A stretch of 64,000 nt of DNA. It comes from Solwaraspora sp. WMMD791 (GTDB lineage: Bacteria > Actinomycetota > Actinomycetes > Mycobacteriales > Micromonosporaceae). Position 1 is the first letter of the stretch. Every line of letters starts with the position of its first letter. The DNA lies in assembly GCF_029581195.1 (NCBI RefSeq), contig NZ_CP120737.1, forward strand, positions 1,798,001 to 1,862,000, given 5' to 3'. Positions 1 to 64,000 of this stretch are shown here, piece by piece. The notes under the pieces were generated by a model, which saw only the letters and a program-made list of their open reading frames with translations, had not been told where the DNA came from and made no database searches. The translations under genes and the position numbers were made by a program.

Positions 1-1
1 C

Positions 2-3000
2 CGACCCGGCCCGGAACCAGGCGACACTCCGGCACGCGGTGCCGCCGACAAGATCGCACCGGAGCTGGAGCGGTCGCTGCAGTCCGCTGGCAGCACCGAC
101 CTGTGGATCCGGTTCAGCGAGCAGGCCGACCTGTCGCAGGCCCGCCAGATCGACGACTGGACGGCCCGGGGCGAAGCGGTCGTCCACGCGCTGCGGACCG
201 CCGCCGCCACCAGCCAGACCAACGTACGGCACCTGCTCGACACCGAAGGGGTGACCTACCAGGCGTTCTGGGCGTCCAACGCGATCTACGTCCACGACGG
301 TTCGTCGTCGCTGGCCCAGGAGCTGGCGGCCCGGCCCGACGTCGAGGGCCTGTACGAGCCGGTCGAGTACCAGCTGATCGACCCGGCGCCGGGCACACCC
401 ACCGCCGACGAGCCGACCCGGAGCAGCACAGCGGACGACGCCGTCGAATGGGGTGTCGCCAACATCAACGCCGACGACGTGTGGGACCAGTACGGCACCA
501 AGGGTGCCGGCATCACCGTCGCCAACCTCGACACCGGCGTGCAGTTCGACCACCCGGCGCTGGTCGCCAGCTACCGGGGCAACCTCGGTGACGGCACGTT
601 CGACCACGACTACAACTGGTTCGACGCCGACAGCGTGTGCGACGCGGCACCGTGTGACCGGGGCACGCACGGCACCCACACGATGGGCACGATGGTCGGC
701 GACGGCGGCCCGGGCAACCGGATCGGGGTCGCCCCCGAAGCCACCTGGATCGCGGCGAACGGCTGCTGCCCGAGCGACGCCGCGCTGGTCGCCTCCGGCG
801 AGTGGTTGCTGGCCCCGACCGACCTCGCCGGGCAGAACCCGGACGCGGGCAAGCGGCCACACGTGATCAACAACTCGTGGGGCAGCCGGGCACCGTCGAT
901 GGATCCGTTCATGGAGGACGTGATGACGGCGTGGGACGCCGCCGGCATCCTCGGCATCTGGTCCAACGGCAACAGTGGCTCGCTGGGCTGCCAGTCCAGC
1001 GGCTCTCCCGGTAGCCGAACGATCAACTACTCGGTCGGCGCGTACGACGCCGACAACCGGATCGCCGCCTTCTCGGGCCGGGGACCCGGCCAGGACGGCG
1101 AGTTCAAGCCGAACATCGCCGCCCCCGGGGTCGCGGTCCGTTCCTCCGGGCCGGGCAGCAGCTACTACACCGACGACGGCACCTCGATGGCGTCGCCGCA
1201 CGTCGCCGGCGCGGTCGCGCTGCTGTGGTCGGCCGCGCCGTCGCTGATCGGCGACACCGACGCCACCCGGGAGTTGCTGGACCGTACCGCGATCGACACC
1301 GCCGACCCGCAGTGCGGCGGCACCGGCGCCGACAACAACGTCTTCGGCGAAGGCCGCCTCGACGCGCTGGCGCTGCTGGAAGCGGCACCGGTCGGTGACA
1401 CCGGCACCCTGACCGGCACCGTCACCGACGCCGCCACCGGCGCGCCGGTCGAGGGCGCCACCGTCACCATCGACACCGAGCCGGCCCGCGAACGGACCAC
1501 GGCGGCGGACGGCTCCTACTCGGCCCGGCTGACCGTCGGCACCTACCCGGTGACGGTCACCGCGTTCGGCTACGCTCCGCAGACCGCCGAGGCGACGATC
1601 ACCGCCGGCGGCGCGACCACCGTCGACGTGGCGCTGACCGCGCTGCCGAGCGTGACGCTCAGCGGTCTGGTCCGCGACGGCTCCGGCCACGGCTGGCCGC
1701 TGTACGCCAAGGTCAGTGTCGACGGCACCGACGTCGACACGTTCACCAACCCGTTCACCGGCCGCTACCAGTTGGCCCTGCCCGCGCACGCGGCGTACAC
1801 GCTGGTGGTCGAACCGCAGTACGACGGCTACGGCACCGTCGAACAGGCGGTCGAGCTGCGCGGCGGCAACCGGACCGTGGACGTCGCCGCGACGGTGGAC
1901 CGGTGCGGGACCGCCCCGGGCTACGCGTTCTCCGCCGGCATCGGCATCCTCGGCGACGACGCCGGTCAGCTCGGCGGCTACCTCGACGAGCAGGGTGTGC
2001 CGACCACCGAGGTCGACTGGGACACCGACGTCACCGGCTACGACGCGATCATCGTCAACCGGCCGAGCAACCCGGGCCAGGAGACGTTCCTGCGGTTCCT
2101 GGCCGACACCGACGCCGCCGGCGTCGGCGTGCTGTTCCTCGACACCTGGTCCAACGTGGGCGGCAACGGCATCTACATGCTCAGCCAGTACACCGGCAAC
2201 CCGGGTACCCGCAGCAGCGGCATCGTCTACGACACCGAGGGTGACCTGTCCTACCAGGTGATGCAGGAGCACCCGGTGGTCGCCGGCTTCCCGCTCGGCG
2301 GGCGGATCGCCTTCGACGAGACGGCGAACTACTCCAAGTACTACGGCTTCTTCGACGCCTGGGGCGGCGACGGCCGGATGGTGATCGCCAACGCGGTCAC
2401 CTCGGAGGTCGGCACCGTCGGGGTCGGCATCGGCGTGCAGCAGCGGGCGAACAACCGGCACGTGCTGCTGTCGATGCACGCGGCCAGCTACAACACCGGA
2501 CCGGCGATCTGGCACGACGACAGTGCCCGGGTGTTCCGCAACGCGGTCGACTGGATCGCCGAGACCGAGTTCGAGTGCCTCGTGGTCGACGGTGGCCTGG
2601 TCGCCGGCTTCGTCCGGGACGCCAATACCGGCACCGGGCTGGTGGGTGCGCAGGTCACGCCGGTGGACCGGGTCGGCGCGGGCACCCGTACCGTCGCCAC
2701 GCCGACGGACCCGGGGATCGACGACGGGTTCTACGCGCTGTTCTCCCCCGCCGGCCGGCACCGCATCACCGCCTCGGCGAACCAGTACGCGCCGCTGACC
2801 CGGTGGGCCGACGTCGCCGAGAACTGGACCACCCGGCACAACTACAACCTGGCCGCCGGCCAGCTGACCGTCACCGGGGCACCGGTGCAGGCGACGGTAC
2901 CGCTGGGCGGCACGACCACGGCCACCGTCACCGTGACCAACACCGGCGGCGCGCCGGCCGAGGTGGAGCTGGCCGAACGAGCCGACGACTTCGAGATCGC

Positions 3001-4531
3001 CCGCGCCGACGGCACCCGGGTCGGTTCCCGGGCACTCGCGTCGGCACCGGGCGCGCCGGTGCGCACCGTCGCGGTCGACGTACCGATCGAGCAGTTGGCC
3101 GGCGCGGACCCGGCGGCGGCGTTCGGGCCGGCCGCCGCGCCGGTGGCGACCGGCGTCCCCGCTCCGGCCACCGCACCGTGGCTGAACCTGCCGAGTCTGC
3201 CCCGCACGGTGATGGACAACAGCGCGGTCACCGTCGACGGCAAGCTGTACTCGTTCGGCGGATCCAGCAGCTCGACGTTGGCGGAGGTGTACGTCTTCGA
3301 CCCGGCCGCCCAGACCTGGACCCGGCTCGCCGACATGCCCAACGGTGCCCGCAGTCAGGCCGCCGAAGGGGTGATCGACGGCAAGGTCTACCTGGTCAGC
3401 GGCTGGAGCGCGCTGAACACCGACACACTGATCTTCGACCCGGCCAGCGGCGAATGGAGTACGGGCGCCGACGTGCCGGCCGCGTCGGCCGCCGCCGGCT
3501 CGGCGGTGCTCGACGGCCAGCTGTACGTGATCGGGGGTTGCACCACGACCAACTGCACGCCGAACACCGACCAGGTGTTCCGCTACGACCCGCGCGGCGA
3601 CAGCTGGGAGACCGTCGCCCCGTACCCGGTGCCGATCGGCTGGCAGTCCTGCGGTGCGGTCGCCGGACGGGTCATCTGCGCCGGCGGGCTGTCCAACAGC
3701 CAGCCGGTGACCGCCAGCTACTCCTACGACCCGACCGCCGACGCCTGGACGCCGGTGGCGGACCTGCCGGTGAACCTGTGGGGCTCGGCGTACCACAGCG
3801 CCGACAACCGGCTGCTGATCTCCGGCGGCGGCACCGGCCTTCAGGCGATCACCAACCAGGGGTACGCCTACGACCCGGTCACCGACGCGTGGTCGAGCCT
3901 GCCGGCGGCGAACAGTCCCGGTTTCCGGCCGGGCAGCGCCTGCGGGCTCTACCGGGTCGGCGGCTCGTCGGTCGCCGGTTTCCAGCCGACGGCCACCGTG
4001 GAGCTGCTGCCCGGCTTCGACCAGTGTGGGTCGACGCAGGACACCGCATGGTTGACGGTGGACCCGGCTACCGCGACGATCGCCCCGGGCGAGCAGGTCA
4101 CGGTGACCGTGACGGTGCAAGCCGACGTGGCCCAGCCGGGCACCTACACCAGCAGCGTCGCCGTCTTCGAGGACACCCCGTACGCGGTCGACGCGGTGCC
4201 GGTGACGATGACGGTCACCCCACCGGACACCTGGGGCAAGATCACCGGTACGGTCTCCGCCGTCGGCTGCGACGGCGACCGGACCCCGGTCACCGGGGCG
4301 ACGGTGCAGCTGAGCACCTGGACGATGGAGCTGCCGCTGGCCACCGGCACCGACGGCGGCTACGCCCACTGGCTCGACCACCGGCACAACCCGGTCACGA
4401 TGATCGTGGCCAAGGACGGCTACATGCCGCAGACCCGCCAGACCCAGATCACCGCCGGTGGCGTACGGGTCGAGGACTGGGCGCTGCGTCAGGTGTGTGG
4501 CCGGTCGGCGGGGGTGTTGGAGACCAGCTGA
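2..4531 (+). CDS. Secreted subtilisin-like (S8) protease with kelch and CarboxypepD_reg-like domains, 5'-partial
   Basis: Extracellular serine endopeptidase. The frame is open from base 2, so the start codon and signal peptide lie before the window. The triad is visible: Asp codon at 530 (LDTG), His at 668 (GTHGTHTMG) and Ser at 1184 (GTSMASPHVAG); the catalytic domain spans about 440-1380. After it come two carboxypeptidase-regulatory-like beta domains (about 1405-1880), a Rossmann-like segment starting near GILGDD (1920-2560), a third regulatory-like beta domain (2590-2860), a kelch propeller of roughly five repeats with YDP...W cores (3190-4010), an Ig/BACON-like module and a final beta domain (4235-4490). 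The C-terminal modules probably bind cell-surface or extracellular ligands; the substrate is unknown. It is convergent with the next gene across a strong hairpin. Family assignment is firm; the naming of the accessory modules is inference from repeat patterns. Confidence 0.93.
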   Translation, partial: RPGPEPGDTPARGAADKIAPELERSLQSAGSTDLWIRFSEQADLSQARQIDDWTARGEAVVHALRTAAATSQTNVRHLLDTEGVTYQAFWASNAIYVHDGSSSLAQELAARPDVEGLYEPVEYQLIDPAPGTPTADEPTRSSTADDAVEWGVANINADDVWDQYGTKGAGITVANLDTGVQFDHPALVASYRGNLGDGTFDHDYNWFDADSVCDAAPCDRGTHGTHTMGTMVGDGGPGNRIGVAPEATWIAANGCCPSDAALVASGEWLLAPTDLAGQNPDAGKRPHVINNSWGSRAPSMDPFMEDVMTAWDAAGILGIWSNGNSGSLGCQSSGSPGSRTINYSVGAYDADNRIAAFSGRGPGQDGEFKPNIAAPGVAVRSSGPGSSYYTDDGTSMASPHVAGAVALLWSAAPSLIGDTDATRELLDRTAIDTADPQCGGTGADNNVFGEGRLDALALLEAAPVGDTGTLTGTVTDAATGAPVEGATVTIDTEPARERTTAADGSYSARLTVGTYPVTVTAFGYAPQTAEATITAGGATTVDVALTALPSVTLSGLVRDGSGHGWPLYAKVSVDGTDVDTFTNPFTGRYQLALPAHAAYTLVVEPQYDGYGTVEQAVELRGGNRTVDVAATVDRCGTAPGYAFSAGIGILGDDAGQLGGYLDEQGVPTTEVDWDTDVTGYDAIIVNRPSNPGQETFLRFLADTDAAGVGVLFLDTWSNVGGNGIYMLSQYTGNPGTRSSGIVYDTEGDLSYQVMQEHPVVAGFPLGGRIAFDETANYSKYYGFFDAWGGDGRMVIANAVTSEVGTVGVGIGVQQRANNRHVLLSMHAASYNTGPAIWHDDSARVFRNAVDWIAETEFECLVVDGGLVAGFVRDANTGTGLVGAQVTPVDRVGAGTRTVATPTDPGIDDGFYALFSPAGRHRITASANQYAPLTRWADVAENWTTRHNYNLAAGQLTVTGAPVQATVPLGGTTTATVTVTNTGGAPAEVELAERADDFEIARADGTRVGSRALASAPGAPVRTVAVDVPIEQLAGADPAAAFGPAAAPVATGVPAPATAPWLNLPSLPRTVMDNSAVTVDGKLYSFGGSSSSTLAEVYVFDPAAQTWTRLADMPNGARSQAAEGVIDGKVYLVSGWSALNTDTLIFDPASGEWSTGADVPAASAAAGSAVLDGQLYVIGGCTTTNCTPNTDQVFRYDPRGDSWETVAPYPVPIGWQSCGAVAGRVICAGGLSNSQPVTASYSYDPTADAWTPVADLPVNLWGSAYHSADNRLLISGGGTGLQAITNQGYAYDPVTDAWSSLPAANSPGFRPGSACGLYRVGGSSVAGFQPTATVELLPGFDQCGSTQDTAWLTVDPATATIAPGEQVTVTVTVQADVAQPGTYTSSVAVFEDTPYAVDAVPVTMTVTPPDTWGKITGTVSAVGCDGDRTPVTGATVQLSTWTMELPLATGTDGGYAHWLDHRHNPVTMIVAKDGYMPQTRQTQITAGGVRVEDWALRQVCGRSAGVLETS

Positions 4532-4600
4532 CGCGCTGGTGACCAGCTGACCCGTGAACCGGCTCACCGCTCGGTGACCCGTCGACGGTGAGCCATCTGA

Positions 4601-4635
4601 GCGTACGCCCCGAGGTGACCCCTCGGGGCGTACGC
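4601..4635. terminator. Bidirectional hairpin between convergent genes
   Basis: A perfect 15-base inverted repeat (4601-4615 and 4621-4635) with a 5-base loop lies between the stop codons of the convergent subtilase and SGNH hydrolase genes. There is no U tract, as is common in actinomycetes. A weaker dyad (ggctcaccg / cggtgagcc, 4561-4594) precedes it. Confidence 0.75.
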
Positions 4636-4647
4636 CGTGCGGTGGGC

Positions 4648-5775
4648 TCAGCTGACGACGCAGCTCGCCGACACTGCGGTGCTGCCGTTGCCGGAGGCCA
4701 GGAAGCCGAAACTGGCCGAGCCACCGGCCGGCAGGCTGCCGTTCCAGCTCACGTTGCGGGCGGTGACCGCCGCGCCGGTCTGGCTGACGGTGGCGTTCCA
4801 CGCCTGGTTGACCTGCTGGCCGCCGCCGAGGGTGAGCGTAGTGGTCCACGCCGTCGTCGCCGTCGGACCGGTGTTGCGCACACTCACCTCGCCCTGGAAG
4901 CCGCCGTTCCACTGGCTGACCACCCGGTACGTGGCCGTGCAGGCCCCGCCGGTCGGCGGCGGCGTCGTCGGGACGACCGTCGGCGTCGGGGTGACTGGCG
5001 GGCTTACGGTCGTGCTGGGCGTCGGGTTCGGGGTGCCGGTCGCGCTCGGGGTCGGGGTCGGTGTGCCGAGGAGCCGCGCGATGGCGGGTGCGAACCGGTC
5101 GGCCATCTTGCGGAACCCGGCGTCGTTGGGGTGTACGCCGTCGCCGGTGTCGGTCGCGGCGTCGAACCCGGTCCACTGGTCCACCACCGCGACCGGTGAC
5201 CTGGCGGTGGTCAGGCCGGCCGCCCAGCCGACGATCCGGTTGTTCAGGGTGACCGTGTCCGCCGGGCAGGTGGCGCAGCCGTGGTGCGGGATGATCTGCG
5301 CGACGAGAATCTTCATGTCCGGGTTGTTCGCCCGCATCTGCCCGACCAGGGTGGTGAACGCGGCCATGATGACGTCCATCGACTGCCAGCCGCCCCACAG
5401 GTCGTTGGTCCCCAGGTGCATCACCACGATGTCCGGGTCGGCCGCGTCGAGCCACGGCGGCAGCTGGTTGTCGTTGGCGATGCCGACCGCCGAGAAGCCG
5501 CCGTGTCCTTCGTGGTCGGGGTCGTACGAGAAACCGTAGTTGCAGCTGCCGCCGTCGGAGGCGCTGCCGACGAAGTCGATGTCGGTGTGCCCGGCGCGAC
5601 GCAGCTGGTCCCAGACCAGGGCCCGCCAGCAGCCAGGACCGGCGGTGATGGAGTCGCCGAGCGGCATGATCCGCACTGGGGTGGCGGCCGAGGCAGCGGG
5701 GGCCGCCACCACCGCCAGGCCGAGGGCCATGGCGAGGGCGGCGAGCACGGCGTACACAGTGGTTCTTCGTGACAT
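4648..5775 (-). CDS. Secreted SGNH-fold hydrolase with C-terminal CBM2 module
   Basis: Secreted esterase/lipase of the SGNH family, 375 aa from the chosen ATG. This start follows a GGAAGG ribosome site and gives a clean signal peptide (MSRR, hydrophobic core, cleavage near ASA-AT at residue 31); a longer frame upstream adds 30 residues without a start signal. Block I is GDSITAG (catalytic Ser about residue 42), block III is GTNDLWG and block V is DGVHPND, which supplies the catalytic Asp and His. A Pro/Thr linker leads to about 100 residues of CBM2 type ending in a Cys-containing strand (SASCVVS), with the NxGW-like spacing of cellulose-binding modules. It probably deacetylates or de-esterifies plant polysaccharide while bound to cellulose; the exact ester is not evident. 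Confidence 0.9.
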   Translation of the reverse strand: MSRRTTVYAVLAALAMALGLAVVAAPAASAATPVRIMPLGDSITAGPGCWRALVWDQLRRAGHTDIDFVGSASDGGSCNYGFSYDPDHEGHGGFSAVGIANDNQLPPWLDAADPDIVVMHLGTNDLWGGWQSMDVIMAAFTTLVGQMRANNPDMKILVAQIIPHHGCATCPADTVTLNNRIVGWAAGLTTARSPVAVVDQWTGFDAATDTGDGVHPNDAGFRKMADRFAPAIARLLGTPTPTPSATGTPNPTPSTTVSPPVTPTPTVVPTTPPPTGGACTATYRVVSQWNGGFQGEVSVRNTGPTATTAWTTTLTLGGGQQVNQAWNATVSQTGAAVTARNVSWNGSLPAGGSASFGFLASGNGSTAVSASCVVS

Positions 5776-5889
5776 GGTCGATCCTTCCGAGGTCACACCG
5801 GTGTCGGCGGCCGCAGAAGCGGTGGCCGCCGACACGACAGACGGGGACCGTCGATGGGAGCGCACCCTCAGTTTTGTTTAGATTCCCTA

Positions 5890-7764
5890 CTAAGTCAACG
5901 ACCGGTCCTGGTCGGTGACCTGGAACCCCACCCCGGCGTCCCAGATGCGGGCGACATCCGCCTCGGTGATTCCGTACCCGGTGAACCGCTCCACCGCGAC
6001 CAGCCCCTTCTCGACCCGGTCGCGGGGCACGTCGAAGTCGAGGCCGGCGATCGCCTCGGCGACGACCGGGGCGACCTCGGTGTCACCCCACGGCTCGAAC
6101 GACTCGATCAGCTCACCCCGCTCGGCGAAGGACAACCGGGTGACCGCGTTGACGTTCCAGAACATGCTCGCCGCTCGACCCCGGACCGACGCCGTACGCA
6201 GCACCGACCCGTGGGTGCCCTCGTACCCGTTGACCTCCACCACGATCACCGCGCCGCCGGTGTCACGCACGGTCACCCAGGGACCGAGGCGACCCCCGCC
6301 GTACATCTGCCGCTCGATGTCGCCGATCGCCGTCGGTCGGGCCGGGTCGGCACCGAAGGCCCGTAGTACGTCGTCGACGGTGATGCCGGTAGCCACCGTG
6401 ACGGTGCCGGCGACCGACAGTTGACCGCGCCGGACCCAACGGTAGGCGTGCTCCGGTCGGGGCTGCCGCACCGGCTCCGGCTCACCACGCAGCCGGTGGC
6501 CCAGTCGATCGGTCCGCAGGTGTACGACCTCCGGCGCGGGCGGTGCCGGCCACACCACCAGTTCGTAGCGTTCGAACTCGTTGTCGCCGTCGTCGCGCCC
6601 CTGAGCATGTACCCGCAGCCGGTAGTCGCCGGGCCACGGCGCGGTCCGGTTACGCCGTCGCTGCCGCCACGGACCGCCACCCACGTCGGCCGCTGCCACC
6701 AGCGACGCCCGCCCCTGCGCAGCCCGCCAGCTGACCTCGACGACCTCCTCCCAGCCGGACAGCGACACCTCCTCCGGCGGCTGCGCCAACACCGCGAACT
6801 CCACCGAGACGGCGCCGTCCGCGGCACCGGTACGGACCACGACACCACCGTCGACGGCCGCGACCAGCCCGTTGCCGGCGAACGCGTCGTCGGTCACCAC
6901 GGGCAGGGCGGGTCGCGGTCCTTCCCACAGCGCGAACCGGTGACCGGTCACCTCGACCCGCTCGAAGCTGCGCATCGGCACGAACTCGTCGCGGATCCGG
7001 GCGAGCAGCGCGTCGGCGTACCCTGGCGGCATCGGTGCCCGCCGCAGAATCTCCACGGCCACGCCGAGCCCCAGCCCGACCGTCGCCACCGCCCGGTCGA
7101 CGATCGGCGGAATCCGGGCCTGGTCGACGACGGCGACGGCGGTCGCCACCGCCAGCGCGAGATGTCCGGCACCGTGCCGTGCCGCTATCGCCGCCTCGCG
7201 GTCGGAGCCGGACCTCGCACTGTCGACGTCGGACCCGTCGTCGGCTCCCGGCCCGGCCACCAGCAGCGGCGCGACGTGGGGGTGGGCCGCGAGTCGCCGA
7301 GTCAGCGCCTCGACCAGGTCGACGGTGCCTGGGCGCAACCGCTCCAACAGCGTCACCGCCGCCGGCGCCTCGCCGCCGTAACCGGTCGTCGCGAACAGGA
7401 ACTGGCCGCAGGCCGGCGGCGGGGGCAGCAGCTGCGACAGGTCCGGCACCCCGGACAGGGTGAGATCGGCGACCGTCAGCTCCAACGCGCCGAGCAGCCG
7501 TTCGGTCGGCAGGTGTCCCGGGCCGCGCAGCGCCACCAGCGCCGCCGGTTCGGCCGGCACACCGGTAGCGGTGCGAGGCGGAGCCGCAGCGACCATCCCA
7601 TTTGGGCCCCAACCGTCCCGGCCGGCCACGATCTCGTCGTCGGGCACCGCCAGCCGCCACAGCCGGGCGGCCGGGCCCGCCGGAATCCGGCCGGCGATCA
7701 GCGGTACGGCATCCCCAACCGCCCGCGCACACTCCGCTACCAGCACATCCGACAACTCGTCCAT
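5890..7764 (-). CDS. Large hypothetical protein with DUF6461-like C-terminal domain
   Basis: About 624 aa from an ATG preceded by GGGGGAG at good spacing. The open frame extends another 65 codons upstream, but that extension reads into the remains of a YoeB toxin gene, so the internal ATG is preferred. The protein is soluble-looking, without signal peptide or membrane segments. The last 130 residues (NGYEGTHG, then RAASMFWNVNAVTR) resemble the DUF6461 family of actinobacterial proteins of unknown function. The middle contains a beta-rich segment ending in ERYELVVWPAPP. No catalytic motif was recognised. It is the last gene of the minus-strand series after an APH-like kinase and a decayed toxin-antitoxin locus. 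Function unknown. Confidence 0.72.
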   Translation of the reverse strand: MDELSDVLVAECARAVGDAVPLIAGRIPAGPAARLWRLAVPDDEIVAGRDGWGPNGMVAAAPPRTATGVPAEPAALVALRGPGHLPTERLLGALELTVADLTLSGVPDLSQLLPPPPACGQFLFATTGYGGEAPAAVTLLERLRPGTVDLVEALTRRLAAHPHVAPLLVAGPGADDGSDVDSARSGSDREAAIAARHGAGHLALAVATAVAVVDQARIPPIVDRAVATVGLGLGVAVEILRRAPMPPGYADALLARIRDEFVPMRSFERVEVTGHRFALWEGPRPALPVVTDDAFAGNGLVAAVDGGVVVRTGAADGAVSVEFAVLAQPPEEVSLSGWEEVVEVSWRAAQGRASLVAAADVGGGPWRQRRRNRTAPWPGDYRLRVHAQGRDDGDNEFERYELVVWPAPPAPEVVHLRTDRLGHRLRGEPEPVRQPRPEHAYRWVRRGQLSVAGTVTVATGITVDDVLRAFGADPARPTAIGDIERQMYGGGRLGPWVTVRDTGGAVIVVEVNGYEGTHGSVLRTASVRGRAASMFWNVNAVTRLSFAERGELIESFEPWGDTEVAPVVAEAIAGLDFDVPRDRVEKGLVAVERFTGYGITEADVARIWDAGVGFQVTDQDRSLT

Positions 7765-7815
7765 CGGCAACTCCCCCGCCGCGTCGGCACAGCACATCGC
7801 CGGGAGGCTACTGAC

Positions 7816-7866
7816 CGGGTCTGACAGGTACTGGGCCCATGCTGTCGTGGTGAAAACCAGTCTCAC
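7816..7866 (-). pseudogene. YoeB-type toxin remnant (N-terminal about 17 codons)
   Basis: Reading the minus strand from the GTG at 7866 gives VRLVFTTTAWAQYLSDP, which matches the start of YoeB/Txe ribosome-dependent mRNA interferases (typical family start: basic residue, VFTxxAWxxY). The similarity then stops, and the frame runs on into the DUF6461-like gene without the rest of the toxin (normally about 85 aa, with C-terminal Arg/His/Tyr catalytic residues). It lies just downstream of a truncated YefM antitoxin in the usual order. The match is short, so the call rests mostly on context. Confidence 0.55.
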
Positions 7867-7924
7867 CCAACATCCCGTACGGCGGCTGGATCGACGAACT
7901 GCTGCTCCTGCGCGTCGCCACTTC

Positions 7925-8059
7925 TTACTCGGCGAGCGGCACGACGACGACCGGCTCATGACCTGACCGGGTGACCACGACCTCCTCGGCGTCGTTGACG
8001 ACGCTGTCGAGTTCGGCAGCCAGATTCTGCCTCGGCTGGGTGCATTTCACCGTCCGCAT
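7925..8059 (-). pseudogene. Truncated YefM/Phd-family antitoxin
   Basis: A 44-codon frame starts at ATG 8059, five bases after a GGAGG ribosome site. It encodes a protein with RQNLAAELDSVVNDAEEVVV, then TRSGHEPVVVVPLAE and TAA. This is the conserved N-terminal DNA-binding and dimerisation domain of YefM/Phd antitoxins. Full-length members continue with YESL and a toxin-binding tail to 80-90 aa; here a stop follows PLAE directly, so the toxin-neutralising half is gone. It may still be translated and could bind its own operator. It lies 48 bases downstream of the APH-like gene and upstream of the YoeB remnant. It is too short to be called by routine gene finding. Confidence 0.75.
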
Positions 8060-8107
8060 GGTCACCTCCGCAAGGACAGAAAACCGTGTCTCGAGTACCG
8101 GTTCCGA

Positions 8108-8971
8108 TCATGCCCTGCGGGCAGGCCGGTCGCGCAGCACGTCGGCGATCATGCGGTGCCCCTGGGCTTCGAACCGCTCGTCACCCACCCGGTACGCCCA
8201 CCCGGCGGTGCCGATCGCCTCGCGGACCTGGGTGCGACGCCATGCGTCGGCCGTACGCGGGTCGGTGCCGTAGCCGTCGAGGAACGCCGCTTCGAGGCCC
8301 GGCGTACGACGGAAGTCGTTGACCGCCAGCCGGGCCAAGTCGGTGTACGCGGGACGCAGCGCCGCGCGACCGAAGTCGATCACGCTGACCACGCCGCCGT
8401 CGACAAGCCAGTTGCGCGGGTGCCAGTCGCCGTGGGTGGGCACCAGGGTCGCGGTTGGCGTCGGCCAGCTGGCGATCTCGGCGCGCAACCGCCGTACCGT
8501 GTCGTCGTCGATCCGGTGCGGGCCGGCCAGCCAGGCCAGCGACCTGGCGTTCTCCCGCTGCTCGTAGTCGTCGTCGGTGACGGCGGTCTGGGCGTGCAGC
8601 ATCGCGAGCAGCCGGCCGGCCTGCCGGTGGATGTCCGGGTCGTCGGCGTACCCGCTGCCCAGTGCCAGCTCACCCGGCAGGAACCGGGTGACCAGCAGCT
8701 TCGCCTCGCTGCTGCCGTACGCCAGCGTCGGAGCGCGGCCGATGCGGGTCCACGGGCCCAGCCAGTGCCGGTGGGCGTGCAACTCGCGGGCGAGGTGATG
8801 GTCGTCGTCGCCGCCGGCCTTGACGATGAATTGTGACCCGGCGTAGCTGACCTCCAGGACGGTGGTCGACACCAGGCCCCAGCTGTGGTCCCGCTCGACG
8901 ATCGCGCCGGGCAGCCAGCGGTCCAGCAACGACCGCTGCTGCCCGGTGAGCGTGCCGAGCGCCGGGTCCAC
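8108..8971 (-). CDS. APH-family phosphotransferase (aminoglycoside/choline kinase-like)
   Basis: Predicted ATP-dependent small-molecule kinase of the aminoglycoside phosphotransferase fold, 287 aa with a GTG start. Lys51 (FIVKAGG) is the likely ATP-anchoring lysine. The Brenner motif HGDWHPRNW (His180, Asp182 catalytic base, Asn187) and the metal-binding Asp199 of VIDFGRA are intact, so the enzyme should be active. The substrate cannot be read from sequence; many actinobacterial members are homoserine, choline or antibiotic kinases. No strong ribosome site is seen before the start. It heads the short minus-strand series that continues into the decayed YefM-YoeB locus. Confidence 0.85.
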   Translation of the reverse strand: MDPALGTLTGQQRSLLDRWLPGAIVERDHSWGLVSTTVLEVSYAGSQFIVKAGGDDDHHLARELHAHRHWLGPWTRIGRAPTLAYGSSEAKLLVTRFLPGELALGSGYADDPDIHRQAGRLLAMLHAQTAVTDDDYEQRENARSLAWLAGPHRIDDDTVRRLRAEIASWPTPTATLVPTHGDWHPRNWLVDGGVVSVIDFGRAALRPAYTDLARLAVNDFRRTPGLEAAFLDGYGTDPRTADAWRRTQVREAIGTAGWAYRVGDERFEAQGHRMIADVLRDRPARRA

Positions 8972-9098
8972 AGCCCCGGATCATACGGCCGGGCGCGCTG
9001 CCGAGTTCCAGTTGATGGCGGTCTCGTTGGCCGACCAGGCTTCCCGGTTGTCGGCGCAGCACAACCCGCGGCGCACAACCATGCAGATTGCCGGCTTG

Positions 9099-9650
9099 TC
9101 AGTTGGTGCAGAGCGCACTGACCGTGACGTTGTAGACGTGCCAGGAGCCGTCCGGCGCGGAGTACACCTGGCTGGAGTTCGTCGCCCAGTTCGTACAGGC
9201 GACCCCGGCTGCGAGAATGTCGGCTCGAGCGGCCTGGGAACCGTTCTGGATCGCGATGGTCGAGGTGGCACCACCGCCCTGCCGGGTGGCCGAGCGCGCG
9301 ACGGTATACGACGGCAGCGGGGCGGCTACACAGTAGCCGGTGGCTGTCGCCTCGTAGATGTACGCCGAACCGTCGGGCGCGGTGTAAAGGTGTCGCGGCG
9401 CCGGGACCGTGACATTGCTGCAGGTCTCGCCGAGGCTCGCGGCGAGCGAGGTGAGGGCGGCACGGGCGTTGCTGGCCGCGTTCTGCTGCCCGGACGCCGG
9501 GCTCGGTCCCCACCCGGTGGCCGTGGCCGACCGCCACGTGGCGGCCTGCGCCGCCGTAGCCGGGAGCGCGAAGAGTCCCATGGTGGCAGCCAGAGCGACG
9601 ACCATCAGCCGGCGGATCAGTCCGCCCATTCGGCTGTCGGAACCGTTCAT
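9099..9650 (-). CDS. Small secreted protein with two internal repeats
   Basis: 183 aa, ATG preceded by a GAAAGG site nine bases upstream. It has an N-terminal signal peptide (basic start, core LMVVALAATMGLFALPATA, cleavage near AQA-AT). The mature part appears to be a tandem duplication of a module of about 70 residues: both copies have an ARA-type helix, a Cys, then YxAPDGSxxxYxxTxxxxC. Four cysteines in the mature part could form two disulfides. No enzyme motif was recognised. It is expressed divergently from the aldo/keto reductase region. Probably an extracellular structural or binding protein; function unknown. Confidence 0.78.
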   Translation of the reverse strand: MNGSDSRMGGLIRRLMVVALAATMGLFALPATAAQAATWRSATATGWGPSPASGQQNAASNARAALTSLAASLGETCSNVTVPAPRHLYTAPDGSAYIYEATATGYCVAAPLPSYTVARSATRQGGGATSTIAIQNGSQAARADILAAGVACTNWATNSSQVYSAPDGSWHVYNVTVSALCTN

Positions 9651-9764
9651 GTGTTTCTACCTTTCTGACCGGTAATCACCGCGTCAACCCCATAGATCCA
9701 GGACCCTACTGTGACATCCGTCAATGTATTGGAACCTTCGGCAGCCGGACATCGTCCACTTGGG

Positions 9765-9911
9765 TCAGGCCCGCCCGGCGACCTGGCCGATGGTCAGCCG
9801 AGATGCCCGCCCACCAGGGTCACCGCCGATCACCAGCAGGTGACCGAACCGGGTCCGACCGAACCGGGCGGCCGGGATAGTGAAGGCGGTGTTGACTTCG
9901 AGCGTGCTCAA
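9765..9911 (-). CDS. Candidate small protein of 48 aa between two divergent genes
   Basis: A TTG-initiated frame (STLEVNTAFTIPAARFGRTR..., ending IGQVAGRA) runs from 9911 to a TGA at 9765. It is preceded by GAAAGG eight bases before the TTG, and about 80 percent of its third positions are G or C, in line with genuine genes here. The peptide is Gly/Arg-rich with a hydrophobic HLLVIGG stretch; no family was recognised. The opposite-strand frame, which would be an N-terminal extension of the aldo/keto reductase, has poorer codon use. It may be a real small protein or a chance frame. Confidence 0.3.
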   Translation of the reverse strand: MSTLEVNTAFTIPAARFGRTRFGHLLVIGGDPGGRASRLTIGQVAGRA

Positions 9912-9962
9912 AGTGGGAACCTTTCGCCGTACCTGAGATCTCGGCGGAAGGAACGTAGGGCG

Positions 9963-10949
9963 ATGGAGATACGAACCCTCGGCAGTCTCGGACCGGTCAG
10001 CGTCCTCACCCTCGGCGGGGGCGGGCTGGGCCAGGTATGGGGCGTCACCGACCGGGACGAGGCGGTGGCGACCGTACGGGAAGCGGTCGACGCCGGCATC
10101 GACCTGCTCGACGTCGCCCCCGGCTACGGCGACGGCGAAGCGGAACGGGTGGTCGGCGCGGCGTTCGACGGCACACTGCCGGCCGGCGTACGGGTCGTCA
10201 CCAAATGCGGGCTGGGCAACCCGGCCGCCGGTGACGTCGCGGCGCTGCTGGAGAAGTCCCTCGACGACAGCCTGCAGCGGATGAGACTGTCCACCGTCGA
10301 CGTTTTCCTGCTGCACAACCCGATCGTGGCGCAGGCCGCGCCGGGCACCGCCGGGGTGACTTCGGTCGGCCTGTTCACCGAGGCCGTCCGGCCGGCGTTC
10401 GAGGACCTGGTCCGGCGCGGCCGGATCGGCGCGTGGGGCGTCACCGCCGTCGAGGAGCCGGACGTGATCATCCAGGTGTTCGGCGATCAGCCGCCGCCGG
10501 CCGTGGCCCAGTGCGTGACGAACCTGCTGGACTCCCCCGGCGACCTGCTGCGGCCGGACGGCGACGGTTCCCGACCGCGCGACATCCTGTCGGCCGCCGG
10601 CCGGTACGGCGTCGGGGTGATGGGCATCCGCGCGGTCGCGGCCGGCGCGTTCACCGACGCCGTGGACCGGAACCTGCCGTCGGAGCATCCGACGATGGTC
10701 GACTTCCGGCGGGCCGCGCCGCTGCGTGAGCTGGCGGGTGAGCTGGGCGAGTCGGTTGCGTCGCTGGCGCACCGGTACGCGCTGTCGATGCCCGGCGTCG
10801 ACACCGTCGTCCTCGGCGTGAAGAACCGTGCCGAGCTGCGCGAATGCCTCGCGGCGGTGGCCGCAGGCCCACTCCCGGCCGACCTGATGGCGACCATCGA
10901 AGGCCGCGTCGGCACAACGGACCGCGTCGGCGCTCAGATATCCAAGTAG
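9963..10949 (+). CDS. Aldo/keto reductase family oxidoreductase
   Basis: Cytoplasmic NAD(P)H-dependent carbonyl reductase, 328 aa. The ATG at 9963 follows GGCGGAAGGAA with good spacing; the open frame reaches back to 9711, but that part has no coding character. The AKR catalytic tetrad is present: Asp50 and Tyr55 (DVAPGYGDGE), Lys81 (VVTKCG) and His118 (FLLHNP). The C-terminal cofactor loop reads VLGVKNRAELRE. The closest type is the YajO/L-glyceraldehyde-3-phosphate or D-threo-aldose 1-dehydrogenase-like group; the substrate is undetermined. The last 16 bases overlap the convergent kptA gene. Confidence 0.88.
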   Translation: MEIRTLGSLGPVSVLTLGGGGLGQVWGVTDRDEAVATVREAVDAGIDLLDVAPGYGDGEAERVVGAAFDGTLPAGVRVVTKCGLGNPAAGDVAALLEKSLDDSLQRMRLSTVDVFLLHNPIVAQAAPGTAGVTSVGLFTEAVRPAFEDLVRRGRIGAWGVTAVEEPDVIIQVFGDQPPPAVAQCVTNLLDSPGDLLRPDGDGSRPRDILSAAGRYGVGVMGIRAVAAGAFTDAVDRNLPSEHPTMVDFRRAAPLRELAGELGESVASLAHRYALSMPGVDTVVLGVKNRAELRECLAAVAAGPLPADLMATIEGRVGTTDRVGAQISK

Positions 10950-11473
10950 CGGGGCGGCACCGCATCGGTGAGCCACACCCCGTTGGCGCTGCGATAGAAC
11001 AGGTGACCGTCCCGGGCCATCGCCGCCGCGTCGACGGTGAGGACCACCACGCCACCGGCCCGTCGGGCACCCACCCGACGGGCGGTGTCGGTGTCAGCGG
11101 ACAGGTGTACGTGGTGGCGCCGGGCCCGGTGCAGCCCGGTGGCCCGGATCGAGTCGAGCGCGGCGGCGGTGGTGCCGTGGTAGAGCCGCACCGGCGGTGG
11201 CAGTGCGACCAACCCCAGGTCGATCGGGACCGAATGCCCCTGGTTGGCCCGGATCTGCTCGGTGCCCTCGGGGTCGCGGCGCAGCGCGAACCGTTGTTTG
11301 CTGTCCCGCTCGACGACGGTGTCCAGCTCCAGCCGGGTGATCCGCAGCGCGGCGAGCAGGTCCGTCACCCGGACCCAGCCGGCCGGGTCCAGCTCGAGCG
11401 CGAACCGGTCGGGCGCGTGACGCAGCGCCAGCGACATCCGTTTACTCAGTTTGACCAATACCTTGTCGTTCAC
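10934..11473 (-). CDS. kptA: RNA 2'-phosphotransferase (Tpt1/KptA)
   Basis: Transfers an internal RNA 2'-phosphate to NAD+, giving ADP-ribose 1'',2''-cyclic phosphate and nicotinamide; in eukaryotes this is the last step of tRNA splicing, and its bacterial role is unsettled. 179 aa, the usual family length, from the GTG at 11473. That GTG overlaps the TGA of the upstream membrane-protein gene (GTGA), which argues against the longer open frame. Family signatures are intact: LSKRMSLALRH (Arg and His near residues 18-19), IRANQGHS (74-81), YHGT (98-101) and HVHLSAD (121-127) followed by ARRVGARR. It is translationally coupled to the membrane protein, so both are probably under the MerR-type promoter. 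It overlaps the aldo/keto reductase tail on the other strand by 16 bases. Confidence 0.92.
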   Translation of the reverse strand: MNDKVLVKLSKRMSLALRHAPDRFALELDPAGWVRVTDLLAALRITRLELDTVVERDSKQRFALRRDPEGTEQIRANQGHSVPIDLGLVALPPPVRLYHGTTAAALDSIRATGLHRARRHHVHLSADTDTARRVGARRAGGVVVLTVDAAAMARDGHLFYRSANGVWLTDAVPPRYLDI

Positions 11474-12165
11474 ATCTGCATTGTGGCCGGCCGGCGCACG
11501 CGCCCGCACCGGCATTGCCGCCAGCCCAGCATGCCCCACCAGAGCATCACCGGTAGGTGCAGGAGGTAGCCGAACTGTTCCTCCGCCACAGACGGCCCGG
11601 CGGTCCCGGTCGTCCACGGTAGAACCACAGCGGCGGCACCGGACACTGCGACGGCCACCCCGGCGCGACGCAGCCCGGTCGGCAACGCGACGCCGGACGT
11701 TGCCGCCACGGTCGCGGCCACCCAGAGCAGCCCGGCGACGTTGACCAGCCACTTCGCGGTGAGCAGCACACCGTGGGCGACAGCAGCGGCGGCCGGTTCG
11801 CTGGGGTCGGCGGCGAGCTGGGTGACCGCCAGGTTCCCAGCGTCGTGCAGCAGACCGGCGAGGCCGGCACCGGCCAGCAACCCGCCGGCCAGCACGGACA
11901 GGTGTGCTCGGGGACGGTCGGGCCGCGCGGCCAGCACCAGACCGGCGGCGAGCAGGGCGAGCCAGCCGATCACGTCAAAGGCCAGCTCGATCAGATGCAG
12001 CTCGACCCGGGCGTGTACCGCCGCCAGCACGGCGGCCGGATCGGCCGGATTCAGGGTCAGCCCGGATGGCACGGCGATGCCGACACCGGCGAGCATGGCA
12101 AGCAACGACCCCAGCAGCAGTACGCTCGTCAACCGGGCAGCGCAATCACGTTCAACGGCACTCAT
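11470..12165 (-). CDS. Multi-pass membrane protein (DUF4386-like)
   Basis: 231 aa with about six hydrophobic helices (for example LTSVLLLGSLLAMLAGVGIAV, LAFDVIGWLALLAAGLVLA, WLVNVAGLLWVAATVAA). Charged residues are concentrated at the ends, and a Cys/Arg-rich tail (RQCRCGRVRR) follows the last helix. Length and helix spacing are like the DUF4386 family of integral membrane proteins of unknown function. Its ATG lies only about seven bases beyond the -10 element of the promoter described below, so the transcript is nearly leaderless. It is followed by kptA with a four-base overlap. Its function is unknown; context suggests a MerR-controlled response gene. Confidence 0.72.
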   Translation of the reverse strand: MSAVERDCAARLTSVLLLGSLLAMLAGVGIAVPSGLTLNPADPAAVLAAVHARVELHLIELAFDVIGWLALLAAGLVLAARPDRPRAHLSVLAGGLLAGAGLAGLLHDAGNLAVTQLAADPSEPAAAAVAHGVLLTAKWLVNVAGLLWVAATVAATSGVALPTGLRRAGVAVAVSGAAAVVLPWTTGTAGPSVAEEQFGYLLHLPVMLWWGMLGWRQCRCGRVRRPATMQM

Positions 12166-12171
12166 GGCGGC

Positions 12172-12203
12172 ACGCTAGAACTCTGACGCAGGGGCAGAGT
12201 AAA
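12172..12203 (-). promoter_or_regulatory. MerR-type promoter with operator dyad
   Basis: On the minus strand, TTTACT (12198-12203) and TAGCGT (12172-12177) are plausible -35 and -10 boxes separated by 20 bases, the overlong spacer typical of promoters activated by MerR proteins. Between and overlapping them is the dyad ACTCTG (12180-12185) ... CAGAGT (12195-12200). It points at the membrane-protein/kptA operon; the divergent merR-like gene starts 24 bases away on the other side and may be autoregulated from the same site. Confidence 0.6.
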
Positions 12204-12226
12204 CACAGCGAGCAGGAGGCACCGGC

Positions 12227-12982
12227 GTGTGGCGAATCGGTGAGCTGGCGCGCATGGTCGGGGTGTCCGAGCGCACCCTGCGGCACTACGACAAGGTAGG
12301 GCTGCTGCCGCCGGCCGCGACCGACCAGCTGACCGGCTACCGCTGGTACGGTGCGGCCGAGCTGACCCGGCTGGAACGCATCCGTGGCCTGCAACGCCTC
12401 GGGCTGCCGCTGCGCCGGATCGCCGACCTGCTCGACGCCCCCGACGCCCAACTGCGGCAGGCCCTGGCCGAGACCGTGGCGGCGCTGCGCGACGACATCG
12501 CCGCCCGTACGGCGACGATCGCCGCCGCCGAGGACCACCTCACTGGTACGGCGTCGGTGCTGCCGCAGGTCGCCCGGGTCGGTCTCCGCCGGCTGCGGGT
12601 GCGGCACGTACGGGTGGCCGATCCCACCGAGTTGGCGGCGCTGTGTCGACAGCAGCCGCCGACGGTCCTGCTGACCTGGCTACGTTGCCGGCCGGCGACC
12701 CGTTTCCGGGCGGCGGTGACGACCGACGGGCCCGGCGAGCGGCTCGACCTGCCCGCCCGTACGGTGGTCCGGGCCGTCGTGCCGCCGACGACCGGCGTGG
12801 TCCGCGCCGGACTCGACCTGTTCGCCTGGCTGCCCCGCCAGTACCTGACGGTCGCCGGTCCCACGACGGAGGATCAACTGGTCGACGGCGACGGTGCCGC
12901 TGTCACCGTCCTGGAGATCCCGGTCGCGGCCCGCCCGGACCGGCCGACCCTCCCGCACCAGCACGCCCGGCCGGCTCGGTGA
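12227..12982 (+). CDS. MerR-family transcriptional regulator
   Basis: 251 aa, GTG start after an AGGAGGC site. The N-terminal winged helix-turn-helix is canonical: WRIGELARMVGVSERTLRHYDKVGLL, then GYRWYGAAEL and LERIRGLQRLGLPLRRI. A dimerisation coiled coil follows to about residue 115 (ALAETVAALRDDIAARTATIAAAEDHL). The C-terminal 130 residues form an effector domain of GyrI-like length, but without a motif that I can tie to a ligand. Divergently transcribed from the membrane-protein/kptA operon across a MerR-type promoter, it is the likely activator of that operon. Confidence 0.9.
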   Translation: MWRIGELARMVGVSERTLRHYDKVGLLPPAATDQLTGYRWYGAAELTRLERIRGLQRLGLPLRRIADLLDAPDAQLRQALAETVAALRDDIAARTATIAAAEDHLTGTASVLPQVARVGLRRLRVRHVRVADPTELAALCRQQPPTVLLTWLRCRPATRFRAAVTTDGPGERLDLPARTVVRAVVPPTTGVVRAGLDLFAWLPRQYLTVAGPTTEDQLVDGDGAAVTVLEIPVAARPDRPTLPHQHARPAR

Positions 12983-13022
12983 CCGGGGCCGAAGTGTCAG
13001 CCGGGTGTGGTTACCTACCGTC

Positions 13023-13415
13023 ATGCCGCATCCGATCATGTTCGACGACGCCGACCCGCTGCTCGCCGAAGTACGCCGGCTCGCGCTGGCCTTCCCCGAC
13101 GCCGCCGAGAAGATCTCGCATGGGCATCCGGCGTTCTACACCACCAAGGTGTTCGCCTACTACGGCGGCTCGGTGAAGGTCGACGGCGTCTACCAGCAGC
13201 ATGATCACTCCGTGCTGGTGCTGATGGACCCGGACGAGCGGGCGGCGCTGCTGGCCGAGCCACGCTGTTACGCCCCGGCGTACCTGGCCAGCTCCGGCTG
13301 GGTCGGGGTGGACCTGGCCGACGACACCGACTGGGCGGAGATCGGCGAGCTGCTCGACGCCAGCTACCGGCGGACCGCCGGGCCCCGTCGGGTCGCCCAG
13401 CTCGACGCCCGATAG
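13023..13415 (+). CDS. MmcQ/YjbR-family protein
   Basis: 130 aa, ATG at 13023 (a longer frame upstream overlaps the merR-like gene and is unlikely). The sequence shows the MmcQ/YjbR pattern: DPLLAEVRRLALAFPDAAEKISHGHPAFYT, then LVLMDPDERAALLAEP, and a closing GWVGVDL...DWAEIGELLDASYRR. Members have a CyaY-like fold and are loosely annotated as DNA-binding, but the biochemical role is not established. No ribosome site precedes the ATG; a TACCTACCGT stretch just upstream may be a -10 for a leaderless transcript. Confidence 0.85.
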   Translation: MPHPIMFDDADPLLAEVRRLALAFPDAAEKISHGHPAFYTTKVFAYYGGSVKVDGVYQQHDHSVLVLMDPDERAALLAEPRCYAPAYLASSGWVGVDLADDTDWAEIGELLDASYRRTAGPRRVAQLDAR

Positions 13416-13578
13416 GTCGACGGGTCGACAGAACCCCATCCGACAGAACCCGATATCGATCACACAAGCTATCCGGAATTTATCCGATCTCCATCATGGA
13501 CTCCGATCCGTCGTACTGATAGAGGTAGAGGTGGCATTCGACGCACCGCCCCACCATCAGCAGATCGGGGATCCGACA

Positions 13579-14351
13579 ATGCACGAGGTGCACCACATCA
13601 TTCGTACCCTGCGCACCGAGCGCGGACTGTCCCAACAGCAGCTCGGCGCGTTGATTCAGCTCAGCGCATCGTCGATCGGCAGCTACGAGAACGGCCGCCT
13701 GGTCCCGGTGCAGCAGAACGCGAAGATCCTCGACGACGTTCTGGGCAGCGGCGACCGCGTGCAGCGCGCCAGCGCCGAGGCGCGCGGGATGTCCTTCGCC
13801 GGCTTCCTGCGCCCGTGGGCCGAAATGGAGGAGCGGGCCACCCTGCTGCGGTCGTTCCAGCTCGCGGTCGTGCCGGGTCTGTTGCAGACCCGCGAGTACG
13901 CCGAACGGCTGTTGCGCGTCGGCCCGGTCGACGACGTGCCGACCCGGCTGGCGAACCGGCTCACCCGCCAGCAGGTGCTCACCCGCGCCGACGACCCGGC
14001 CGAGTTCATCGCCGTCATCGACCGCAGCGTGCTGCACCGCCAGGTCGGCACGCCGGAGCAGATGGCCGAGCAGCTGCGCGGTCTCGCCGAGGCGGCGGCC
14101 CGCCCCAACGTCTGGGTGCACGTGGTGCCGGGCAGCGCCGACGCCTACCACGGGCTCAACGGCTCGTTCGCTTTGGCGACCGTGGACGATCACGTGTTCG
14201 GCTACGTCGATTCCATTTCGGCGGTGACGTGATCAGCAACCCGGCCGACGTGCAGACATTGGAGCGGTCCTGGGAAGGTGTCCGCAGCTATGCTCTGCCT
14301 GTCGAGGAATCCCACGACATGATCCTGAAAGCGGTGCAGACATGGAGCTGA
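13579..14351 (+). pseudogene. XRE regulator with DUF5753 domain, frameshifted near its end
   Basis: Begins at ATG 13579 after a GGGGA site (GTG 13531 is an alternative). The N-terminal helix-turn-helix (RTLRTERGLSQQQLGALIQLSASSIGSYENGR) and most of the DUF5753 ligand-like domain (LVPGLLQT-type motif read here as VVPGLLQTREYAERLL) are intact. The first frame ends at 14232 with GYVDSISAVT. The missing family C-terminus, GDVISNPADVQTLERSWEG and onwards to AVQTWS, is present in the next frame and ends at 14351. Loss of one base near 14219 explains this. No slippery heptamer is seen, so a mutation or a sequencing error is more likely than programmed shifting. The tail overlaps the DUF397 gene by ten bases, as in intact pairs. 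Confidence 0.75.
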
Positions 14352-14542
14352 GCACCACCCCTCGTTGGCGCAAGTCGACCCGCAGCAACCCGGCTGGCGG
14401 TGACTGTGTCGAGGTCGCCGACAACGTCCCTGGCCGGGTATACGTCCGCGACACCAAGGACCGCGACGGCGGCACCCTGACCTTCGCCCCCGCCGCCTGG
14501 TCCGCCTTCGTCGCCCTGGCCAAGACCACGTCCGTACGCTGA
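14342..14542 (+). CDS. DUF397 protein
   Basis: 66 aa: ELSTTPRWRKSTRSNPAGGDCVEVA, then VYVRDTKDRDGGTLTFAP and AWSAFVAL, the standard DUF397 pattern. These small proteins almost always follow an XRE-DUF5753 regulator in actinomycetes and are thought to work with it, possibly as a toxin-antitoxin-like or developmental regulatory pair (as in the bldB/whiJ-type loci of Streptomyces). Its ATG overlaps the frameshifted end of the regulator, implying that translational coupling existed before the frameshift. Convergent with the kynurenine operon end. Confidence 0.9.
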   Translation: MELSTTPRWRKSTRSNPAGGDCVEVADNVPGRVYVRDTKDRDGGTLTFAPAAWSAFVALAKTTSVR

Positions 14543-14550
14543 CCCGGCCC

Positions 14551-14578
14551 CACCGGCTGTGCGCTGGGTCAGCCGGTG
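14551..14578. terminator. Hairpin between DUF397 gene and end of tryptophan operon
   Basis: Nine-base inverted repeat (caccggctg 14551-14559, cagccggtg 14570-14578) at the point where the plus-strand DUF397 gene and the minus-strand ACMSD gene meet; the right arm overlaps the last codons and stop of ACMSD. Confidence 0.5.
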
Positions 14579-15576
14579 AGGAAGCGGTGGGCGTTGCCGC
14601 CGCGCAGGGCGGCCCGCTGGTCGGCGGTGAGGAAGTCCGCCTTGTCGATCACCGCGCCGATCGGCCGCTCCCCCAGCGGGTACGGGTAGTCGCTGCCCAG
14701 CAGCACCCGGTCGGCACCCATCGTGTCGACCAGCAGCCGCAGCGCCGCCGGGTCGAAGACGACCGAGTCGACGTAGAACCGGTCGACGTAGTGGCTCGGC
14801 GGGTGCTGCGAGCGGCCCCGTACCACGTCGCCCCGGCGGTGCCAGGCGTTGTCGGCGCGGCCCAGCCAGAACGGGAAGCTGCCACCCCCGTGGGCGAAGC
14901 AGATCCGCAGCGTACGGGGCAGCTGGTCGAAGCCGCCGCCGAGGATCAGCGCGAGAATCGACAGGTGGGTTTCGGCGGGCATGCCGGACAGCCAGCGCAC
15001 CATCCACCGGTCCAGCCGTGGCCCGTCGGGCATGTCCCAGGGGTGGACGAAGACGGGTGCGCCGACGTCGGCACAGTGCCGCAGGAAGGCGAGGATGCCG
15101 GCGTCGTCGAGGTCCCGGTCACCGACGTGGTTGCCGATCTCCACCCCGACGTGCCCGGCGGCCAGGCAACGGTCCAATTCGGCGCAGGCGGCGTCCGGGT
15201 CCTGCAACGGCACCTGGCAGAACGGGACCAGCCGGCCGCCACCGGCGGCGGTGACCTCCAGGGTGAGGTCGTTGAAGATCCGGGCCACCTTGATCGCCTG
15301 GTCGGCGGGGCGGTCGTAGGCGAAGAAGACCGGCGTCGGCGAGACCACCTGCACGTCGACCCCGTCTGCGGCCATGTCGGCCAGCCTCGTCGCCGGGTCC
15401 CAGGTCTGCGGGCCGACCGGACGGAACTCCGTCTGGCCCACCATGATCATGGCGGCCCGTTCGGAGTCGACGCGCAGCCACGGCCAGCCGGTCCCGCCGC
15501 ACGCGGCGGCAAGGTCCGGCCAGCCCTTGGGCACCAGGTGGGTGTGGACGTCGATGGTCTGCCCGGCGTCGGTCAC
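14569..15576 (-). CDS. nbaD: 2-amino-3-carboxymuconate-6-semialdehyde decarboxylase (ACMSD)
   Basis: Zn-dependent decarboxylase of the amidohydrolase superfamily, 335 aa (human ACMSD is 336). It converts 2-amino-3-carboxymuconate semialdehyde to 2-aminomuconate semialdehyde and so diverts carbon away from quinolinate. The GTG at 15576 is chosen because the metal site HTH (residues 11-13) follows at the normal distance; the open frame further upstream lies inside the preceding gene. Other hallmarks are FVHPWDMPDG, GMPAETHLSI, CFAHGGGSFPFWLGR and LLGSDYPYPLGE (metal-binding Asp). It is the last gene of the kynurenine operon, eight bases after the dioxygenase that makes its substrate. Confidence 0.95.
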   Translation of the reverse strand: MTDAGQTIDVHTHLVPKGWPDLAAACGGTGWPWLRVDSERAAMIMVGQTEFRPVGPQTWDPATRLADMAADGVDVQVVSPTPVFFAYDRPADQAIKVARIFNDLTLEVTAAGGGRLVPFCQVPLQDPDAACAELDRCLAAGHVGVEIGNHVGDRDLDDAGILAFLRHCADVGAPVFVHPWDMPDGPRLDRWMVRWLSGMPAETHLSILALILGGGFDQLPRTLRICFAHGGGSFPFWLGRADNAWHRRGDVVRGRSQHPPSHYVDRFYVDSVVFDPAALRLLVDTMGADRVLLGSDYPYPLGERPIGAVIDKADFLTADQRAALRGGNAHRFLTG

Positions 15577-15584
15577 GGCGAGGC

Positions 15585-16109
15585 TCAGCCCTTGCCCGGG
15601 TGCAGCGCGCCGCACTTGTCGCAGGTGCGGGCGGCTTCGTCGGCGTAGAAGGCGGTGAAGACCGGTGGCAGGTCGGCAACGATGTCGCGGACCTGCAGCT
15701 CCACCTCGTGCACCAGGTTGCCGCAGTCGAGGCAGTACCACTGGAACTTCTCCAGGGTGCCCTCCTCGCGGACCCGTTCGATGACCACGCCGATCGAGCC
15801 GGCTTCGGGGCGCTGCGGCGAATGCGGTACGTAGCCGGGCAGCACCCACATCTGGCCTTCGCGGATGTGCACGGTCTGCGGGCCGTCGTCGGTCATCAGG
15901 TTGACGTGCATGTTGCCTTTGACCTGGTAGAAGAACTCCTCGTACGGGTCGACGTGGAAGTCGGTGCGCTGGTTGGGGCCGCCGACGACCTGCACGATGA
16001 AGTCGTTGCCGGTGGGGAACATCTGCTTGTTGTTGACCGGCGGCTTGAGCAGATGCTCGTTCTCGCTGATCCAGTTGGGGAAGTTGACCGGTTCGGCGAT
16101 GTCGCTCAC
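15585..16109 (-). CDS. nbaC: 3-hydroxyanthranilate 3,4-dioxygenase
   Basis: Fe(II) cupin dioxygenase that opens the ring of 3-hydroxyanthranilate to 2-amino-3-carboxymuconate semialdehyde. 174 aa, GTG start after GGAAGGAG, overlapping the RidA-like gene by four bases. The iron ligands match the family: His52 and Glu58 ([11 protein letters not shown]) and His96 ([11 protein letters not shown]). Like the Cupriavidus-type bacterial enzyme it keeps a C-terminal rubredoxin-like four-Cys site (YCLDCGN at 126/129 and TCDKCG at 163/166). Confidence 0.96.
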
Positions 16110-16546
16110 GGGTGTCGCTCCTTCCGGGTGGGGGCGTCGGCGGGCACGACCGCGACGGCCTGGATCTCGATGAGCAGGTGCGGGTGTGGCAACTGGTGGA
16201 CGGCGACGGTGGTGCGGGTCGGTCCGGTGTGGTCGAAGTGTTCGGCCCAGACCTGGTTGTAGCCGCCGAAGTCGTTCATGTTGACCAGGTACGTGGTGAC
16301 CGAGACCAGGTCGGCGAGGCTGGCACCGGCGGCGGCGAGCAGGTCGGCGATGTTGGCGATCACCGCGCGGGTCTGCTCGCGGATGTCCAGTGTGGTGGTG
16401 CCGAACTCGTCGACGCTGGCACCGGCGATGGTGTTGTCGGGGCGGCGGCTGGAGGTGCCGGAGACGAAGATCAACCCGCCGGCGACCTTGACGTGCGGGA
16501 ACGCCCCGCGCGGGGTGGCCTTGCCGGCGACCAGGTGCGCGGTCAC
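16106..16546 (-). CDS. nbaF: RidA-family 2-aminomuconate deaminase
   Basis: 146 aa member of the RidA/YjgF family. In this pathway such a protein hydrolyses 2-aminomuconate to 4-oxalocrotonate (2-oxo-3-hexenedioate) and ammonia. The GTG at 16546 follows GGAGG at seven bases and overlaps the preceding stop (GTGA). Family features: [22 protein letters not shown] at the start, then [18 protein letters not shown] and [20 protein letters not shown], with the Arg and Glu of the RidA active-site cleft. The deaminase assignment rests on its place between the AMS dehydrogenase, the dioxygenase and the oxalocrotonate decarboxylase. Confidence 0.9.
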
Positions 16547-17322
16547 GGCGTACCTCCGGTAGTGGTGAAGGCGGCGGTGCCGAGCCCCTGCACGGTGGCC
16601 CGCACGTGCACGCCGGGGGCCAGCGGCACCGCGGCGGTGGCCGCGCCGGCCAGGAAGATCCAGCCGCCCTGCAGGGCCGGGCCGTGCCGGTCGGCCAAGG
16701 CGATGCCGGCGGCGAGCGCCCGGCGCGGGTCGCCGAGGATGGCCGCCGTCGACCCGGTCTGCACCGTGCGTCCGTCCACCTCCAGCAGTACGCCGAGATT
16801 GTCGACGCCGTCCGGGACCGGCTGCCACGGCCCGACGGTGAACAGGGCGGCCGAGGTGTTGTCGGCGATCACGTCCGGCAGCGAGAAGGTGAAGTTGGCG
16901 TACCGGGAGTCGATGACCTCCAGGGCGGGGGCGACGGCGCGGACCGCGTCGGTGAACGGCATCCCGGGTGTCGGCGGGCGGTCGAGGAGGAAGGCGATCT
17001 CCGGCTCGACCCGGGGGTGGATCAGCCCGGAGATGTCGGCGCTGCCGCCGTCGGGGACCGCGGTGGCGGCGGTGAGCTGGCCGAGGATCGGGGAGTCGAC
17101 GCCGACCTGCGCCATCTTCGCCTTGCTGGTCAGCCCCATTTTCGCGCCGACGAGCCGGTCGCCCCGGCCGGTGCGGCGGGCGATCAGCGCCTGCTGCACC
17201 TGGTACGCGGCGTCGACGCCGACGCTGTGCGCCTCGGCGAGCTGCGGGATCGGGGTGCCGGTGACCGCCGCATCGTCGAGTCGGGCGGCCAGCTCGGCGA
17301 GGTCGACGTCTGTGCTGGTCAC
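16543..17322 (-). CDS. nbaG: 4-oxalocrotonate (2-oxo-3-hexenedioate) decarboxylase
   Basis: 259 aa member of the fumarylacetoacetase-like hydratase/decarboxylase family; metal-dependent, converts 2-oxo-3-hexenedioate to 2-oxopent-4-enoate and CO2. GTG start after GGAGG, overlapping the aldolase gene by four bases. Motifs are [27 protein letters not shown] (metal-binding acidic residues), [12 protein letters not shown] and [12 protein letters not shown] second paralogue in the operon is the hydratase; this copy is assigned as decarboxylase because of its KMGLTS motif and adjacency to the deaminase, but the two roles could be swapped. Confidence 0.85.
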
Positions 17323-18350
17323 TGGCTGCCTCCGTGGGCGGTGTTGGCGGCGTCGGCGAGGTCGAGCGCGACGTCGGTGATCATGTCCTCCTGGCCGCCG
17401 ACCATCCGGCGGCGGCCGAGTTCGACCAGGATGGACCGCACGTCGAGGCCGTAGCGGTCGGCGGCGCGTTCGGCGTGGCGCAGGAAGCTGGAGTAGACCC
17501 CGGCGTAGCCCAGCGACAGGGTTTCCCGGTCGACCCGGACCGGCCGGTCCTGCAGCGGACGGACCAGGTCCTCGGCGGCGTCCATCAGCGCGAACGTGTC
17601 GCAGCCGTGTTTCCAGCCGTGCAGGTCCGCGACGGCGGTGAAGACTTCGAGCGGGGCGTTGCCGGCCCCGGCACCCATCCCGGCGAGGGAGGCGTCGACC
17701 CGGGTGGTGCCGTGCTGCACGGCGACGACGCTGTTCGCCACACCGAGGGACAGGTTGTGGTGGGCGTGGATGCCGATCTGGGTGCCCGGGTCGAGCACGG
17801 CCCGATACGCGTCGACCCGGGCGGCGACGTCGTCCATCAGCAGCCGGCCGCCGGAGTCGGTGACGTAGACGCAGTGCGCCCCGTACGACTCCATCAGTTT
17901 GGCCTGCGCCGCGAGGCCGGCCGGGGTGTTCATGTGCGACATCATCAGGAACCCGGCGACGTCCATGCCGTTGTCGCGGGCCCAGGAGATGTGCTGGGCG
18001 GCGATGTCGGCCTCGGTGCAGTGGGTGGCGATCCGCACGCTGGTGACGCCGAGGTCGCGGGCGGCCCGCAGATCGTCGATGGTGCCGATGCCGGGCAGCA
18101 GCAGAGTGGTCAACGTCGCCCGGCTGATCGACTCGGCGGCGGCGGTGATCCAGTCGGCGTCCGACGCCGCGCCGTGGCCGTAGGTGACGCTGGAGCCGGC
18201 CAGCCCGTCGCCGTGGGCGACCTCGATGGCGTCGACGCCGGCGGCGTCCAGCGCGGCGGCGATCGCCCGGACCTCGTCGACCGTGTAGCGGTGCCCGATG
18301 GCGTGCATGCCGTCGCGCAACGTCACGTCCTGTACGTACAGCCGGGTCAT
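17319..18350 (-). CDS. nbaI: 4-hydroxy-2-oxovalerate aldolase
   Basis: Class II pyruvate aldolase of the DmpG/BphI type, 343 aa. It cleaves 4-hydroxy-2-oxovalerate to pyruvate and acetaldehyde; in known complexes the acetaldehyde is channelled to the partner dehydrogenase. The ATG at 18350 follows GAGAGGGGG and overlaps the dehydrogenase stop (ATGA). The N-terminal [12 protein letters not shown] carries the catalytic Arg-Asp and His; [15 protein letters not shown] supplies the metal-binding histidines, followed by [17 protein letters not shown]. The C-terminal helical domain ([24 protein letters not shown]) is the normal dehydrogenase-contacting region. Confidence 0.96.
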
Positions 18351-19273
18351 GACCGTGCCCCCTCTCGGACAGCGACCAGACGTTCGGCGGTGCGCAGCGC
18401 CGCCGACGTCATGATGTCGAGGTTCCCGGCGTACGCGGGCAGGTAGTGCCCGGCACCAGAGACCTCCAGGAACACCGACACCTGGGTGCCGGTGAACCGG
18501 CCGCCCAGCGCCGGCACGTACGCGTCGACCGGGTCGAACTGCACCCGCTGCTTGAGGCGGTAGCCGGGCACGTACTCGGCGACCGACGCCACCATGGTCT
18601 GCACCGAGTCGGCGACCGCGCCGGTGTCGACGCCGGCCGGGATCAGGCAGTAGACGGTGTCGCGCATCAGCAGCGGCGGGTCGGCCGGGTTCAGCACGAT
18701 GATCGCCTTGCCCTTGCCGGCACCGCCGACGACTTCCAGGGCGCGGGCGGTGGTCTGGGTGAACTCGTCGATGTTGGCCCGGGTGCCCGGGCCGGCCGAG
18801 CGGGACGCGATCGAGGCGACGATCTCCGCGTACGCGACCGGGGCCACCGCGGCGACGGCGGCGACGACCGGTACGGTGGCCTGCCCACCGCAGGTGACCA
18901 TGTTGACGTTCGGCTCGGCCAGGTGCGCGTCCAGGTTGACCGGCGGCACCACGTACGGGCCGATCGCGGCCGGGGTCAGGTCGACCACGGTCCGCCCGTT
19001 CGCCTGCAGGATCTCGTTGTTGCGTCGGTGCGCGCCGGCCGACGTGGCGTCGAAGACGAGTCGCACGTCGGCGAACTCGGGCATCGCCACCAGGCCGTCG
19101 ACGCCGTCGGCGGTGGTCGCCACGCCGAGGCGGCGGGCGCGGGCCAGCCCGTCCGATTGCGGGTCGATGCCGACCATCGCCACCATCCGCAGCGACTCCG
19201 ACAGCCGCAGCACTTTGATCATCAGGTCGGTGCCGATGTTGCCCGACCCGATCACCGCCACCCCGACACCCAC
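18347..19273 (-). CDS. nbaJ: Acetaldehyde dehydrogenase (acylating)
   Basis: 308 aa, DmpF/BphJ type. Oxidises acetaldehyde with NAD+ and CoA to acetyl-CoA as partner of the aldolase encoded next. The GTG at 19273 shares one base with the preceding TAG and follows GGGGAGGGG. The Rossmann motif is [12 protein letters not shown], the catalytic Cys lies in [13 protein letters not shown], and [15 protein letters not shown] and [11 protein letters not shown] are family-specific stretches. Confidence 0.96.
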
Positions 19274-20103
19274 TACGACCCCTCCCCTGACTCGCCACCG
19301 GCCGACCGGTCGGCCGGTTTGGCGCTGAATCTGGTCCGTACCGTGCCGAGCCCGGCGATCCGCGCCTCGTACGCCGCCCCCGGGGTGACCGGCACCATCG
19401 GGCCGAGCGCACCGGAGAGCACGATGTCGCCGGCCCGCAGCGGATCCCCGGCGGCGGCCATGGTCGACGCCAGCCAGGCGACGGCGTGCACCGGGTTGCC
19501 GAGGCAGGCGGCTCCGGCGCCGACCGACACCGGTTCGCCGGCCGACTCGAGCACCATGCCGCATTCGCGCAGGTCAACCGTGGCGGGCGGCACCGGCCGG
19601 TCGCCGAGGACGAACAGGCCCGACGAGGCGTTGTCGGCCACGGTGTCCACGATCGAGATGTCCCAGTCGGTGATCCGGGAGTCGACGATCTCGATCGCCG
19701 GCAGCAGGAAGTCGGTGGCCCGCAGCACGTCGACCACGGTCGCCGGCCCGTCCGGCAGGTCGGTGCCGAGCACGAACGCCACCTCGGCCTCCACCCTCGG
19801 CTGGATCAGCCCGGCCAGGTCGACCTCGTCGCCGTCGCCGACCGCCATGTCGGCGAAGAGCACCCCGAAGTCGGGCTGGTAGACGCCGAACGCGGCCTGC
19901 ACCGCCGGCGACGTCAGGCCGATCTTCGCCCCGACCCGGCGGCGGCCGACGGCCGACCAGCCGGCGACGGTCGCCCGCTGCACCGCGTACGCGGCGGCCA
20001 CGTCACCGGCGGGCAGCAGCCGGTCGCGTAGCGGCGGGCACGGCACCCCGGTGTCGTACGCCCCGGTCACCGCCGCGACGGCGGCCTCGATGTCCACAGT
20101 CAT
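19273..20103 (-). CDS. nbaH: 2-oxopent-4-enoate hydratase
   Basis: 276 aa, same family as the decarboxylase gene at 16543-17322. Adds water to 2-oxopent-4-enoate to give 4-hydroxy-2-oxovalerate. ATG start overlapping the preceding stop (ATGA). Motifs are [37 protein letters not shown] and [11 protein letters not shown], closing with [17 protein letters not shown]. Assigned as hydratase because KIGLTS matches that branch and because the other paralogue better fits the decarboxylase. Confidence 0.87.
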
Positions 20104-21608
20104 GTCAAGTCCACACAGACGTTGGTCAGTTCGGAGTAGAAGTCCAGCGAGTGCACGCCGCCCTCCCGGCCCACGCCGGAGGCCTTCACCCCGCCGAACG
20201 GGGTACGCAGATCCCGCAGGAACCAGGTGTTGACCCAGACGATGCCGGCGTCCAGTCTGGCGCCGGCCCGGTGCGCCCGCCCCACGTCGCGGGTCCACAC
20301 CGTCGCGGCCAGGCCGTAGTCGGAGTCGTTGGCCAGCGCGAACGCCTCCTCCTCGGTGTCGAACGGCGCGATGTGGCAGATCGGGCCGAACACCTCTTCG
20401 CGCAGCAGCCGTGCCGAGGAGCCCAGCCCGGTCAGTACGGTCGGCTGCACGTACGCGCCGCCGTCGCGGGCGTCATCGAAGGTCGGCACGCCACCACCGG
20501 CGAGTACGTCGGCGCCTTCGACGCGGGCCAGGTCGTAGTAGCCGAGCACCTTGTCCCGGTGACCGTGCGAGATCAGCGGCATCGTCGAGATCGTCTCGTC
20601 GGCGGGCCAGCCGTACCGGGCGTCGCGGGCGGCGGCCGCCAACCGGTCCACGAACTCGTCGAAGACCGGCCGCTGCACGTAGAGCCGCTCGGTGCACAGG
20701 CACACCTGGCCGCCGTTGGTGAACGACGACCGCACCGAGCCGGCGACGGCGGCGTCCAGGTCGGCGTCGGCGAAGACCAGGCCGGCGTTCTTGCCGCCCA
20801 GCTCGAACGAGACCGCCTTCACCCCGTCGGCGGCTGCCCGCATGATCGCCGACCCGGTCGCCGACTCACCGGTGAAGGTGATCGCGTCCACCCCGGGGTG
20901 GGTGGTCAGCCACTCCCCCGCCGCGCCCGGCCCGAAGCCGTGCACCAGGTTGAACACCCCGTCGGGTACGCCGGCCGCCGCCATCACCTCGGCCAGCAGC
21001 GTCGCCGACGCCGGGGTTTCCTCGCTGGGCTTGACGACGACGGCGTTGCCGCAGGCCAGCGCCGGGGCGACCTTCCAGGTGAGCAGCAGCAGCGGCAGGT
21101 TCCACGGCACGATGACCGCGACGACGCCGACGGGTTTGCGGACCGCGTAGTTCAGTGCCCGGCCGCCGCTCGGGGTGACCGTGGTGAACGACTCGGTCGG
21201 CGCGGTGGCGGCGATCTCCGCGAACGCCCGGAAGTTCGCCGCCCCGCGCGGGATGTCCAGGGTGCGGGCCTGGCTGACCGGTTTACCGGTGTCGGCGACC
21301 TCGGCAGCGACCAGGTCGTCGAAGCGGCGGTCCAGCTCGTCGGCGACCGCGCGCAGCACCGCCGCCCGGTCCCGTTCGGCCATGCCGCCCCAGGGTCCGC
21401 GTAGCGCCGACCGGGCCGCCGCGACGGCCGCGTCGACCGTCGAGGAGTCGGCCTCAGCCACCTCGAAGACCGTCTCCCCGGTCACCGGCGACACCTTCGC
21501 AAACCGCTTCCCGGCGTCGACGAACCGGCCGCCGACGAAGTTGCGCAGCAGGCCGGGGCCGTCGGCGGCCGGCCGGCCGGCGTACAGGTCGGGGTGCCAC
21601 AAAGTCAT
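20100..21608 (-). CDS. nbaE: 2-aminomuconate-6-semialdehyde dehydrogenase
   Basis: 502 aa NAD+-dependent aldehyde dehydrogenase. Oxidises 2-aminomuconate semialdehyde to 2-aminomuconate, competing with its spontaneous cyclisation to picolinate. ATG after GGAAGGG, overlapping the KMO stop by four bases. Catalytic residues: Asn in VIVPWNLPLL, Glu in FELGGKNAG, Cys in GGQVCLCTERLYV; the CLCTER form is characteristic of this subfamily. The C-terminus has GGVKASGVGREGG. Its ribosome site belongs to a 20-base tandem duplication. Confidence 0.94.
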   Translation of the reverse strand: MTLWHPDLYAGRPAADGPGLLRNFVGGRFVDAGKRFAKVSPVTGETVFEVAEADSSTVDAAVAAARSALRGPWGGMAERDRAAVLRAVADELDRRFDDLVAAEVADTGKPVSQARTLDIPRGAANFRAFAEIAATAPTESFTTVTPSGGRALNYAVRKPVGVVAVIVPWNLPLLLLTWKVAPALACGNAVVVKPSEETPASATLLAEVMAAAGVPDGVFNLVHGFGPGAAGEWLTTHPGVDAITFTGESATGSAIMRAAADGVKAVSFELGGKNAGLVFADADLDAAVAGSVRSSFTNGGQVCLCTERLYVQRPVFDEFVDRLAAAARDARYGWPADETISTMPLISHGHRDKVLGYYDLARVEGADVLAGGGVPTFDDARDGGAYVQPTVLTGLGSSARLLREEVFGPICHIAPFDTEEEAFALANDSDYGLAATVWTRDVGRAHRAGARLDAGIVWVNTWFLRDLRTPFGGVKASGVGREGGVHSLDFYSELTNVCVDLT

Positions 21609-22969
21609 GAGCGTCCCTTCCGGGCAGACCCGCGTCCCTTTCGGACAGACCGGGTGACGGCGGCGCCGAGTGCCCCTACTATCAGCGCCGCCGTCCCGGC
21701 CACCGTCGCCGCCAGCAGCTGGTGCTGGCGGCGGACCCGACGCCTGACCTCGGCGTACGGGATGGTGGTGAAGGAGACCATCTCGTAGCGGGACACGTAA
21801 CGCCCCGGCAACGCCCGTTCCAGGGCGTGTTCGACCTTGCGGAACGTCTGGAACGTCGGGGAGGCGACCTTGTCGCGCATCTCGACGAAGTTCGCCAGCG
21901 CCATCTGGGCGATCGCTTCGGCGTTGGCCTGGCGGCGGGACTGGTACAGCGGCAGGGCCGCCGCCCAGTCGCCGCCGGTGTCGTCGAGGCAGCGGTCCAG
22001 CTCGACGACGTCCTCGAAGGCACAGTTGGCGCCCTGACCGTAGAACGGCACGACCGCGTGGGCGGCGTCGCCGACCAGCGCCACCCGGCCGCCGACCTGC
22101 CACGGGTCGCAGCGCACCGTGCCGAGCAGGCCGACCGGGTTGTGCTGGTAGTCGTCGACCAGGTTCGGCGCCAGCGGTGGCACGTCCGGGTAGTGCTCGC
22201 GGAAGTGCCGCTCGATCGCCGCCGGGCTGCTCAGCGAGGCGAAACTCGACGTACCGCCGGTCGGCCAGAACAGGGTGCAGGTGAAGGAGCGGTCCGGGTT
22301 CGGCAGGGCGATCATCATCGACGTGCCGCGCGGCCAGATGTGCAGCGCACCCGGGTCGAGGGCGTAGTCGCCGCCGACCGCCGGGATGGTCAGCTCCTTG
22401 TAGCCGTAGTCGAGGAAGTCGAGGCTCTCGTCGACCAGTCCGTGGGCGAGCAGCTGGCCGCGTACCGCCGAACCGGCGCCGTCGGCGCCGAGCACCACCC
22501 GCGCGGCGGCCTGGACCTTGCCCTGCGGCGTGTCGAAGGTCGCCTCGCCGGTGGCCGGGTCGAGGCCGACGAGCCGGTGGTCGAAGACGACGGTGACCCC
22601 GGGTGCGGCCTCGGCGGCGTCGAGCAGGGCGTTGTTGAGCGCGCCCCGGCTGATCGAGTTGATCGCCCGCTGCCCGTCGGCACTGTACGGCTGAAAGTCC
22701 AGGTCACCGGCGACCGGGTGGATCATCCTGCCGCGCATCGGCAACGCGTCGGCGAGCACCTGGTCGGCCAGGTCGATGCGGCGCAGCGCGTCCAGGCCGC
22801 GTTCGGACAGCGCCAGGTTGATCGACCGGCCGCGTTCGGCGGTGCCGCGTCGCGGGTCCGGCCGCCGCTCGTAGAGGGTGACCGGCAGGCCCCGGCGGGC
22901 CAGGAAGCAGGCGAGCAGGCTGCCGGCCAGGCCGGCGCCGACCACCGCGACCGGTGCGCGCTCAGACAT
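21605..22969 (-). CDS. kmo: Kynurenine 3-monooxygenase, with C-terminal membrane helix
   Basis: FAD/NADPH-dependent aromatic hydroxylase, 454 aa; converts kynurenine to 3-hydroxykynurenine. ATG after GGAAGG; overlaps kynureninase by eight bases. The FAD motif is VAVVGAGLAGSLLACFLARRG at the start; the second flavin site reads VALVGDAAHAVVPFYGQGANCAFED. The substrate-pocket signature RSINLALSERGLDALR is the KMO form. Unlike most bacterial KMOs, the last 50 residues contain a hydrophobic helix (VAGTAALIVGALGAAV) with a basic tail (RSVRKGRGSARKGRS), suggesting membrane attachment as in mitochondrial KMO. The basic tail is partly encoded by a short tandem duplication. Confidence 0.95.
   Translation of the reverse strand: MSERAPVAVVGAGLAGSLLACFLARRGLPVTLYERRPDPRRGTAERGRSINLALSERGLDALRRIDLADQVLADALPMRGRMIHPVAGDLDFQPYSADGQRAINSISRGALNNALLDAAEAAPGVTVVFDHRLVGLDPATGEATFDTPQGKVQAAARVVLGADGAGSAVRGQLLAHGLVDESLDFLDYGYKELTIPAVGGDYALDPGALHIWPRGTSMMIALPNPDRSFTCTLFWPTGGTSSFASLSSPAAIERHFREHYPDVPPLAPNLVDDYQHNPVGLLGTVRCDPWQVGGRVALVGDAAHAVVPFYGQGANCAFEDVVELDRCLDDTGGDWAAALPLYQSRRQANAEAIAQMALANFVEMRDKVASPTFQTFRKVEHALERALPGRYVSRYEMVSFTTIPYAEVRRRVRRQHQLLAATVAGTAALIVGALGAAVTRSVRKGRGSARKGRS
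21611..21651. repeat. Tandem 20-base duplication across the kmo/dehydrogenase junction
   Basis: Two copies (21611-21630 and 21632-21651) differ at two positions. On the minus strand each contains a purine-rich Shine-Dalgarno-like core (GGAAGGG and GAAAGGG), so the dehydrogenase gene has a duplicated ribosome site, and the KMO tail carries a repeated Arg-Lys-Gly motif. Confidence 0.8.
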
Positions 22970-24269
22970 CGTCGCCGCCTTCCGTCGGGAGGGTCGCGGC
23001 GAGCGCCCGCGCGGCCCGCCAGCAGTCGTGGTACGTCGAGTACAGCGGCACCGGGGCGAGCCGGACGATGTCCGGTTCGCGGGCGTCGGCGATCACCCCG
23101 TGCTCGTGGCGCAGCCGGGCGGTCAGCGCGTGCGCCCCCGACCCGCCACCGCCGGCAGCCGACGTGGCGATCCGCAGGGACAGTTGGCAGCCGCGCCGGG
23201 CCGGGTCCCGGGGGGTGACGACGTTGACCGGCCGACCCGGCAGGATCTCGTCGAGCAGCTGCTCCAGGTAGCCGGTGAGCCGTTCGCTGCGTTCCCGCAG
23301 CGCCGTCATGCCGACCTTGTCGAAGATCTGCAACGAGGTACGGACCGGACCCATCGCGAAGATCGGCGGGTTGGAGATCTGCCAGGCGTCGACGCTGGCC
23401 GGCGGACGGGACACCGGGATCATCTCGAACCGGGTCGCCGGCTCGGTGCTCCACCAACCTTCGAAGCGGGCCAGCGTCGCGTCGCCGTGGTGGCGTTCGT
23501 GCACGTACGCGCCAGCGAGGGCCCCCGGCCCGGAGTTGAGGTACTTGTAGGAGCACCAGGCGGCGAAGTCGACGCCCCAGTCGTGCAGCCGCAGCGGCAC
23601 GTTGCCGGCGGCGTGCGCCAGGTCCCAGCCGACGATCGCCCCGGCGGCCCGGCCGGCCTCGGTGATCGTCGGGATGTCCAGCAGCTCACCGGTCAGGTAG
23701 TTGACCCCGCCGAGCAGCACCAGCGCCACCCGGTCGCCCTCGGTGCGCAGGTAGTCCACGATGTCTTCGGTGCGTAGCGTGTCCTCGCCGGGACGGGGCC
23801 GCAGCCGGACCACCGTACGGTCGGGGTCGAGGCCGTGGAAGACGGCCTGGCTGCGCACCGCGTAGCTGTCCGACGGGAACGCCGAGTCCTCGATGACGAT
23901 CCGGTTGCGCGCGCCGGCCGGCCGGTAGAACGACACCATCAGCAGGTGCAGGTTGACCGTCAGCGAGTTCATCACCACGGCCTCGCTGGGCAGGGCGCCG
24001 ACCAGTCGCGCGGCGGGGTCGGTGAGAAGTTCGTGGTACGGCAGCCACGGCCGGCCGGCTTCGAGGTGGCCTTCGACGCCGAGCCGGGCCCAGTCGTCGA
24101 GGTCGTCGAGCAGCTCGGCGCGGGTGGCCTTCGGTTGCAGACCGAGGGAGTTGCCGGCGAAGTAGGCGACGTCGGGGTGGTCGCCGCCGGTGGCCGGCGG
24201 GATGTGGAACAGGTCGCGGTGCCCGGGGTCGGCGGCGTCGCGGCGACGGGCGTCGTCCTCAGTGAACAT
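22962..24269 (-). CDS. kynU: Kynureninase
   Basis: PLP enzyme, 435 aa, that cleaves 3-hydroxykynurenine (or kynurenine) to 3-hydroxyanthranilate (anthranilate) and alanine. The ATG at 24269 lies 11 bases after the dioxygenase stop, with GAGAGG upstream. The PLP lysine is in WCSYKYLNSGPG; other signatures are YFAGNSLGLQPK near the N-terminus, MNSLTVNLHLLM and GWDLAHAAGNVPL. Second gene of the operon. Confidence 0.96.
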   Translation of the reverse strand: MFTEDDARRRDAADPGHRDLFHIPPATGGDHPDVAYFAGNSLGLQPKATRAELLDDLDDWARLGVEGHLEAGRPWLPYHELLTDPAARLVGALPSEAVVMNSLTVNLHLLMVSFYRPAGARNRIVIEDSAFPSDSYAVRSQAVFHGLDPDRTVVRLRPRPGEDTLRTEDIVDYLRTEGDRVALVLLGGVNYLTGELLDIPTITEAGRAAGAIVGWDLAHAAGNVPLRLHDWGVDFAAWCSYKYLNSGPGALAGAYVHERHHGDATLARFEGWWSTEPATRFEMIPVSRPPASVDAWQISNPPIFAMGPVRTSLQIFDKVGMTALRERSERLTGYLEQLLDEILPGRPVNVVTPRDPARRGCQLSLRIATSAAGGGGSGAHALTARLRHEHGVIADAREPDIVRLAPVPLYSTYHDCWRAARALAATLPTEGGDDV

Positions 24270-24280
24270 GCGGCAGCCTC

Positions 24281-25174
24281 TCACATGCTGGTCCGGGCGG
24301 ACCAGATCTCGGGGAAGACCACCCGGGCCATGCTGCGTTGCAGCCAGGCCAGGCCGGCGGAGCCGCCGCTGCCGACCTTGGCGCCCATGGTGCGCTGCAC
24401 CGCCTTGAGATGCTTGTAGCGCCAGTCGCCGAACTGCTCGGCGACCTCGGTCAACGCCTCGCCGAGCAGCCGCAGGTGGTTGTCCGGGGTGTTGGTGCGG
24501 TAGACCTCCACCCAGGCGGCCTCGACCGCCGGGTGCGGTTCGTGTTCGGTGGCGACGTCGCGGGTCAGCAGGTCGGCCGGGATGTCGTGGCCGGCGCGGG
24601 CCAGCAGGGCGATCACGTCGTCCCACAGGCTCGGCGTGTGCAGCGTCTGCTCCAACTCGGCGTACACCTCGGGTTGGCGGCGGAACGGGCGGATCAGCGA
24701 CGGGGTCCGGATGCCCAGGGTGAACTCCAGCTGCCGGTACATCGCCGACTGGAAACCGGAGCCCTCACCGAGCAGGTTGCGGAACCGGTTGAAGTCGGCC
24801 GGGGTCATCCAGCGCAGCGTCTGCCAGGAGGCGTTGAGCCCTTCCAGGTGCAGCGCGGCGCGGCGCAGCGGGGCGACCGCCTCCCACACCTGGTCGGCGC
24901 GCAGCAGTCGCTGGGTTTCGCGCAGCTCGTGGCGGGTCAGCCCGAAGTACAGCTCCATGATCTGGCTGACCATCAGGAACGACATCTCGCCGGGGTCGTC
25001 GCTGAGGGTGCGCTGCAAACTGTGCAGGGTGCTGGCGTGCACGTACGCGTCGTACGGCACCCGGTCGCCGAACTCCAGGGTCGGCTCACCGGCGTTGGCG
25101 GCGGCGCGGGCGTCGCGTTCGGCGGCGTCCACCGGCCGCACGGCCGGTGGGCTGGCCACGTCGGTGCTGTTCAC
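24281..25174 (-). CDS. kynA: Tryptophan 2,3-dioxygenase
   Basis: Heme dioxygenase opening the indole ring of L-tryptophan to N-formylkynurenine; first and probably rate-setting gene of the operon. 297 aa, GTG start with the strong site AAGGAGGG nine bases upstream. Family motifs: YDAYVHASTLHSLQ, LMVSQIMELYFGL, GEGSGFQSAMYRQLEFTLG and the heme-ligand region WRYKHLKAVQRTMGAKVGSGGS. The next enzyme, formylkynurenine formamidase, is not in the cluster. Confidence 0.96.
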   Translation of the reverse strand: MNSTDVASPPAVRPVDAAERDARAAANAGEPTLEFGDRVPYDAYVHASTLHSLQRTLSDDPGEMSFLMVSQIMELYFGLTRHELRETQRLLRADQVWEAVAPLRRAALHLEGLNASWQTLRWMTPADFNRFRNLLGEGSGFQSAMYRQLEFTLGIRTPSLIRPFRRQPEVYAELEQTLHTPSLWDDVIALLARAGHDIPADLLTRDVATEHEPHPAVEAAWVEVYRTNTPDNHLRLLGEALTEVAEQFGDWRYKHLKAVQRTMGAKVGSGGSAGLAWLQRSMARVVFPEIWSARTSM

Positions 25175-25220
25175 GTCGGCTGCCCTCCTTTGCTGTGCCG
25201 CCCATGATCGCCGACTTGCG

Positions 25221-25284
25221 GTCCGTCGCTGAATACCGGATCAACGGCGGTACGCGGCCGCGACCTGCAGGTCCGTGGCTAGAT
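25221..25284. promoter_or_regulatory. Candidate Lrp operators in the kynA/lrp-like divergent region
   Basis: The 142-base divergent region contains two direct copies of a 14-base element (gtccgtcgctgaat at 25221, gtccgtggctagat at 25271; 11 of 14 identical) spaced 50 bases apart, i.e. on nearly the same helix face. The first copy is part of an imperfect palindrome (ccgt...acgg, 25223-25247). The second contains TAGATT, a possible -10 for the regulator gene. The spacing suits a multimeric Lrp/AsnC protein. Inference only. Confidence 0.35.
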
Positions 25285-25316
25285 TGGGGTGATCGGTTAA
25301 CGAAGGGAAAGTGTCC

Positions 25317-25754
25317 GTGGACGAGATGGATTGGGCCCTGCTGCGCGAGTTGCAGGCCGATGCCCGACTTTCCTTCAGCGAGCTGTCCCGCCGGGTGCAC
25401 CTGTCACCGCCGGCGGTCGCCGAGCGGGTCCGCCGGCTGGAGGAGTCCGGCGTGATCGGCGGCTACCACGCGCACGTCGACCTGACCCGGGCCGGCTGGA
25501 CGGTGATCGCCCTGATCCGGATGTCCTGCTACGGGTCGCACTGCATCCTGCGCGACCCGCAGGTGCCGACCTGGCCGGAGATCCGGGAGATCCACCGGAT
25601 CACCGGCGACGCCTGCTCGATGCTGAAGGTGGCGGCGGCGTCGATGGACGCCTTCGAGGACGTCATCGACCGGCTCGCCCCGTACGGCCAGCCGTCCAGC
25701 ACGATGGTGCTCTCCACCCCGCTGGACTGGCGACCGGTCACCGCCGCCGACTGA
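25317..25754 (+). CDS. Lrp/AsnC-family regulator of the tryptophan-degradation operon
   Basis: 145 aa from the GTG at 25317, chosen because the AAGGG site is nine bases away; GTG 25311 is only three bases from it. The N-terminal winged helix is typical: DEMDWALLRELQADARLSFSELSRRVHLSPPAVAERVRRLEESGVI. The C-terminal RAM (ACT-like) ligand domain contains EIHRITGDACSMLKVAAASMDAFEDVIDRL. It is divergent from kynA with only the operator-sized gap between them, so it very likely senses tryptophan, kynurenine or a related amino acid and controls the operon. Confidence 0.92.
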   Translation: MDEMDWALLRELQADARLSFSELSRRVHLSPPAVAERVRRLEESGVIGGYHAHVDLTRAGWTVIALIRMSCYGSHCILRDPQVPTWPEIREIHRITGDACSMLKVAAASMDAFEDVIDRLAPYGQPSSTMVLSTPLDWRPVTAAD

Positions 25755-25862
25755 CTCGGCACCGCGTGACAGTCGACTGAACGTCGACAGAGCCGCGATT
25801 CTGTCAATTTTCACCAGAAACTGAGGTATGGTTGCGGAGTCGTGCGCTAGGAGGCAGGTGCT

Positions 25863-27134
25863 GTGCTGATCCGTTTCGAGGCGGCGAACTTCCGCTCGAT
25901 CCTCGGACCGGTCGAGCTGTCGATGGTCGCCGTCGACCGGGACCGGCCGGCGGTGCAGCGGGTCGACAGCATCGACGAAAGCCTCCTGCCGGTCGCCGCC
26001 ATCTACGGTCCCAACGCCTCCGGCAAGTCCAACGTGGTTGCGGCTCTCACCTGGCTGCGCGACGCGGTCGCCGATTCACTGCGGTTCTGGGACGACGGGA
26101 TTCCGGTCGAGCCGTTCGCGTTCGGCCACGGTCCACGGAGCCCATCGGAGTTCACCGTCGAACTGATCCTCGGCGGGGTCCGCTTCGAGTACGTCGTCGA
26201 GCTGGACGCCGACGCGATCCGCTACGAAGGCCTGTTCCACTATCCGGAACGCAAGCGGCGTCGGATCTTCGAACGCGAGGGTGACGAGCTGACGCTGCAA
26301 CGGGGCCTCGGCCACCTGTCGGGCACCCGTGAGCTGCTGACCAGTCGTACTCTCGCCTTGTCAGCGGCCCGGCGGTTCCGCGAACCCCTCGTCTCCGGCC
26401 CCGCCGAGGAGTTGCTGAGCATACAGACGTTGGAGCCGGGGCCGCGTCGCCGCCCATTCGTTCGGCAGGCCCCTCATCTGGCGACCCGACACTGGTTCGA
26501 GGATGCCGCCGGGGCGCGCCAGGAAGCGCTGCCCGGGCTCGAAGACCTACGTCCGGACCGGGCTCAGGCCCTGGCGCTGCTGAGGATGGCCGACCTCGGC
26601 ATCGAGGACGTGGTGATCGACGATGGCGCAGCAGCGTCCGGCCAGGACCCTCGGTCCTCGACCAGGCGACGACGAATCCGGCTGCTGCACCGTACGGGCG
26701 ACGAAGCGGTCCCCTTGGACTTCGGCGCCGAATCGGAGGGGACCCGCACCTGGTTCCAGCTGATCGGCCCGGTGCTGACCGCGTTGAAGGCCGGTTCCCT
26801 GCTGCTGTTCGACGAACTGGACGCCAGTCTGCACCCGACGCTGTCCATGCAGCTCATCCGGCTGTTCACCGACCCCGCGACGAACCCCTCGGGGGCACAG
26901 CTGATCTTCACCTCGCACGACACCAGCCTGCTCAATCACCTGAACCGGGACGAGGTCTGGCTGACCGAGAAGGCAGTCGACGGCGCGACCCGCCTCGGCG
27001 CGCTGGCCGAGTTCGCCGGCGAACGCGTACGCCGGTCACAGAACCTGGAGAAGGCGTACCTGCACGGACGGTTCGGCGCGCTACCCGACGTCGACCGCAC
27101 CGAGATCCTGCGGGCACTCGGACTGATCGGCTGA
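25863..27134 (+). CDS. AAA ATPase of RloA/AbiLi type
   Basis: 423 aa OLD/SMC-like ATPase, GTG start ten bases after AGGAGG. Starts with the MLIRFEAANFRSI strand usual for this group. Walker A is GPNASGKSN (residues 49-57); the signature region is LDFGAESEGTRTW; Walker B and D-loop read LLLFDELDASLHP; the switch His is in FTSHDTSLL. It is followed after three bases by a RloB-like gene, the same order as in RloA-RloB/AbiLi-AbiLii phage-resistance pairs. The likely role is to sense infection and license the RloB effector. An AT-richer stretch with TATGGT about 30 bases upstream may be its promoter. Confidence 0.87.
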   Translation: MLIRFEAANFRSILGPVELSMVAVDRDRPAVQRVDSIDESLLPVAAIYGPNASGKSNVVAALTWLRDAVADSLRFWDDGIPVEPFAFGHGPRSPSEFTVELILGGVRFEYVVELDADAIRYEGLFHYPERKRRRIFEREGDELTLQRGLGHLSGTRELLTSRTLALSAARRFREPLVSGPAEELLSIQTLEPGPRRRPFVRQAPHLATRHWFEDAAGARQEALPGLEDLRPDRAQALALLRMADLGIEDVVIDDGAAASGQDPRSSTRRRRIRLLHRTGDEAVPLDFGAESEGTRTWFQLIGPVLTALKAGSLLLFDELDASLHPTLSMQLIRLFTDPATNPSGAQLIFTSHDTSLLNHLNRDEVWLTEKAVDGATRLGALAEFAGERVRRSQNLEKAYLHGRFGALPDVDRTEILRALGLIG

Positions 27135-27137
27135 CCG

Positions 27138-27764
27138 GTGACACCGAGACGGACGCGGGCCAAGGACCTGCGACGGCGGACCGCGACCCGCCCCGAGCGC
27201 AGAACGATCGTCATCTTCTGCGAAGGCGAGGCATCGGAGCCTGACTACCTGAACGCGCTTCGACGGCTCCCCCACATCAGGGACAGCACCGCGATCAACA
27301 TCGAGATCGACCCGGACCAGGGGGTCCCGTTGACCCTGGTCAACCGGGCGATCGAGCGCAGCGCGGACGACGAGGTCGACGAGTGCTGGTGCGTGTTCGA
27401 CGTCGAATGGCCCCGGCACCATCCGCACCTCGACCGGGCCATCCGGCTGGCAGCCGAACACGGCATCCGACTGGCGGTCAGCAACCCGTGCTTCGAGCTG
27501 TGGCTGATTCTGCACTTTCAGGATCAGACCGCGTTCCTCACCACCGCCGAGGCGCAACGACTGAGCCGCAAACTTGACGGCCGTACCGGCAAGCGGATCG
27601 ACCCGACGCGCTACCTGCAGCAACGGCAGGCGGCGGCACGACGCGCCGCGCTGCTCGCGCGACGGCACGACCGGAATCAGGCGACGTTCCCCAACGACAA
27701 CCCCTCGTCGGGCATGTATGAACTGCTGAGGGCGGTCGAGCCGACCGCGAGCGGATCAGGGTGA
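27138..27764 (+). CDS. RloB-like TOPRIM-fold protein, probable defence effector
   Basis: 208 aa, GTG start. Basic N-terminus ([11 protein letters not shown]) followed by [18 protein letters not shown], the RloB form of the TOPRIM glutamate motif, and [15 protein letters not shown], a diagnostic RloB stretch. The acidic motif normally DxD reads CVFDVEW here, so one Asp is replaced by Glu. It forms a two-gene unit with the upstream AAA ATPase. Related pairs act as abortive-infection nucleases, probably against RNA; activity here is inference. Its stop overlaps an alternative GTG of the following aminotransferase gene. Confidence 0.83.
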
Positions 27765-27790
27765 ACGAACGTCCTGGATCGGAGGCGACC

Positions 27791-28945
27791 GTGACGACAG
27801 CGCGGCAGGGGCCCTGGGTGCCGCTGGACCGGGCCCGGCAGCGGACCAGCATCAAGTGGCGGATGTATCCGCCGGACGTGCTGCCGGTGTGGGTGGCGGA
27901 GATGGACGTCGACCCGGCCGGGCCGATCGTCGAGGCGATCGACGCCGCGGTCCGCGCCGGTGACCTCGGGTACGCCACCGGGGCCGGCTACGCCGAGGCG
28001 GTCGCCGGGTTCGCGGCGACCCGCTGGGGCTGGGACGGCCTGCACCCGGCGCGCACGGCGATCGTGCCGGACGTGATGCTCGGCGCGGTCGAGATGCTGA
28101 AGCTGGTGACCGGGCCGGGCGACACCGTCGTGGTCAACCCGCCGGTGTACCCGCCGTTCTACGGGTTCCTGCGCAACCTCGACCGGCCGGTGCGGGAGGC
28201 TCCGCTCGGGCCGGACGGTCGGCTCGACCTCGACGTGCTGGCCGAGGCGTTCACCGCCGCCCGTGCGGGCGGCCGCCGGGCGGCGTACCTGCTGTGCAGC
28301 CCGCACAACCCGACCGGCACGGTACACACCGCCGACGAGCTGACGGCCGTCGCCGACCTGGCCGCCCGGCACGGGGTGCGGGTGGTGGTCGACGAGATCC
28401 ACGCGCCGATGACCGCCTCCGGCGTGACGTTCGTGCCGTACCTGTCGGTGCCCGGCGCCGACGACGGCCTGACGCTGATCTCCGGTTCGAAGGGCTGGAA
28501 CCTCGCCGGGCTCAAGGCCGCCCTCGCGGTCGCCGGGCCGGCCGCCGCCACCGACCTGGCCCGGCTGCCGCAGGAGGTCGGCCACGGGGTCAACCACCTC
28601 GGGGTGATCGCCCACACGGCGGCGTTCCGCGACGGCGGCGACTGGCTGGACACCGTACGGGCGGCGGTGGACGCCAACCGGCGGCTGCTCGCCGACCTGC
28701 TGACGGCCCACCTGCCGCAGGTGCGGTACGCCCCGGGTCAGGCGACGTTCCTGGCCTGGCTGGACTGTCGTGGCCTCGGGCTCGGCGTCGACCCGGCGGC
28801 GGTGTTCCTCGACCGGGGGCGGGTGGCGCTCAGCTCCGGCGTGGACTTTGGTGCCGGCGGTGCCGGGCACGCCCGGTTCAACCTGGCCGCCGCCCCCGAC
28901 ACGATCGCCGAGGCGGTACGCCGGATGGCGGCGGCCGTCGGCTGA
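27791..28945 (+). CDS. MalY/PatB-type PLP aminotransferase (cystathionine beta-lyase-like)
   Basis: 384 aa from GTG 27791, which has ATCGGAGG directly upstream; GTG 27761 overlapping the RloB stop is the alternative. Fold-type I PLP enzyme of the PatB group: [22 protein letters not shown] at the N-terminus, [26 protein letters not shown] and the PLP lysine in [12 protein letters not shown]. The closest characterised function is C-S beta-lyase, cleaving cystathionine or cysteine conjugates to pyruvate, ammonia and a thiol. Convergent with the next gene, one base apart. Confidence 0.88.
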
Positions 28946-28946
28946 G

Positions 28947-29756
28947 TCACCAGGGTTCGGGGATGACCAGCGCGAGGCAGCGCTGGGTGCCGGACGTCGG
29001 CTGGTAGCAGGCGGAGGCCTCCAGGTTGTACGTGTGGTCGAACCGGCTGAACGAGGCGGTGCCGCCGTTGGTGCAGGTGCCGCCGCTGGTGGTCGTGCCG
29101 CCGGTGACCCGGCCGGTCGCGCAGCCGGCCGACGTGGCGGTCTTCTGCACGGTGTTCAGCGAGGAGCGCTGGTCGAACGACTGGTGCGAGCCGTACCCGA
29201 CCTGCGTGACGCCGGGGCGGGTCACCGCGTACTGGAACGCCGTCGACGTGTAGTAGGACCAGCTGGCCCCGGTGCCGACGGTCCGCAGCTCCGGATCCCT
29301 GGCCGAGCCCGGGATGTAGAGGTAGAAGCCCTTGTCGTGGGTCGAGGTGCCCTGCACCATCCGGTAGACGATGACCAGTAGTCCCTGGCTGTAACTTCCG
29401 GTGCTGTAGTTCAGGCTGAGGCCGCTGCCGCAGATCGTCTGGTCGACGAGGTACCCGACGCCGTTGGCGTAGAGCATCACCCTCGCGCAGCGCCCGTCGT
29501 TGGCGGTGTCCTGGATGGTCCCGACCGTGTTCGAGGTGCCGGAGTAGTCGGTGGCGTAGCCGGTCAGGCTCACTCCGGGCAGAGTGCCGGCGTACTGGTA
29601 GGCGTTCGGGTGGTAGTAGTTCCACGACGCCGACCAGCCGGTGCCCGACGGCAGGGCCAGGGCGGGTGCGGCGGGCAGCAGCGCGGCGGCCAGGACGCCG
29701 ACCAACGCGGCCGCCAGGGTCGCACCGATCGATCGTGGCCGGATTCGTTTCCTCAT
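28947..29756 (-). CDS. Secreted protein with duplicated module
   Basis: 269 aa, ATG after GGGAGG. Signal peptide of the common long actinomycete type (RKRIRPRS, hydrophobic core, ALA-LP). Two related blocks follow: one beginning GTGWSASWNYYHPNAYQYAGTL and one beginning GTGASWSYYTSTAFQYAVTR, each with a P-G-V...GYG/A-T strand and a Cys about 35 residues later. Several disulfides are possible (seven or more Cys). No enzyme motif. Function unknown; the small secreted protein at 9099-9650 shows the same habit of internal duplication, without clear sequence identity. Confidence 0.78.
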   Translation of the reverse strand: MRKRIRPRSIGATLAAALVGVLAAALLPAAPALALPSGTGWSASWNYYHPNAYQYAGTLPGVSLTGYATDYSGTSNTVGTIQDTANDGRCARVMLYANGVGYLVDQTICGSGLSLNYSTGSYSQGLLVIVYRMVQGTSTHDKGFYLYIPGSARDPELRTVGTGASWSYYTSTAFQYAVTRPGVTQVGYGSHQSFDQRSSLNTVQKTATSAGCATGRVTGGTTTSGGTCTNGGTASFSRFDHTYNLEASACYQPTSGTQRCLALVIPEPW

Positions 29757-29928
29757 TGGTCCTCCCGACAGTCGACGTGGACGGTCGCCGATGTCGACAA
29801 CAGGGTGCCGCAGTCACGCCGCCGACCGTGCCGATCGGTCGTGAAGCGGACAGCGGTCCGTTCGGGGATTGATTAACGGCGATGGCGGCCGCATCCTTCT
29901 GACTACTTCGGATCCTGGGGAGGTAGCC

Positions 29929-30825
29929 GTGACTCTGAACCGTGCCAGACATCTCCGCCGCACCCTGACCCTGTCCGTCTCGGCCGCACTGCTGATCACC
30001 ATCGCCGCAGCGCCCGCCACCGCCAACGCAGCCGGCACGACCGGTGTCACGTCCGCCGCCGACGACCGGCAGTACGTCGCGCTCGGTGACTCGTACTCGT
30101 CGGGGGTCGGTGCCCCGCCGTACCACGACGGCGACTGCAAGCAGAGCACCCACTCGTACGCCGCCCAGTACGCCGCCGCACATCCGGCGATGTCGTTCGG
30201 CTTCGCGGCCTGCAGCGGCGCGACCACCGACGATGTGATCGCCCACCAGCTGGGCTTCCTCGGGCCGGACACGAAGCTGGTGACGATCACCGTCGGCGGC
30301 GACAACCTCGGCTTCACCTCCACCTTGGAGACCTGCATCGAGGCGTTGCACGACAGCACCTGCAAAGCCGCCATCGACAAGGCCCTCGCGTACGTCGCGA
30401 CGACGCTGCCGGGCAAGCTGAAGCAGGTGTACGGCGACATCCTCGCCGCCGCCCCGAACGCCAAGCTGGTGGTGCTCGGCTACGCCCAGCTGTTCGCCCC
30501 GTCGTTCTGCCTCGAAGCGCCGCTGGATGCGACCCGACGGGGCTGGATCAACGACGCGGCGGTGCAGCTCAACAAGGCCATCGAGGCCATCGCGAAGACG
30601 TACGGCGTGTTCGCCCCGGTGGACGACCTGTTCACGTCCCACCGGGTCTGCAGTGAAACCCCGTGGCTCAACGGCGTCACCAAGCTGAAGGACGCGTTCC
30701 ACCCGAACCTGGACGGCTATACCGGCGGCTATCTGAAGGCGCTCGACGCGGCCGTCAGGTCGGTTGGTGGACGGGACCGACTCGCCGACGCCGGTGCGCC
30801 AGCATCTCGACCGCAGCGAAGGTGA
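29929..30825 (+). CDS. Secreted SGNH/GDSL esterase
   Basis: 298 aa from GTG 29929 with GGGGAGG just upstream; the open frame continues 20 codons further back without a start signal. Signal peptide to about ANA-AG (residue 35). Catalytic Ser is in YVALGDSYSSGVG, the oxyanion Gly/Asn region reads TVGGDNLGF, and the Asp-His pair is in DAFHPNLDGY. Paired Cys residues resemble Streptomyces lipase/esterases of the SCO1725/scabies esterase type. The substrate is a lipid or aryl ester by family. Its last 71 bases overlap the end of the convergent LtrA gene. Confidence 0.92.
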   Translation: MTLNRARHLRRTLTLSVSAALLITIAAAPATANAAGTTGVTSAADDRQYVALGDSYSSGVGAPPYHDGDCKQSTHSYAAQYAAAHPAMSFGFAACSGATTDDVIAHQLGFLGPDTKLVTITVGGDNLGFTSTLETCIEALHDSTCKAAIDKALAYVATTLPGKLKQVYGDILAAAPNAKLVVLGYAQLFAPSFCLEAPLDATRRGWINDAAVQLNKAIEAIAKTYGVFAPVDDLFTSHRVCSETPWLNGVTKLKDAFHPNLDGYTGGYLKALDAAVRSVGGRDRLADAGAPASRPQRR

Positions 30826-33214
30826 TCCCGAGGCTGGCCAGCAACACGATGTTCCACAGCACGGGCAGCGGTGCGGTGACCGGCGCGAGTACGGCGACCA
30901 GGACCGCACCGCTGATCCGGTAGCCGCTGACCCGCCGCCAGACCCGCCACCAGAACGCCTGATTCGCGCCGAGGTAGACGACCGCACCGACGTAGAGCGC
31001 GTAGTGACCGAGCGCGTGCGCGTGGGCGGTCAGCACGCCGCCGTGCAGGATCAGGGTCTCGCGCAGGCCGAACGCGAACAGGATCAGCCCGGCGACCATC
31101 GGCAGGTGCAGGTAGGTGTAGGCGTCGCGGGCCAGCTTCGCCCGCTCCTCGCCCCGGGACGCTTCCAGGGCGTCGTGGGCGAGGCCGGCGTCGGTGTGGA
31201 AGTAGGACCACCAGATGGCGCAGATGGCAACTGCTGCGGCTGACAGGACCAGGACCAGCAGTACGGAGGTCGCCTCCTGCGCGGCGGAGAACCCGAGCGC
31301 GATGATGGTCTCACCGAACGCGATCAGCATGATCAACGCGTACCGGTCGGTCCAGTGCCGGACGGTCCGGATCCGCCAGTCGCGCAGCCCGGTCCGGTAG
31401 TTCCCGAAGATCTCGATCAGGACAGCGACCAGCCAGATCGCGGTGATGATCACGTCAGTCGACCGGTCGTCGGGGACGACCACGTCGAGCACGATGCTGC
31501 CGGCCAGCAGCGTCAGCGCCACTGTGCTGGGCACCGCACCCTGCCGGAGCACCGCCGGCAGTTCCGGTTGTTCCCGTGCCACATGCCAGATCAGCGCGGC
31601 CTGGACGAGCCGACCGGCGATGTACGCGGTCACCACGACGCTGGCACCGGGCAGTCCGCCAGGGACCGGCTCGAACGTCTGCGGCAACGCGATCCCGAGG
31701 ACCAGTGTCACCGCCATGACGCCGATCATCGCCAGGCGGACCGGGGCGGTGTCGTGTCGGACCGCGTTGGTCACCCAGGAGAAGCTCGCCCAGGCCCACC
31801 AGAGCAGCGCCAGCAGGGTCAGCCCCTGCAGCACCCCGAGCACCGAACTCTCCCGCACCATGAGGACGGTGACCTGGATGAACGCGAACACGAAGACCAG
31901 GTCGACCAGGAGTTCCTTCGGGGTGGCGCCGGTGAGCTTGGCGGCTTCGGGGTCGACCCGCTCGTGCAACTGCCGGTGCCGTCGCCGGAACGCGGTGCGG
32001 TCGGCGACGATCATCGTGGCGACCCCGACCAGGAGCAGCCCGAGCGAGGCCAGCGGCGGGGTGTGGGCGGCCAGCGGCAGGAGCACCAGCAGCGCCACGA
32101 TGCCGACGATCGGGCTGCGCCCGAGCATTCCGACGGCACGTCGCTGGAACGCGATCAGCCCGCCGAGGTAGACGATGACACCACCGAACAGCAGAACGAC
32201 GCTCTCGGCGTGCCAGGGATGGTCGGAGGTGCCGGTAGCGGAGGAGACGACGTGTTTCAGGCTGAGCGCGAGCACGATGAGCCCGCAGATCATCGGTAGG
32301 TGCAGGCCGCTGTAGGCGTCCCGGGCGATCCGGGACTGGTCGGGCCGGGGCCGCCCCTGCATGGCGTGTTCCGCCACGAGCTTGGCCACGTCGAAGTAGG
32401 TCCACCAGAGTACGGCGACCACGGCGATGCTGAGCGCCGCGCCGGCCAGCAGCTGCCAGGTGATGGGCCGGTCACCGCCCAGGCCCTGGCTGATGCCGAC
32501 AGAGATGACGGTTTCGCCGAGCGCGACGAGGACGACCAGACCGTGTCGCTCGGCGAGGTGCCTGCCGGACACCACCTGTGCGTTGCCGCTGCTGACCACT
32601 CGCAGCGCGCTGAAGTTGATCACAATGACCAGGGCGAACAACGCGGTACGGACGTACCGGTCGTCGATCGGCAGGTCGAGTCTCGGCGGCAGCCAGACCG
32701 CGCAGGCCAGGATCAGCCCGGCCGGCAGGTAGGTCAGCCAGGAGGCGATCACCGGGCGACGACCGGCAGGGCCCTGCGACCAGTGCAGGAAGCTCAGCAC
32801 CACCAGCACGGTGTAGATGATCGACAGGTAGCCGGCGGCGACGATCAGTGGTTCGATCACCCCGCCGGACTCGGCGGTGAAGGTGCCCGGAATCGCGACG
32901 CCCATGATCAGCAACGTGGTGGCGATTCCGAACACGACCAGCGGCATCAGGCCCTTGTCCAGGTAGACGACGTTGCCGAGCCAGGCGCAGGAGTTCCAGC
33001 AGTGCCACAGCATCAGCACCACGAGGAGGCCCTCGACGACCCCCAGCCAGTGCAGCTGACTTGCCATCAGGCTGGTGACCCGCAGGAAGGCGAACACGAA
33101 GAACAGGTCGATGAAGAGCTCCATCCAGCTCACATCGCCGGCGGTCCCCTCGGGGCGCACGACGAGGAACCGTCGCCGCCGGAGCTCGGGCGGCGCCGGA
33201 CCCCCGTCCGTCAT
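30755..33214 (-). CDS. Double-length LtrA-family membrane protein
   Basis: About 819 aa from ATG 33214 (GTG 33223 possible). The protein is two LtrA (low temperature requirement A) units in tandem. The first begins VSWMELFIDLFFVFAFLRVT and contains ERHGLVVLVALGETVISVG; the second begins TPKELLVDLVFVFAFIQVT and contains DRYALIMLIAFGETIIALG. Both end with LHLPM, and each has about ten membrane helices, roughly twenty in total. Typical LtrA proteins are about 380-400 aa, so this is a fusion by duplication. The role of LtrA proteins is not established (membrane or stress adaptation). Convergent with, and overlapping, the GDSL esterase. Confidence 0.9.
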   Translation of the reverse strand: MTDGGPAPPELRRRRFLVVRPEGTAGDVSWMELFIDLFFVFAFLRVTSLMASQLHWLGVVEGLLVVLMLWHCWNSCAWLGNVVYLDKGLMPLVVFGIATTLLIMGVAIPGTFTAESGGVIEPLIVAAGYLSIIYTVLVVLSFLHWSQGPAGRRPVIASWLTYLPAGLILACAVWLPPRLDLPIDDRYVRTALFALVIVINFSALRVVSSGNAQVVSGRHLAERHGLVVLVALGETVISVGISQGLGGDRPITWQLLAGAALSIAVVAVLWWTYFDVAKLVAEHAMQGRPRPDQSRIARDAYSGLHLPMICGLIVLALSLKHVVSSATGTSDHPWHAESVVLLFGGVIVYLGGLIAFQRRAVGMLGRSPIVGIVALLVLLPLAAHTPPLASLGLLLVGVATMIVADRTAFRRRHRQLHERVDPEAAKLTGATPKELLVDLVFVFAFIQVTVLMVRESSVLGVLQGLTLLALLWWAWASFSWVTNAVRHDTAPVRLAMIGVMAVTLVLGIALPQTFEPVPGGLPGASVVVTAYIAGRLVQAALIWHVAREQPELPAVLRQGAVPSTVALTLLAGSIVLDVVVPDDRSTDVIITAIWLVAVLIEIFGNYRTGLRDWRIRTVRHWTDRYALIMLIAFGETIIALGFSAAQEATSVLLVLVLSAAAVAICAIWWSYFHTDAGLAHDALEASRGEERAKLARDAYTYLHLPMVAGLILFAFGLRETLILHGGVLTAHAHALGHYALYVGAVVYLGANQAFWWRVWRRVSGYRISGAVLVAVLAPVTAPLPVLWNIVLLASLGITFAAVEMLAHRRRRVGPVHQPT

Positions 33215-33474
33215 GCACCCCACTGTGCCGACCGGGCCGGGTCACGGTGGGGACATCGGTAAAATTCACCCCCCGCCGCCCGGCCCCGCCGACCTTCGCC
33301 CCCACCCGCGTCACGGCGGCTGGCGCATCCAGTCGGCGTCCAATCATGATCCAGTGATAGTTGGGAAGCTGGCCAAACCCGCGACCTGCGGGAAAACGTG
33401 TGTCCCGGCGGACCTTCTCAACCACAGTGGATGATCGTCTGTCCGGGACGGCCGTCGGCCAGAAGGGGAGATTG

Positions 33475-34248
33475 ATGAGACGCGTCCTGCTCCGCCGTAC
33501 CGTTGCCGCCGTCGCCGCGGTCGTGGTCACCCTCCCACTGGGTGCCCGCCCCGTCCAGGCGTTCGACTTCACCGCGATCATCGGTGCCGCGAAGGCCGCC
33601 TACGAGCTGTACAAGGAGTACAAGGAGGGCCAGTCGCTGGACGACGCGACGGACAAGATCATCAAGACCATCAACGACGCCAGGACCGACATCCTGGCCC
33701 AGGTCGACCGGCTGGCCACCGCGCAGGCGAAAGCTTGCGCCCGCAGCGCGATCATCGACTTCAACGACATCCCGAACTTCAACCAGACGACCCTGCAGGC
33801 GTACGCGCGGGACACCACCGCCTGCGTGACGCTCATCGACAGCCTGCTCGACGTCGTCACCGACAAGGCCTCCGCCGACCAGCTCGGCTTCACCCTGAAC
33901 ACCGTCGGGCCGCTGGCCCTCACCGCCCGCGCGCACGCCGGCTTCAGCACCTCGTCGCTGCTCGACCAGGTCGTCGACAGCAACAACACCGTGCTCAGCA
34001 CGCTGAAGCCGACCTGCTCGACCGCCATCAAGGGACTCAACGGCATCCCGCAGAACGGCGCTGTCTACACCTGGGAGACCAGGTGCACCGCCTACGACGG
34101 CAAGGTCGGCAGCACCAGCAAACGCATCGCGTACCCGCCGACGACAAACCCGTACGACGTGCCCGGCACCACCGCCATCGTGATGCGCCACACCAGCCAC
34201 GCCCAGGCCACCGCCGTACTGCCGGTCCTGCGGGCCACCCCCGCCTGA
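33475..34248 (+). CDS. Secreted alpha-helical protein of unknown function
   Basis: 257 aa, ATG with AAGGGGAG four to five bases upstream. Signal peptide with twin basic start (RRVLLRRTVAAVAAVVVTLP) and cleavage near VQA-FD. The first half of the mature protein is helical, with an amphipathic segment (YELYKEYKEGQSLDDATDKIIKTINDAR); four Cys are spread through the middle (ACARS, TACVT, PTCST, TRCTA), probably two disulfides. No domain recognised. Ends at a strong bidirectional hairpin shared with the PAP2 gene. Confidence 0.78.
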   Translation: MRRVLLRRTVAAVAAVVVTLPLGARPVQAFDFTAIIGAAKAAYELYKEYKEGQSLDDATDKIIKTINDARTDILAQVDRLATAQAKACARSAIIDFNDIPNFNQTTLQAYARDTTACVTLIDSLLDVVTDKASADQLGFTLNTVGPLALTARAHAGFSTSSLLDQVVDSNNTVLSTLKPTCSTAIKGLNGIPQNGAVYTWETRCTAYDGKVGSTSKRIAYPPTTNPYDVPGTTAIVMRHTSHAQATAVLPVLRATPA

Positions 34249-34274
34249 CCGCCGTCCGGCTCAGGTGACCGACC

Positions 34275-34304
34275 GTGCCGCCCCGGCGATCGCCGGGGCG
34301 GCAC
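34275..34304. terminator. Perfect 30-base palindrome between convergent genes
   Basis: 15-base arms (gtgccgccccggcga and its complement) with no unpaired loop bases, 26 bases after the stop of the secreted helical protein and 15 bases beyond the stop of the PAP2 gene. Acts as a terminator for both strands. Confidence 0.8.
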
Positions 34305-34319
34305 GCGTCACGCCTGCGC

Positions 34320-36284
34320 TCAGGCGGTCTTCAGCAGCCGCACCGACACGCCCGTGCCGGTGTGGAACGGCTCGGCGGTCCAGCCGTCGATCCCGGTCAC
34401 CGTGACCGATCCGAAGGTGCCGACGAGCTTGTTGGCCCGCAGCACCGGTACCGACACGTTCGCCGCCGGCGGCCGCTGCGGGTCCAGGGCCAGCACCAGG
34501 GCCGCCCGACCGTTGAGCGTCGCCGTCGCGTCGACCACCAGCGGCGGCTCACCGCCGTCGGTCAGGTTCACCGACAGGGTCGCCTGACCGGACTGGGCGT
34601 ACTCGCCGCGTACCCGGACCTGCCCGGCGGTGCGGTCCAACCGCAACGTGCCGCCGCGCAGCTCCACCGGGCCGTCGCCCAACGCCCGCTCCGACGCCGC
34701 CACCAGGGTGCCGTCGACCAGCCGGGTGCCGCCGGTGTAGCTGTTCGCGCCGGTCAGGGTCAACGCGCCGGTGCCGAGCTTGACCAGCATTCCCTCGCCG
34801 TCGATGTCGTTGCGCCAGGCGTCGGCGGCGTGGAAGCCACCGGCGGCGGCGTCCATCGTGACCCGTACGGTGCGCCGCAGCGACCCGTAGCCGTCGGCGG
34901 CGGCGAACAGGTTCAGCCGGCCCCACTGCTCCGGGCCGTCCAGCAGCGGGTAGCCGCCCGGCAGCCCGGTGCTGCGCAGCACCTCACGCCGCTGCTCGGC
35001 GTCCAGGTAGGGCAGCCGGGTCTCCAGCAGCACCTCGGCGCCCTTCGGCACGGTGAACGGGGTGTCCTTACGCGCCTGCGGCAGCATGTACGTCAGCCGG
35101 GGCGTCACCTTCGCCAGGTTCGCCGCCCGGTCGGCGTACGGGTCCGTGTCCGGCCCGGCCGAGTGGGCGTACGCGTACAGCGTGTCGGCGCTCGTGCCGG
35201 TGGCGGCCTGCAGATACTCTGCGGCCTGGCGCCGGGCGTCGGCCTTGAGCTGCGCGTACACCGGATCCGCGAGCACGGCGGCGGCCAGCGCGGTGGCCAG
35301 GATCCGCCCACCGATCACGTCCACCGGCGAGTGCATGCCGGCCACGATCCGGCTGTCCGCGACGTCACTGGCCCGGGCCAGCAACTCCTGGAACCGCTCC
35401 GGTACGGCGTACGCAAACGCCAGCGCCGCCAGGTAGGCGGCGTTGGCGTGGCCGCTGGGGAACCCGCCGTCGTCGGCCGGGTTGTCGGCCCGCTGGCGCA
35501 GCAGCTGCGGCACCACGGCGGTGTTCGCCGCGTACACCGGCACGCCCAGCACCGGGATGCCGCCGGTCTCGACGACCTTGTTGTCGTCGGTGAGCCGCCA
35601 CGGTCGCGGATACTGGTAGGTGGACTTGCTCGGGTTGCTGGAGGCGTGCGGGCCACGGATCGTGTTGACCAGCTGCACCACCGTGCCCAGCGCCGACGAG
35701 GTGGAGCCGGCGCCGAGTGCCGAGCCCGCCGGGGCACCCGGCGGCAGCGCGTCGCTGACCCGCCCGGCTGGCACCCCGTCGGGGGCGGCGGTGATGCCGG
35801 TGACCGCGAGCGAACCCGCCAGGTACGGCTGCGTCAGCGGGCCGAGGCCGCTGATCGCGCTGTAGCTCTGGTGCTGCCGGTCGAAGATGTACGCCTGCTT
35901 CGCCTCGGCGTCGGTCCGCTCCTCGCCGACCTTCACCACGTACCGGATGTTGGCCCGCAGCACCTCGGCGCTGCGCGGTACGCCGTTGTCCCAGTTGCTG
36001 CCGGTGGTCCACAGCTGCTCGAAGCCGGCGAGGATCCGGACCGCCGCGTTGGTCTGCGGGGTCCGGTTGGCGCTGGTGTTGGTCAGGTAGTCGTCGACGA
36101 ACGGCAACCCGGGGTAGCTGGGCGCCGGCGGTACGTTGCCGGCGGCGGTCGCCGTTGTCGCGGTGGCGGGGGCGGCGACCGCCGGGGCGGCGGTGAGCAG
36201 GCTGCCGGCCACCGGTAGGGCGGCGACGGCGGCCGAGCCGCGCAGGAAGACGCGGCGGTCTATCGCATGGTGCTGTGCAGTCAT
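34320..36284 (-). CDS. Tat-exported PAP2 phosphatase with autotransporter-type repeat tail
   Basis: 654 aa. Twin-arginine signal (DRRVFLRGSAAVAALP) and AVA-AP cleavage. The PAP2/acid phosphatase active site is complete: motif 1 KSTYQYPRPWR (residues of the form K...RP), motif 2 GGFPSGHANAAY (PSGH) and motif 3 DSRIVAGMHSPVDVIGG (SR....H...D). It is therefore probably an extracellular phosphomonoesterase, related also to vanadium haloperoxidases. After residue 470 a beta-helix-like section contains GTGALTLTGANSYTGGTRLV, the signature of the autotransporter-associated beta-strand repeat, unusual on a Gram-positive PAP2 enzyme. No autotransporter barrel is present. Single gene, terminator shared with its neighbour. 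Confidence 0.9.
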   Translation of the reverse strand: MTAQHHAIDRRVFLRGSAAVAALPVAGSLLTAAPAVAAPATATTATAAGNVPPAPSYPGLPFVDDYLTNTSANRTPQTNAAVRILAGFEQLWTTGSNWDNGVPRSAEVLRANIRYVVKVGEERTDAEAKQAYIFDRQHQSYSAISGLGPLTQPYLAGSLAVTGITAAPDGVPAGRVSDALPPGAPAGSALGAGSTSSALGTVVQLVNTIRGPHASSNPSKSTYQYPRPWRLTDDNKVVETGGIPVLGVPVYAANTAVVPQLLRQRADNPADDGGFPSGHANAAYLAALAFAYAVPERFQELLARASDVADSRIVAGMHSPVDVIGGRILATALAAAVLADPVYAQLKADARRQAAEYLQAATGTSADTLYAYAHSAGPDTDPYADRAANLAKVTPRLTYMLPQARKDTPFTVPKGAEVLLETRLPYLDAEQRREVLRSTGLPGGYPLLDGPEQWGRLNLFAAADGYGSLRRTVRVTMDAAAGGFHAADAWRNDIDGEGMLVKLGTGALTLTGANSYTGGTRLVDGTLVAASERALGDGPVELRGGTLRLDRTAGQVRVRGEYAQSGQATLSVNLTDGGEPPLVVDATATLNGRAALVLALDPQRPPAANVSVPVLRANKLVGTFGSVTVTGIDGWTAEPFHTGTGVSVRLLKTA

Positions 36285-36422
36285 GGCTGCTGACCCTGAC
36301 CAACGCCGATGAACGGCACAGGGCCGGTCAGCGAACGGCCGGTGGACTCAAGCGATCGTTAGATCCAGAAGTGACGTGTCTCCCACTGGTACGCCGTGCC
36401 CCGGTGACCTGCTGTCATCCGT

Positions 36423-36452
36423 CGACGCCGATCGGCTACCTCATCGGCGTCG
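36423..36452. terminator. Hairpin after the LamG protein gene
   Basis: Ten-base inverted repeat (cgacgccgat 36423-36432, atcggcgtcg 36443-36452) 11 bases downstream of the stop of the minus-strand LamG gene. The rest of 36285-36463 shows no gene. Confidence 0.6.
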
Positions 36453-36463
36453 GATGCGACAGG

Positions 36464-39073
36464 TCAGCCGGCGGACCGGAAGACCACCGTACGGTCGTCG
36501 GTGAGCACCGGCACGCCGGACGAGTACTGGAGGCCGGTGGTGCCGGCGGCGTTCTCGATGCCGATGGTGGCGCTGCCACCGCGCTCACCCGGGCTCGCCG
36601 GGTCGATGCCGCTGTAGCTGATCGACACGTAGCCGCCGAGCTGAGCGAACACGATCTGGAACGTCACCCGTTCGTCGGGGTTGGCGGCCCGGCGCACGTT
36701 GCGCCACTCGACGACGTACTCGCCGAACGGGGACGAGCCGCGGGTCGCCGTGACCACGTCGGCCTGCTCGTCGACGATCAGGTCGTCCCAGAACGCGGCG
36801 ACCATCGCGTCGGGCCCGCCGACGGTCGGGACGCTGGTCGGCACCGGGTGGGAGCCACCGGGGTCGGTGAAGGTGAGGATGCCGTTGGTGTCGACCCAGG
36901 CCGAGGTGTACGTCTGCCCGTAAAAGGTGACCGGGAACGGCAGCGTGACCTCGGTGACCGCGTCGTCACCGGACAACCCCAGGGGGGCACCGGCCGCCGG
37001 GGTGTACGGCTGGCTCAGCTCCTGGCAGTAGCTGCCGTCTCCGTTGCCGGCCGCCATCAGGAACAGGGCCAGGTTCGTGGTGCCGGGCACCAAGATGGCC
37101 TCGGTGGCGACCAGCGCGCAGTCCCCCGGGCCGGAGCGCGCGGTGACGGCGTACTCCCCGGGGGCGACGTCAGCGAAGCTGAATCCGCCGCTGGCGTCGG
37201 TGGTCGTCTGCCGCCCGCCCGGTTCCAGGGTGACCGGTACGCCGGCCCCGACCGGCATGAAGTCCGCCCCGTAGACGGTGCCGCTCACCGTCACCGGTGC
37301 GGCCAGCACATGCACGGCCGAGATCGCCAACTCGCTGGTGAGCCCGTTCGCGGTGCGGCTGGCCGCGAAGAGGGGCAGCTCACCGAGCGCGGTCGGGGTG
37401 ACGGTCACCGTGGTCGAGCCGCCGGGCTCTGCCAGCGTGGCGGTCTGGCCGAGGGTGGCCGCGCCAATGCTGTAGCGGAACTCGGTCACGTTGGTGTCGC
37501 CGCCAGCGTCGAAGGTCACCGGGATCGGGGTGCCGAGGGCGGCGGTGGCGCCGCTGGGGAAGCTGATCTGCGGGGCGCCGGGGCGGGCCTGTTCGCCGAG
37601 CTCCGATTCGGAGACCGCTCGCTGGTAGACACGGACGTCGTCGACCTGGCCGATGAACTGATCGGTGGCCGCGCCGGCCCGGGTCGCCTGCCCGACGGTG
37701 ACCGAGCCGGTGGCGGCGACGCTGCCGGCGAGGGTGGCGGTCGCGCTCTGCTGGGTCCTGTTGACGTGCAACTGCAGGGTGCCGTAGGGCTTGTGGTAGA
37801 TCGCCGCGAGGTGGGTCCACTGGCCGGGAACGGCGGCGGCGTCAGAGTCCACGCTGATCAGCGAAGCGTCAGCGGAATCGGCGTCGGCCATCGTGAAACG
37901 CCACCGGTCGGCGGCCGCGTCGTAGCCGATGGCGGCGACCGAGGTGGTGCTGCCGTCGACCGTCACGACGGTCTGGGAGGTGTCGGTGGCGTCGAGCTTG
38001 ACCCACGCCGACAGGGTGAAGGTGAGGTCGGTACGCAGGGTGAGCGGGGCGGCGGTGGTCGGGTGCGGCCAGCTGACCGGGTCGCTGGTGGCCGCGTGGT
38101 CGCCGGCTGCGGTCAGCGCCAGGGCGGGGCTACCTCGGCCCGGCGTGGTGGTGGCCCCGACGACGGTGAGCGCGTTGCCGTTGCCGGTGGCGTCGGCGCC
38201 CACGGCGGCGGTGTCGTCGAAGTCCCAGTACGCCACCGGGGCGTTGCCTGCAGCCACGAAGAACTGGTAGTCCACGGCAGTGGAGGCGAGCCCTGCCTGA
38301 TCCTTCGACCAGACCCGCAGGGTGTTGAGGCCGTTACGGGTGGGCTGCAGCTCCAGGGTGGCGGAGCCGTCGGCGGCGGCTGGGATCGTCGGTGCGGAGC
38401 CGGGGCCGATGCCACTGTCGAGGGTGTAGGCGTAGCCGACGATGCCGGCGGCATCGGCCGGTGGGCTGATGGTGAAGATCCCGGGGATGCCGACTCCGCC
38501 GACCGGGGGCTGGTTCGGGGTCGAGGGCGGATAGTCGGCCGAGGTGATGCTCGCCGGCGGCTCGGGCGCGATGACGTCCAAGGTGAACCGGCACGGTGCC
38601 GACCACGGCCCGGTCGACGTGCTGTCGCTGGTGCGGGCGCGAAGCAGGTAGGACTTGCCGTGCTCCAGCGCCGCTGCCGATGGCACCGAAGCGGAGACGA
38701 AGGACGGGTTGCCGGTGCTCTGCTGCACCTGCTGCGCGGTGTGCGGGGGCTGACCGACCCGCCGCCAGGAGAACGTGGTGGTGATCGTCTGCGCACCGGC
38801 GTCGGGGTCGCTGGCGCGGGCGGCGAACGTCGGTGTCGTCGTGATGGCCCAGATCTTGCCGGTCTCCGGAGAGCAGGCGCGGCCGTGCACGGTGAGCTGG
38901 GTCGGGCGGTCGGGCACCTGGTTGGCGGCGGCGACCGCCGGCGCCGCAGGCACCAGAGCCACCGCGAGCAGGGTCGCCATGCCGATGGCGAGGCGACGCG
39001 GCCAGCCGGACCGTCCCTTTGATACCTGACCTGCGTCGAACGTCAACTGGCGCCTGCCGTACGGCACGTCCAC
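36464..39073 (-). CDS. Large secreted LamG/beta-domain protein
   Basis: About 869 aa from GTG 39073, chosen so that the signal peptide (WPRRLAIGMATLLAVALVP, cleavage AVA-AA) is not far from the start; the open frame reaches 39151. Order in the mature protein: an N-terminal Ig/FN3-like pair (about 60-250), a LamG/concanavalin-like jellyroll beginning VAYWDFDDTAAVGADATGNG with FTLSAWVKL, GQWTHLAAIYHK and GQVDDVRVYQRA (about 300-490), a chitobiase-like beta segment, a carboxypeptidase-regulatory-like domain (VSGTVYGADFMPVG) and a C-terminal domain with SAWVDTNGILTF and DDLIVD typical of nidogen/PEP-type surface proteins. Probably an extracellular carbohydrate- or matrix-binding protein; no catalytic residues seen. 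Confidence 0.82.
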   Translation of the reverse strand: MDVPYGRRQLTFDAGQVSKGRSGWPRRLAIGMATLLAVALVPAAPAVAAANQVPDRPTQLTVHGRACSPETGKIWAITTTPTFAARASDPDAGAQTITTTFSWRRVGQPPHTAQQVQQSTGNPSFVSASVPSAAALEHGKSYLLRARTSDSTSTGPWSAPCRFTLDVIAPEPPASITSADYPPSTPNQPPVGGVGIPGIFTISPPADAAGIVGYAYTLDSGIGPGSAPTIPAAADGSATLELQPTRNGLNTLRVWSKDQAGLASTAVDYQFFVAAGNAPVAYWDFDDTAAVGADATGNGNALTVVGATTTPGRGSPALALTAAGDHAATSDPVSWPHPTTAAPLTLRTDLTFTLSAWVKLDATDTSQTVVTVDGSTTSVAAIGYDAAADRWRFTMADADSADASLISVDSDAAAVPGQWTHLAAIYHKPYGTLQLHVNRTQQSATATLAGSVAATGSVTVGQATRAGAATDQFIGQVDDVRVYQRAVSESELGEQARPGAPQISFPSGATAALGTPIPVTFDAGGDTNVTEFRYSIGAATLGQTATLAEPGGSTTVTVTPTALGELPLFAASRTANGLTSELAISAVHVLAAPVTVSGTVYGADFMPVGAGVPVTLEPGGRQTTTDASGGFSFADVAPGEYAVTARSGPGDCALVATEAILVPGTTNLALFLMAAGNGDGSYCQELSQPYTPAAGAPLGLSGDDAVTEVTLPFPVTFYGQTYTSAWVDTNGILTFTDPGGSHPVPTSVPTVGGPDAMVAAFWDDLIVDEQADVVTATRGSSPFGEYVVEWRNVRRAANPDERVTFQIVFAQLGGYVSISYSGIDPASPGERGGSATIGIENAAGTTGLQYSSGVPVLTDDRTVVFRSAG

Positions 39074-39277
39074 CCCCGCGATGTGAAAATGTGAATGCGG
39101 GAGCAGAGTAGCCACCGGATACCAGCGCCCGTCAATCCCCCGACTCCACAAGATTCACGCCAAGGTAAATGATCATAACTGTGGGTGATCACTCAGTGGG
39201 CCGGCGAGCATCCGTCGGTGTGAGCGTGCGCATCAGCTGCCGACGACGTCCGTTCGGGGTTCCGATCGGGGTGGTTA

Positions 39278-39294
39278 GTTCGATACCATCGAAC
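39278..39294. promoter_or_regulatory. Palindromic operator candidate upstream of the XRE-cupin gene
   Basis: GTTCGAT-ACC-ATCGAAC is a perfect seven-base inverted repeat with a three-base centre, 52 bases before the regulator start and in an AT-richer stretch. Size and position fit an autoregulatory site for an XRE dimer. Nothing else was recognised in 39074-39346. Confidence 0.45.
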
Positions 39295-39346
39295 AAGAAT
39301 TCGGTGCGGCCCGGCGGGCGGTCCGCCCCACCCCCTGGGAGGTCCG

Positions 39347-39964
39347 GTGCGCAGGTCAGACCGCGTCGTCACCGACGGTGACGTACGCCAGGATCTGGTC
39401 GGCGCCCGGATGCGCCAGTTCCGCAAGGAACAGGGGCTGACCCTGCGCGGACTGGCCGGTCGGGCCAACCTGTCGATCGGCTTCCTGTCGCAGGTCGAGC
39501 GGGGTGTCTCGTCGATCGGGCTGACCGCGCTCAACAGCGTCGCCGCCGCCCTGGACCGGCCGGTCGCCGAGTTCTTCAGCGAGGAGCCGCCCGCGACCGC
39601 CGAGGACCCGCAGGGCAACCTGCCGGTGCACTTCACGCTCACCCGGGCCGACAACGGCGCCACCGAGTACGTCTCCGGTCAGCAGACCTACCGGATGCTC
39701 TCCGACCGTGGCCCCAACCTGGTGCTGGAGCCGATGCTGGTGCACATCGCGCCGGGCGGGCGCCGCGAGGAGGCGTACGGGCACGCCGGCGAGGAGTTCG
39801 CCTACGTCGTGCGGGGCGAGCTGCTGTACGAGGTCGACGGGGTGGAGCACCGGCTCTACCCGGGCGACAGCCTGCACCTGCGGTCGAACACCCCGCACCG
39901 GCTATACAACGACACCGACGAAGTGACCACCGTGGTCTCGGTGGTCACTCCCCGGTTGTTCTGA
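39347..39964 (+). CDS. XRE-cupin transcriptional regulator
   Basis: 205 aa, GTG after GGGAGG. N-terminal helix-turn-helix: GARMRQFRKEQGLTLRGLAGRANLSIGFLSQVERG. C-terminal small-molecule-binding cupin: HIAPGGRREEAYGHAGEEFAYVVRGELLYEVDGVEHRLYPGDSLHLRSNTPHR, with the metal/ligand His and Glu residues kept. This is the PuuR/MocR-unrelated XRE-cupin class that commonly controls nearby catabolic operons. It faces the end of the 13-gene hydantoinase/ABC operon (83 bases apart, convergent) and is the best candidate for its regulator. Confidence 0.9.
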   Translation: MRRSDRVVTDGDVRQDLVGARMRQFRKEQGLTLRGLAGRANLSIGFLSQVERGVSSIGLTALNSVAAALDRPVAEFFSEEPPATAEDPQGNLPVHFTLTRADNGATEYVSGQQTYRMLSDRGPNLVLEPMLVHIAPGGRREEAYGHAGEEFAYVVRGELLYEVDGVEHRLYPGDSLHLRSNTPHRLYNDTDEVTTVVSVVTPRLF

Positions 39965-40047
39965 TTCCGCGCACCGTCGCCGGTCGCCGCCGGAACTGCC
40001 CACTGCTGGGCACCATGTTCACTACCACGTAATAATCGGTGGGCGGC

Positions 40048-41193
40048 TCACCGACCGAGTCGGCGGTCCGTCTCGGCCATCGTCGCCCGCCAGATCGGCG
40101 CGGCCGGGTCGATCACCGAGAAGTGGTCACCGGCCTGCTCCAGCCAGCCCGGATCCTCGCCAGCGGCGCGGGCCGCGGCCACGTACCGGCGGTTGAAGTC
40201 GATCAGGTCCAGGTCGTCGCTGGCACCCTGGACGATCAACTGTGGTACGCCGATCGGCAGCCGGGCCATCGGATCCGAGGCCGCGTACACCGGTGGGATG
40301 TCGTCGCGACCACCGCCGAGCGCGGCGGCGACCGCCCCGGTGCCGACCTGGCGCCGCTGGCCCTCGACCAGGTCCAGCACCCCGGCCAACGACACCGCCA
40401 ACGCCACTGGCACCGGGCCACCGTCGGCGGCCAGCCGCAGCGCCAACTGACCGCCGGCGGAGTGGCCGAACACCGCGACCCGGCCCAGGTCGAGCAGCCC
40501 GTCCGGCACGGCGCCACCGGTCAGCTCCGGCAGGTTGGCCAGCACCGCCAGGCTGGTCGCCACATCGGCGGTGGTCGCCGGCCAGCCGTGCCGGTCCGGC
40601 CGGCGGTACTCCACGTTCCACGCGGCGTAGCCCCGGTCGGCCAGGTCGATGGCGAGCGCGTCCATCAGGTCCGCCGCCCAGATCGACCGCCAGAAGCCGC
40701 CGTGCAGCAGCACCGCCACCGGCAACGACCCGACGTGCACGGCAGCCGAGCCGGTAACCGGCAGCCGCAACTCGCCCCACTGCTCCGGATCCGGACCGTA
40801 CGCGATCCGCAGCGCCGGTCGGCGCAGCCGGTGCACCGCGTGCCGGACCGCCCAGGCCAGCCCCCACACGCCCCGGCCGTACAGGTGGGTCGAGGCCGGG
40901 TGCACCGGCTGCGGGCCGGTGACGTCGGGCTCGTACCACACGGTACGGGCGGCCCAGTCGCCGCCGCTGGTCAGCAACGACCGGACCGCCGGGTCCGGGC
41001 CGGGCAGCAGCACGGCGGCGCTGCCCACGCCGAGGCCGTCGAGCAGTTGTCGCACCTGGCCCGCGTCGGCAGCGACCGCGAAGTCACCGGCCACGCCGAG
41101 TCCGGCCGCCTCAGCGGCGACCAGCCCGTGCAGCAGCGACGGGTCGACGGCCAGCCTCGGCCCGGCGACGACCAGTACGTGATCGACAGTCAT
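40048..41193 (-). CDS. Alpha/beta hydrolase with N-terminal degenerate dehydroquinase-like domain
   Basis: 381 aa, ATG with GGAAGGAG, overlapping the LLM gene by four bases. Residues 150-381 are an esterase/formamidase-like alpha/beta hydrolase: oxyanion motif VAVLLHGGFWRSIW, nucleophile GHSAGGQLAL, acid in GASDDLDLIDF and His in AGDHFSVID. Residues 1-130 look like a worn type II 3-dehydroquinate dehydratase fold: HVLVVAGPRL in place of the LNGPNL strand, VLLPGPDPAVRSLL in place of the INPxAxxHTSxAL strand, and GRGVWGLAWAVRHAVHRL as the closing helix; the catalytic Tyr and His positions are not conserved. Such a fusion probably acts on an acyclic product of the pathway. Last gene of the operon. 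The hydrolase part is secure, the N-terminal assignment tentative. Confidence 0.83.
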   Translation of the reverse strand: MTVDHVLVVAGPRLAVDPSLLHGLVAAEAAGLGVAGDFAVAADAGQVRQLLDGLGVGSAAVLLPGPDPAVRSLLTSGGDWAARTVWYEPDVTGPQPVHPASTHLYGRGVWGLAWAVRHAVHRLRRPALRIAYGPDPEQWGELRLPVTGSAAVHVGSLPVAVLLHGGFWRSIWAADLMDALAIDLADRGYAAWNVEYRRPDRHGWPATTADVATSLAVLANLPELTGGAVPDGLLDLGRVAVFGHSAGGQLALRLAADGGPVPVALAVSLAGVLDLVEGQRRQVGTGAVAAALGGGRDDIPPVYAASDPMARLPIGVPQLIVQGASDDLDLIDFNRRYVAAARAAGEDPGWLEQAGDHFSVIDPAAPIWRATMAETDRRLGR

Positions 41194-42200
41194 CGGGAAC
41201 TCTCCTTCCGCAGCAGCGGCAGCACCTGCGCGCCGAGCAGCTCCACTCCCCGGTCGTCGGTGAGCCCGTGCGGGGTGCCGAACTCGACCCGGCGTACCCC
41301 GGCGTCGATCAACGCCTGCGCCTGGGCGGCGACCTGCGCCGGGGTGCCGGAAAAGGCGAACCGGTCCAGCAGGTCGTCGGGCACCAGCCGGCCCGCGTCG
41401 ACGTCCCGCCCGGCCGCGACCAACGACTTGACCTGCGCCAGCAGCTCGTCGCCGACGGTCACCGTCGGGTCCAGGTCGGCGACGACCGCCAGGTACATGG
41501 CCACTTCGGTGCGGGCCTTCGCCCGGGCCGCCTCGCCGTCGGTGTCGACGACGGTCACCGCGCCGAACACGATCCCGACGTCGTCGACCGGGCGGCCGGC
41601 GGCCTGCGCACCGGGGCGGATCCGGTCGCGGATCACCGGCACCATGTCCGGGTTGGCGCTGCCGCCGACTTTCAGCTCGTCGGCGATCCGGCCGGCGAGC
41701 GCGGCGCCGCGCGGCCCCCAGGCGCCGAGCAGAAGCGGCGGGTCGGGGCGGTGCACGGCGTACCGCAGGGCGGTGTCGGGGGCGAGTTGGAACACCGTAC
41801 CGTCGAACCCGGACGTGTCGCCGCGCAGCAGCCGGTACACCACCTCGGCGGCCTCGGCGAGCGCGGCGAGCGGGCGGGGCTGCGCGATGCCGACCGCGCC
41901 GAGCCAGGTGCCACGGGCCAGACCCAGGTAGGCCCGCCCGTGCGAGGCCAGGTCGAGCGCGGCGAGCTGCCCGGCGATCTCGTACGGGGCCATCGAGTAC
42001 GGGTTGAGGCAGGCTGCCCCGAGCCGGACCCGCCCGGTGGCGGCGGCCATCTCCAACAGCGGGAAGATCGGCGGCTGGTACATCAGGTCACCGAAGACGG
42101 TGAGCACGTCGAAGCCGTACGCCTCGGCGGCGCGGGCCAGCCGGGCGTAGTCGCCGGCGCGTTTGTCGCTCTGCAGCCCGAGTCCGATTTCCACAGACAC
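41190..42200 (-). CDS. LLM-class flavin-dependent oxidoreductase
   Basis: 336 aa TIM-barrel oxidoreductase of the bacterial luciferase-like family, of the F420-dependent (MER-like) branch by length and by the N-terminal VEIGLGLQSDKRAGDYARLARAAEAYGFD. GTG start after GGAGG. Further family stretches are GRVRLGAACLNPYSMAPYEIAGQLAALDLASHGRAYLGLARGTW in one conserved block and the C-terminal FSGTPAQVAAQAQALIDAGV. Either F420-dependent reduction or FMN-dependent ring monooxygenation is possible; in this operon a ring-opening or dehydrogenation step on the imported substrate is plausible. Confidence 0.88.
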   Translation of the reverse strand: MSVEIGLGLQSDKRAGDYARLARAAEAYGFDVLTVFGDLMYQPPIFPLLEMAAATGRVRLGAACLNPYSMAPYEIAGQLAALDLASHGRAYLGLARGTWLGAVGIAQPRPLAALAEAAEVVYRLLRGDTSGFDGTVFQLAPDTALRYAVHRPDPPLLLGAWGPRGAALAGRIADELKVGGSANPDMVPVIRDRIRPGAQAAGRPVDDVGIVFGAVTVVDTDGEAARAKARTEVAMYLAVVADLDPTVTVGDELLAQVKSLVAAGRDVDAGRLVPDDLLDRFAFSGTPAQVAAQAQALIDAGVRRVEFGTPHGLTDDRGVELLGAQVLPLLRKESSR

Positions 42201-42251
42201 GCGAACCTCCGATGGATCAGGGCCCGATCAGGTGGGTCAGGCCGGGTCAGG

Positions 42252-42587
42252 TCAGGTCAGGTCGGCGGAGTTCATCCGCCGTTTGCAGGTCCGTTCGACC
42301 CGCATGACCAGGCCCTCCTCCGGGTCGGGGCAGGCGAACAGGGTGTCGCGTTCCAGCCAGTCCCCCGGCGGCATGTCGCGCTGCTTGGCGGCGAGGAACG
42401 GCAGCACCGAGGCGAGCGCGTACACGCAGAAATGTTTCCCGGCCGGGATCTTCAGGTGTGCGCTGTCGGTCAGCTCGAAGTGGTCGCCGACGGCCATTCC
42501 GCAGACCGACCGGCCGTCGATGCGGTCCACACTGACCCGCAGGTCGTAGACCTCCATGTCACCGCTAGTGGCGTTGGATTCGGTCAC
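42252..42587 (-). CDS. TIGR04076-family small protein
   Basis: 111 aa from GTG 42587, which overlaps the preceding TGA and follows GAGGGAG. The pattern MEVYDLRVSVDRIDG, GMAVGDHFEL, GKHFCVYALASVLPFLAAKQRDM, LFACPDPEEGLVMRVERT fits the TIGR04076 family: small proteins with two or three conserved Cys, found beside metabolic operons, function unknown. Possibly a metal- or substrate-handling accessory protein. A 51-base gap to the next gene is the largest internal gap of the operon. Confidence 0.8.
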   Translation of the reverse strand: MTESNATSGDMEVYDLRVSVDRIDGRSVCGMAVGDHFELTDSAHLKIPAGKHFCVYALASVLPFLAAKQRDMPPGDWLERDTLFACPDPEEGLVMRVERTCKRRMNSADLT

Positions 42588-43585
42588 GTTGACTCCCTCG
42601 GGTCGATCCGGACGATGATCTTTCCGGTGGTGCGTCGGTCGGCCAGGTCGGCGAGCGCGGCCGGGGTGCCGGCCAGGTCGACGACCCGGTTCACCGGGGG
42701 CCGGACCGCGCCGGCCCGGATCAGGTCGAAGATCCGCTGGTACGCCTGGGCGACCGCGTCGGGGCGGGCCCACGGGTACGTCGAGCCCCAGCTGAGCCCG
42801 ATCAGGGTGTGGTTGCCGGCGATCAGCCGCATCGGGTCCACCGGCGGTGGGTTGCCGCCGGCCGCGCCGACCGCCACCAGGCGGCCGTCGACGGCGAGGC
42901 AGTCCAGCGACCGGGTGAACACGTCGCCGCCGACCGGGTCGACGACGACGTCGACGCCGGCACCGCCGGTGGCGTCCCGGACGGCGGCGACGAAGTCACC
43001 GGCCAGGTAGTCGACGGCGACGTCGGCGCCGTTGTCGCGGCACAGCGCGGTCTTCGCCGGCCCGCCGGCGGTGCAGATCACCCGGGCACCCCGGGCGCGC
43101 GCCAGCTGGGTCGCGGCGATGCCGACGCCGCCGGCTCCGGCGTGCACCAGCACCGTGTCGCCGGCGTGGACGCCGGCGCGGTCCAGGGCGAACCAGGCGG
43201 TCTGGTAGGTGACCGGGACGGCGGCGGCGACGACCGGGTCGATGTCGGACGGACGCGGTACGGCGAGCGCCGCGTCGACGGTGACGGTCTCGCCGAGCGC
43301 CCCGTCAGGCAGTGTCGGGCAGGCCACCACGTCGGCCCAGGCCAGCGCCTCGGCGCCGGCGCCGGTGGCGACGACCCGGCCGGCCAGCTCGACACCGGGG
43401 GTGAACGGCGGCGACGGCCGCACCGGGTACTCACCCCGGCAGAGCATCACGTCGAGGAAGTTGAGCCCGACGGCGGTGACCGCGATCCGGACCTGGCCGG
43501 GGCCGGGCGGCGGGTCGTCGGGCAGGTCCGCGACGGTGAGCACCCGGTCGGGTTCGCCGTACCCGGTGGCGATCAGGCGTCTCAT
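42584..43585 (-). CDS. NADPH:quinone reductase-like (MDR) oxidoreductase
   Basis: 333 aa zinc-free medium-chain dehydrogenase/reductase of the quinone oxidoreductase branch. ATG 43585 overlaps the preceding stop. Signatures: VGLNFLDVMLCRGEYP at the N-terminus, VTYQTAWFALDRAG, the nucleotide site VHAGAGGVGIAATQLARARGARVI, and DPVGGDVFTRSL. Likely reduces an enone or quinone-like intermediate with NADPH. Co-translated with the SnoaL-like and TIGR04076 genes. Confidence 0.9.
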   Translation of the reverse strand: MRRLIATGYGEPDRVLTVADLPDDPPPGPGQVRIAVTAVGLNFLDVMLCRGEYPVRPSPPFTPGVELAGRVVATGAGAEALAWADVVACPTLPDGALGETVTVDAALAVPRPSDIDPVVAAAVPVTYQTAWFALDRAGVHAGDTVLVHAGAGGVGIAATQLARARGARVICTAGGPAKTALCRDNGADVAVDYLAGDFVAAVRDATGGAGVDVVVDPVGGDVFTRSLDCLAVDGRLVAVGAAGGNPPPVDPMRLIAGNHTLIGLSWGSTYPWARPDAVAQAYQRIFDLIRAGAVRPPVNRVVDLAGTPAALADLADRRTTGKIIVRIDPREST

Positions 43586-44034
43586 GCCGGGCTGCCGGCC
43601 GGCTGCGGTGCGGGGCCGGCCGCCTGCGGAGCCGGGCCAGCCGGTTCCTGGACCAGTTCCGAATGGTGGTGCACGATCCGCCAGCCGTCGTCGGTGCGGC
43701 GCAGCACGTCGGTGACCCGGCTGTGCTGTGCCGGTCCGCCGCCGGCGGCCACCGCGACCAGGACGTAGCGGGCCACGGCGGCGTCGCCCCACACGTCGAC
43801 CCGCAGCTGCTGCGCGGCGAGCCGGTCGAGCACCGGCCGGCTGCCGGCGGCGTCGCGGCCCGCCCGGTAGGCGTCCAGCTCGGCGCGGGTACGCAGCGGG
43901 CCGGGCAGGTGCGTCTCCCAGGTGGTCACGTCGGCGTGCAGGTGCCGGTCGAACCGGGCCTGGTCACCGGCGAGAAAGGCGTCGTACATGTCGTCGATGC
44001 CGGCGGCGATCTCAGCGGCGGCCTGTTCGGACAT
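43582..44034 (-). CDS. SnoaL/NTF2-like protein
   Basis: 150 aa, ATG after GAGGAG. Cone-shaped NTF2-like fold indicated by IDDMYDAFLAGDQARFDRHLHADVTTWETHLPG, then RVDVWGDAAVARYVL and the closing RRTDDGWRIVHHHSE. The tail is a Pro/Ala repeat (PAGPAPQAAGPAPQPAGSPA) likely to be disordered. Members are isomerases, cyclases or binding proteins; AtzH-like members of this size occur with amidases in s-triazine and cyanuric acid degradation, which fits the amide-related context. Function not provable here. Confidence 0.8.
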   Translation of the reverse strand: MSEQAAAEIAAGIDDMYDAFLAGDQARFDRHLHADVTTWETHLPGPLRTRAELDAYRAGRDAAGSRPVLDRLAAQQLRVDVWGDAAVARYVLVAVAAGGGPAQHSRVTDVLRRTDDGWRIVHHHSELVQEPAGPAPQAAGPAPQPAGSPA

Positions 44035-44051
44035 TCTGCTCCTCACGTGGT

Positions 44052-45320
44052 TCACCAGGCGGCCCAGCCGGTGCGGTCGTCGCGGACCACCCGGCCGCCG
44101 GACATCACCCACCGCACCCCCCGGAACGCCGACGTGTCGGCGAGCGGGTCGGCGTCCATCGCCACCAGGTCGGCGTACTTTCCGGCCTCGACGGTGCCGA
44201 GGTCGGCCTCGGCGCCGAGCCAGCGGACCGGGCCGAGGGTGCCGGCGTACAGGGCCCGGGCGGGGCCGATGCCGCTCTCCGACAGGTACTCCAACTCCCG
44301 GACCGAGGCGTTGGTGCCTTCGAACTGCCAGAACGGCGGCATGTCGCTGCCGAGCAGCACCTCGACCCCGGCTGCGAGGGCCATGGCGTAGCTCTCCAGG
44401 TGCCGGGGGCCGGCGCCGAGGGAGCGGCACTGCATCCACTCCGGTACGCCGAGTTCGTCGAAGAACTCCTTGCAGCGGGTGACCAGCAGGGTGGGGACCA
44501 GCGCGGTGCCGCGGTGCGCCATCCGGGCGGCGACCTCCTCGGTGAGCTGGTAGCCGTGTTCGACACAGTCCAGGCCCAGTTCGACGGCTTCACCGATGAC
44601 CGGCGCCGGGCCGGCGTGGGCGGTGACCTTGCGGCCCCAGGCGTGGGCGGTGTCGATGACGGCGGCCATCTCGTCGGGGAACAGCTGTCGGGTGTGGATC
44701 GACTCGTGTTCGCCGGCGATCCCGCCGGAGATCATCACCTTGATCAGGTCGGCGCCGGCCTTGATCTGGCTGCGGACACCCCGACGGAAACCGTCGGCGC
44801 CGTCGCATTCCAGCGTGTCGGTGCTCTCGTGGCCGTGGCCGCCGGTGCAGACCAGGGCCCGGCCGGCGGTGAAGATCCGTGGCCCGGTGACCCGGCCGGA
44901 GCTGATCGCCTGGCGCAGCGCGAAGTCGGCGTGGTCCTTCTCGGCGACGCAGCGGACCGTGGTGACGCCGCAGAGCAGGGTCCGCCGGGCGCCGTCGGCC
45001 ATGTAGAGGGCCAGCTCGTGCGGGGTCATGTTCTTCACGCTCTGCCCGCCGGCGCCGGGCAGCGACAGCGACAGGTGGGTGTGCATGTTGGTCAACCCGG
45101 GCGTCAGGTACGCCCCGCCGAGGTCGATCTCGGTGACGGAGGCTTCGGCGCGGGCGGCGGCGGTCACTTCGGCGGCCGGGCCGACGGCGACGATCCGGTC
45201 TCCCCGTACCCGCACGGCGGCGTCGGTGACCGGGCCGATGCCGTCGAGGACGCGGGCGTCGACGACGGTGCAGTTGGTCAGGACGGTGTCGACCGGTGCG
45301 GGGTGGGTGGCGGCGCTCAT
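44052..45320 (-). CDS. Metal-dependent amidohydrolase
   Basis: 422 aa, ATG overlapping the HyuB-2 stop. Amidohydrolase superfamily with a binuclear-type site: NMHTHLSL (HxH), carboxylated-Lys candidate in LIKVMISGG, VTAHAGP (His), CVEHGYQL (His) and LLGSDMPPF (Asp). The N-terminal and C-terminal strands form the usual beta-sandwich (LTNCTVVDARVLDG; GTVEAGKYADLVAMDADPL). Nearest to the imidazolonepropionase/prolidase-like group that opens cyclic amides or cleaves N-acyl amino acids. It probably hydrolyses the ring-opened or cyclic substrate of the operon. Confidence 0.88.
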   Translation of the reverse strand: MSAATHPAPVDTVLTNCTVVDARVLDGIGPVTDAAVRVRGDRIVAVGPAAEVTAAARAEASVTEIDLGGAYLTPGLTNMHTHLSLSLPGAGGQSVKNMTPHELALYMADGARRTLLCGVTTVRCVAEKDHADFALRQAISSGRVTGPRIFTAGRALVCTGGHGHESTDTLECDGADGFRRGVRSQIKAGADLIKVMISGGIAGEHESIHTRQLFPDEMAAVIDTAHAWGRKVTAHAGPAPVIGEAVELGLDCVEHGYQLTEEVAARMAHRGTALVPTLLVTRCKEFFDELGVPEWMQCRSLGAGPRHLESYAMALAAGVEVLLGSDMPPFWQFEGTNASVRELEYLSESGIGPARALYAGTLGPVRWLGAEADLGTVEAGKYADLVAMDADPLADTSAFRGVRWVMSGGRVVRDDRTGWAAW

Positions 45321-47080
45321 GCCGGCGTCCGGTCTTCGGGGGTGCTCATCGCGGACCTCTCTGAAAAGTGCGAGGGGACGGGTACGCCGTAGACGTCACG
45401 GGCGGCGGCCGGCGACACGTAACCTTCGGCGACGTCGGCACGTACCGCCTCGGGGTCGCGCCGACGCGGGTCGCCGTGCCCGCCGCCACCGGCGGTGAGC
45501 AGAGTGATCCGGTCACCGGGGACGACCGGGGTCCGTTTGGTGCTGACCCGCTGCTCCCGGTCGGTGCCCGGATGCACGATCACCTGGATCGGGTCCGGTC
45601 GCGCGCCGCCGTCGAGCGCCCACGGCGCCGACTTGGTCTTCTTCACCACCGACAGGAACTCCCCCGGCGTGACGAACCGGATGTCGCGGCGCAGCCCGGG
45701 TCCGCCCCGGTGCCGGCCGGCACCACCGGAGTCGGTGCACACCTCGACCCGTTCGAAGAACATCCCGGTGCGGGCCTCCAGTACCTCGACCGGGGTGTTG
45801 CGGGCCTGGGTCTGGCACAGGTGGTTGGCCGGGCCGAGACCGTCGTGGCGGGGTGTGGCGCCCCAGCCGACCGGGTCGTTGTTGCTGACCGCGAAGAGCT
45901 GCCCGGTGTCCGGGTGGGTGCCGACCATCATGAACCCCGGCACGTCGCCACCGGACGAGGCGGCCAACCGGTCCGGCATGCCCTGGGCGAGTGCCTGGTA
46001 GATCAGCTCCATCGCCACGGTGCCGGTCCACTGGGTGAAGGTGGCGGCCGGGTAGACGGCGTGGAACAGGCTGCCCGGTTCGGCGATCACCCGCAGCGCG
46101 GTGAAGTGCCCGGCGTTGGTCTGCTCGGTCGGGGTGGTCAACGCCTTGAAGGCGACCCGCGCGGTGGCGATCGTCGACCCGTACGGCAGGTTGACCGGCC
46201 CGGCGACGGCGGGTGACGACCCGGTGAAGTCGATGGTGCAGGTGCCGTCGGCGATGGTGACGGTGACCTGCATCCGGATCGGGTCGTCGGTGATGCCGTC
46301 GTCGTCGAGCCAGTCCACGGCGGTCCACGATCCCTGCGGCAGGGCGGCGAGGGCGTCGGCGGTGGACGCCTGCGCGGCGGCGATCGCGGTGTCGACGACT
46401 GATTCGACGGTGGCCAGGCCGAACCGCTCGACCAGCTCGATCAGCCGCCGCTCGCCGGTACGCAGCGCCGCGACCTGGGCGTGCAGGTCACCGATGACGA
46501 GTTCGGGCATCCGCGAGTTGAAGCGGATCAGCTCGATGATCTCGTGCGCCGGCTCGCCCCGGCGGAACACCTTGGTGCCGGGGAAGATGATGCCTTCCTG
46601 ATGCATGTCGGTCGAGTCGAGCACGTACCCCGGGTCCTTGGCCCCCAGGTCCATCCAGTGCGCTCGGACGCAGAGGAACCCGACCAGGGTGCCGTCGCCG
46701 GCCGGCCCGTCACCGCCGACACCGGCCGGCTCCGGCAGGAACACCGGGGCGAACAGGGTGGCGTCGTAGGCGTGCGCCGCGTTCCAGTACGGGTAGTTGA
46801 GCAGCACGATGTCGCCGGCGTGCAGGTTGTCCCGGCCGACGTAGGCTACGCCTTTACGGATCGAGTAGTCGTTGGCGCCGAGGAACCGGCTCAGCCCGGT
46901 GGACTCGGCGACCAGCCGCAGGCGGGCGTCGTAGATGGAGATGCCGAAGTCGTACACCTCGTAGATGACCGGGTTGAACGCGGTGCGCACCAGCGCGGAG
47001 CGCATCTCCTCGGCGGCGGCGACCAGGTAGCTGCGGACCACCTCGGCCGCCGCGCCGTCCACTACAGATCGGCTAGCCAT
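45317..47080 (-). CDS. hyuB: Hydantoinase B/oxoprolinase subunit, second paralogue
   Basis: 587 aa from ATG 47080, overlapping the previous hyuB by eight bases. Hydantoinase B family: VVRSYLVAAAEEMRSALVRTAFNPVIYEVYDFG, GANDYSIRKGVAYVGRDNLHAGDIVLLNYPYWNAAH, DLGAKDPGYVLDSTDMHQEG, and the C-terminal GGAGRHRGGPGLRRDIRF and TAGGGGHGDP. Very similar to its neighbour over the whole length, so the pair arose by tandem duplication. Differences include an insertion after FLPEPA and a distinct tail (VPVPSHFSERSAMSTPEDRTPA). Forms with HyuA an ATP-dependent enzyme acting on a cyclic amide, or carboxylating a ketone. Confidence 0.93.
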   Translation of the reverse strand: MASRSVVDGAAAEVVRSYLVAAAEEMRSALVRTAFNPVIYEVYDFGISIYDARLRLVAESTGLSRFLGANDYSIRKGVAYVGRDNLHAGDIVLLNYPYWNAAHAYDATLFAPVFLPEPAGVGGDGPAGDGTLVGFLCVRAHWMDLGAKDPGYVLDSTDMHQEGIIFPGTKVFRRGEPAHEIIELIRFNSRMPELVIGDLHAQVAALRTGERRLIELVERFGLATVESVVDTAIAAAQASTADALAALPQGSWTAVDWLDDDGITDDPIRMQVTVTIADGTCTIDFTGSSPAVAGPVNLPYGSTIATARVAFKALTTPTEQTNAGHFTALRVIAEPGSLFHAVYPAATFTQWTGTVAMELIYQALAQGMPDRLAASSGGDVPGFMMVGTHPDTGQLFAVSNNDPVGWGATPRHDGLGPANHLCQTQARNTPVEVLEARTGMFFERVEVCTDSGGAGRHRGGPGLRRDIRFVTPGEFLSVVKKTKSAPWALDGGARPDPIQVIVHPGTDREQRVSTKRTPVVPGDRITLLTAGGGGHGDPRRRDPEAVRADVAEGYVSPAAARDVYGVPVPSHFSERSAMSTPEDRTPA

Positions 47081-48761
47081 CGACGTCGACCCCGTAGACG
47101 TCGCGGGCGGCGGCCGGCGACACGTAGCCCTCGGCGACGTCGGCACGCACCGCGTCGGGGTCGCGCTGACGTGGGTCACCGTGCCCGCCGCCACCGGCGG
47201 TGAGCAGGGTGATCCGGTCCCCGGGGACCACCGGGGTCCGTTTGGTGCTGACCCGCTGTTCCCGGTCGGTGCCGGGGTGCACGATCACCTGGTTCGGTTC
47301 CGGCTGGGCGCCGCCGTCGAGCGCCCACGGCGCCGACTTCGTCTTCTTGATCACCGACAGGAACTCCCCCGGCGTGACGAACCGGATGTCGCGACGCAGC
47401 CCGGCACCACCCCGGTGCCGACCGGCACCACCGGAGTCGGTGCGCATCTCGACCCGTTCGAAGAACATCCCGGTGCGGGCCTCGAGGACCTCGATCGGGG
47501 TGATCCGCCCGGTGCTGCCGGAGACGTGGGTGGCGGCGTTCATGCCGTCGTGCTCGCGGGTGGCGCCCCAGCCGACCGGGTCGTTGTTGCTGACTGCGAA
47601 GAGCTGCCCGGTGTCGGGGTGGATGCCGACCATCATGAACCCGGGTACGTCCCCACCGGAGGAGGCCGGCAACCGGTCCGGCATGCCCTGGGCGAGCGCC
47701 TTGAGGATCAGTTCGACGGCGACGATGCCGGTCCACAGGGTGAACGTCGGCTGCGGGTAGACGGCGTGGAACAGGCTGCCCGGTTCGGCCTTGACCCGCA
47801 GCGGCGCGATGGTGCCGGCGTTCGACGGCTGGTCCGGCGAGGTCAACGACTTCAGGATGACCTTGCAGATCGCCTCGGTGGCGCCGTACGGCATGTTGAT
47901 CGGGCCGGGCACCGCCGGTGACGAGCCGGCGAAGTCGACGGTGAAGGTGCCGTCGGCGATGGTCACGGTGACCTGCATCTTCACTGGGTCGTCGGTGATG
48001 CCGTCGTCGTCGACCCAGTCGGTCGCGGTCCATGACCCCTGCGGCAGGGCGGCGAGGGCGGCCCGGCTGCGCGCCTCGCCGTCGGCGATGATCGCCGCGA
48101 CGGCGGCGTCGACCGTGGGCCGGCCGAACTTCGCCAGGATCTCCAGGAAGCGCCGCTCCCCGGTACGCAGCGCGGCGATCTGCGCGTGCAGGTCACCGAG
48201 GACCTCGGCGGGCATCCGCGAGTTGAAGCGGATCAGCTCGTGGATCTCGTGCACCGGCTCGCCCCGCGAGACGACCTTCGTGCCGGGGAAGATCAGCCCT
48301 TCCTGGTGCATGTCGGTGGAGTCGAGCACATAGCCCGGGTCCTTGGCGCCCAGGTCCATCCAGTGCGCGCGGACGCAGAGGAACCCGACCAGGGTGCCGT
48401 CGGCGGCCGGATCGGCCGGGTCCGGCAGGAACACCGGGGCGAACAGGGTGGCGTCCGAGGCGTGCGCCGCGTTCCAGTACGGGTAGTTCAGCAGCACGAT
48501 GTCGCCTCGGTGCAGGTTGTCCCGTCCGACGTACTCGACCCCCTTGGCCAGCGAGAAGTCGTTGGCACCGAGGAAGAACGTCAACCCGGTCGCCTCTGCG
48601 ATCAGCCGCAGGTCGGCGTCGTACATCGACATGCCGAAGTCGTGCACCTCGTAGATGACCGGGTTGAACGAGGTGCGGATCAGGGTGGCCCGCATCTCCT
48701 CGGCGGCGGAGATCAGGTAGCTGCGCACCACCTCGGCGGTGGCGCCGTCCAGTGTGCTCAC
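47073..48761 (-). CDS. hyuB: Hydantoinase B/oxoprolinase subunit, first paralogue
   Basis: 562 aa, GTG overlapping the hyuA stop (GTGA). Full-length HyuB with VVRSYLISAAEEMRATLIRTSFNPVIYEVHDFG, GANDFSLAKGVEYVGRDNLHRGDIVLLNYPYW, GGAGRHRGGAGLRRDIRF and TAGGGGHGDP. The HyuB subunit binds the substrate ring, HyuA handles ATP. It is followed by a second hyuB, so the enzyme may be a heterotrimeric assembly reminiscent of acetophenone carboxylase, which also uses several Hyu-type subunits. Confidence 0.94.
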   Translation of the reverse strand: MSTLDGATAEVVRSYLISAAEEMRATLIRTSFNPVIYEVHDFGMSMYDADLRLIAEATGLTFFLGANDFSLAKGVEYVGRDNLHRGDIVLLNYPYWNAAHASDATLFAPVFLPDPADPAADGTLVGFLCVRAHWMDLGAKDPGYVLDSTDMHQEGLIFPGTKVVSRGEPVHEIHELIRFNSRMPAEVLGDLHAQIAALRTGERRFLEILAKFGRPTVDAAVAAIIADGEARSRAALAALPQGSWTATDWVDDDGITDDPVKMQVTVTIADGTFTVDFAGSSPAVPGPINMPYGATEAICKVILKSLTSPDQPSNAGTIAPLRVKAEPGSLFHAVYPQPTFTLWTGIVAVELILKALAQGMPDRLPASSGGDVPGFMMVGIHPDTGQLFAVSNNDPVGWGATREHDGMNAATHVSGSTGRITPIEVLEARTGMFFERVEMRTDSGGAGRHRGGAGLRRDIRFVTPGEFLSVIKKTKSAPWALDGGAQPEPNQVIVHPGTDREQRVSTKRTPVVPGDRITLLTAGGGGHGDPRQRDPDAVRADVAEGYVSPAAARDVYGVDVDG

Positions 48762-50827
48762 TTCGCCTCCTCCAGGGTGACCAGCAGGTAGCCGTGCGGG
48801 TCGACCTCGACGTGCTGGCCGCTGGGCACCACCGTGGTCGAGGTGCCCTCGTCGACCAGCGCCGGCCCGGCGAACCGGTCCCCCGGGGCCAGCTTCGACC
48901 GGTCGTAGACGGCGAACGGCACCACCTCGCGGGTGCCGAAGTCGAAGGCGTCGCGGTGGCCGAGCAGCGCCCGCGCCGGGTCGCCGTCGCCGGCCGCCGG
49001 TCGGACCAGCTCCGGCCGGGTCGTCCGGCCGATGCCGCGTACCCGCAGGTTGAGGATCTGCAGCCGGTTGCTCATCGCGTGGCCGTACCGGGTGCGGTGC
49101 AGTTCCTCGAACGCCGCCCGGATCGCGGCGCGGTCCAGGTCGGCACCGATGGTGACGATCAGCGAGTGTTCCTGACCGAGGTAGCGCAGCTCCAGCTGGC
49201 GCTCCAGCACCGCCGTCGCCGCGTCGACGCCCTGCTCCACCAGGGAGGCGACCGCTTCGGCTTCGACCTCGACGAAGGTCGACTCCAGCGCGGCCAGGTC
49301 GACGCTGCCCTCCGGGGCGTCGGCGTCCAGGGTGGCCAGCACCGTACGGGAGAAGTCGTCGACGATGTCGGCCGACAGCATCCCCCAGGCGGAGAAGCCG
49401 GACGGGGCGAACGGCACCACCACCTCCCGGATCCCCATCTCGCGGGCCAGCAGTGGGGCCAGCAGCGGACCGGCGCCACCGAAGGCGAGCAGCGAGAAGA
49501 CCCGGGGGTCGTGGCCACGTTCCACGGTGATCTGCCGGACCGCGCCGACGGTACGGGCCAGCAGCACGTCGTAGATTCCGGCCGCGGCGGCGGTCGGGCT
49601 CAGCCCCAGCGGGGTGGCGATCTGTTCGTCGAGCGCGGCCTGCGCCGCCTTGGCCTGCAATCCCATCGTGCCGGCCAGGAACCGGTCCGGGTCGACGTAG
49701 CCGAGCACCACCGAGGCGTCGGTGACGGTCGGCCGCTGCCCGCCCCGGCCGTAGCAGACCGGCCCTGGGTCGGCGCCGGCGCTCTGCGGCCCCACCTTCA
49801 GCAGCCCCCGGTCCAGCCAGGCGATCGAGCCACCGCCGGCGCCGATGGTGCGGATGTCGTAGGTCGGGATCAGCAACGGGAAGTGCTCCAGCTGGGCCTC
49901 GTACGCGGCGACCGGGCTGCCGCGTTCGATCACGCAGGCGTCCAACGACGTACCGCCGATGTCGAAGGTCAGCAGGTTGTCCCGGCCCAGCGCGCCGGCC
50001 AGGTAGGCGGCGCCGACGATGCCGCCGGCCGGGCCGGACAACACGGTGTGCGTCGGCGACGTCTTGGCCATCGTCGAGGTCATCGAGCCGCCACCGGAGC
50101 GCATGATCAGGAACCGGCCGGTGAAACCCCGGGCGGCCAGCCCGGACTCCAGCTCGTCGACGTAACGTTCGAAGATCGGCCGGATGTACGCCTCCAGCAC
50201 GGTGGTGCTGGTCCGCTCGTACTCCCGGTGCTCGCGCACGATGTCTGTCGACACCGAGACGCTGACCTGCGGGTACGCCTCACGGATGAGGGCGGCGGCG
50301 GCCTGCTCGTGGCGCGGGTCGACGTGCGAGTGCAGGAAGCAGACCGCGATCGAGCCGACCCCTTGACCCTCGACCAGGGTACGGGCGGCGGCCCGGACAC
50401 TGTCCGGGTCCAGCTCGGTCACCACCCGGCCCTTGTAGTCGAGCCGGCCGGTGACCCCGGCCGTGTAACGGCGCTTGACCAGACTTTCCGGCCGTTCGTA
50501 CTGGAAGTCGTACATGTGGTCGGCGGGCACGTTGCCCCGGCCGAGCAGGAAGATGTCCCGGAAACCTTCGTTGGTGATGATCCCGGTGGCCCCGCCCCGA
50601 CGTTCCAGTACGGCGTTGAGCCCGAGCGTGGTGCCGTGGATGAACAGCTCCACCTGCGACAGGTCGGTGCCGAGCGCGGTCACCGCATCCAGCACGCCCT
50701 CCCACGGGCGGGCCGGGGTCGTCGACGCCTTGCGGAACCGGACCTGGTTGGTACGGGTGTCGAGCTCCATCGCGTCGACGAAGGTGCCGCCGATGTCGAC
50801 AGCGAGCCGGATGTGTGGTGCGGACAT
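48758..50827 (-). CDS. hyuA: Hydantoinase A/5-oxoprolinase ATPase subunit
   Basis: 689 aa, ATG ten bases after the ABC ATPase stop. N-methylhydantoinase A family: phosphate-1 loop LAVDIGGTFVDAM, IHGTTLGLNAVLERRG, the second ATP loop LLTFDIGGTSLDACVIERG, IGAGGGSIAWLD, VTDASVVLGYVDP and LAFGGAGPLLAPLLA. It activates a cyclic amide or ketone with ATP. The first enzymatic gene after the transporter, so the transport substrate is probably its substrate. Confidence 0.94.
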   Translation of the reverse strand: MSAPHIRLAVDIGGTFVDAMELDTRTNQVRFRKASTTPARPWEGVLDAVTALGTDLSQVELFIHGTTLGLNAVLERRGGATGIITNEGFRDIFLLGRGNVPADHMYDFQYERPESLVKRRYTAGVTGRLDYKGRVVTELDPDSVRAAARTLVEGQGVGSIAVCFLHSHVDPRHEQAAAALIREAYPQVSVSVSTDIVREHREYERTSTTVLEAYIRPIFERYVDELESGLAARGFTGRFLIMRSGGGSMTSTMAKTSPTHTVLSGPAGGIVGAAYLAGALGRDNLLTFDIGGTSLDACVIERGSPVAAYEAQLEHFPLLIPTYDIRTIGAGGGSIAWLDRGLLKVGPQSAGADPGPVCYGRGGQRPTVTDASVVLGYVDPDRFLAGTMGLQAKAAQAALDEQIATPLGLSPTAAAAGIYDVLLARTVGAVRQITVERGHDPRVFSLLAFGGAGPLLAPLLAREMGIREVVVPFAPSGFSAWGMLSADIVDDFSRTVLATLDADAPEGSVDLAALESTFVEVEAEAVASLVEQGVDAATAVLERQLELRYLGQEHSLIVTIGADLDRAAIRAAFEELHRTRYGHAMSNRLQILNLRVRGIGRTTRPELVRPAAGDGDPARALLGHRDAFDFGTREVVPFAVYDRSKLAPGDRFAGPALVDEGTSTTVVPSGQHVEVDPHGYLLVTLEEAK

Positions 50828-50837
50828 CGTCGTGAGG

Positions 50838-53045
50838 TCACCTTTCGGAAGCGGTGGCGTCCGTCGACGCCGACGCGGTGGTCGGGACGGTCAGCAGGTC
50901 GGGAATCTCCGGTGCCCGCCAGCAGGCCACCCGGCTGTGCCCGTACGGCTGCAGTTGCTGCTCCTCGGTGCGGCAGCGGGCAGTGGCGAACGGGCAGCGG
51001 GCGGCGAGCGGACATCCGGCCTCGGCGTCGGCGTCCTCCAGGTCCTTGAGCAGCTCGACCCGGCTGCCGCCGAAGCCGGCCCCGAGGCTCGGTGCGCTGG
51101 ACAGCAACGCCCGGGTGTAGGGGTGCCCCGGGCGGGTGAAGACCTCGTCCACCGGGCCTTCCTCGACGATACGGCCCAGGTAGAGCACGATCACCCGGTC
51201 GGCGAACCCGCGTACCGTGGCCAGGTCGTGGGAGATGAAGATCGACCCCCGGTCGCGGTCGGCGGCGACGTCGCGGATCACCTCCAGGATCTGCGCCTGC
51301 ACGGTGACGTCCAACGCCGACGTCGGTTCGTCGAAGACGATCAGGTCAGGGTCGCCGACCAGGGCGCGGGCGATGCCGACCCGCTGCGCCTGGCCGCCGG
51401 AGAGTTCGTGTGGGCGGCGGGCCAGGATCGACCGGTCCAGGCCCATCCGGTCGAGTACCGCGCCGACCCGCTCGGCCCGCTCGTCGGCCGGTACGCCGAG
51501 TGCCCGCAACGGTTCACCGATGGCGTCGGCGACGCTGCGACGCGGGCTGAGCGAGCCGAACGGATCCTGGAACACCATCTGGGCGCGGGTCCGCAGCCGG
51601 CGCAGCGCCCGGCCGCGCAGCTCGGCCATCCGGGCGCCGCCGATCTCCACGGTGCCCTCGGCCGGCGCGACCAGCCCCAGGATCAGCTTGGCCAGGGTCG
51701 ACTTGCCGCAGCCGCTCTCTCCCACCACGCCGAGGGTCTCGCCGGCGGCCACGGTCAGGTCGACGCCGCGCAGCGCGTGGTGCCCGCCGCGACCGAACCG
51801 GCTGCGGTAGACCACGTGGGCGTCGGCGATGCGCAGCACCGTCCGGTCGCCGACGGCGTCGGCCTCCGCGTCGGCCGGCACCGAGGTGCCGGCTGACGGG
51901 TCGACCCGCGTGCCGGCCACGGCGGGGTCAGTCACGGTGGGGTCGGTGGCCAACGGGCCGGTCTGCGGGTGGAAGCAGGCCAGGGTCCAGCCGGCGGTCC
52001 CGGCGGTCGGACCGGCGGTCGGGTCCGCCGCCGTGGCCGGTGCGGCGATCGGGACCGCCCCGGTCGGTGGGCGCTGGGCGGCGCAGCGGTCGGTGGCGTG
52101 CGCGCAGCGAGCCACGAACGGGCAGTCCCGTGGTGGCGCGGTCAGCAGCGGCATACCGCCGGCGGTGGCCCGGACCGGCCGGCCGTCGACGTCGGGCACC
52201 GAGGCGAGCAACGCCCGGGTGTACGGGTGGGCCGGCGCGCGCAGCACCGTGGCCGCCGGCCCGCTCTCCACGACGGTGCCCGCGTAGAGCACCACCACCC
52301 GGTCGCAGACCTCGGCGATCGAGGCCAGGTCGTGCGAGATCAGCAGCACCCCGCGCCGGTCGGTGTCGGCGGCGTGGCGGAACTGCCGCAGGATCTCCCG
52401 GGCCAGGGTGACGTCCAGGCCGGTGGTGGGTTCGTCGGCGATCAGCAGGCCGGGCGCGCAGCCGGTGGCCAACGAGATCATCACCCGCTGCGCCATCCCA
52501 CCGGACAGTTCGTGCGGGTACGCCGCCAACCGTCGCTGCGGACTGCGGATGCCGACGGCCGCGAAGAGTTCCCCGGCGGTCTCGCGGGCCTGTTGACGGG
52601 TCATGCCCTGGTGGGTGACGAGCCGGTCGGCCAACTGCTGTCCGACGGTCCGGGTGGGGCTCAGCGCGCCGCGCGGGTTCTGGAAACAGATCGCCGCGCC
52701 GTGGCCCCGGTGGCGGCGCAGCTGCTCCGGTCCGAGCCGCAGTACGTCGACCGGGCCACCGCCGCCCGGCCCACCGGTGGCGTCGCCGGTGGGATCGCCG
52801 GTGGGATCGCCGCCGTGGAAGCTGACCCGGCCGGTGGCCTGCGCGCCGCCGGGCAGCAGTCCGACGATGGAGCGGGCCACCATGGACTTGCCGCCGCCGC
52901 TCTCGCCGACCAGGCCGACGACTTCGCCCCGGTCGACGTGCAGGCTGACGTCGCTGAGCGCGGCGACCTGCCGGCCGGGCCGGCGGATCAGCACCGACAG
53001 GTTCTCGATGGCGAGCAGCTCGCGGGTCATCGTCGTCGGGTCCAT
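50838..53045 (-). CDS. Fused two-domain oligopeptide-type ABC ATPase (DppD-DppF fusion)
   Basis: 735 aa from ATG 53045 (GTG 53054, overlapping the permease stop, is the alternative). Domain 1 has Walker A GESGGGKSM, signature LSGGMAQRV, Walker B LLIADEPTTGLD and the oligopeptide-type Cys tail CPFVARCAHATDRC. Domain 2 has GESGCGKST, LSGGQAQRVGIARAL, LIVFDEPTSALD and CPLAARCPFATARC. The linker (residues about 320-390) is Ala/Thr/Pro-rich with TAGPTAGTAG-like repeats. Two complete ATPases in one chain serve the DppB/DppC pores encoded upstream. In domain 1 the signature lacks the usual RVMIA...; MISLATG follows, still compatible with function. Confidence 0.93.
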   Translation of the reverse strand: MDPTTMTRELLAIENLSVLIRRPGRQVAALSDVSLHVDRGEVVGLVGESGGGKSMVARSIVGLLPGGAQATGRVSFHGGDPTGDPTGDATGGPGGGGPVDVLRLGPEQLRRHRGHGAAICFQNPRGALSPTRTVGQQLADRLVTHQGMTRQQARETAGELFAAVGIRSPQRRLAAYPHELSGGMAQRVMISLATGCAPGLLIADEPTTGLDVTLAREILRQFRHAADTDRRGVLLISHDLASIAEVCDRVVVLYAGTVVESGPAATVLRAPAHPYTRALLASVPDVDGRPVRATAGGMPLLTAPPRDCPFVARCAHATDRCAAQRPPTGAVPIAAPATAADPTAGPTAGTAGWTLACFHPQTGPLATDPTVTDPAVAGTRVDPSAGTSVPADAEADAVGDRTVLRIADAHVVYRSRFGRGGHHALRGVDLTVAAGETLGVVGESGCGKSTLAKLILGLVAPAEGTVEIGGARMAELRGRALRRLRTRAQMVFQDPFGSLSPRRSVADAIGEPLRALGVPADERAERVGAVLDRMGLDRSILARRPHELSGGQAQRVGIARALVGDPDLIVFDEPTSALDVTVQAQILEVIRDVAADRDRGSIFISHDLATVRGFADRVIVLYLGRIVEEGPVDEVFTRPGHPYTRALLSSAPSLGAGFGGSRVELLKDLEDADAEAGCPLAARCPFATARCRTEEQQLQPYGHSRVACWRAPEIPDLLTVPTTASASTDATASER

Positions 53046-53050
53046 CGCGG

Positions 53051-53947
53051 TCACCGCCGTTTCGCTTCGGCGCGTTCCTGCAGGCCCTCGCCGAGCAGGC
53101 TGAATCCGAACACGCTGGCCAGCAGGAACAACCCGGGCGGTACGGAGGTCCACCAGCGGCCGGCGACCACGTCGGGTGAGCCGAGGCTGATCATCGACCC
53201 CCATTCGGCGGTCGGCACCGAGATGCCCAGCCCGAGGAAGGACAGCCCGGCCAGGGTCAGCATCGCCCAGCCGCAGCCCAGCGGGGCGATCACCCGGACC
53301 GGGGTGAGGCTGTTGGGCAGCACGTGCCGCCAGAGCACCCCGACCGGGGACGCGCCGGAGGTGACGGCGGCGTCGATGAACGGCAGCTCGCGGACCGAGC
53401 GGACCTCGGCGCGGACCAACCGGGCGTAGCCGGGGGCGTTGACCAGGGCGATGGTGAGGATCAGGTTGACCGTGCCGCCACCGAGCAGGGCTGCCACGGC
53501 CAGGGCGAGGATGAAGGTGGGGAACGCCTGGAAGATGTCGAGCAGCCGCATCAGCACGTCGTCGAGCCAGCCGCCGAAGTAGCCGGCGACCAGGCCCAGG
53601 GTGGTGCCGACGACCACGGCGAGGGCGACGGCGGCGACCGCGATGCCCAGGTCGAGCCGGCCGGCGTGCAGCACCCGGCTCCACACGTCCATCCCGTTGA
53701 TGTCGGTGCCGAGCAGGTGGCTGCCACCGGGTGGCAGCAGCGTACCGGCGGGGTCGATCTCCTCCGGGCCCCACGGCGACAGCAGCGGAGCAGCCAGCGC
53801 GGCCAGGGCAACCACGGCGAGGATCGTCGCGCCGACGGCGATCAGCACGGTGGCGAACCGGCCGCCCCGGGCGGTGCCGGCGGCCACCACCGGCGTGGCG
53901 TCGTCGGCGCTGTCGCCTGGCCCGCCGGCCGCACGCAGGTCAACCAT
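53051..53947 (-). CDS. Dipeptide/oligopeptide-type ABC permease (DppC)
   Basis: 298 aa, ATG sharing one base with the preceding TGA. About six membrane helices; N-terminal LGTDINGMDVWSRVLHAGRLDLGIAV is the DppC/OppC_N signature, and the EAA loop reads DAAVTSGASPVGVLWRHVLPNSLTPV. GLSFLGLGISVPTAEWGSM is the usual C-terminal motif. Inner-membrane half of the importer. Confidence 0.94.
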   Translation of the reverse strand: MVDLRAAGGPGDSADDATPVVAAGTARGGRFATVLIAVGATILAVVALAALAAPLLSPWGPEEIDPAGTLLPPGGSHLLGTDINGMDVWSRVLHAGRLDLGIAVAAVALAVVVGTTLGLVAGYFGGWLDDVLMRLLDIFQAFPTFILALAVAALLGGGTVNLILTIALVNAPGYARLVRAEVRSVRELPFIDAAVTSGASPVGVLWRHVLPNSLTPVRVIAPLGCGWAMLTLAGLSFLGLGISVPTAEWGSMISLGSPDVVAGRWWTSVPPGLFLLASVFGFSLLGEGLQERAEAKRR

Positions 53948-54957
53948 CAGATCTTCACTCTCGGGTCGAGGATCGCGTGCACGACGTCGGCGATCAGGAA
54001 GACGAGGACGTAGCAGACGGCGATGAGCAGTACGGAGGCCTGCACCACCGGGAAGTCGCGGTAGAGCAGCCCGCGCAGCGCCCACTGGCCGAAGCCCTGC
54101 CACGAGTAGACGTACTCGATCAGCACGGTCGAGCCGATCGCGGTGCCGAAGACCAGCGCGGCCAGCGACGGCAGCCGTACCAGGGTGGCCCGGATCAGGT
54201 AGCCGCGGCGCAGCAGCCGCTCGCGCAGCCCGTGCGCGGCGGCGGCGGTGTACGCCTCGGAGTGCAGCACCTCCAGGGCGGAGGCGCGGACGCTGCGCAG
54301 CAGCGGCGCCACCACCACGATCGCCAGGGTGGCGACCGGCAACGCCAGGTGCCCGAGCGCGGAGGTGAACGCCGGCCCGTTGGCGGTCAGTGCGGCGTCG
54401 ATCAGTTCGGCGCCGGTGATCGGGGTGAGGTTGGTGTCCGGGTCGACCCGGCCGCTGGGGGCCGGGAACCAGCCGAGCATGCTGTAGCCGACCAGGACCA
54501 GCACCAGGCCGAGCCAGAACTCCGGCACCGAGTTGCCGATCAGGGCGAGCACCCGGATGCCGTGGTCGGCGGCCCGGTCGGCGCGACGCGCCGACCAGAT
54601 GCCGCCGACCACGGCGATGAGCACCGCCACGGTGACCGCCAGTACCACCAGTTGCAGGGTGGGCCCGACCCGCAGGGCCAGTTCACCGGCGACCGCGTTG
54701 CCGCTCTGGATCGAGGTGCCGAGGTCGCCGGTGGCCAGCCCACCCAGGTAGTCCAGGAACTGTTTCCACAGTGGCTGGTCCAGGCCGTAGCGGGCACGGG
54801 CCGCCGCGGCCTCCACCTCGGTGGCGTTGGGGCCGAGGATGGTCCGGATCGGGTCCCCGGGCAGGACCCGGACCAGGACGAAGGTCGCGACGATCACGCC
54901 GAGCAGCACCGGGACGAGTTGCAGCAGCCGGCGGGCGACGAAGCGGGCGATGCGCAT
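53947..54957 (-). CDS. Dipeptide/oligopeptide-type ABC permease (DppB)
   Basis: 336 aa, ATG start. N-terminal RFVARRLLQLVPVLLGVIVATFVLVRVLPGDP is the DppB signature, GDLGTSI follows, and the EAA loop is EAYTAAAAHGLRERLLRRGYLIRATLV. C-terminal YSWQGFGQWALRGLLYRDFPVVQA is standard. Pairs with DppC; 22 bases after the binding-protein gene. Confidence 0.94.
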   Translation of the reverse strand: MRIARFVARRLLQLVPVLLGVIVATFVLVRVLPGDPIRTILGPNATEVEAAAARARYGLDQPLWKQFLDYLGGLATGDLGTSIQSGNAVAGELALRVGPTLQLVVLAVTVAVLIAVVGGIWSARRADRAADHGIRVLALIGNSVPEFWLGLVLVLVGYSMLGWFPAPSGRVDPDTNLTPITGAELIDAALTANGPAFTSALGHLALPVATLAIVVVAPLLRSVRASALEVLHSEAYTAAAAHGLRERLLRRGYLIRATLVRLPSLAALVFGTAIGSTVLIEYVYSWQGFGQWALRGLLYRDFPVVQASVLLIAVCYVLVFLIADVVHAILDPRVKI

Positions 54958-54979
54958 GAGGGGTGGTCGCCGCCGGTGG

Positions 54980-56638
54980 TCAGGCCGAGGCGCTCAGGTA
55001 GCGCAGCCGGGCCAGCCCGTCCATGGGCTGGACCCAGCCGGCGACCTGTTCGCGGACCGGCAGGTTGAAGTTGGGCTGGCAGAGGATCACCCACGGCACG
55101 TCGGCGGCGAGGATCTCCTGGACCCGCAGCCACAGTTCGTTACGCTCGTTGGCGTCCACGATGGTGTGCGACCGCTCGTAGATCTCCTCCAGCTCCGGGT
55201 TGACGTAGTTGGAGTAGTTGAGGTTGGCACCGTCGACGAAGCTGGTCGCCAGCATGTACTCGACGTCGTTGACCCACAACTGCCCGGAGGTGATCTGCAG
55301 CGGGATGTTCTTCTGCTGCCGCCGCTCGGCCAGGGTGGCCGGGTCCAGCGGGGTCAGTTCCAGCTCGATGCCGACCTTGCGAGCCTCGCTCTGGACCAGC
55401 ACGGCGATCTGCTGCTGGGTGTCGTTGTCGGTGGCGTAGACCAGCTCTGAGGTGATCTGGTCGACCCCGGCGGCGGCGAGCGCGGCGCGGGCGGCGTCCG
55501 GGTCGTAGCCGTACGGGTACCCGCGCTCGTCGTAGCCGGGCATGTCCAGCGGCACCAGGCTCTTCGTCGGGCGGGCGTCGCCGCCGTACACGTTGTTGAT
55601 GATCTGCTCGTACGGCACCGCGTGGGCCAGGGCCTTGCGCACGTCGACGTTGTCGAACGGCGCGGTGGTCACCGACATCTGGATCGCGACCTGTTCGTTG
55701 CTGGCCGCCGAGATGACCTTGATGCCGTCGGCGGACTTCAGATCGGCGATGTCACGCTGGCTGATACCCAGCGCCACGTCGATGTCGCCGGCCTGCAGCT
55801 GCAGCCGCTGGTTGGCGGCGGCCGGCACCACCGAGATCCGGATGGTCCGGGCCTGTGCCGGGTCGGGGCCGGGGTAGCCGTCGTTGGCGGTGAGCACGAT
55901 CTCCTGGCCCTGCACGGCCCGCTCGACGTTGAAGTAGCCGCCGGTCGGCGCGTTGTTGGCGAACCACTCGGTGGCCCACGGGTCGGCGTCGGTGGCGTGC
56001 TTCTTCGCTTCCTCGGAGTCGAACACGTACAGCGAGATGGCCTGGATCTGCCGGGTCAGCGCGCTGGGGAAGGCCTGGGTGAACTGCACCGTGTAGTCGT
56101 CGACGACGGTGATCTGGTCCGGTTCGGTCAGCCCGATGGTCCGGTAGATACCGGCCACGTTGGCCTGGGCGGCGAACGCCCGGTCCTTGGACCACTTGAC
56201 GTCGGCGGCGGTCATCTCGTTGCCGCTGGCGAAGGTGACGCCCTGACGCAGCTTGAGGGTCCAGACCGTCTGGTCGGCGTTGGGCTCGAACGACTCCGCG
56301 AAGGTGGCCACGATGTTCTCGGTGTCGAGGATCCGGGATCCGTCGGCCTCGGTCACCCCGTAGTCGATCATGTAAGGGAAGACGTTCTTGTACAGCATCA
56401 GGGCGACCGGGTCGAAGCCCACGAAGTCCTGGTCCCAGCTGCTGAGGTAGCTGGAAACGGCGATGCGCAGGGTGTCGGTGCCGGTGCCCGGCGAGGCGTT
56501 GCCGGAGCTGTCGGTGCGCGACCCGGAGGCGCAGGCACCGGTGGCGAACAGCAACGTGCCGATGCCGCCTAGCTGGAGCACCGACCGGCGGGAGAGGGCG
56601 GGCGAGGCGGATTCGCCACGCGGAGAGGTACCAGCCAT
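54980..56638 (-). CDS. ABC substrate-binding lipoprotein, family 5
   Basis: 552 aa, ATG after GGAGG at nine bases. Tat-like RR start (SRRSVLQLGGIGTLLF) and a lipobox ending ATGAC at Cys36, so it is an exported lipoprotein. SBP_bac_5 features: ATFAESFEPNADQTVWTLKLRQGVTFASGNEMTAADVKWS, then GTGGYF-like APTGGYFNVER, VRKALAHAVPYEQIIN and PYGYDPDAARAALAAAGV. Captures the external substrate for the DppBC-ATPase importer. First gene of the 13-gene operon. The long family-5 pocket accepts peptides but also heterocycles and metal chelates. Confidence 0.93.
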   Translation of the reverse strand: MAGTSPRGESASPALSRRSVLQLGGIGTLLFATGACASGSRTDSSGNASPGTGTDTLRIAVSSYLSSWDQDFVGFDPVALMLYKNVFPYMIDYGVTEADGSRILDTENIVATFAESFEPNADQTVWTLKLRQGVTFASGNEMTAADVKWSKDRAFAAQANVAGIYRTIGLTEPDQITVVDDYTVQFTQAFPSALTRQIQAISLYVFDSEEAKKHATDADPWATEWFANNAPTGGYFNVERAVQGQEIVLTANDGYPGPDPAQARTIRISVVPAAANQRLQLQAGDIDVALGISQRDIADLKSADGIKVISAASNEQVAIQMSVTTAPFDNVDVRKALAHAVPYEQIINNVYGGDARPTKSLVPLDMPGYDERGYPYGYDPDAARAALAAAGVDQITSELVYATDNDTQQQIAVLVQSEARKVGIELELTPLDPATLAERRQQKNIPLQITSGQLWVNDVEYMLATSFVDGANLNYSNYVNPELEEIYERSHTIVDANERNELWLRVQEILAADVPWVILCQPNFNLPVREQVAGWVQPMDGLARLRYLSASA

Positions 56639-57085
56639 GGGAGAAGTCCTCCGTCGTCAACGGCGAGGGTTACCAGAGAAACTAGCGGTGACTGTGCGTG
56701 AAGCGTCTGGCGAGCTGGGTAGCGAAGTTCGGCCAACCACTCCCCGTGTTCTATCAGGCTGAACGTCAGTGAACAAGAGGTGAAACCCGTTCACCGCGAC
56801 AATCGCGCGACCGGCCACGCACCCAGGCCGAAAGGCCGAGCCAGGCAGGCGCAACTTGTTCACGGTATTTCACACAGCTGATACATCGGCCACCCGGCGC
56901 GGCGACAGCCAGGAGGTTTGCCCCGATTGCTGGATCTTGGGCGAATCCACCACCCGCCCACCAGCCCCGGTGACCTGACGTGATCGACAAAAGTTGATGC
57001 GGGGCCTAAGCTGCCAGACTGACCTCTGGTAGCGCTCCCACCGTCCGTACCCTGCCGGAGGCGCACCGAACAAGGAGGAAGTGGC
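56639..57085. promoter_or_regulatory. Divergent control region of the ABC/hydantoinase operon and lipoprotein gene
   Basis: 447 bases without a convincing gene. Near the operon side lies GTGAACAAG (56769-56777) followed by GTTCAC at 56789; an inverted copy CTTGTTCAC sits at 56855-56863 followed by TTTCACAC. These repeated GTGAAC half-sites may be operators. TAGCGC near 57031 may be part of the promoter of the lipoprotein gene, whose ribosome site is AAGGAGG. No exact promoter could be fixed. Confidence 0.35.
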
Positions 57086-57598
57086 ATGCGCCGCTGCACC
57101 GCGAGCGTACTCATCGCAGTGGCCGCCCTGACGCTGGCCGCCGGTTGCGGCACCGCGTCCGGCGGTACCCCGGGCACACCGACGGCCCCGGTCGTCTCCG
57201 CGCCCGAGACCCGGGAACCGATCCAGGTCAACGTGGCCGACGCGCTCAGCGTCGCCCAACAGGAGTTCAGCCTGATCGCCAGCGGCGACTGGTCCGGCGC
57301 GTGGCAGCTGTGGACCGAGGAGGCCAAGAAGTCCGTCCCGGAAGAGGTCTTCGTCACCACCAACGAAGCCTGTCCGGTGCAGGACGGGGTCGAGTTCGAG
57401 CTCCAGGAGGTCAATCCGGTCAGCGAGACCGCCGTCGACCTCACCTGGCGACGCGACGACACCGTCGGCAACAGCTCGATGCGGCTGGAACAGGACACCT
57501 GGCGGTTCGACCCGGGCGGCGGCGTGCTCGTCGAGTACGCCTCCGGCGCCGACGACGCCATCGCCAACCGTCAGGCCGCCGGCAGCTGCCCCTCCTGA
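57086..57598 (+). CDS. Small lipoprotein
   Basis: 170 aa, ATG with a strong AAGGAGGAA site. Signal with lipobox LAAGC (Cys21), then a Gly/Thr/Pro linker. The mature domain (VADALSVAQQEFSLIASGDWSGAWQLWTEEAKKSVPEEVF) resembles NTF2-like/DUF4878-type extracytoplasmic folds, with a second Cys pair (ACPV, GSCPS). Likely membrane-anchored on the outer face; function unknown. Confidence 0.82.
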   Translation: MRRCTASVLIAVAALTLAAGCGTASGGTPGTPTAPVVSAPETREPIQVNVADALSVAQQEFSLIASGDWSGAWQLWTEEAKKSVPEEVFVTTNEACPVQDGVEFELQEVNPVSETAVDLTWRRDDTVGNSSMRLEQDTWRFDPGGGVLVEYASGADDAIANRQAAGSCPS

Positions 57599-57629
57599 CC
57601 ACCCGCCGGTCACCCTGCGCACACGCGGA

Positions 57630-57672
57630 TGCCCGGCCCCGCGCCGCGAACGTCGGCGGCCGGGGCCGGGCA
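57630..57672. terminator. Strong hairpin between convergent genes
   Basis: Twelve-base arms (tgcccggccccg 57630-57641, cggggccgggca 57661-57672) with an additional inner gccgc/gcggc stem, located between the lipoprotein stop and the end of the small membrane-protein gene. Confidence 0.75.
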
Positions 57673-57686
57673 CCCCACGGGTACGG

Positions 57687-57869
57687 CTACCGCCAGGCGC
57701 GGCGGCGCTTGTTCTGGTGCATCATGTCGCCCGCCCGGCGCAGCAGATTCGAGGTGCGCGACGGACCCCGACGCGACTCCACCACCGAACTGAGCTTGCG
57801 CGCGCCGGCCGCTGCCAACGGCACCGCGATCGCCACGACCGCCCAGCGCTTGATCATCCTGCCGACCAT
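57687..57869 (-). CDS. Small basic membrane protein, 60 aa
   Basis: ATG 57869 follows AAGGAGG at seven bases; the frame reaches 57929 but lacks a start signal there. One hydrophobic helix (WAVVAIAVPLAAAGARKL) followed by a strongly basic C-terminus (SRTSNLLRRAGDMMHQNKRRRAWR). The pattern is that of small conserved actinomycete membrane peptides of unknown role. Confidence 0.72.
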   Translation of the reverse strand: MVGRMIKRWAVVAIAVPLAAAGARKLSSVVESRRGPSRTSNLLRRAGDMMHQNKRRRAWR

Positions 57870-58007
57870 GGTCGCCTCCTTCGTCGCGACGGGGTGTCCG
57901 CCACGTGCTCTCGGCGAACTCATACCCATCGACCCGCCCCGGTACGCCTGCCGACGCCGGCGGCGACGCCCGATCGCCAGCGGGTCGGTGTCAGTCCGCC
58001 GTCGGCA

Positions 58008-60182
58008 TCAGTCCGCCGTCGTCGGCATCCGCAGCACCGTCGTCGGGGCGGCACCGGCGTCATCGGCGGTGACCAGGAACAGCTCCAGCTCGTTGCGGCC
58101 CGGCACGAACAGCTCCTCGTCCGGGATCAGACCGACGAACCGCATCCGTCCCGCCCGGTCCCGGGCGGCCTGCACCACGGTGCCGACCCGACCGTTGAGT
58201 GCGATCGCGATCGGCGCGCCCACCGGCACCGAATCGGGCAGGGTGCCGTGCGCCAACGCCGGCAGCAACCCGCTGTCCGGATCGACGTCGCCGTACGCCG
58301 ACAGGTTCGCCACGATCGCCGACGGCCCGGTGCCGGTCACCGTGAGATCCTCGACCGAGGTGCCGATCAGCTCGGCGGCCGGCAACGGTGGCCAGACCGG
58401 CCGGGCCGCACTGCCCGCTCGTACGGTGGCGAAGTGGGTCGGCCCGTCCATCGTCATCGGCTGCCCCGCCGGCTGGTCGAACCGCTTGTCGGTGGTCTCG
58501 CGCTGCCCGCGCAACGCCGAGATGCCGTCGGTACGCCAGGGCACCTCGATGCCGGCGTGGTCGGCGACGGTGGGCAGCAGGTCGACGTGTTCCCAGTTGC
58601 GATCGTCGATACGGTCGGCCTGCTGACCCGGTTCCTTGACGAACAGCGGCACCCAGGCGAGTTCGGGTGCGGCCCGGAACTCGGCGTCCATCTCCCGGCC
58701 GGCGACCCCCTCGGTGAAGCTGCCGCCGTGGTCGGCGGTCACCACGATCAACGCCTCGTCGTAGAGCCCGGACTCGCGCAGGGTCCGCATCGCCTCACCG
58801 ATCAGTACGTCGGTGTAGCCGACCTGCTCGATGTGCCGTTGGTGGGTCAGTCGGGCCCACCAGGTGCCGTCCCAGGGCAGGCCGGCGGGGCCGTGGTAGC
58901 GGGTCCCCGACGGCAGGTACGTCCACGGCGAGTGCGGCATCAGCAGATGCAGGAAGTGCAGCGTCGGGGCCTCCTGCGGCTGCAGCGAGGCGAGAAACTC
59001 GGTGAACCGGGCCGGCTGGTTCTCCGACAACCGGCTCATCCGGAACTCCGGACCGGTCTCCGGGGCCTTGTCGTTGGCCCGGATGTCGTCGGCGACGGTC
59101 GGCTCCCGGAAGCTGTCGGCCGGGTCCGCCAGCGAGTCCCGCGGAGAGACCAGCTGGCCGTACAGGGTGGCGGTCTCCCGCAGCATGACCGGCAGGCTCC
59201 CCCGGGCCTGCCCCGGCCGGCCCCGGCAGTGTTCCGGCGGGCACAGCTGGGTGACGTTCTCCCAGGCTTCGATCTGGTACTCCGGACCGAGGAGGGTGAA
59301 CAGATTCTCCGGGTGCTGCGAGTAGTGCGGGGTGACCTCACCGGTCGGGTACCGACCGGTGAGCATGGCCGGTACGGCGGAGACCGTCTTGCCGCTGACC
59401 GCCGTCGCGTTGCGGTACCAGGTGGCGTCCGCCGCGAACTCGGCGAAGTGCGGCACCCGGTCGGCGTCGAGTTCACCCCGTTCGTCGAGCAGCGACACCA
59501 GCGGGAACTCGTCCAGGAGGATGATCACGACCGGCGGGTGCGGGCCGATGCTGCGCCCGGCCGCGCTCGACGCCTCGCCACCGAGCAGCACCGCCGACGA
59601 CGGCGACGCGACCGCGAACAGCAGGACGAACACCAACGGCCCGACCGCCGCGACCCGCAGCACCTGTGCGGTCACGGTGAATCGGGCGTACGCCACCACC
59701 GCCACCACCGCCACCACCGCTGCGGACGCCAGCAGCAGCGGGCCGCGCAGGTCGGTGAGCGCCTTGCCGACCTGGACCGCCAGCAACGTGCCGAGACCGC
59801 CGAGCAGCAGCAGGTGGGTCCACCGACCGACGGCCGTACCGAGCAGGCCGGCGAGCCGTTCGACGCCCCAAAGCACCAGCGGAGGGCCGAGCGCGACGAT
59901 CGTCACCAGGGTGAGTACCGCAGGAACGCCCGCGCCGTGGAAGAAGAAGAAATCCGGGCTGCGGCCGATGACGTCGAGCAGCGGCTGGGTGACGGCCAAC
60001 CCGCTGAGCGCGGTCAACTCCAGCAGACCGTGCCAGGCCGGTCGGCCGGCGGAATCACCTGTCGGCTCGACGGAATCGCCCGTCGACCGCGTCGGGTCAT
60101 CCGTCAGCTTCACCGGGTCATCTACCGGCGGAGCCGGTGGATCGGTCACGCTGGTACGGTCGTCGGGCTCCGGCTCGGTCAC
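58008..60182 (-). CDS. Membrane-bound sulfatase/LTA-synthase-like phosphatase-superfamily protein
   Basis: 724 aa from GTG 60182, eight bases after AGGAG; the upstream frame to 60278 has no start signal. A Pro/Asp-rich cytoplasmic tail is followed by about four to five membrane helices (residues 60-220) and then a large extracytoplasmic alkaline-phosphatase-fold domain. VVIILLDEFPLVSLLD supplies the first metal Asp-Glu, SGKTVSAVPAMLTGRYP the nucleophile region (Thr or Ser in place of the sulfatase Cys), FLHLLMPHSPW and VVTADHGGSF the remaining metal ligands (Asp, His). A short C-terminal beta domain ends the chain. Likely a phosphoglycerol or phosphoethanolamine-type transferase acting on cell-envelope polymers. 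Confidence 0.85.
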   Translation of the reverse strand: MTEPEPDDRTSVTDPPAPPVDDPVKLTDDPTRSTGDSVEPTGDSAGRPAWHGLLELTALSGLAVTQPLLDVIGRSPDFFFFHGAGVPAVLTLVTIVALGPPLVLWGVERLAGLLGTAVGRWTHLLLLGGLGTLLAVQVGKALTDLRGPLLLASAAVVAVVAVVAYARFTVTAQVLRVAAVGPLVFVLLFAVASPSSAVLLGGEASSAAGRSIGPHPPVVIILLDEFPLVSLLDERGELDADRVPHFAEFAADATWYRNATAVSGKTVSAVPAMLTGRYPTGEVTPHYSQHPENLFTLLGPEYQIEAWENVTQLCPPEHCRGRPGQARGSLPVMLRETATLYGQLVSPRDSLADPADSFREPTVADDIRANDKAPETGPEFRMSRLSENQPARFTEFLASLQPQEAPTLHFLHLLMPHSPWTYLPSGTRYHGPAGLPWDGTWWARLTHQRHIEQVGYTDVLIGEAMRTLRESGLYDEALIVVTADHGGSFTEGVAGREMDAEFRAAPELAWVPLFVKEPGQQADRIDDRNWEHVDLLPTVADHAGIEVPWRTDGISALRGQRETTDKRFDQPAGQPMTMDGPTHFATVRAGSAARPVWPPLPAAELIGTSVEDLTVTGTGPSAIVANLSAYGDVDPDSGLLPALAHGTLPDSVPVGAPIAIALNGRVGTVVQAARDRAGRMRFVGLIPDEELFVPGRNELELFLVTADDAGAAPTTVLRMPTTAD

Positions 60183-60494
60183 GGGTGCACTCCTATCACA
60201 CCCGCCCAGGCCGCCCGACGGCACACCGTCACCTTGCCGACCAGGACGACTCCTCGTCACCAGGACCCTCTTCGGCAAAGGAACTTAACATCTATGAAAC
60301 TAGATTAACCCTCACCATCGTGGCATGATCATCCGAAAGTCATCTTTCGCTTCCATGGAGTCACCATCACGCCGGTTTGACCCAGCAGTCAGGTGACGGA
60401 CGAGACCACGTACAGGTGATCGAATGCCCAACGCGTCAGCCCTGCGCGCGGCGCACCCCCGCCGGGCGGCCCGCCGTGACCCCGGGACCGTCTG
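60183..60494. promoter_or_regulatory. Divergent AT-rich region upstream of the terpene-like pair
   Basis: 312 bases between the sulfatase-like and terpene-like genes. The most AT-rich segment of the neighbourhood (60283-60310) contains ATCTA-TGAAAC-TAGAT (60290-60305) flanked by TTAA on both sides, a likely operator or promoter core. No gene is convincing here. Confidence 0.4.
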
Positions 60495-61400
60495 ATGCGG
60501 ACGGTCTCCTCGTCGGCCGGCGAGGCCCTGCAGACCGCCGCAGAGCAGGGCAGGATCTGCGCCATCGCAACCGCCGGTCACCGCGACCTGGCCGCCCGGG
60601 CCACGGCGTACCCGGCGCTGCTGCCCCACCGGCCGTTCGACCCGTCGGTCTTCGCCGCGGTCGCGATGGCCACCGCGTTCGCCGCCCCGTGGTGCACCCC
60701 GGAGCAGCTGCGGTCGGCCAACCGGGCGACCATCTGGGGGTACGCGGCGCACTGGCGGATCCGACACATCGAATCCGACGACGACGTCATCGTCCTGATC
60801 GACCGCTGCCGGGCCGTCGCGCACGGGGCACCCGCCGGACAGCACGACGAACTCGGCCGGTTCCTGGCCGAGATCGTCGCCGAGCTCACCCCGTCACCCG
60901 CCTTCGCCGCCCGACGTGGCCTGTGGTGGGCCGAGCTGGAACGGATGTTGACCGCCCTGCACCGCGAATGGCGGTGGCGGGCGGCCCAGCGGGCCGAGCC
61001 GGACGGTCACCGACCAACCCTGCACGAGTATCTCGACAACTCCGCGACCATCGGCTCCACCTTCGTCGACCTGACCCACTGGCTCCGGTCGGGCGATGGC
61101 CCGGCCATCGCCCACCTGCACGAGCTGATCACGGTCAGCCGCGAGGTGCAGCGGGTGCTGCGGCTGGTCGCCGACCTCGCCGCGCCACCCGGGCGCGACA
61201 GCGCGTCCGGTGGACTCGACACGCTCCTGGCAGCGGACCGGGTCACCCTGCAGGAGCAGATCGGACACCTGGTCGACCGCTGCCGGGAGCTGCTGCGTCC
61301 GCTGGAGGTCCGCTGCCCGCACCACGCCAGCTACCTGTCGCGCCAACTCGGCTTCAGCAGTGGCTTCCACCGGATCACCGACCTCTGGGGTGGACTGTGA
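60495..61400 (+). CDS. Class I terpene synthase-like (alpha-fold) protein with degenerate metal motifs
   Basis: 301 aa, almost entirely alpha-helical. The layout follows bacterial class I terpene synthases: helix C region WGYAAHWRIRHIESDDDVIVLIDRC (acidic triplet at residues 95-97 where DDxxD is expected), THEYL-type helix LHEYLDNSATIGSTFVDLTHWL (residues 176-197) and helix H region REVQRVLRLVADLAAPPGRD (216-235) where the NSE triad (N/D)DxxSxxxE should be. The NSE motif is not canonical (ADLAAPPGRD), so metal binding is doubtful or altered. Overlaps the following beta-domain gene by GTGA. Similarity is by pattern, not by exact motif; prenyl-binding or a changed cyclase chemistry is inference. 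Confidence 0.6.
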   Translation: MRTVSSSAGEALQTAAEQGRICAIATAGHRDLAARATAYPALLPHRPFDPSVFAAVAMATAFAAPWCTPEQLRSANRATIWGYAAHWRIRHIESDDDVIVLIDRCRAVAHGAPAGQHDELGRFLAEIVAELTPSPAFAARRGLWWAELERMLTALHREWRWRAAQRAEPDGHRPTLHEYLDNSATIGSTFVDLTHWLRSGDGPAIAHLHELITVSREVQRVLRLVADLAAPPGRDSASGGLDTLLAADRVTLQEQIGHLVDRCRELLRPLEVRCPHHASYLSRQLGFSSGFHRITDLWGGL

Positions 61401-62431
61401 CCATCACCGACACCTGGCCCGGCACCCTCGCCCGGCTGTTGCACCCCCCGCGCCGTCGGCAACCGACCCCGCTCGACCACGACTGGACCCGGCCGGCCCA
61501 GGAACTCGTCGACCAACTGCTCACGACGGCCGGACCTGGCGACGAGGTGGCCGCCGCCGCCGAGCGCGCCCGGGTGCTGAGCACCCTGCTGCGGGTGGAC
61601 CTGACGGTCCTGGTGGCGCCGGAGCTGATCGACTCGCTACAGGCCGTGGTACGGCCGGGCGGACCCGCCAACCCGACGGCACCGGGCCTGTCGACCAGAC
61701 AGGCAGCGCGCCCGCCCGCACGGCCGGCAGCGACCGACGTCGGCGCCACCGCGCTGATCTCGTACGCCCTTGCGCTGCTCGGCCGGCCAACGGACCCGAC
61801 GGCGCTGCTCGACCACGCGACGGACCTGACGGCGCTGGGCGACCAGCAGGCCGACCTGCCCGCCGGCGCCGACCCGGCCGCGCCGGTGACCGCCGAGGCG
61901 TACCTGCTCGAGGCGCTCGCCGCCTGCGACGCCGGCAGACGCTACGGCGACGTGATGGCGGCCCGGCGTACCGTCAGCGCCCGCCTCTGCGACCAGCAGC
62001 GCCCCGACGGGTCCTGGGCCGGCCGGCCCGCCGATTCGCCCTACGCCACCACCGCCTGCTGCGCACTGGCGCTGCAGGAGGCCGGCCTGGGCGCCCGTGC
62101 CTCCGCCGCGGTGCTGCGCGCCGTCGACTGGGTCCTGCGTACCCAACGGACCGACGGGTCCTGGGGGCGGTGGTCAGGCACCGCCGAGGAGACCGGGTAC
62201 GCGCTGCAGGTGCTGCTGGCCACCACCGACCCGCCCAGCGCCCGGATGGCGCAGGCGGCCGCCCGTGGCCGCGCCCACCTCGGGACGCCGGACGCCCGGT
62301 GCCCCGGCACCCGGACCGACGTCACCGGCGGTGGACCGGGCCGGTCGGGGCGCGTCGTGCGGGCCGGCATCCTCGCCGCCGGGCATCTCGCCCGCCGGGT
62401 GGCCGACGGCGACGCGTTCGGGCCCGCTTAG
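61397..62431 (+). CDS. Prenyltransferase/squalene-oxidase-repeat (terpene cyclase beta-fold) protein
   Basis: 344 aa, GTG overlapping the previous stop. Two QW-type repeats are clear: QQRPDGSWAG (residues 200-209) and QRTDGSWGRW (250-259), separated by SPYATTACCALALQEAG, the usual inter-repeat helix pair of terpene cyclase and squalene/hopene cyclase beta domains. The class II DxDD acid motif is absent (the equivalent region reads TDVGATALISYALALLG), and the protein is shorter than class II diterpene cyclases (about 500 aa). With the adjacent alpha-like protein it may form a split alpha-beta complex. Function unproven. Confidence 0.75.
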   Translation: MTITDTWPGTLARLLHPPRRRQPTPLDHDWTRPAQELVDQLLTTAGPGDEVAAAAERARVLSTLLRVDLTVLVAPELIDSLQAVVRPGGPANPTAPGLSTRQAARPPARPAATDVGATALISYALALLGRPTDPTALLDHATDLTALGDQQADLPAGADPAAPVTAEAYLLEALAACDAGRRYGDVMAARRTVSARLCDQQRPDGSWAGRPADSPYATTACCALALQEAGLGARASAAVLRAVDWVLRTQRTDGSWGRWSGTAEETGYALQVLLATTDPPSARMAQAAARGRAHLGTPDARCPGTRTDVTGGGPGRSGRVVRAGILAAGHLARRVADGDAFGPA

Positions 62432-62448
62432 CAGCGGGCCGGGGAGGT

Positions 62449-62760
62449 GTGACGGGCGGACGGGGGTCACGACTGCGTACCCGACCGCTCGCCCTGCTGC
62501 GGTCCTGCTGCACGCTGTGCGCGGTCGCGGTCTGGTCCACTCGACGCGACGGATTGCCGCTGCTGCTGGTCGGGGTGCACGACACCGCGCTCGTGCCGGT
62601 CCCGGCGGCACTGGTCACCGTCGACGAATGCCCGGCGTCCACGGCGGCGCAGCCGGCATCCGCTCGGCCAGTACGCCGCAGGCGGAGCACCGTCGGGTCG
62701 ACGGGAACCAGCGGTCCTCGAACGCCCGCTTCACGGTCCTGGACACAGTCCACGGTCTAG
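62449..62760 (+). CDS. Possible small hypothetical protein
   Basis: A GTG-started frame of 103 codons begins 18 bases after the beta-domain gene with GGGGAGG three to five bases before the start. The first 60 residues are plausible (LALLRSCCTLCAVAVWSTRR, then LPLLLVGVHDTALVPVPAALVTVDE); the remainder is low-complexity Ser/Arg/Pro. It may be a third gene of the terpene-like unit or a chance frame. Confidence 0.25.
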   Translation: MTGGRGSRLRTRPLALLRSCCTLCAVAVWSTRRDGLPLLLVGVHDTALVPVPAALVTVDECPASTAAQPASARPVRRRRSTVGSTGTSGPRTPASRSWTQSTV

Positions 62761-62797
62761 CGGTTCGGTCGTGAGCCGTGGGGGGTGTGTGGGGTGG

Positions 62798-62828
62798 ACG
62801 CCGATCCGCCTCGGCGGCGGATCGGCGT
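62798..62828 (+). terminator. Hairpin after the terpene-like unit
   Basis: Perfect 13-base arms (acgccgatccgcc 62798-62810, ggcggatcggcgt 62816-62828) with a five-base loop. Apart from the small candidate frame, 62432-62900 holds nothing else recognisable. Confidence 0.65.
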
Positions 62829-62900
62829 GGCCTGTCCCGCTGCGCAGGAGTTCCGTTTCCTCCCCGGCCGCAACGCCGAAGTATCCACGGAAGGAATCTG

Positions 62901-63238
62901 ATGACCGGTGGCCGTACCGACCCCACCATCAAGGGCTGGACCTGATCTCCCTGGTCGTCACGGTCCGCTGGCCGGGCGCCGCCGACACCATGGTAGGCCG
63001 GAACAGCGCGGCATCCTGCAGTTGTGCCACGCCCCGCTGGCGGTCGCGGAGATCGCCGCCCACCTGGACCTCCCACTGGGCACCGTCCGGGTGCTGCTCA
63101 GCGACCTGCTCGGTGTCCGTGGTGCCGATGATCCAGTGCTGGAGCTGTCGATGATCCAGGTACGGAATCCGTCGGCGGCGGGCGGCCGGACCCGACGACG
63201 TCCTGGCCGCGATCCTCGACGGGCTTCGGACGTTGTGA
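62901..63238 (+). pseudogene. DUF742 gene relic with at least three frameshifts
   Basis: ATG 62901 follows GGAAGGAA. Read with frame changes, the translation is MTGGRTDPTIKG, then LDLISLVVTVR (next frame, from about 62935), then PEQRGILQLCHAPLAVAEIAAHLDLPLGTVRVLLSDLL (third frame, 62990-63110), and finally PDDVLAAILDGLRTL with TGA at 63238. Together these cover the whole DUF742 family protein (about 120 aa) that normally sits in conservon operons with a histidine kinase, a roadblock protein and a small GTPase; none of these is here. Three independent shifts make sequencing error unlikely. Confidence 0.75.
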
Positions 63239-63391
63239 CCAGCGCCGGGCGGGTGTGACCAGCGCCGGACCTTGACCAACGACACAGGCCGGCGGGACCT
63301 CCGACCCTGTCCCGGGCATCCGCCAGTGCCTGATCCTTGACGTGTCGGTGGAACTGGTACCGACATCGATCAGACAGGGGAGGGGATCGAG

Positions 63392-63940
63392 ATGGCGGCA
63401 CACACCACTCACCCGGCAACAGTCAGCGGGCGCGACCAGTCCACCACCGCTACGGCGCCCCGATTCGGCACCGCGATCTGGGCGGTGGCCAGAATCGCCC
63501 TGGGATTCATCTTTCTCTGGGCCTTCCTCGACAAGCTCTTCGGCCTGGGCAAGGCCACCCCGAGCGAGCGTGCCTGGCTCAACGGTGGCTCGCCCACGAC
63601 CGGCTACCTGAGCAACGTGGAAGGTCCGTTCGGCGGCTTCTTCGGCGGTATGGCGGGCCAGGCCTGGGCGGACTGGCTGTTCATGGCCGGGCTGGCCGGC
63701 ATCGGCGTCGCACTGATCCTGGGCATCGGAATGTGGATCGCCGCCGTCTCCGGCTCGCTGCTGCTGGGCCTCATGTGGTTGGCGGCGCTGCCGATCGCGA
63801 ACAATCCGTTCCTCGACGACCACCTGGTGTACGGGCTGGTGCTGCTGGGGCTGGCAGCCACCGGCGCGGGCCTGCGCTACAGCATCGCCGGCTGGTGGAC
63901 GAGCCTGCCGATCGTGCGGCGCAACGCCTGGCTGCGCTGA
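63392..63940 (+). CDS. DoxX-like membrane protein
   Basis: 182 aa, ATG after GGGGAGGGG. Four membrane helices: IWAVARIALGFIFLWAFLDKLFG, WLFMAGLAGIGVALILGIG, IAAVSGSLLLGLMWLAALPI and VYGLVLLGLAATGAGLRYSI. The first helix with R...G..F...F.DK and the NNPFLDDHLVYG loop match the DoxX/thiosulfate:quinone oxidoreductase small-subunit family. The physiological role of such proteins in actinomycetes is not settled (redox or membrane homeostasis). Confidence 0.88.
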   Translation: MAAHTTHPATVSGRDQSTTATAPRFGTAIWAVARIALGFIFLWAFLDKLFGLGKATPSERAWLNGGSPTTGYLSNVEGPFGGFFGGMAGQAWADWLFMAGLAGIGVALILGIGMWIAAVSGSLLLGLMWLAALPIANNPFLDDHLVYGLVLLGLAATGAGLRYSIAGWWTSLPIVRRNAWLR

Positions 63941-63954
63941 CCGACTGATCCCAT

Positions 63955-63987
63955 CGTGGCCCCGCTGACCTGGTCAGCGGGGCCACG
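63955..63987. terminator. Strong hairpin after the DoxX-like gene
   Basis: Perfect 15-base arms (63955-63969 and 63973-63987) with a CTG loop, 14 bases after the stop codon. Confidence 0.8.
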
Positions 63988-64000
63988 ACTCGTTGCGGGC

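Follow-up and report, generated by a model that had tools for sequence, protein, structure and literature searches.

Gene content and organization of the operon

The 64,000-nucleotide stretch of DNA analyzed here (the window) contains a tightly packed series of 13 minus-strand genes, running from position 56638 down to 40048, whose families were assigned with Pfam and NCBIfam (Table 1). In operon order, the intergenic gaps are 22, -1, 5, 10, -4, -8, -4, 17, -4, -4, 51, and -4 bases. All 13 genes listed in the preliminary description were found with the families and order it had given, and the computed gaps agree with the overlaps or small gaps, 51 bases at most, that it reported. That description also assigned the operon its own XRE-cupin regulator; the gene exists, but it lies on the plus strand and converges with the 3' end of the operon, 83 bases away, and is therefore not part of the operon's transcript.

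Table 1. Features of the operon, its regulator, and the neighboring kynurenine cluster; conservation refers to 37 full relatives, defined by a HyuA at least 70% identical.
Feature	Position	Strand	Basis and conservation
Kynurenine meta-cleavage cluster, remainder	14569..24280	-	Pfam; individual start codons provisional
Tryptophan 2,3-dioxygenase (TDO)	24281..25174	-	PF03301, sole match in genome
Lrp/AsnC-type regulator, divergent from TDO	25290..25755 (approximate ends)	+	95% identical to L131 segment
Palindrome GTTCGATACCATCGAAC, candidate regulator operator	39278..39294	.	Conservation upstream of XRE
XRE-cupin regulator	39347..39964	+	HTH_31 and Cupin_2; convergent with operon
Alpha/beta hydrolase, kynurenine-formamidase-like, variable N-terminal domain	40048..41193	-	PF07859/PF20434; 27/37
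LLM-class oxidoreductase, Mer-like	41190..42200	-	PF00296
TIGR04076 protein	42252..42587	-	NCBIfam subfamily, 66.5 bits, above cut-off of 33
MDR (quinone-reductase-like) oxidoreductase	42584..43585	-	PF00107; optional, 22/37
SnoaL-like protein with invariant HHH	43582..44034	-	PF13474; 36/37
Dipeptidase/prolidase-like metal amidohydrolase	44052..45320	-	PF01979; 37/37
HyuB2, old paralogue of HyuB1	45317..47080	-	PF02538
HyuB1	47073..48761	-	PF02538, 527 bits; 37/37
HyuA, predicted ATP-dependent cyclic-amide hydrolase subunit	48758..50827	-	PF05378/PF01968/PF19278; 37/37
Fused DppD-DppF-type ATPase, 735 aa	50838..53045	-	Two ABC_tran and two oligo_HPY stretches
DppC-like permease	53051..53947	-	PF00528
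DppB-like permease	53947..54957	-	PF00528
Substrate-binding lipoprotein (SBP), family 5, Dpp/Opp type, 552 aa	54980..56638	-	PF00496, 246 bits
Candidate operon promoter, TTGTTCA ... GATAGAAC core	56748..56776	-	Putative promoter role

The best PDB relatives of the SBP are peptide- and dipeptide-binding proteins, and the importer, including the SBP and both permeases, is present in 36 of the 37 full relatives. The ATPase gene is a single reading that spans both ABC_tran stretches; the same query gave two separate matches in L033, L061, L062, L064, L066, and others, so that two genes are perhaps present there. The amidohydrolase shows long-range similarity to amidohydrolase-superfamily dipeptidases, its PDB relatives including arginine carboxypeptidase Cc2672, Xaa-Pro dipeptidase, prolidase, and ochratoxinase, and scores 240 bits against the NCBIfam equivalog cut-off of 500 for Xaa-Pro dipeptidase. 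The HHH of the SnoaL-like protein is invariant in the alignment of 17 sequences (A3). TIGR04076 and LLM genes occur in an identical set of 30/37 full relatives; the best PDB match of the predicted TIGR04076 structure (pLDDT 85.4) has an E-value of 0.08, and the LLM protein has methylene-H4MPT reductases both as its best NCBIfam model (148 bits, cut-off 276) and as its best PDB relatives.

The last gene had been described as a dehydroquinase-like/hydrolase fusion. Its alpha/beta hydrolase half was recovered, with a Ser-Asp-His triad and an HGG motif, features not specific to kynurenine formamidase, but the dehydroquinase-like half found no support, as no Pfam family, type II 3-dehydroquinase included, matched the N-terminal domain at E up to 10 in six of six homologues. 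S245, D326, and H357 are invariant in 23 aligned sequences, the assignment of the catalytic Asp being putative. The structure model has a pLDDT of 90.9; the profile match to the kynurenine formamidase 4e11 has an E-value of 4.8e-6, with other esterases ranking higher, and in the fold comparison several esterases are nearer and kynurenine formamidase ranks 41. Three PF04199 proteins are encoded elsewhere in the genome, one of which could be the kynurenine formamidase. Homologues of the hydrolase domain (33-38% identical) lie near TDO and KynU in L104 and L128, and the "final hydrolysis" formerly attributed to this gene is better read as a putative kynurenine-formamidase-like step.

The HyuA and HyuB proteins

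Membership of the HyuA/HyuB superfamily is indicated by matches to the N-terminal, central, and C-terminal domains of HyuA (PF05378, PF01968, PF19278) and by two PF02538 matches, every one above its cut-off, and HyuA is the sole PF01968 match in the genome (E up to 0.001). HyuB1 and HyuB2 of the window sit in separate clades, each spanning several families, with motifs preserved in both alike, and two HyuB proteins are found in 31/37 full relatives. Caprolactamase is the best NCBIfam model for all three proteins, and its equivalog cut-offs are not reached (509 versus 1000 bits for CapA; 207 and 200 versus 1000 for CapB). On these family assignments, the set is best read as a putative ATP-dependent ring opener of a cyclic amide.

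The caprolactamase CapA/CapB of Pseudomonas jessenii (PMC6061476) is likewise a HyuA/HyuB pair that opens a cyclic amide at the expense of ATP. The operon differs from it in having two HyuB proteins, a dedicated peptide-type importer, an amidohydrolase, and linkage to kynurenine genes, with NCBIfam scores that reach at most about half of the curated cut-off. N-methylhydantoinase and 5-oxoprolinase (PDB 7hk5, 6yra) are remote but full-length homologues of HyuA and HyuB; the HyuB clade of the operon carries the motif NYPYW..AH..D, whereas both PDB sequences have NDP. The partners of hydantoin utilization, N-carbamoylase and hydantoin racemase, have no family among the 13 genes, and the substrates considered previously (hydantoins, creatinine, purine and pyrimidine products) are thus unsupported.

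Regulator and candidate promoter

The XRE-cupin gene is present within the fetched stretch in 33/37 full relatives. Of 34 XRE upstream regions, 18 carry the palindrome with at most one mismatch, the remaining 16 showing at least three, and at up to one mismatch it is a single site in the 6.93-Mb genome. More generally, 28 of 69 upstream regions contain GTTC-N(4-9)-GAAC, against a mean of 1.0 and a maximum of 4 in mononucleotide shuffles, and 20 of these 28 are upstream of XRE. Within 260 bases upstream of SBP, 25/35 loci contain TTGTTCA, followed in each by [AG]TAGAAC. The SBP promoter was rejected as an XRE operator because 20 of the 28 regions belong to XRE and the SBP motif differs; for the same reasons, we only infer control of the operon, which the XRE-cupin protein perhaps exerts besides probably controlling its own gene through the palindrome.

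Conservation and sister clusters

All 14 genes (the 13 and XRE-cupin) are held by 20/37 full relatives, whereas none of the 52 loci under comparison had a match (E up to 1e-10) to any of the ten further ORFs retained for window positions 30001-64000; the gene order is thus conserved far beyond chance. A lack of co-occurrence elsewhere would have refuted the preliminary description, but the set is kept in Micromonosporaceae, Streptosporangiaceae, Pseudonocardiaceae, Microbacteriaceae, and Nocardioidaceae.

Relatives without HyuAB retain the same amidohydrolase, TIGR04076, and LLM genes, which a DUF885 protein adjoins in L125 and L126. The HyuAB-less L124 and the second Herbidospora cluster, L107, are located at TDO-KynU-KMO; LLM-TIGR04076 adjoin TDO in L124, and an Lrp-type gene intervenes in L107. 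TDO is far off in L122 and L126 and on other contigs in L123 and L125. In a sister clade (L034, L035, L036, and L077; HyuA about 50% identical), a DHDPS-family protein is encoded close to HyuAB and a related amidohydrolase, together with FAD oxidoreductases in L035 and L077. Hydroxyproline catabolism, which these neighbors brought to mind, was considered for this clade and rejected: NCBIfam placed no tested gene above cut-off, and a search of eight genomes for proline-racemase-family genes (PF05544) gave matches in G059 and G087 alone, on contigs other than the operon's.

Linkage to tryptophan/kynurenine catabolism

A TDO-KynU-KMO-3HAO meta-cleavage cluster lies in the window, 15 kb from the operon. 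Beyond TDO, it encodes KynU, a KMO-like protein, an aldehyde dehydrogenase, two FAA-hydrolase-family proteins, an acetaldehyde dehydrogenase, a DmpG-like aldolase, a RidA-family protein, 3-hydroxyanthranilate dioxygenase, and an amidohydrolase 2 (ACMSD-like), the pathway names KMO and ACMSD being our reading of the sequences. For the regulator divergent from TDO, the corresponding ORF of L131 reads as Lrp/AsnC by eye, and the counterpart in L048 was named by Pfam. The cluster matches the described tryptophan-kynurenine-3-hydroxyanthranilate meta-cleavage pathway, which to our knowledge includes no HyuAB, importer, LLM, or TIGR04076 genes. The preliminary description did not mention this link, although the cluster is in the same window.

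Among genomes of the window's family with this HyuA, TDO lies within 40 kb and on the same strand in 15/18 (a raw count), and 14 of the 19 named relatives that were searched have TDO close to the operon, a set that overlaps the former. Kynurenine genes fall within the fetched stretch in 16/37 full relatives, in several layouts: the cluster immediately precedes SBP in Dactylosporangium (L106, L111), TDO is right beyond XRE in Paractinoplanes and Phytohabitans, KynU-KMO-TDO follow soon after the last gene in Nocardioides (L066/L105), and TDO-KMO stand between LLM and XRE in Rhizohabitans (L054). In Rathayibacter L104 and Herbiconiux daphne L128, the TDO that lies nearby with KynU is a different one, sharing 34-36% identity with that of the window. 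The linkage is missing in three of the 18 family genomes (G091, G185, G217). In Kibdelosporangium, megabases separate TDO from the operon on one contig, and in G066 the distance is about 320 kb; TDO is on another contig in L062, as is the best TDO match in L038 and L044. Leucobacter L064, which carries the operon, gave no TDO match. No paper tying HyuA/HyuB genes to a tryptophan/kynurenine cluster was found among the matches listed in open-licence PMC.

Proposed function and alternatives

This frequent proximity suggests that an unusual tryptophan-derived compound, perhaps a cyclic one, enters the pathway by way of the operon. Gene families, gene order, conservation, kynurenine linkage, and an operator-like palindrome are observed; substrate, reaction order, and regulation are proposed from them. 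The dipeptide-type importer would take up a small molecule containing a cyclic amide bond, and HyuA with HyuB1/HyuB2 would activate the amide with ATP and open the ring; uptake followed by ATP-dependent opening, already proposed in the preliminary description, still accounts best for the first seven genes. The amidohydrolase may then cleave the opened product, freeing an amino acid of the Trp or kynurenine type, the last gene would contribute its kynurenine-formamidase-like step, and the nearby TDO-KynU-KMO-3HAO genes could carry the product to central metabolism, with SnoaL, MDR, TIGR04076, and LLM proteins possibly serving redox or isomerization steps. We give this role as a substrate-feeding module of tryptophan/kynurenine catabolism an even chance; LLM, MDR, SnoaL, and TIGR04076 do not fit a simple peptide-to-amino-acid scheme and TDO is common in the window's family generally (129/150 genomes). 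Its more specific form, that HyuA/B1/B2 is an ATP-dependent Trp-diketopiperazine hydrolase and that the operon imports, opens, and splits the compound and passes Trp to the kynurenine pathway, is put forward tentatively.

The operon could instead serve an unrelated lactam, imide, or hydantoin and owe its position to a shared catabolic gene island. The HyuA-TDO distance of 12-40 kb in the window's own genus, the absence from G264 of two window stretches between them, and the loci where TDO is lacking (Leucobacter) or unlinked (G091, G185, Kibdelosporangium) speak for this, as does a haloarchaeal HyuA (55% identical) that adjoins a second HyuAB pair and an annotated Asp/Glu racemase-family gene, which may be a hydantoin racemase. 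This alternative seems unlikely; against it stand the tight adjacency in several layouts, and with non-orthologous TDOs, the position of LLM-TIGR04076 near TDO even without HyuAB (L124, L107), and the lack of carbamoylase and racemase families among the 13 genes.

A kynurenine link is kept if the substrate is an oxidized indole lactam of the oxindole/dioxindole type, opened by HyuAB to an anthranilic or kynurenine-type product; lactams from indole acetate or oxindolyl-alanine would be examples. Oxindoles are cyclic amides, TDO-superfamily enzymes that form them exist, and the products would join the same lower pathway. Lactam opening by HyuAB enzymes also has a precedent in caprolactamase (PMC6061476). 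Yet the dipeptide-type importer, the dipeptidase-like amidohydrolase, and the DUF885 protein of sister clusters would be left unexplained, and we consider this substrate doubtful, the more so as the main text of a preprint on auxin (IAA) degradation (PMC12633357) contains neither hydantoin nor oxoprolinase terms. Auxin degradation itself was rejected, lactam, IadB, and hydrolase being likewise absent from that main text. Far less probable is that HyuA/B1/B2 forms an acetophenone carboxylase-like, ATP-dependent carboxylase of a kynurenine-derived aryl ketone: the superfamily is shared, kynurenine is an aryl ketone, and the NCBIfam ApcC model gives HyuA 333 bits, but the acetophenone carboxylase scores are far under their cut-offs (333 versus 1500, 227 versus 1250) and below that of caprolactamase alpha, itself under its own cut-off. 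The extra subunits of acetophenone/acetone carboxylase were not found, with just one HyuA in the genome and no small metal subunit recognized among the operon genes.

Bacteria commonly carry HyuA/HyuB genes, and comparative genomics here connects one well-defined clade, importer and regulator included, with tryptophan/kynurenine breakdown. This leaves a short list of substrates that can be tested and gives pathway context to the TIGR04076, SnoaL-like, and Mer-like LLM proteins. We know of no reference gene for a cyclic dipeptide hydrolase, for which the operon is a concrete candidate; if the Trp-diketopiperazine proposal holds, it would be the first genetic system for cyclic dipeptide catabolism, and the DUF885-containing sister clusters would act on another amide. 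PMC6061476 suggests that many HyuA/HyuB genes are misnamed and that some annotated as oxoprolinases may be cyclic dipeptide hydrolases. Enzymes for this hydrolysis were described as unclear in 2013 (PMC3852281), in a study of whole cells of Leifsonia sp. K3 and Microbacterium sp. 40A that hydrolyze cyclic dipeptides; that study identified no enzyme or gene, and Trp is nowhere mentioned in the paper. These degraders belong to Microbacteriaceae, as do the operon carriers Herbiconiux, Leucobacter, and Rathayibacter.

Operon Composition and Conservation in Relatives

The thirteen tightly packed minus-strand genes proposed in the preliminary description were borne out, with intergenic gaps of at most 51 bases, overlaps of 4 or 8 bases at six junctions, and a 1-base overlap at one, and the gene families named there were confirmed for all thirteen (Table). 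HyuA is the sole match to PF01968 in the whole genome. The XRE-cupin regulator gene (XRE) described as the operon's own is present, but on the plus strand, convergent with the operon.

Features of the window
Feature	Coordinates	Strand	Content
Rest of kyn cluster	down to 14569		kynureninase (KynU), KMO-like FAD protein, aldehyde dehydrogenase, two FAA-hydrolase-family proteins, acetaldehyde dehydrogenase, DmpG-like aldolase, RidA family, 3-hydroxyanthranilate dioxygenase, ACMSD-like amidohydrolase
TDO	24281-25174		tryptophan 2,3-dioxygenase
AbiL-type pair	25863-27764	+	AbiLi-like AAA ATPase, AbiLii-like gene (PADLOC 3e-90, 4e-27)
Aminotransferase	27761-28945	+	class I/II, adjoining kyn cluster
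Segment between kyn cluster and XRE	29029-38572		~9.5 kb; PAP2-family protein, most of LamG-domain protein gene
Palindrome	39278-39294		GTTCGATANNATCGAAC
XRE	39347-39964	+	XRE-cupin regulator
Last gene	40048-41193	-	alpha/beta hydrolase with extra N-terminal domain
Operon, 5' to 3'	56638-40048	-	family-5 binding protein (SBP), two permeases, fused DppD-DppF-type ATPase (735 aa), HyuA, two HyuB, amidohydrolase, SnoaL-like protein, MDR reductase, TIGR04076 protein, LLM oxidoreductase, last gene

A HyuA scan of a genome collection of 84,980 species gave 46 loci, 40 of them with HyuA at least 70% identical; the 37 of these holding at least 20 kb formed the comparison set (full relatives), L057, L060, and L073 being left out as short and L067, L077, L079, L080, L082, and L083 for lower HyuA identity. 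By tblastn, HyuA, HyuB1, and the amidohydrolase were each found in 37/37, SBP, both permeases, and the ATPase in 36, SnoaL in 36, XRE in 33, two HyuB genes in 31 (the B1/B2 label of single-HyuB loci marks the better match only), TIGR04076 in 30 and LLM in the identical 30, the last hydrolase in 27, and MDR in 22. The genes therefore co-occur elsewhere, the complete fourteen in 20/37, and these counts are lower bounds, since presence was scored by identity thresholds inside the fetched stretch only. For instance, XRE lies farther out in L076 and L081 (seen in the fetched stretches L116 and L088), and Herbidospora galbida (L039) carries TIGR04076 and LLM ~13 kb off, adjoining TDO (L107). L061, L062, L064, and L066 (Herbiconiux, Leucobacter, and Nocardioides) and G066 (L033) have XRE just 5' of SBP on the same strand, and not at the 3' end, so the regulator was kept with the operon through a rearrangement. 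In one Micromonosporaceae MAG the operon is present twice, the copies (L059, L060) lying on separate contigs of a single genome bin, and SnoaL was detected in neither. The HyuA and amidohydrolase matches of Phytohabitans suffuscus are fragmented (L063:10001-12035 and 15370-16595), which may reflect frameshifts of the record or genuine decay.

The palindrome GTTCGATANNATCGAAC occurs once in the genome of the window; 5' of XRE it is found with at most one mismatch in 18/34 loci, the other 16 showing at least three. Upstream regions of SBP carry TTGTTCA followed by [AG]TAGAAC in 25/35 loci. XRE-cupin autoregulation is likely, and the regulator may also control the operon.

Linkage to Tryptophan and Kynurenine Genes

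In relatives, the operon is bordered by TDO and by a gene of Lrp/AsnC type. The window itself carries a gene set from TDO down to 14569 that we take to be a meta-cleavage route. The family of the window is Micromonosporaceae by position match, since the TDO of G220, a member of the same family, sits where that of Phytohabitans suffuscus does. In a survey of 150 genomes of the family (E cut-offs: HyuA ≤1e-200, TDO ≤1e-15, LLM ≤1e-60), HyuA of this type was found in 18, TDO in 129, and LLM in 29, all 18 HyuA-bearing genomes among them. HyuA and TDO lie at most 40 kb apart on one strand in 15/18 HyuA-bearing genomes, or 5/7 when collapsed to genera, the exceptions being G091, G185, and G217. With the chance per genome taken to be 1.2%, the binomial probability is 1e-26 for genomes, a value far too small owing to their relatedness, and 5e-9 for genera.

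Among 19 named relatives searched whole, which overlap the family set, TDO was near the operon in 14 (L039, L047, L048, L054, L055, L058, L061, L063, L065, L066, L068, L069, L076, L081), on the opposite strand in L039 (~13 kb away) and L061 (~6.5 kb away). In L062 a different contig carries TDO, and the same is true of the best match in L038 and L044, which also show weaker matches; TDO lies megabases from the operon in Kibdelosporangium (L043), and none was detected in the whole-genome search of Leucobacter (L064). The remaining 18/37 were covered by the fetched stretch only, and kyn genes fall inside that stretch in 16/37 full relatives.

The layouts differ among genera. SBP is immediately preceded by the kyn cluster in Dactylosporangium (L106, L111); XRE is followed by an Lrp-type gene and then TDO in Paractinoplanes, TDO lies beyond XRE in Phytohabitans, KynU-KMO-TDO follow the last gene at a short distance in Nocardioides (L066, L105), and Rhizohabitans (L054) shows LLM, then TDO-KMO, then XRE. 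Compared with same-genus G264 (L131), where TDO starts 2.7 kb from XRE, the window has extra segments at ~25756-27777 (the AbiL-type pair) and of ~9.5 kb at 29-38.6 kb; neither 25863-27764 nor 29029-38572 aligned with G264. The AbiL-type pair, flanked by an Lrp-type gene and the aminotransferase, is a candidate anti-phage system. The aminotransferase is retained between TDO and XRE in G264 and may be one more component of the catabolic island.

Putative Functions and Substrate

In a HyuB tree built from 70 rows, with long branches on some of them and several open deep forks, the two HyuB proteins of the window fall into separate, well-supported clades, each covering Micromonosporaceae and Streptosporangiaceae; the Herbiconiux B2 genes group within the B2 clade. 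Both retain the D, H, and H..D motifs aligning with solved HyuB chains, and therefore both may be catalytic. The clade reads NYPYW..AH..D (NLPYW in B1 of L066), where both solved chains have NDP.

The N-terminal half of the last gene, previously called dehydroquinase-like, had no Pfam match in 6/6 homologues at E up to 10, and no match to PDB sequences below E 0.48. Ser245, Asp326, His357, and the HGGF motif do not vary across an alignment of 23 sequences. A profile matches the solved kynurenine formamidase 4e11 at E 4.8e-6, with esterases scoring better, and by fold esterases are again ahead, formamidase 4e15 ranking 41 among the 50 matches listed. A stronger argument for formamidase than this profile match comes from homologues adjoining TDO-KynU in two genera: upstream of the operon, Rathayibacter (L104) carries a different TDO (36% to that of the window), KynU, and a homologue of the hydrolase domain (38%), and Herbiconiux daphne (L128) has a comparable trio near the operon (34% and 33%). 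Formamidase could instead be supplied by three PF04199 proteins encoded elsewhere in the genome.

The importer is similar to peptide-handling proteins, as is the amidohydrolase, and HyuAB enzymes are described as opening lactams with ATP (PMC6061476). A Trp-containing cyclic dipeptide would first be imported, then ring-opened, cleaved as a dipeptide, and drained via kynurenine. Whole cells of Microbacteriaceae strains are described as cleaving cyclic dipeptides by an unknown enzyme, and two recombinant enzymes tested in that study cleaved none of nine cyclic dipeptides, with no mention of ATP (PMC3852281). This scheme leaves LLM, TIGR04076, SnoaL, and MDR unexplained. LLM and TIGR04076 are tightly paired, also beside TDO without HyuAB, which raises the possibility that they alter the indole or aniline ring. 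Overall, a link of the operon to the tryptophan/kynurenine pathway is likely, the chances of a cyclic Trp-type amide as substrate are about even, and a cyclic dipeptide is rather unlikely.

Related Clusters

Five Micromonosporaceae genomes (L122-L126) carry the same amidohydrolase (56-85%), TIGR04076, LLM, and importer genes, with no HyuAB match within the fetched 17-19 kb; L122, L124, and L126 also have a distant XRE-cupin gene (34-35%). The L124 cluster is located at TDO-KynU-KMO, whereas TDO is distant from the clusters of L122 and L126 and on other contigs in L123 and L125. Herbidospora has, in addition to its hyu operon and not replacing it, a second cluster (L107) of importer, XRE-cupin (35%), TIGR04076, and LLM genes followed by TDO-KynU-KMO. 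DUF885 proteins are peptidase-like. One (PF05960, 429 bits) is flanked by SnoaL and LLM in L126, a DUF885-like reading with a HEGLPGHH motif is flanked by the amidohydrolase and SnoaL in L125, and a DUF885-SnoaL-RidA fusion lies 5' of the Herbidospora hyu operon; none was recognised in L122, L123, or L124.

Sister clusters with HyuA of ~50% identity (L034, L035, L036, L077) carry a DHDPS-family protein near HyuAB and an amidohydrolase, to which L035 and L077 add FAD oxidoreductases and L036 a PF04199 cyclase. Leucobacter L064, of the main clade, also encodes proteins homologous to these DHDPS and FAD proteins (37-45%). A haloarchaeal plasmid (L117) holds two HyuAB pairs, one HyuA being 55% identical to that of the window, together with a peptide-type importer and a gene whose annotation places it in the Asp/Glu racemase family.
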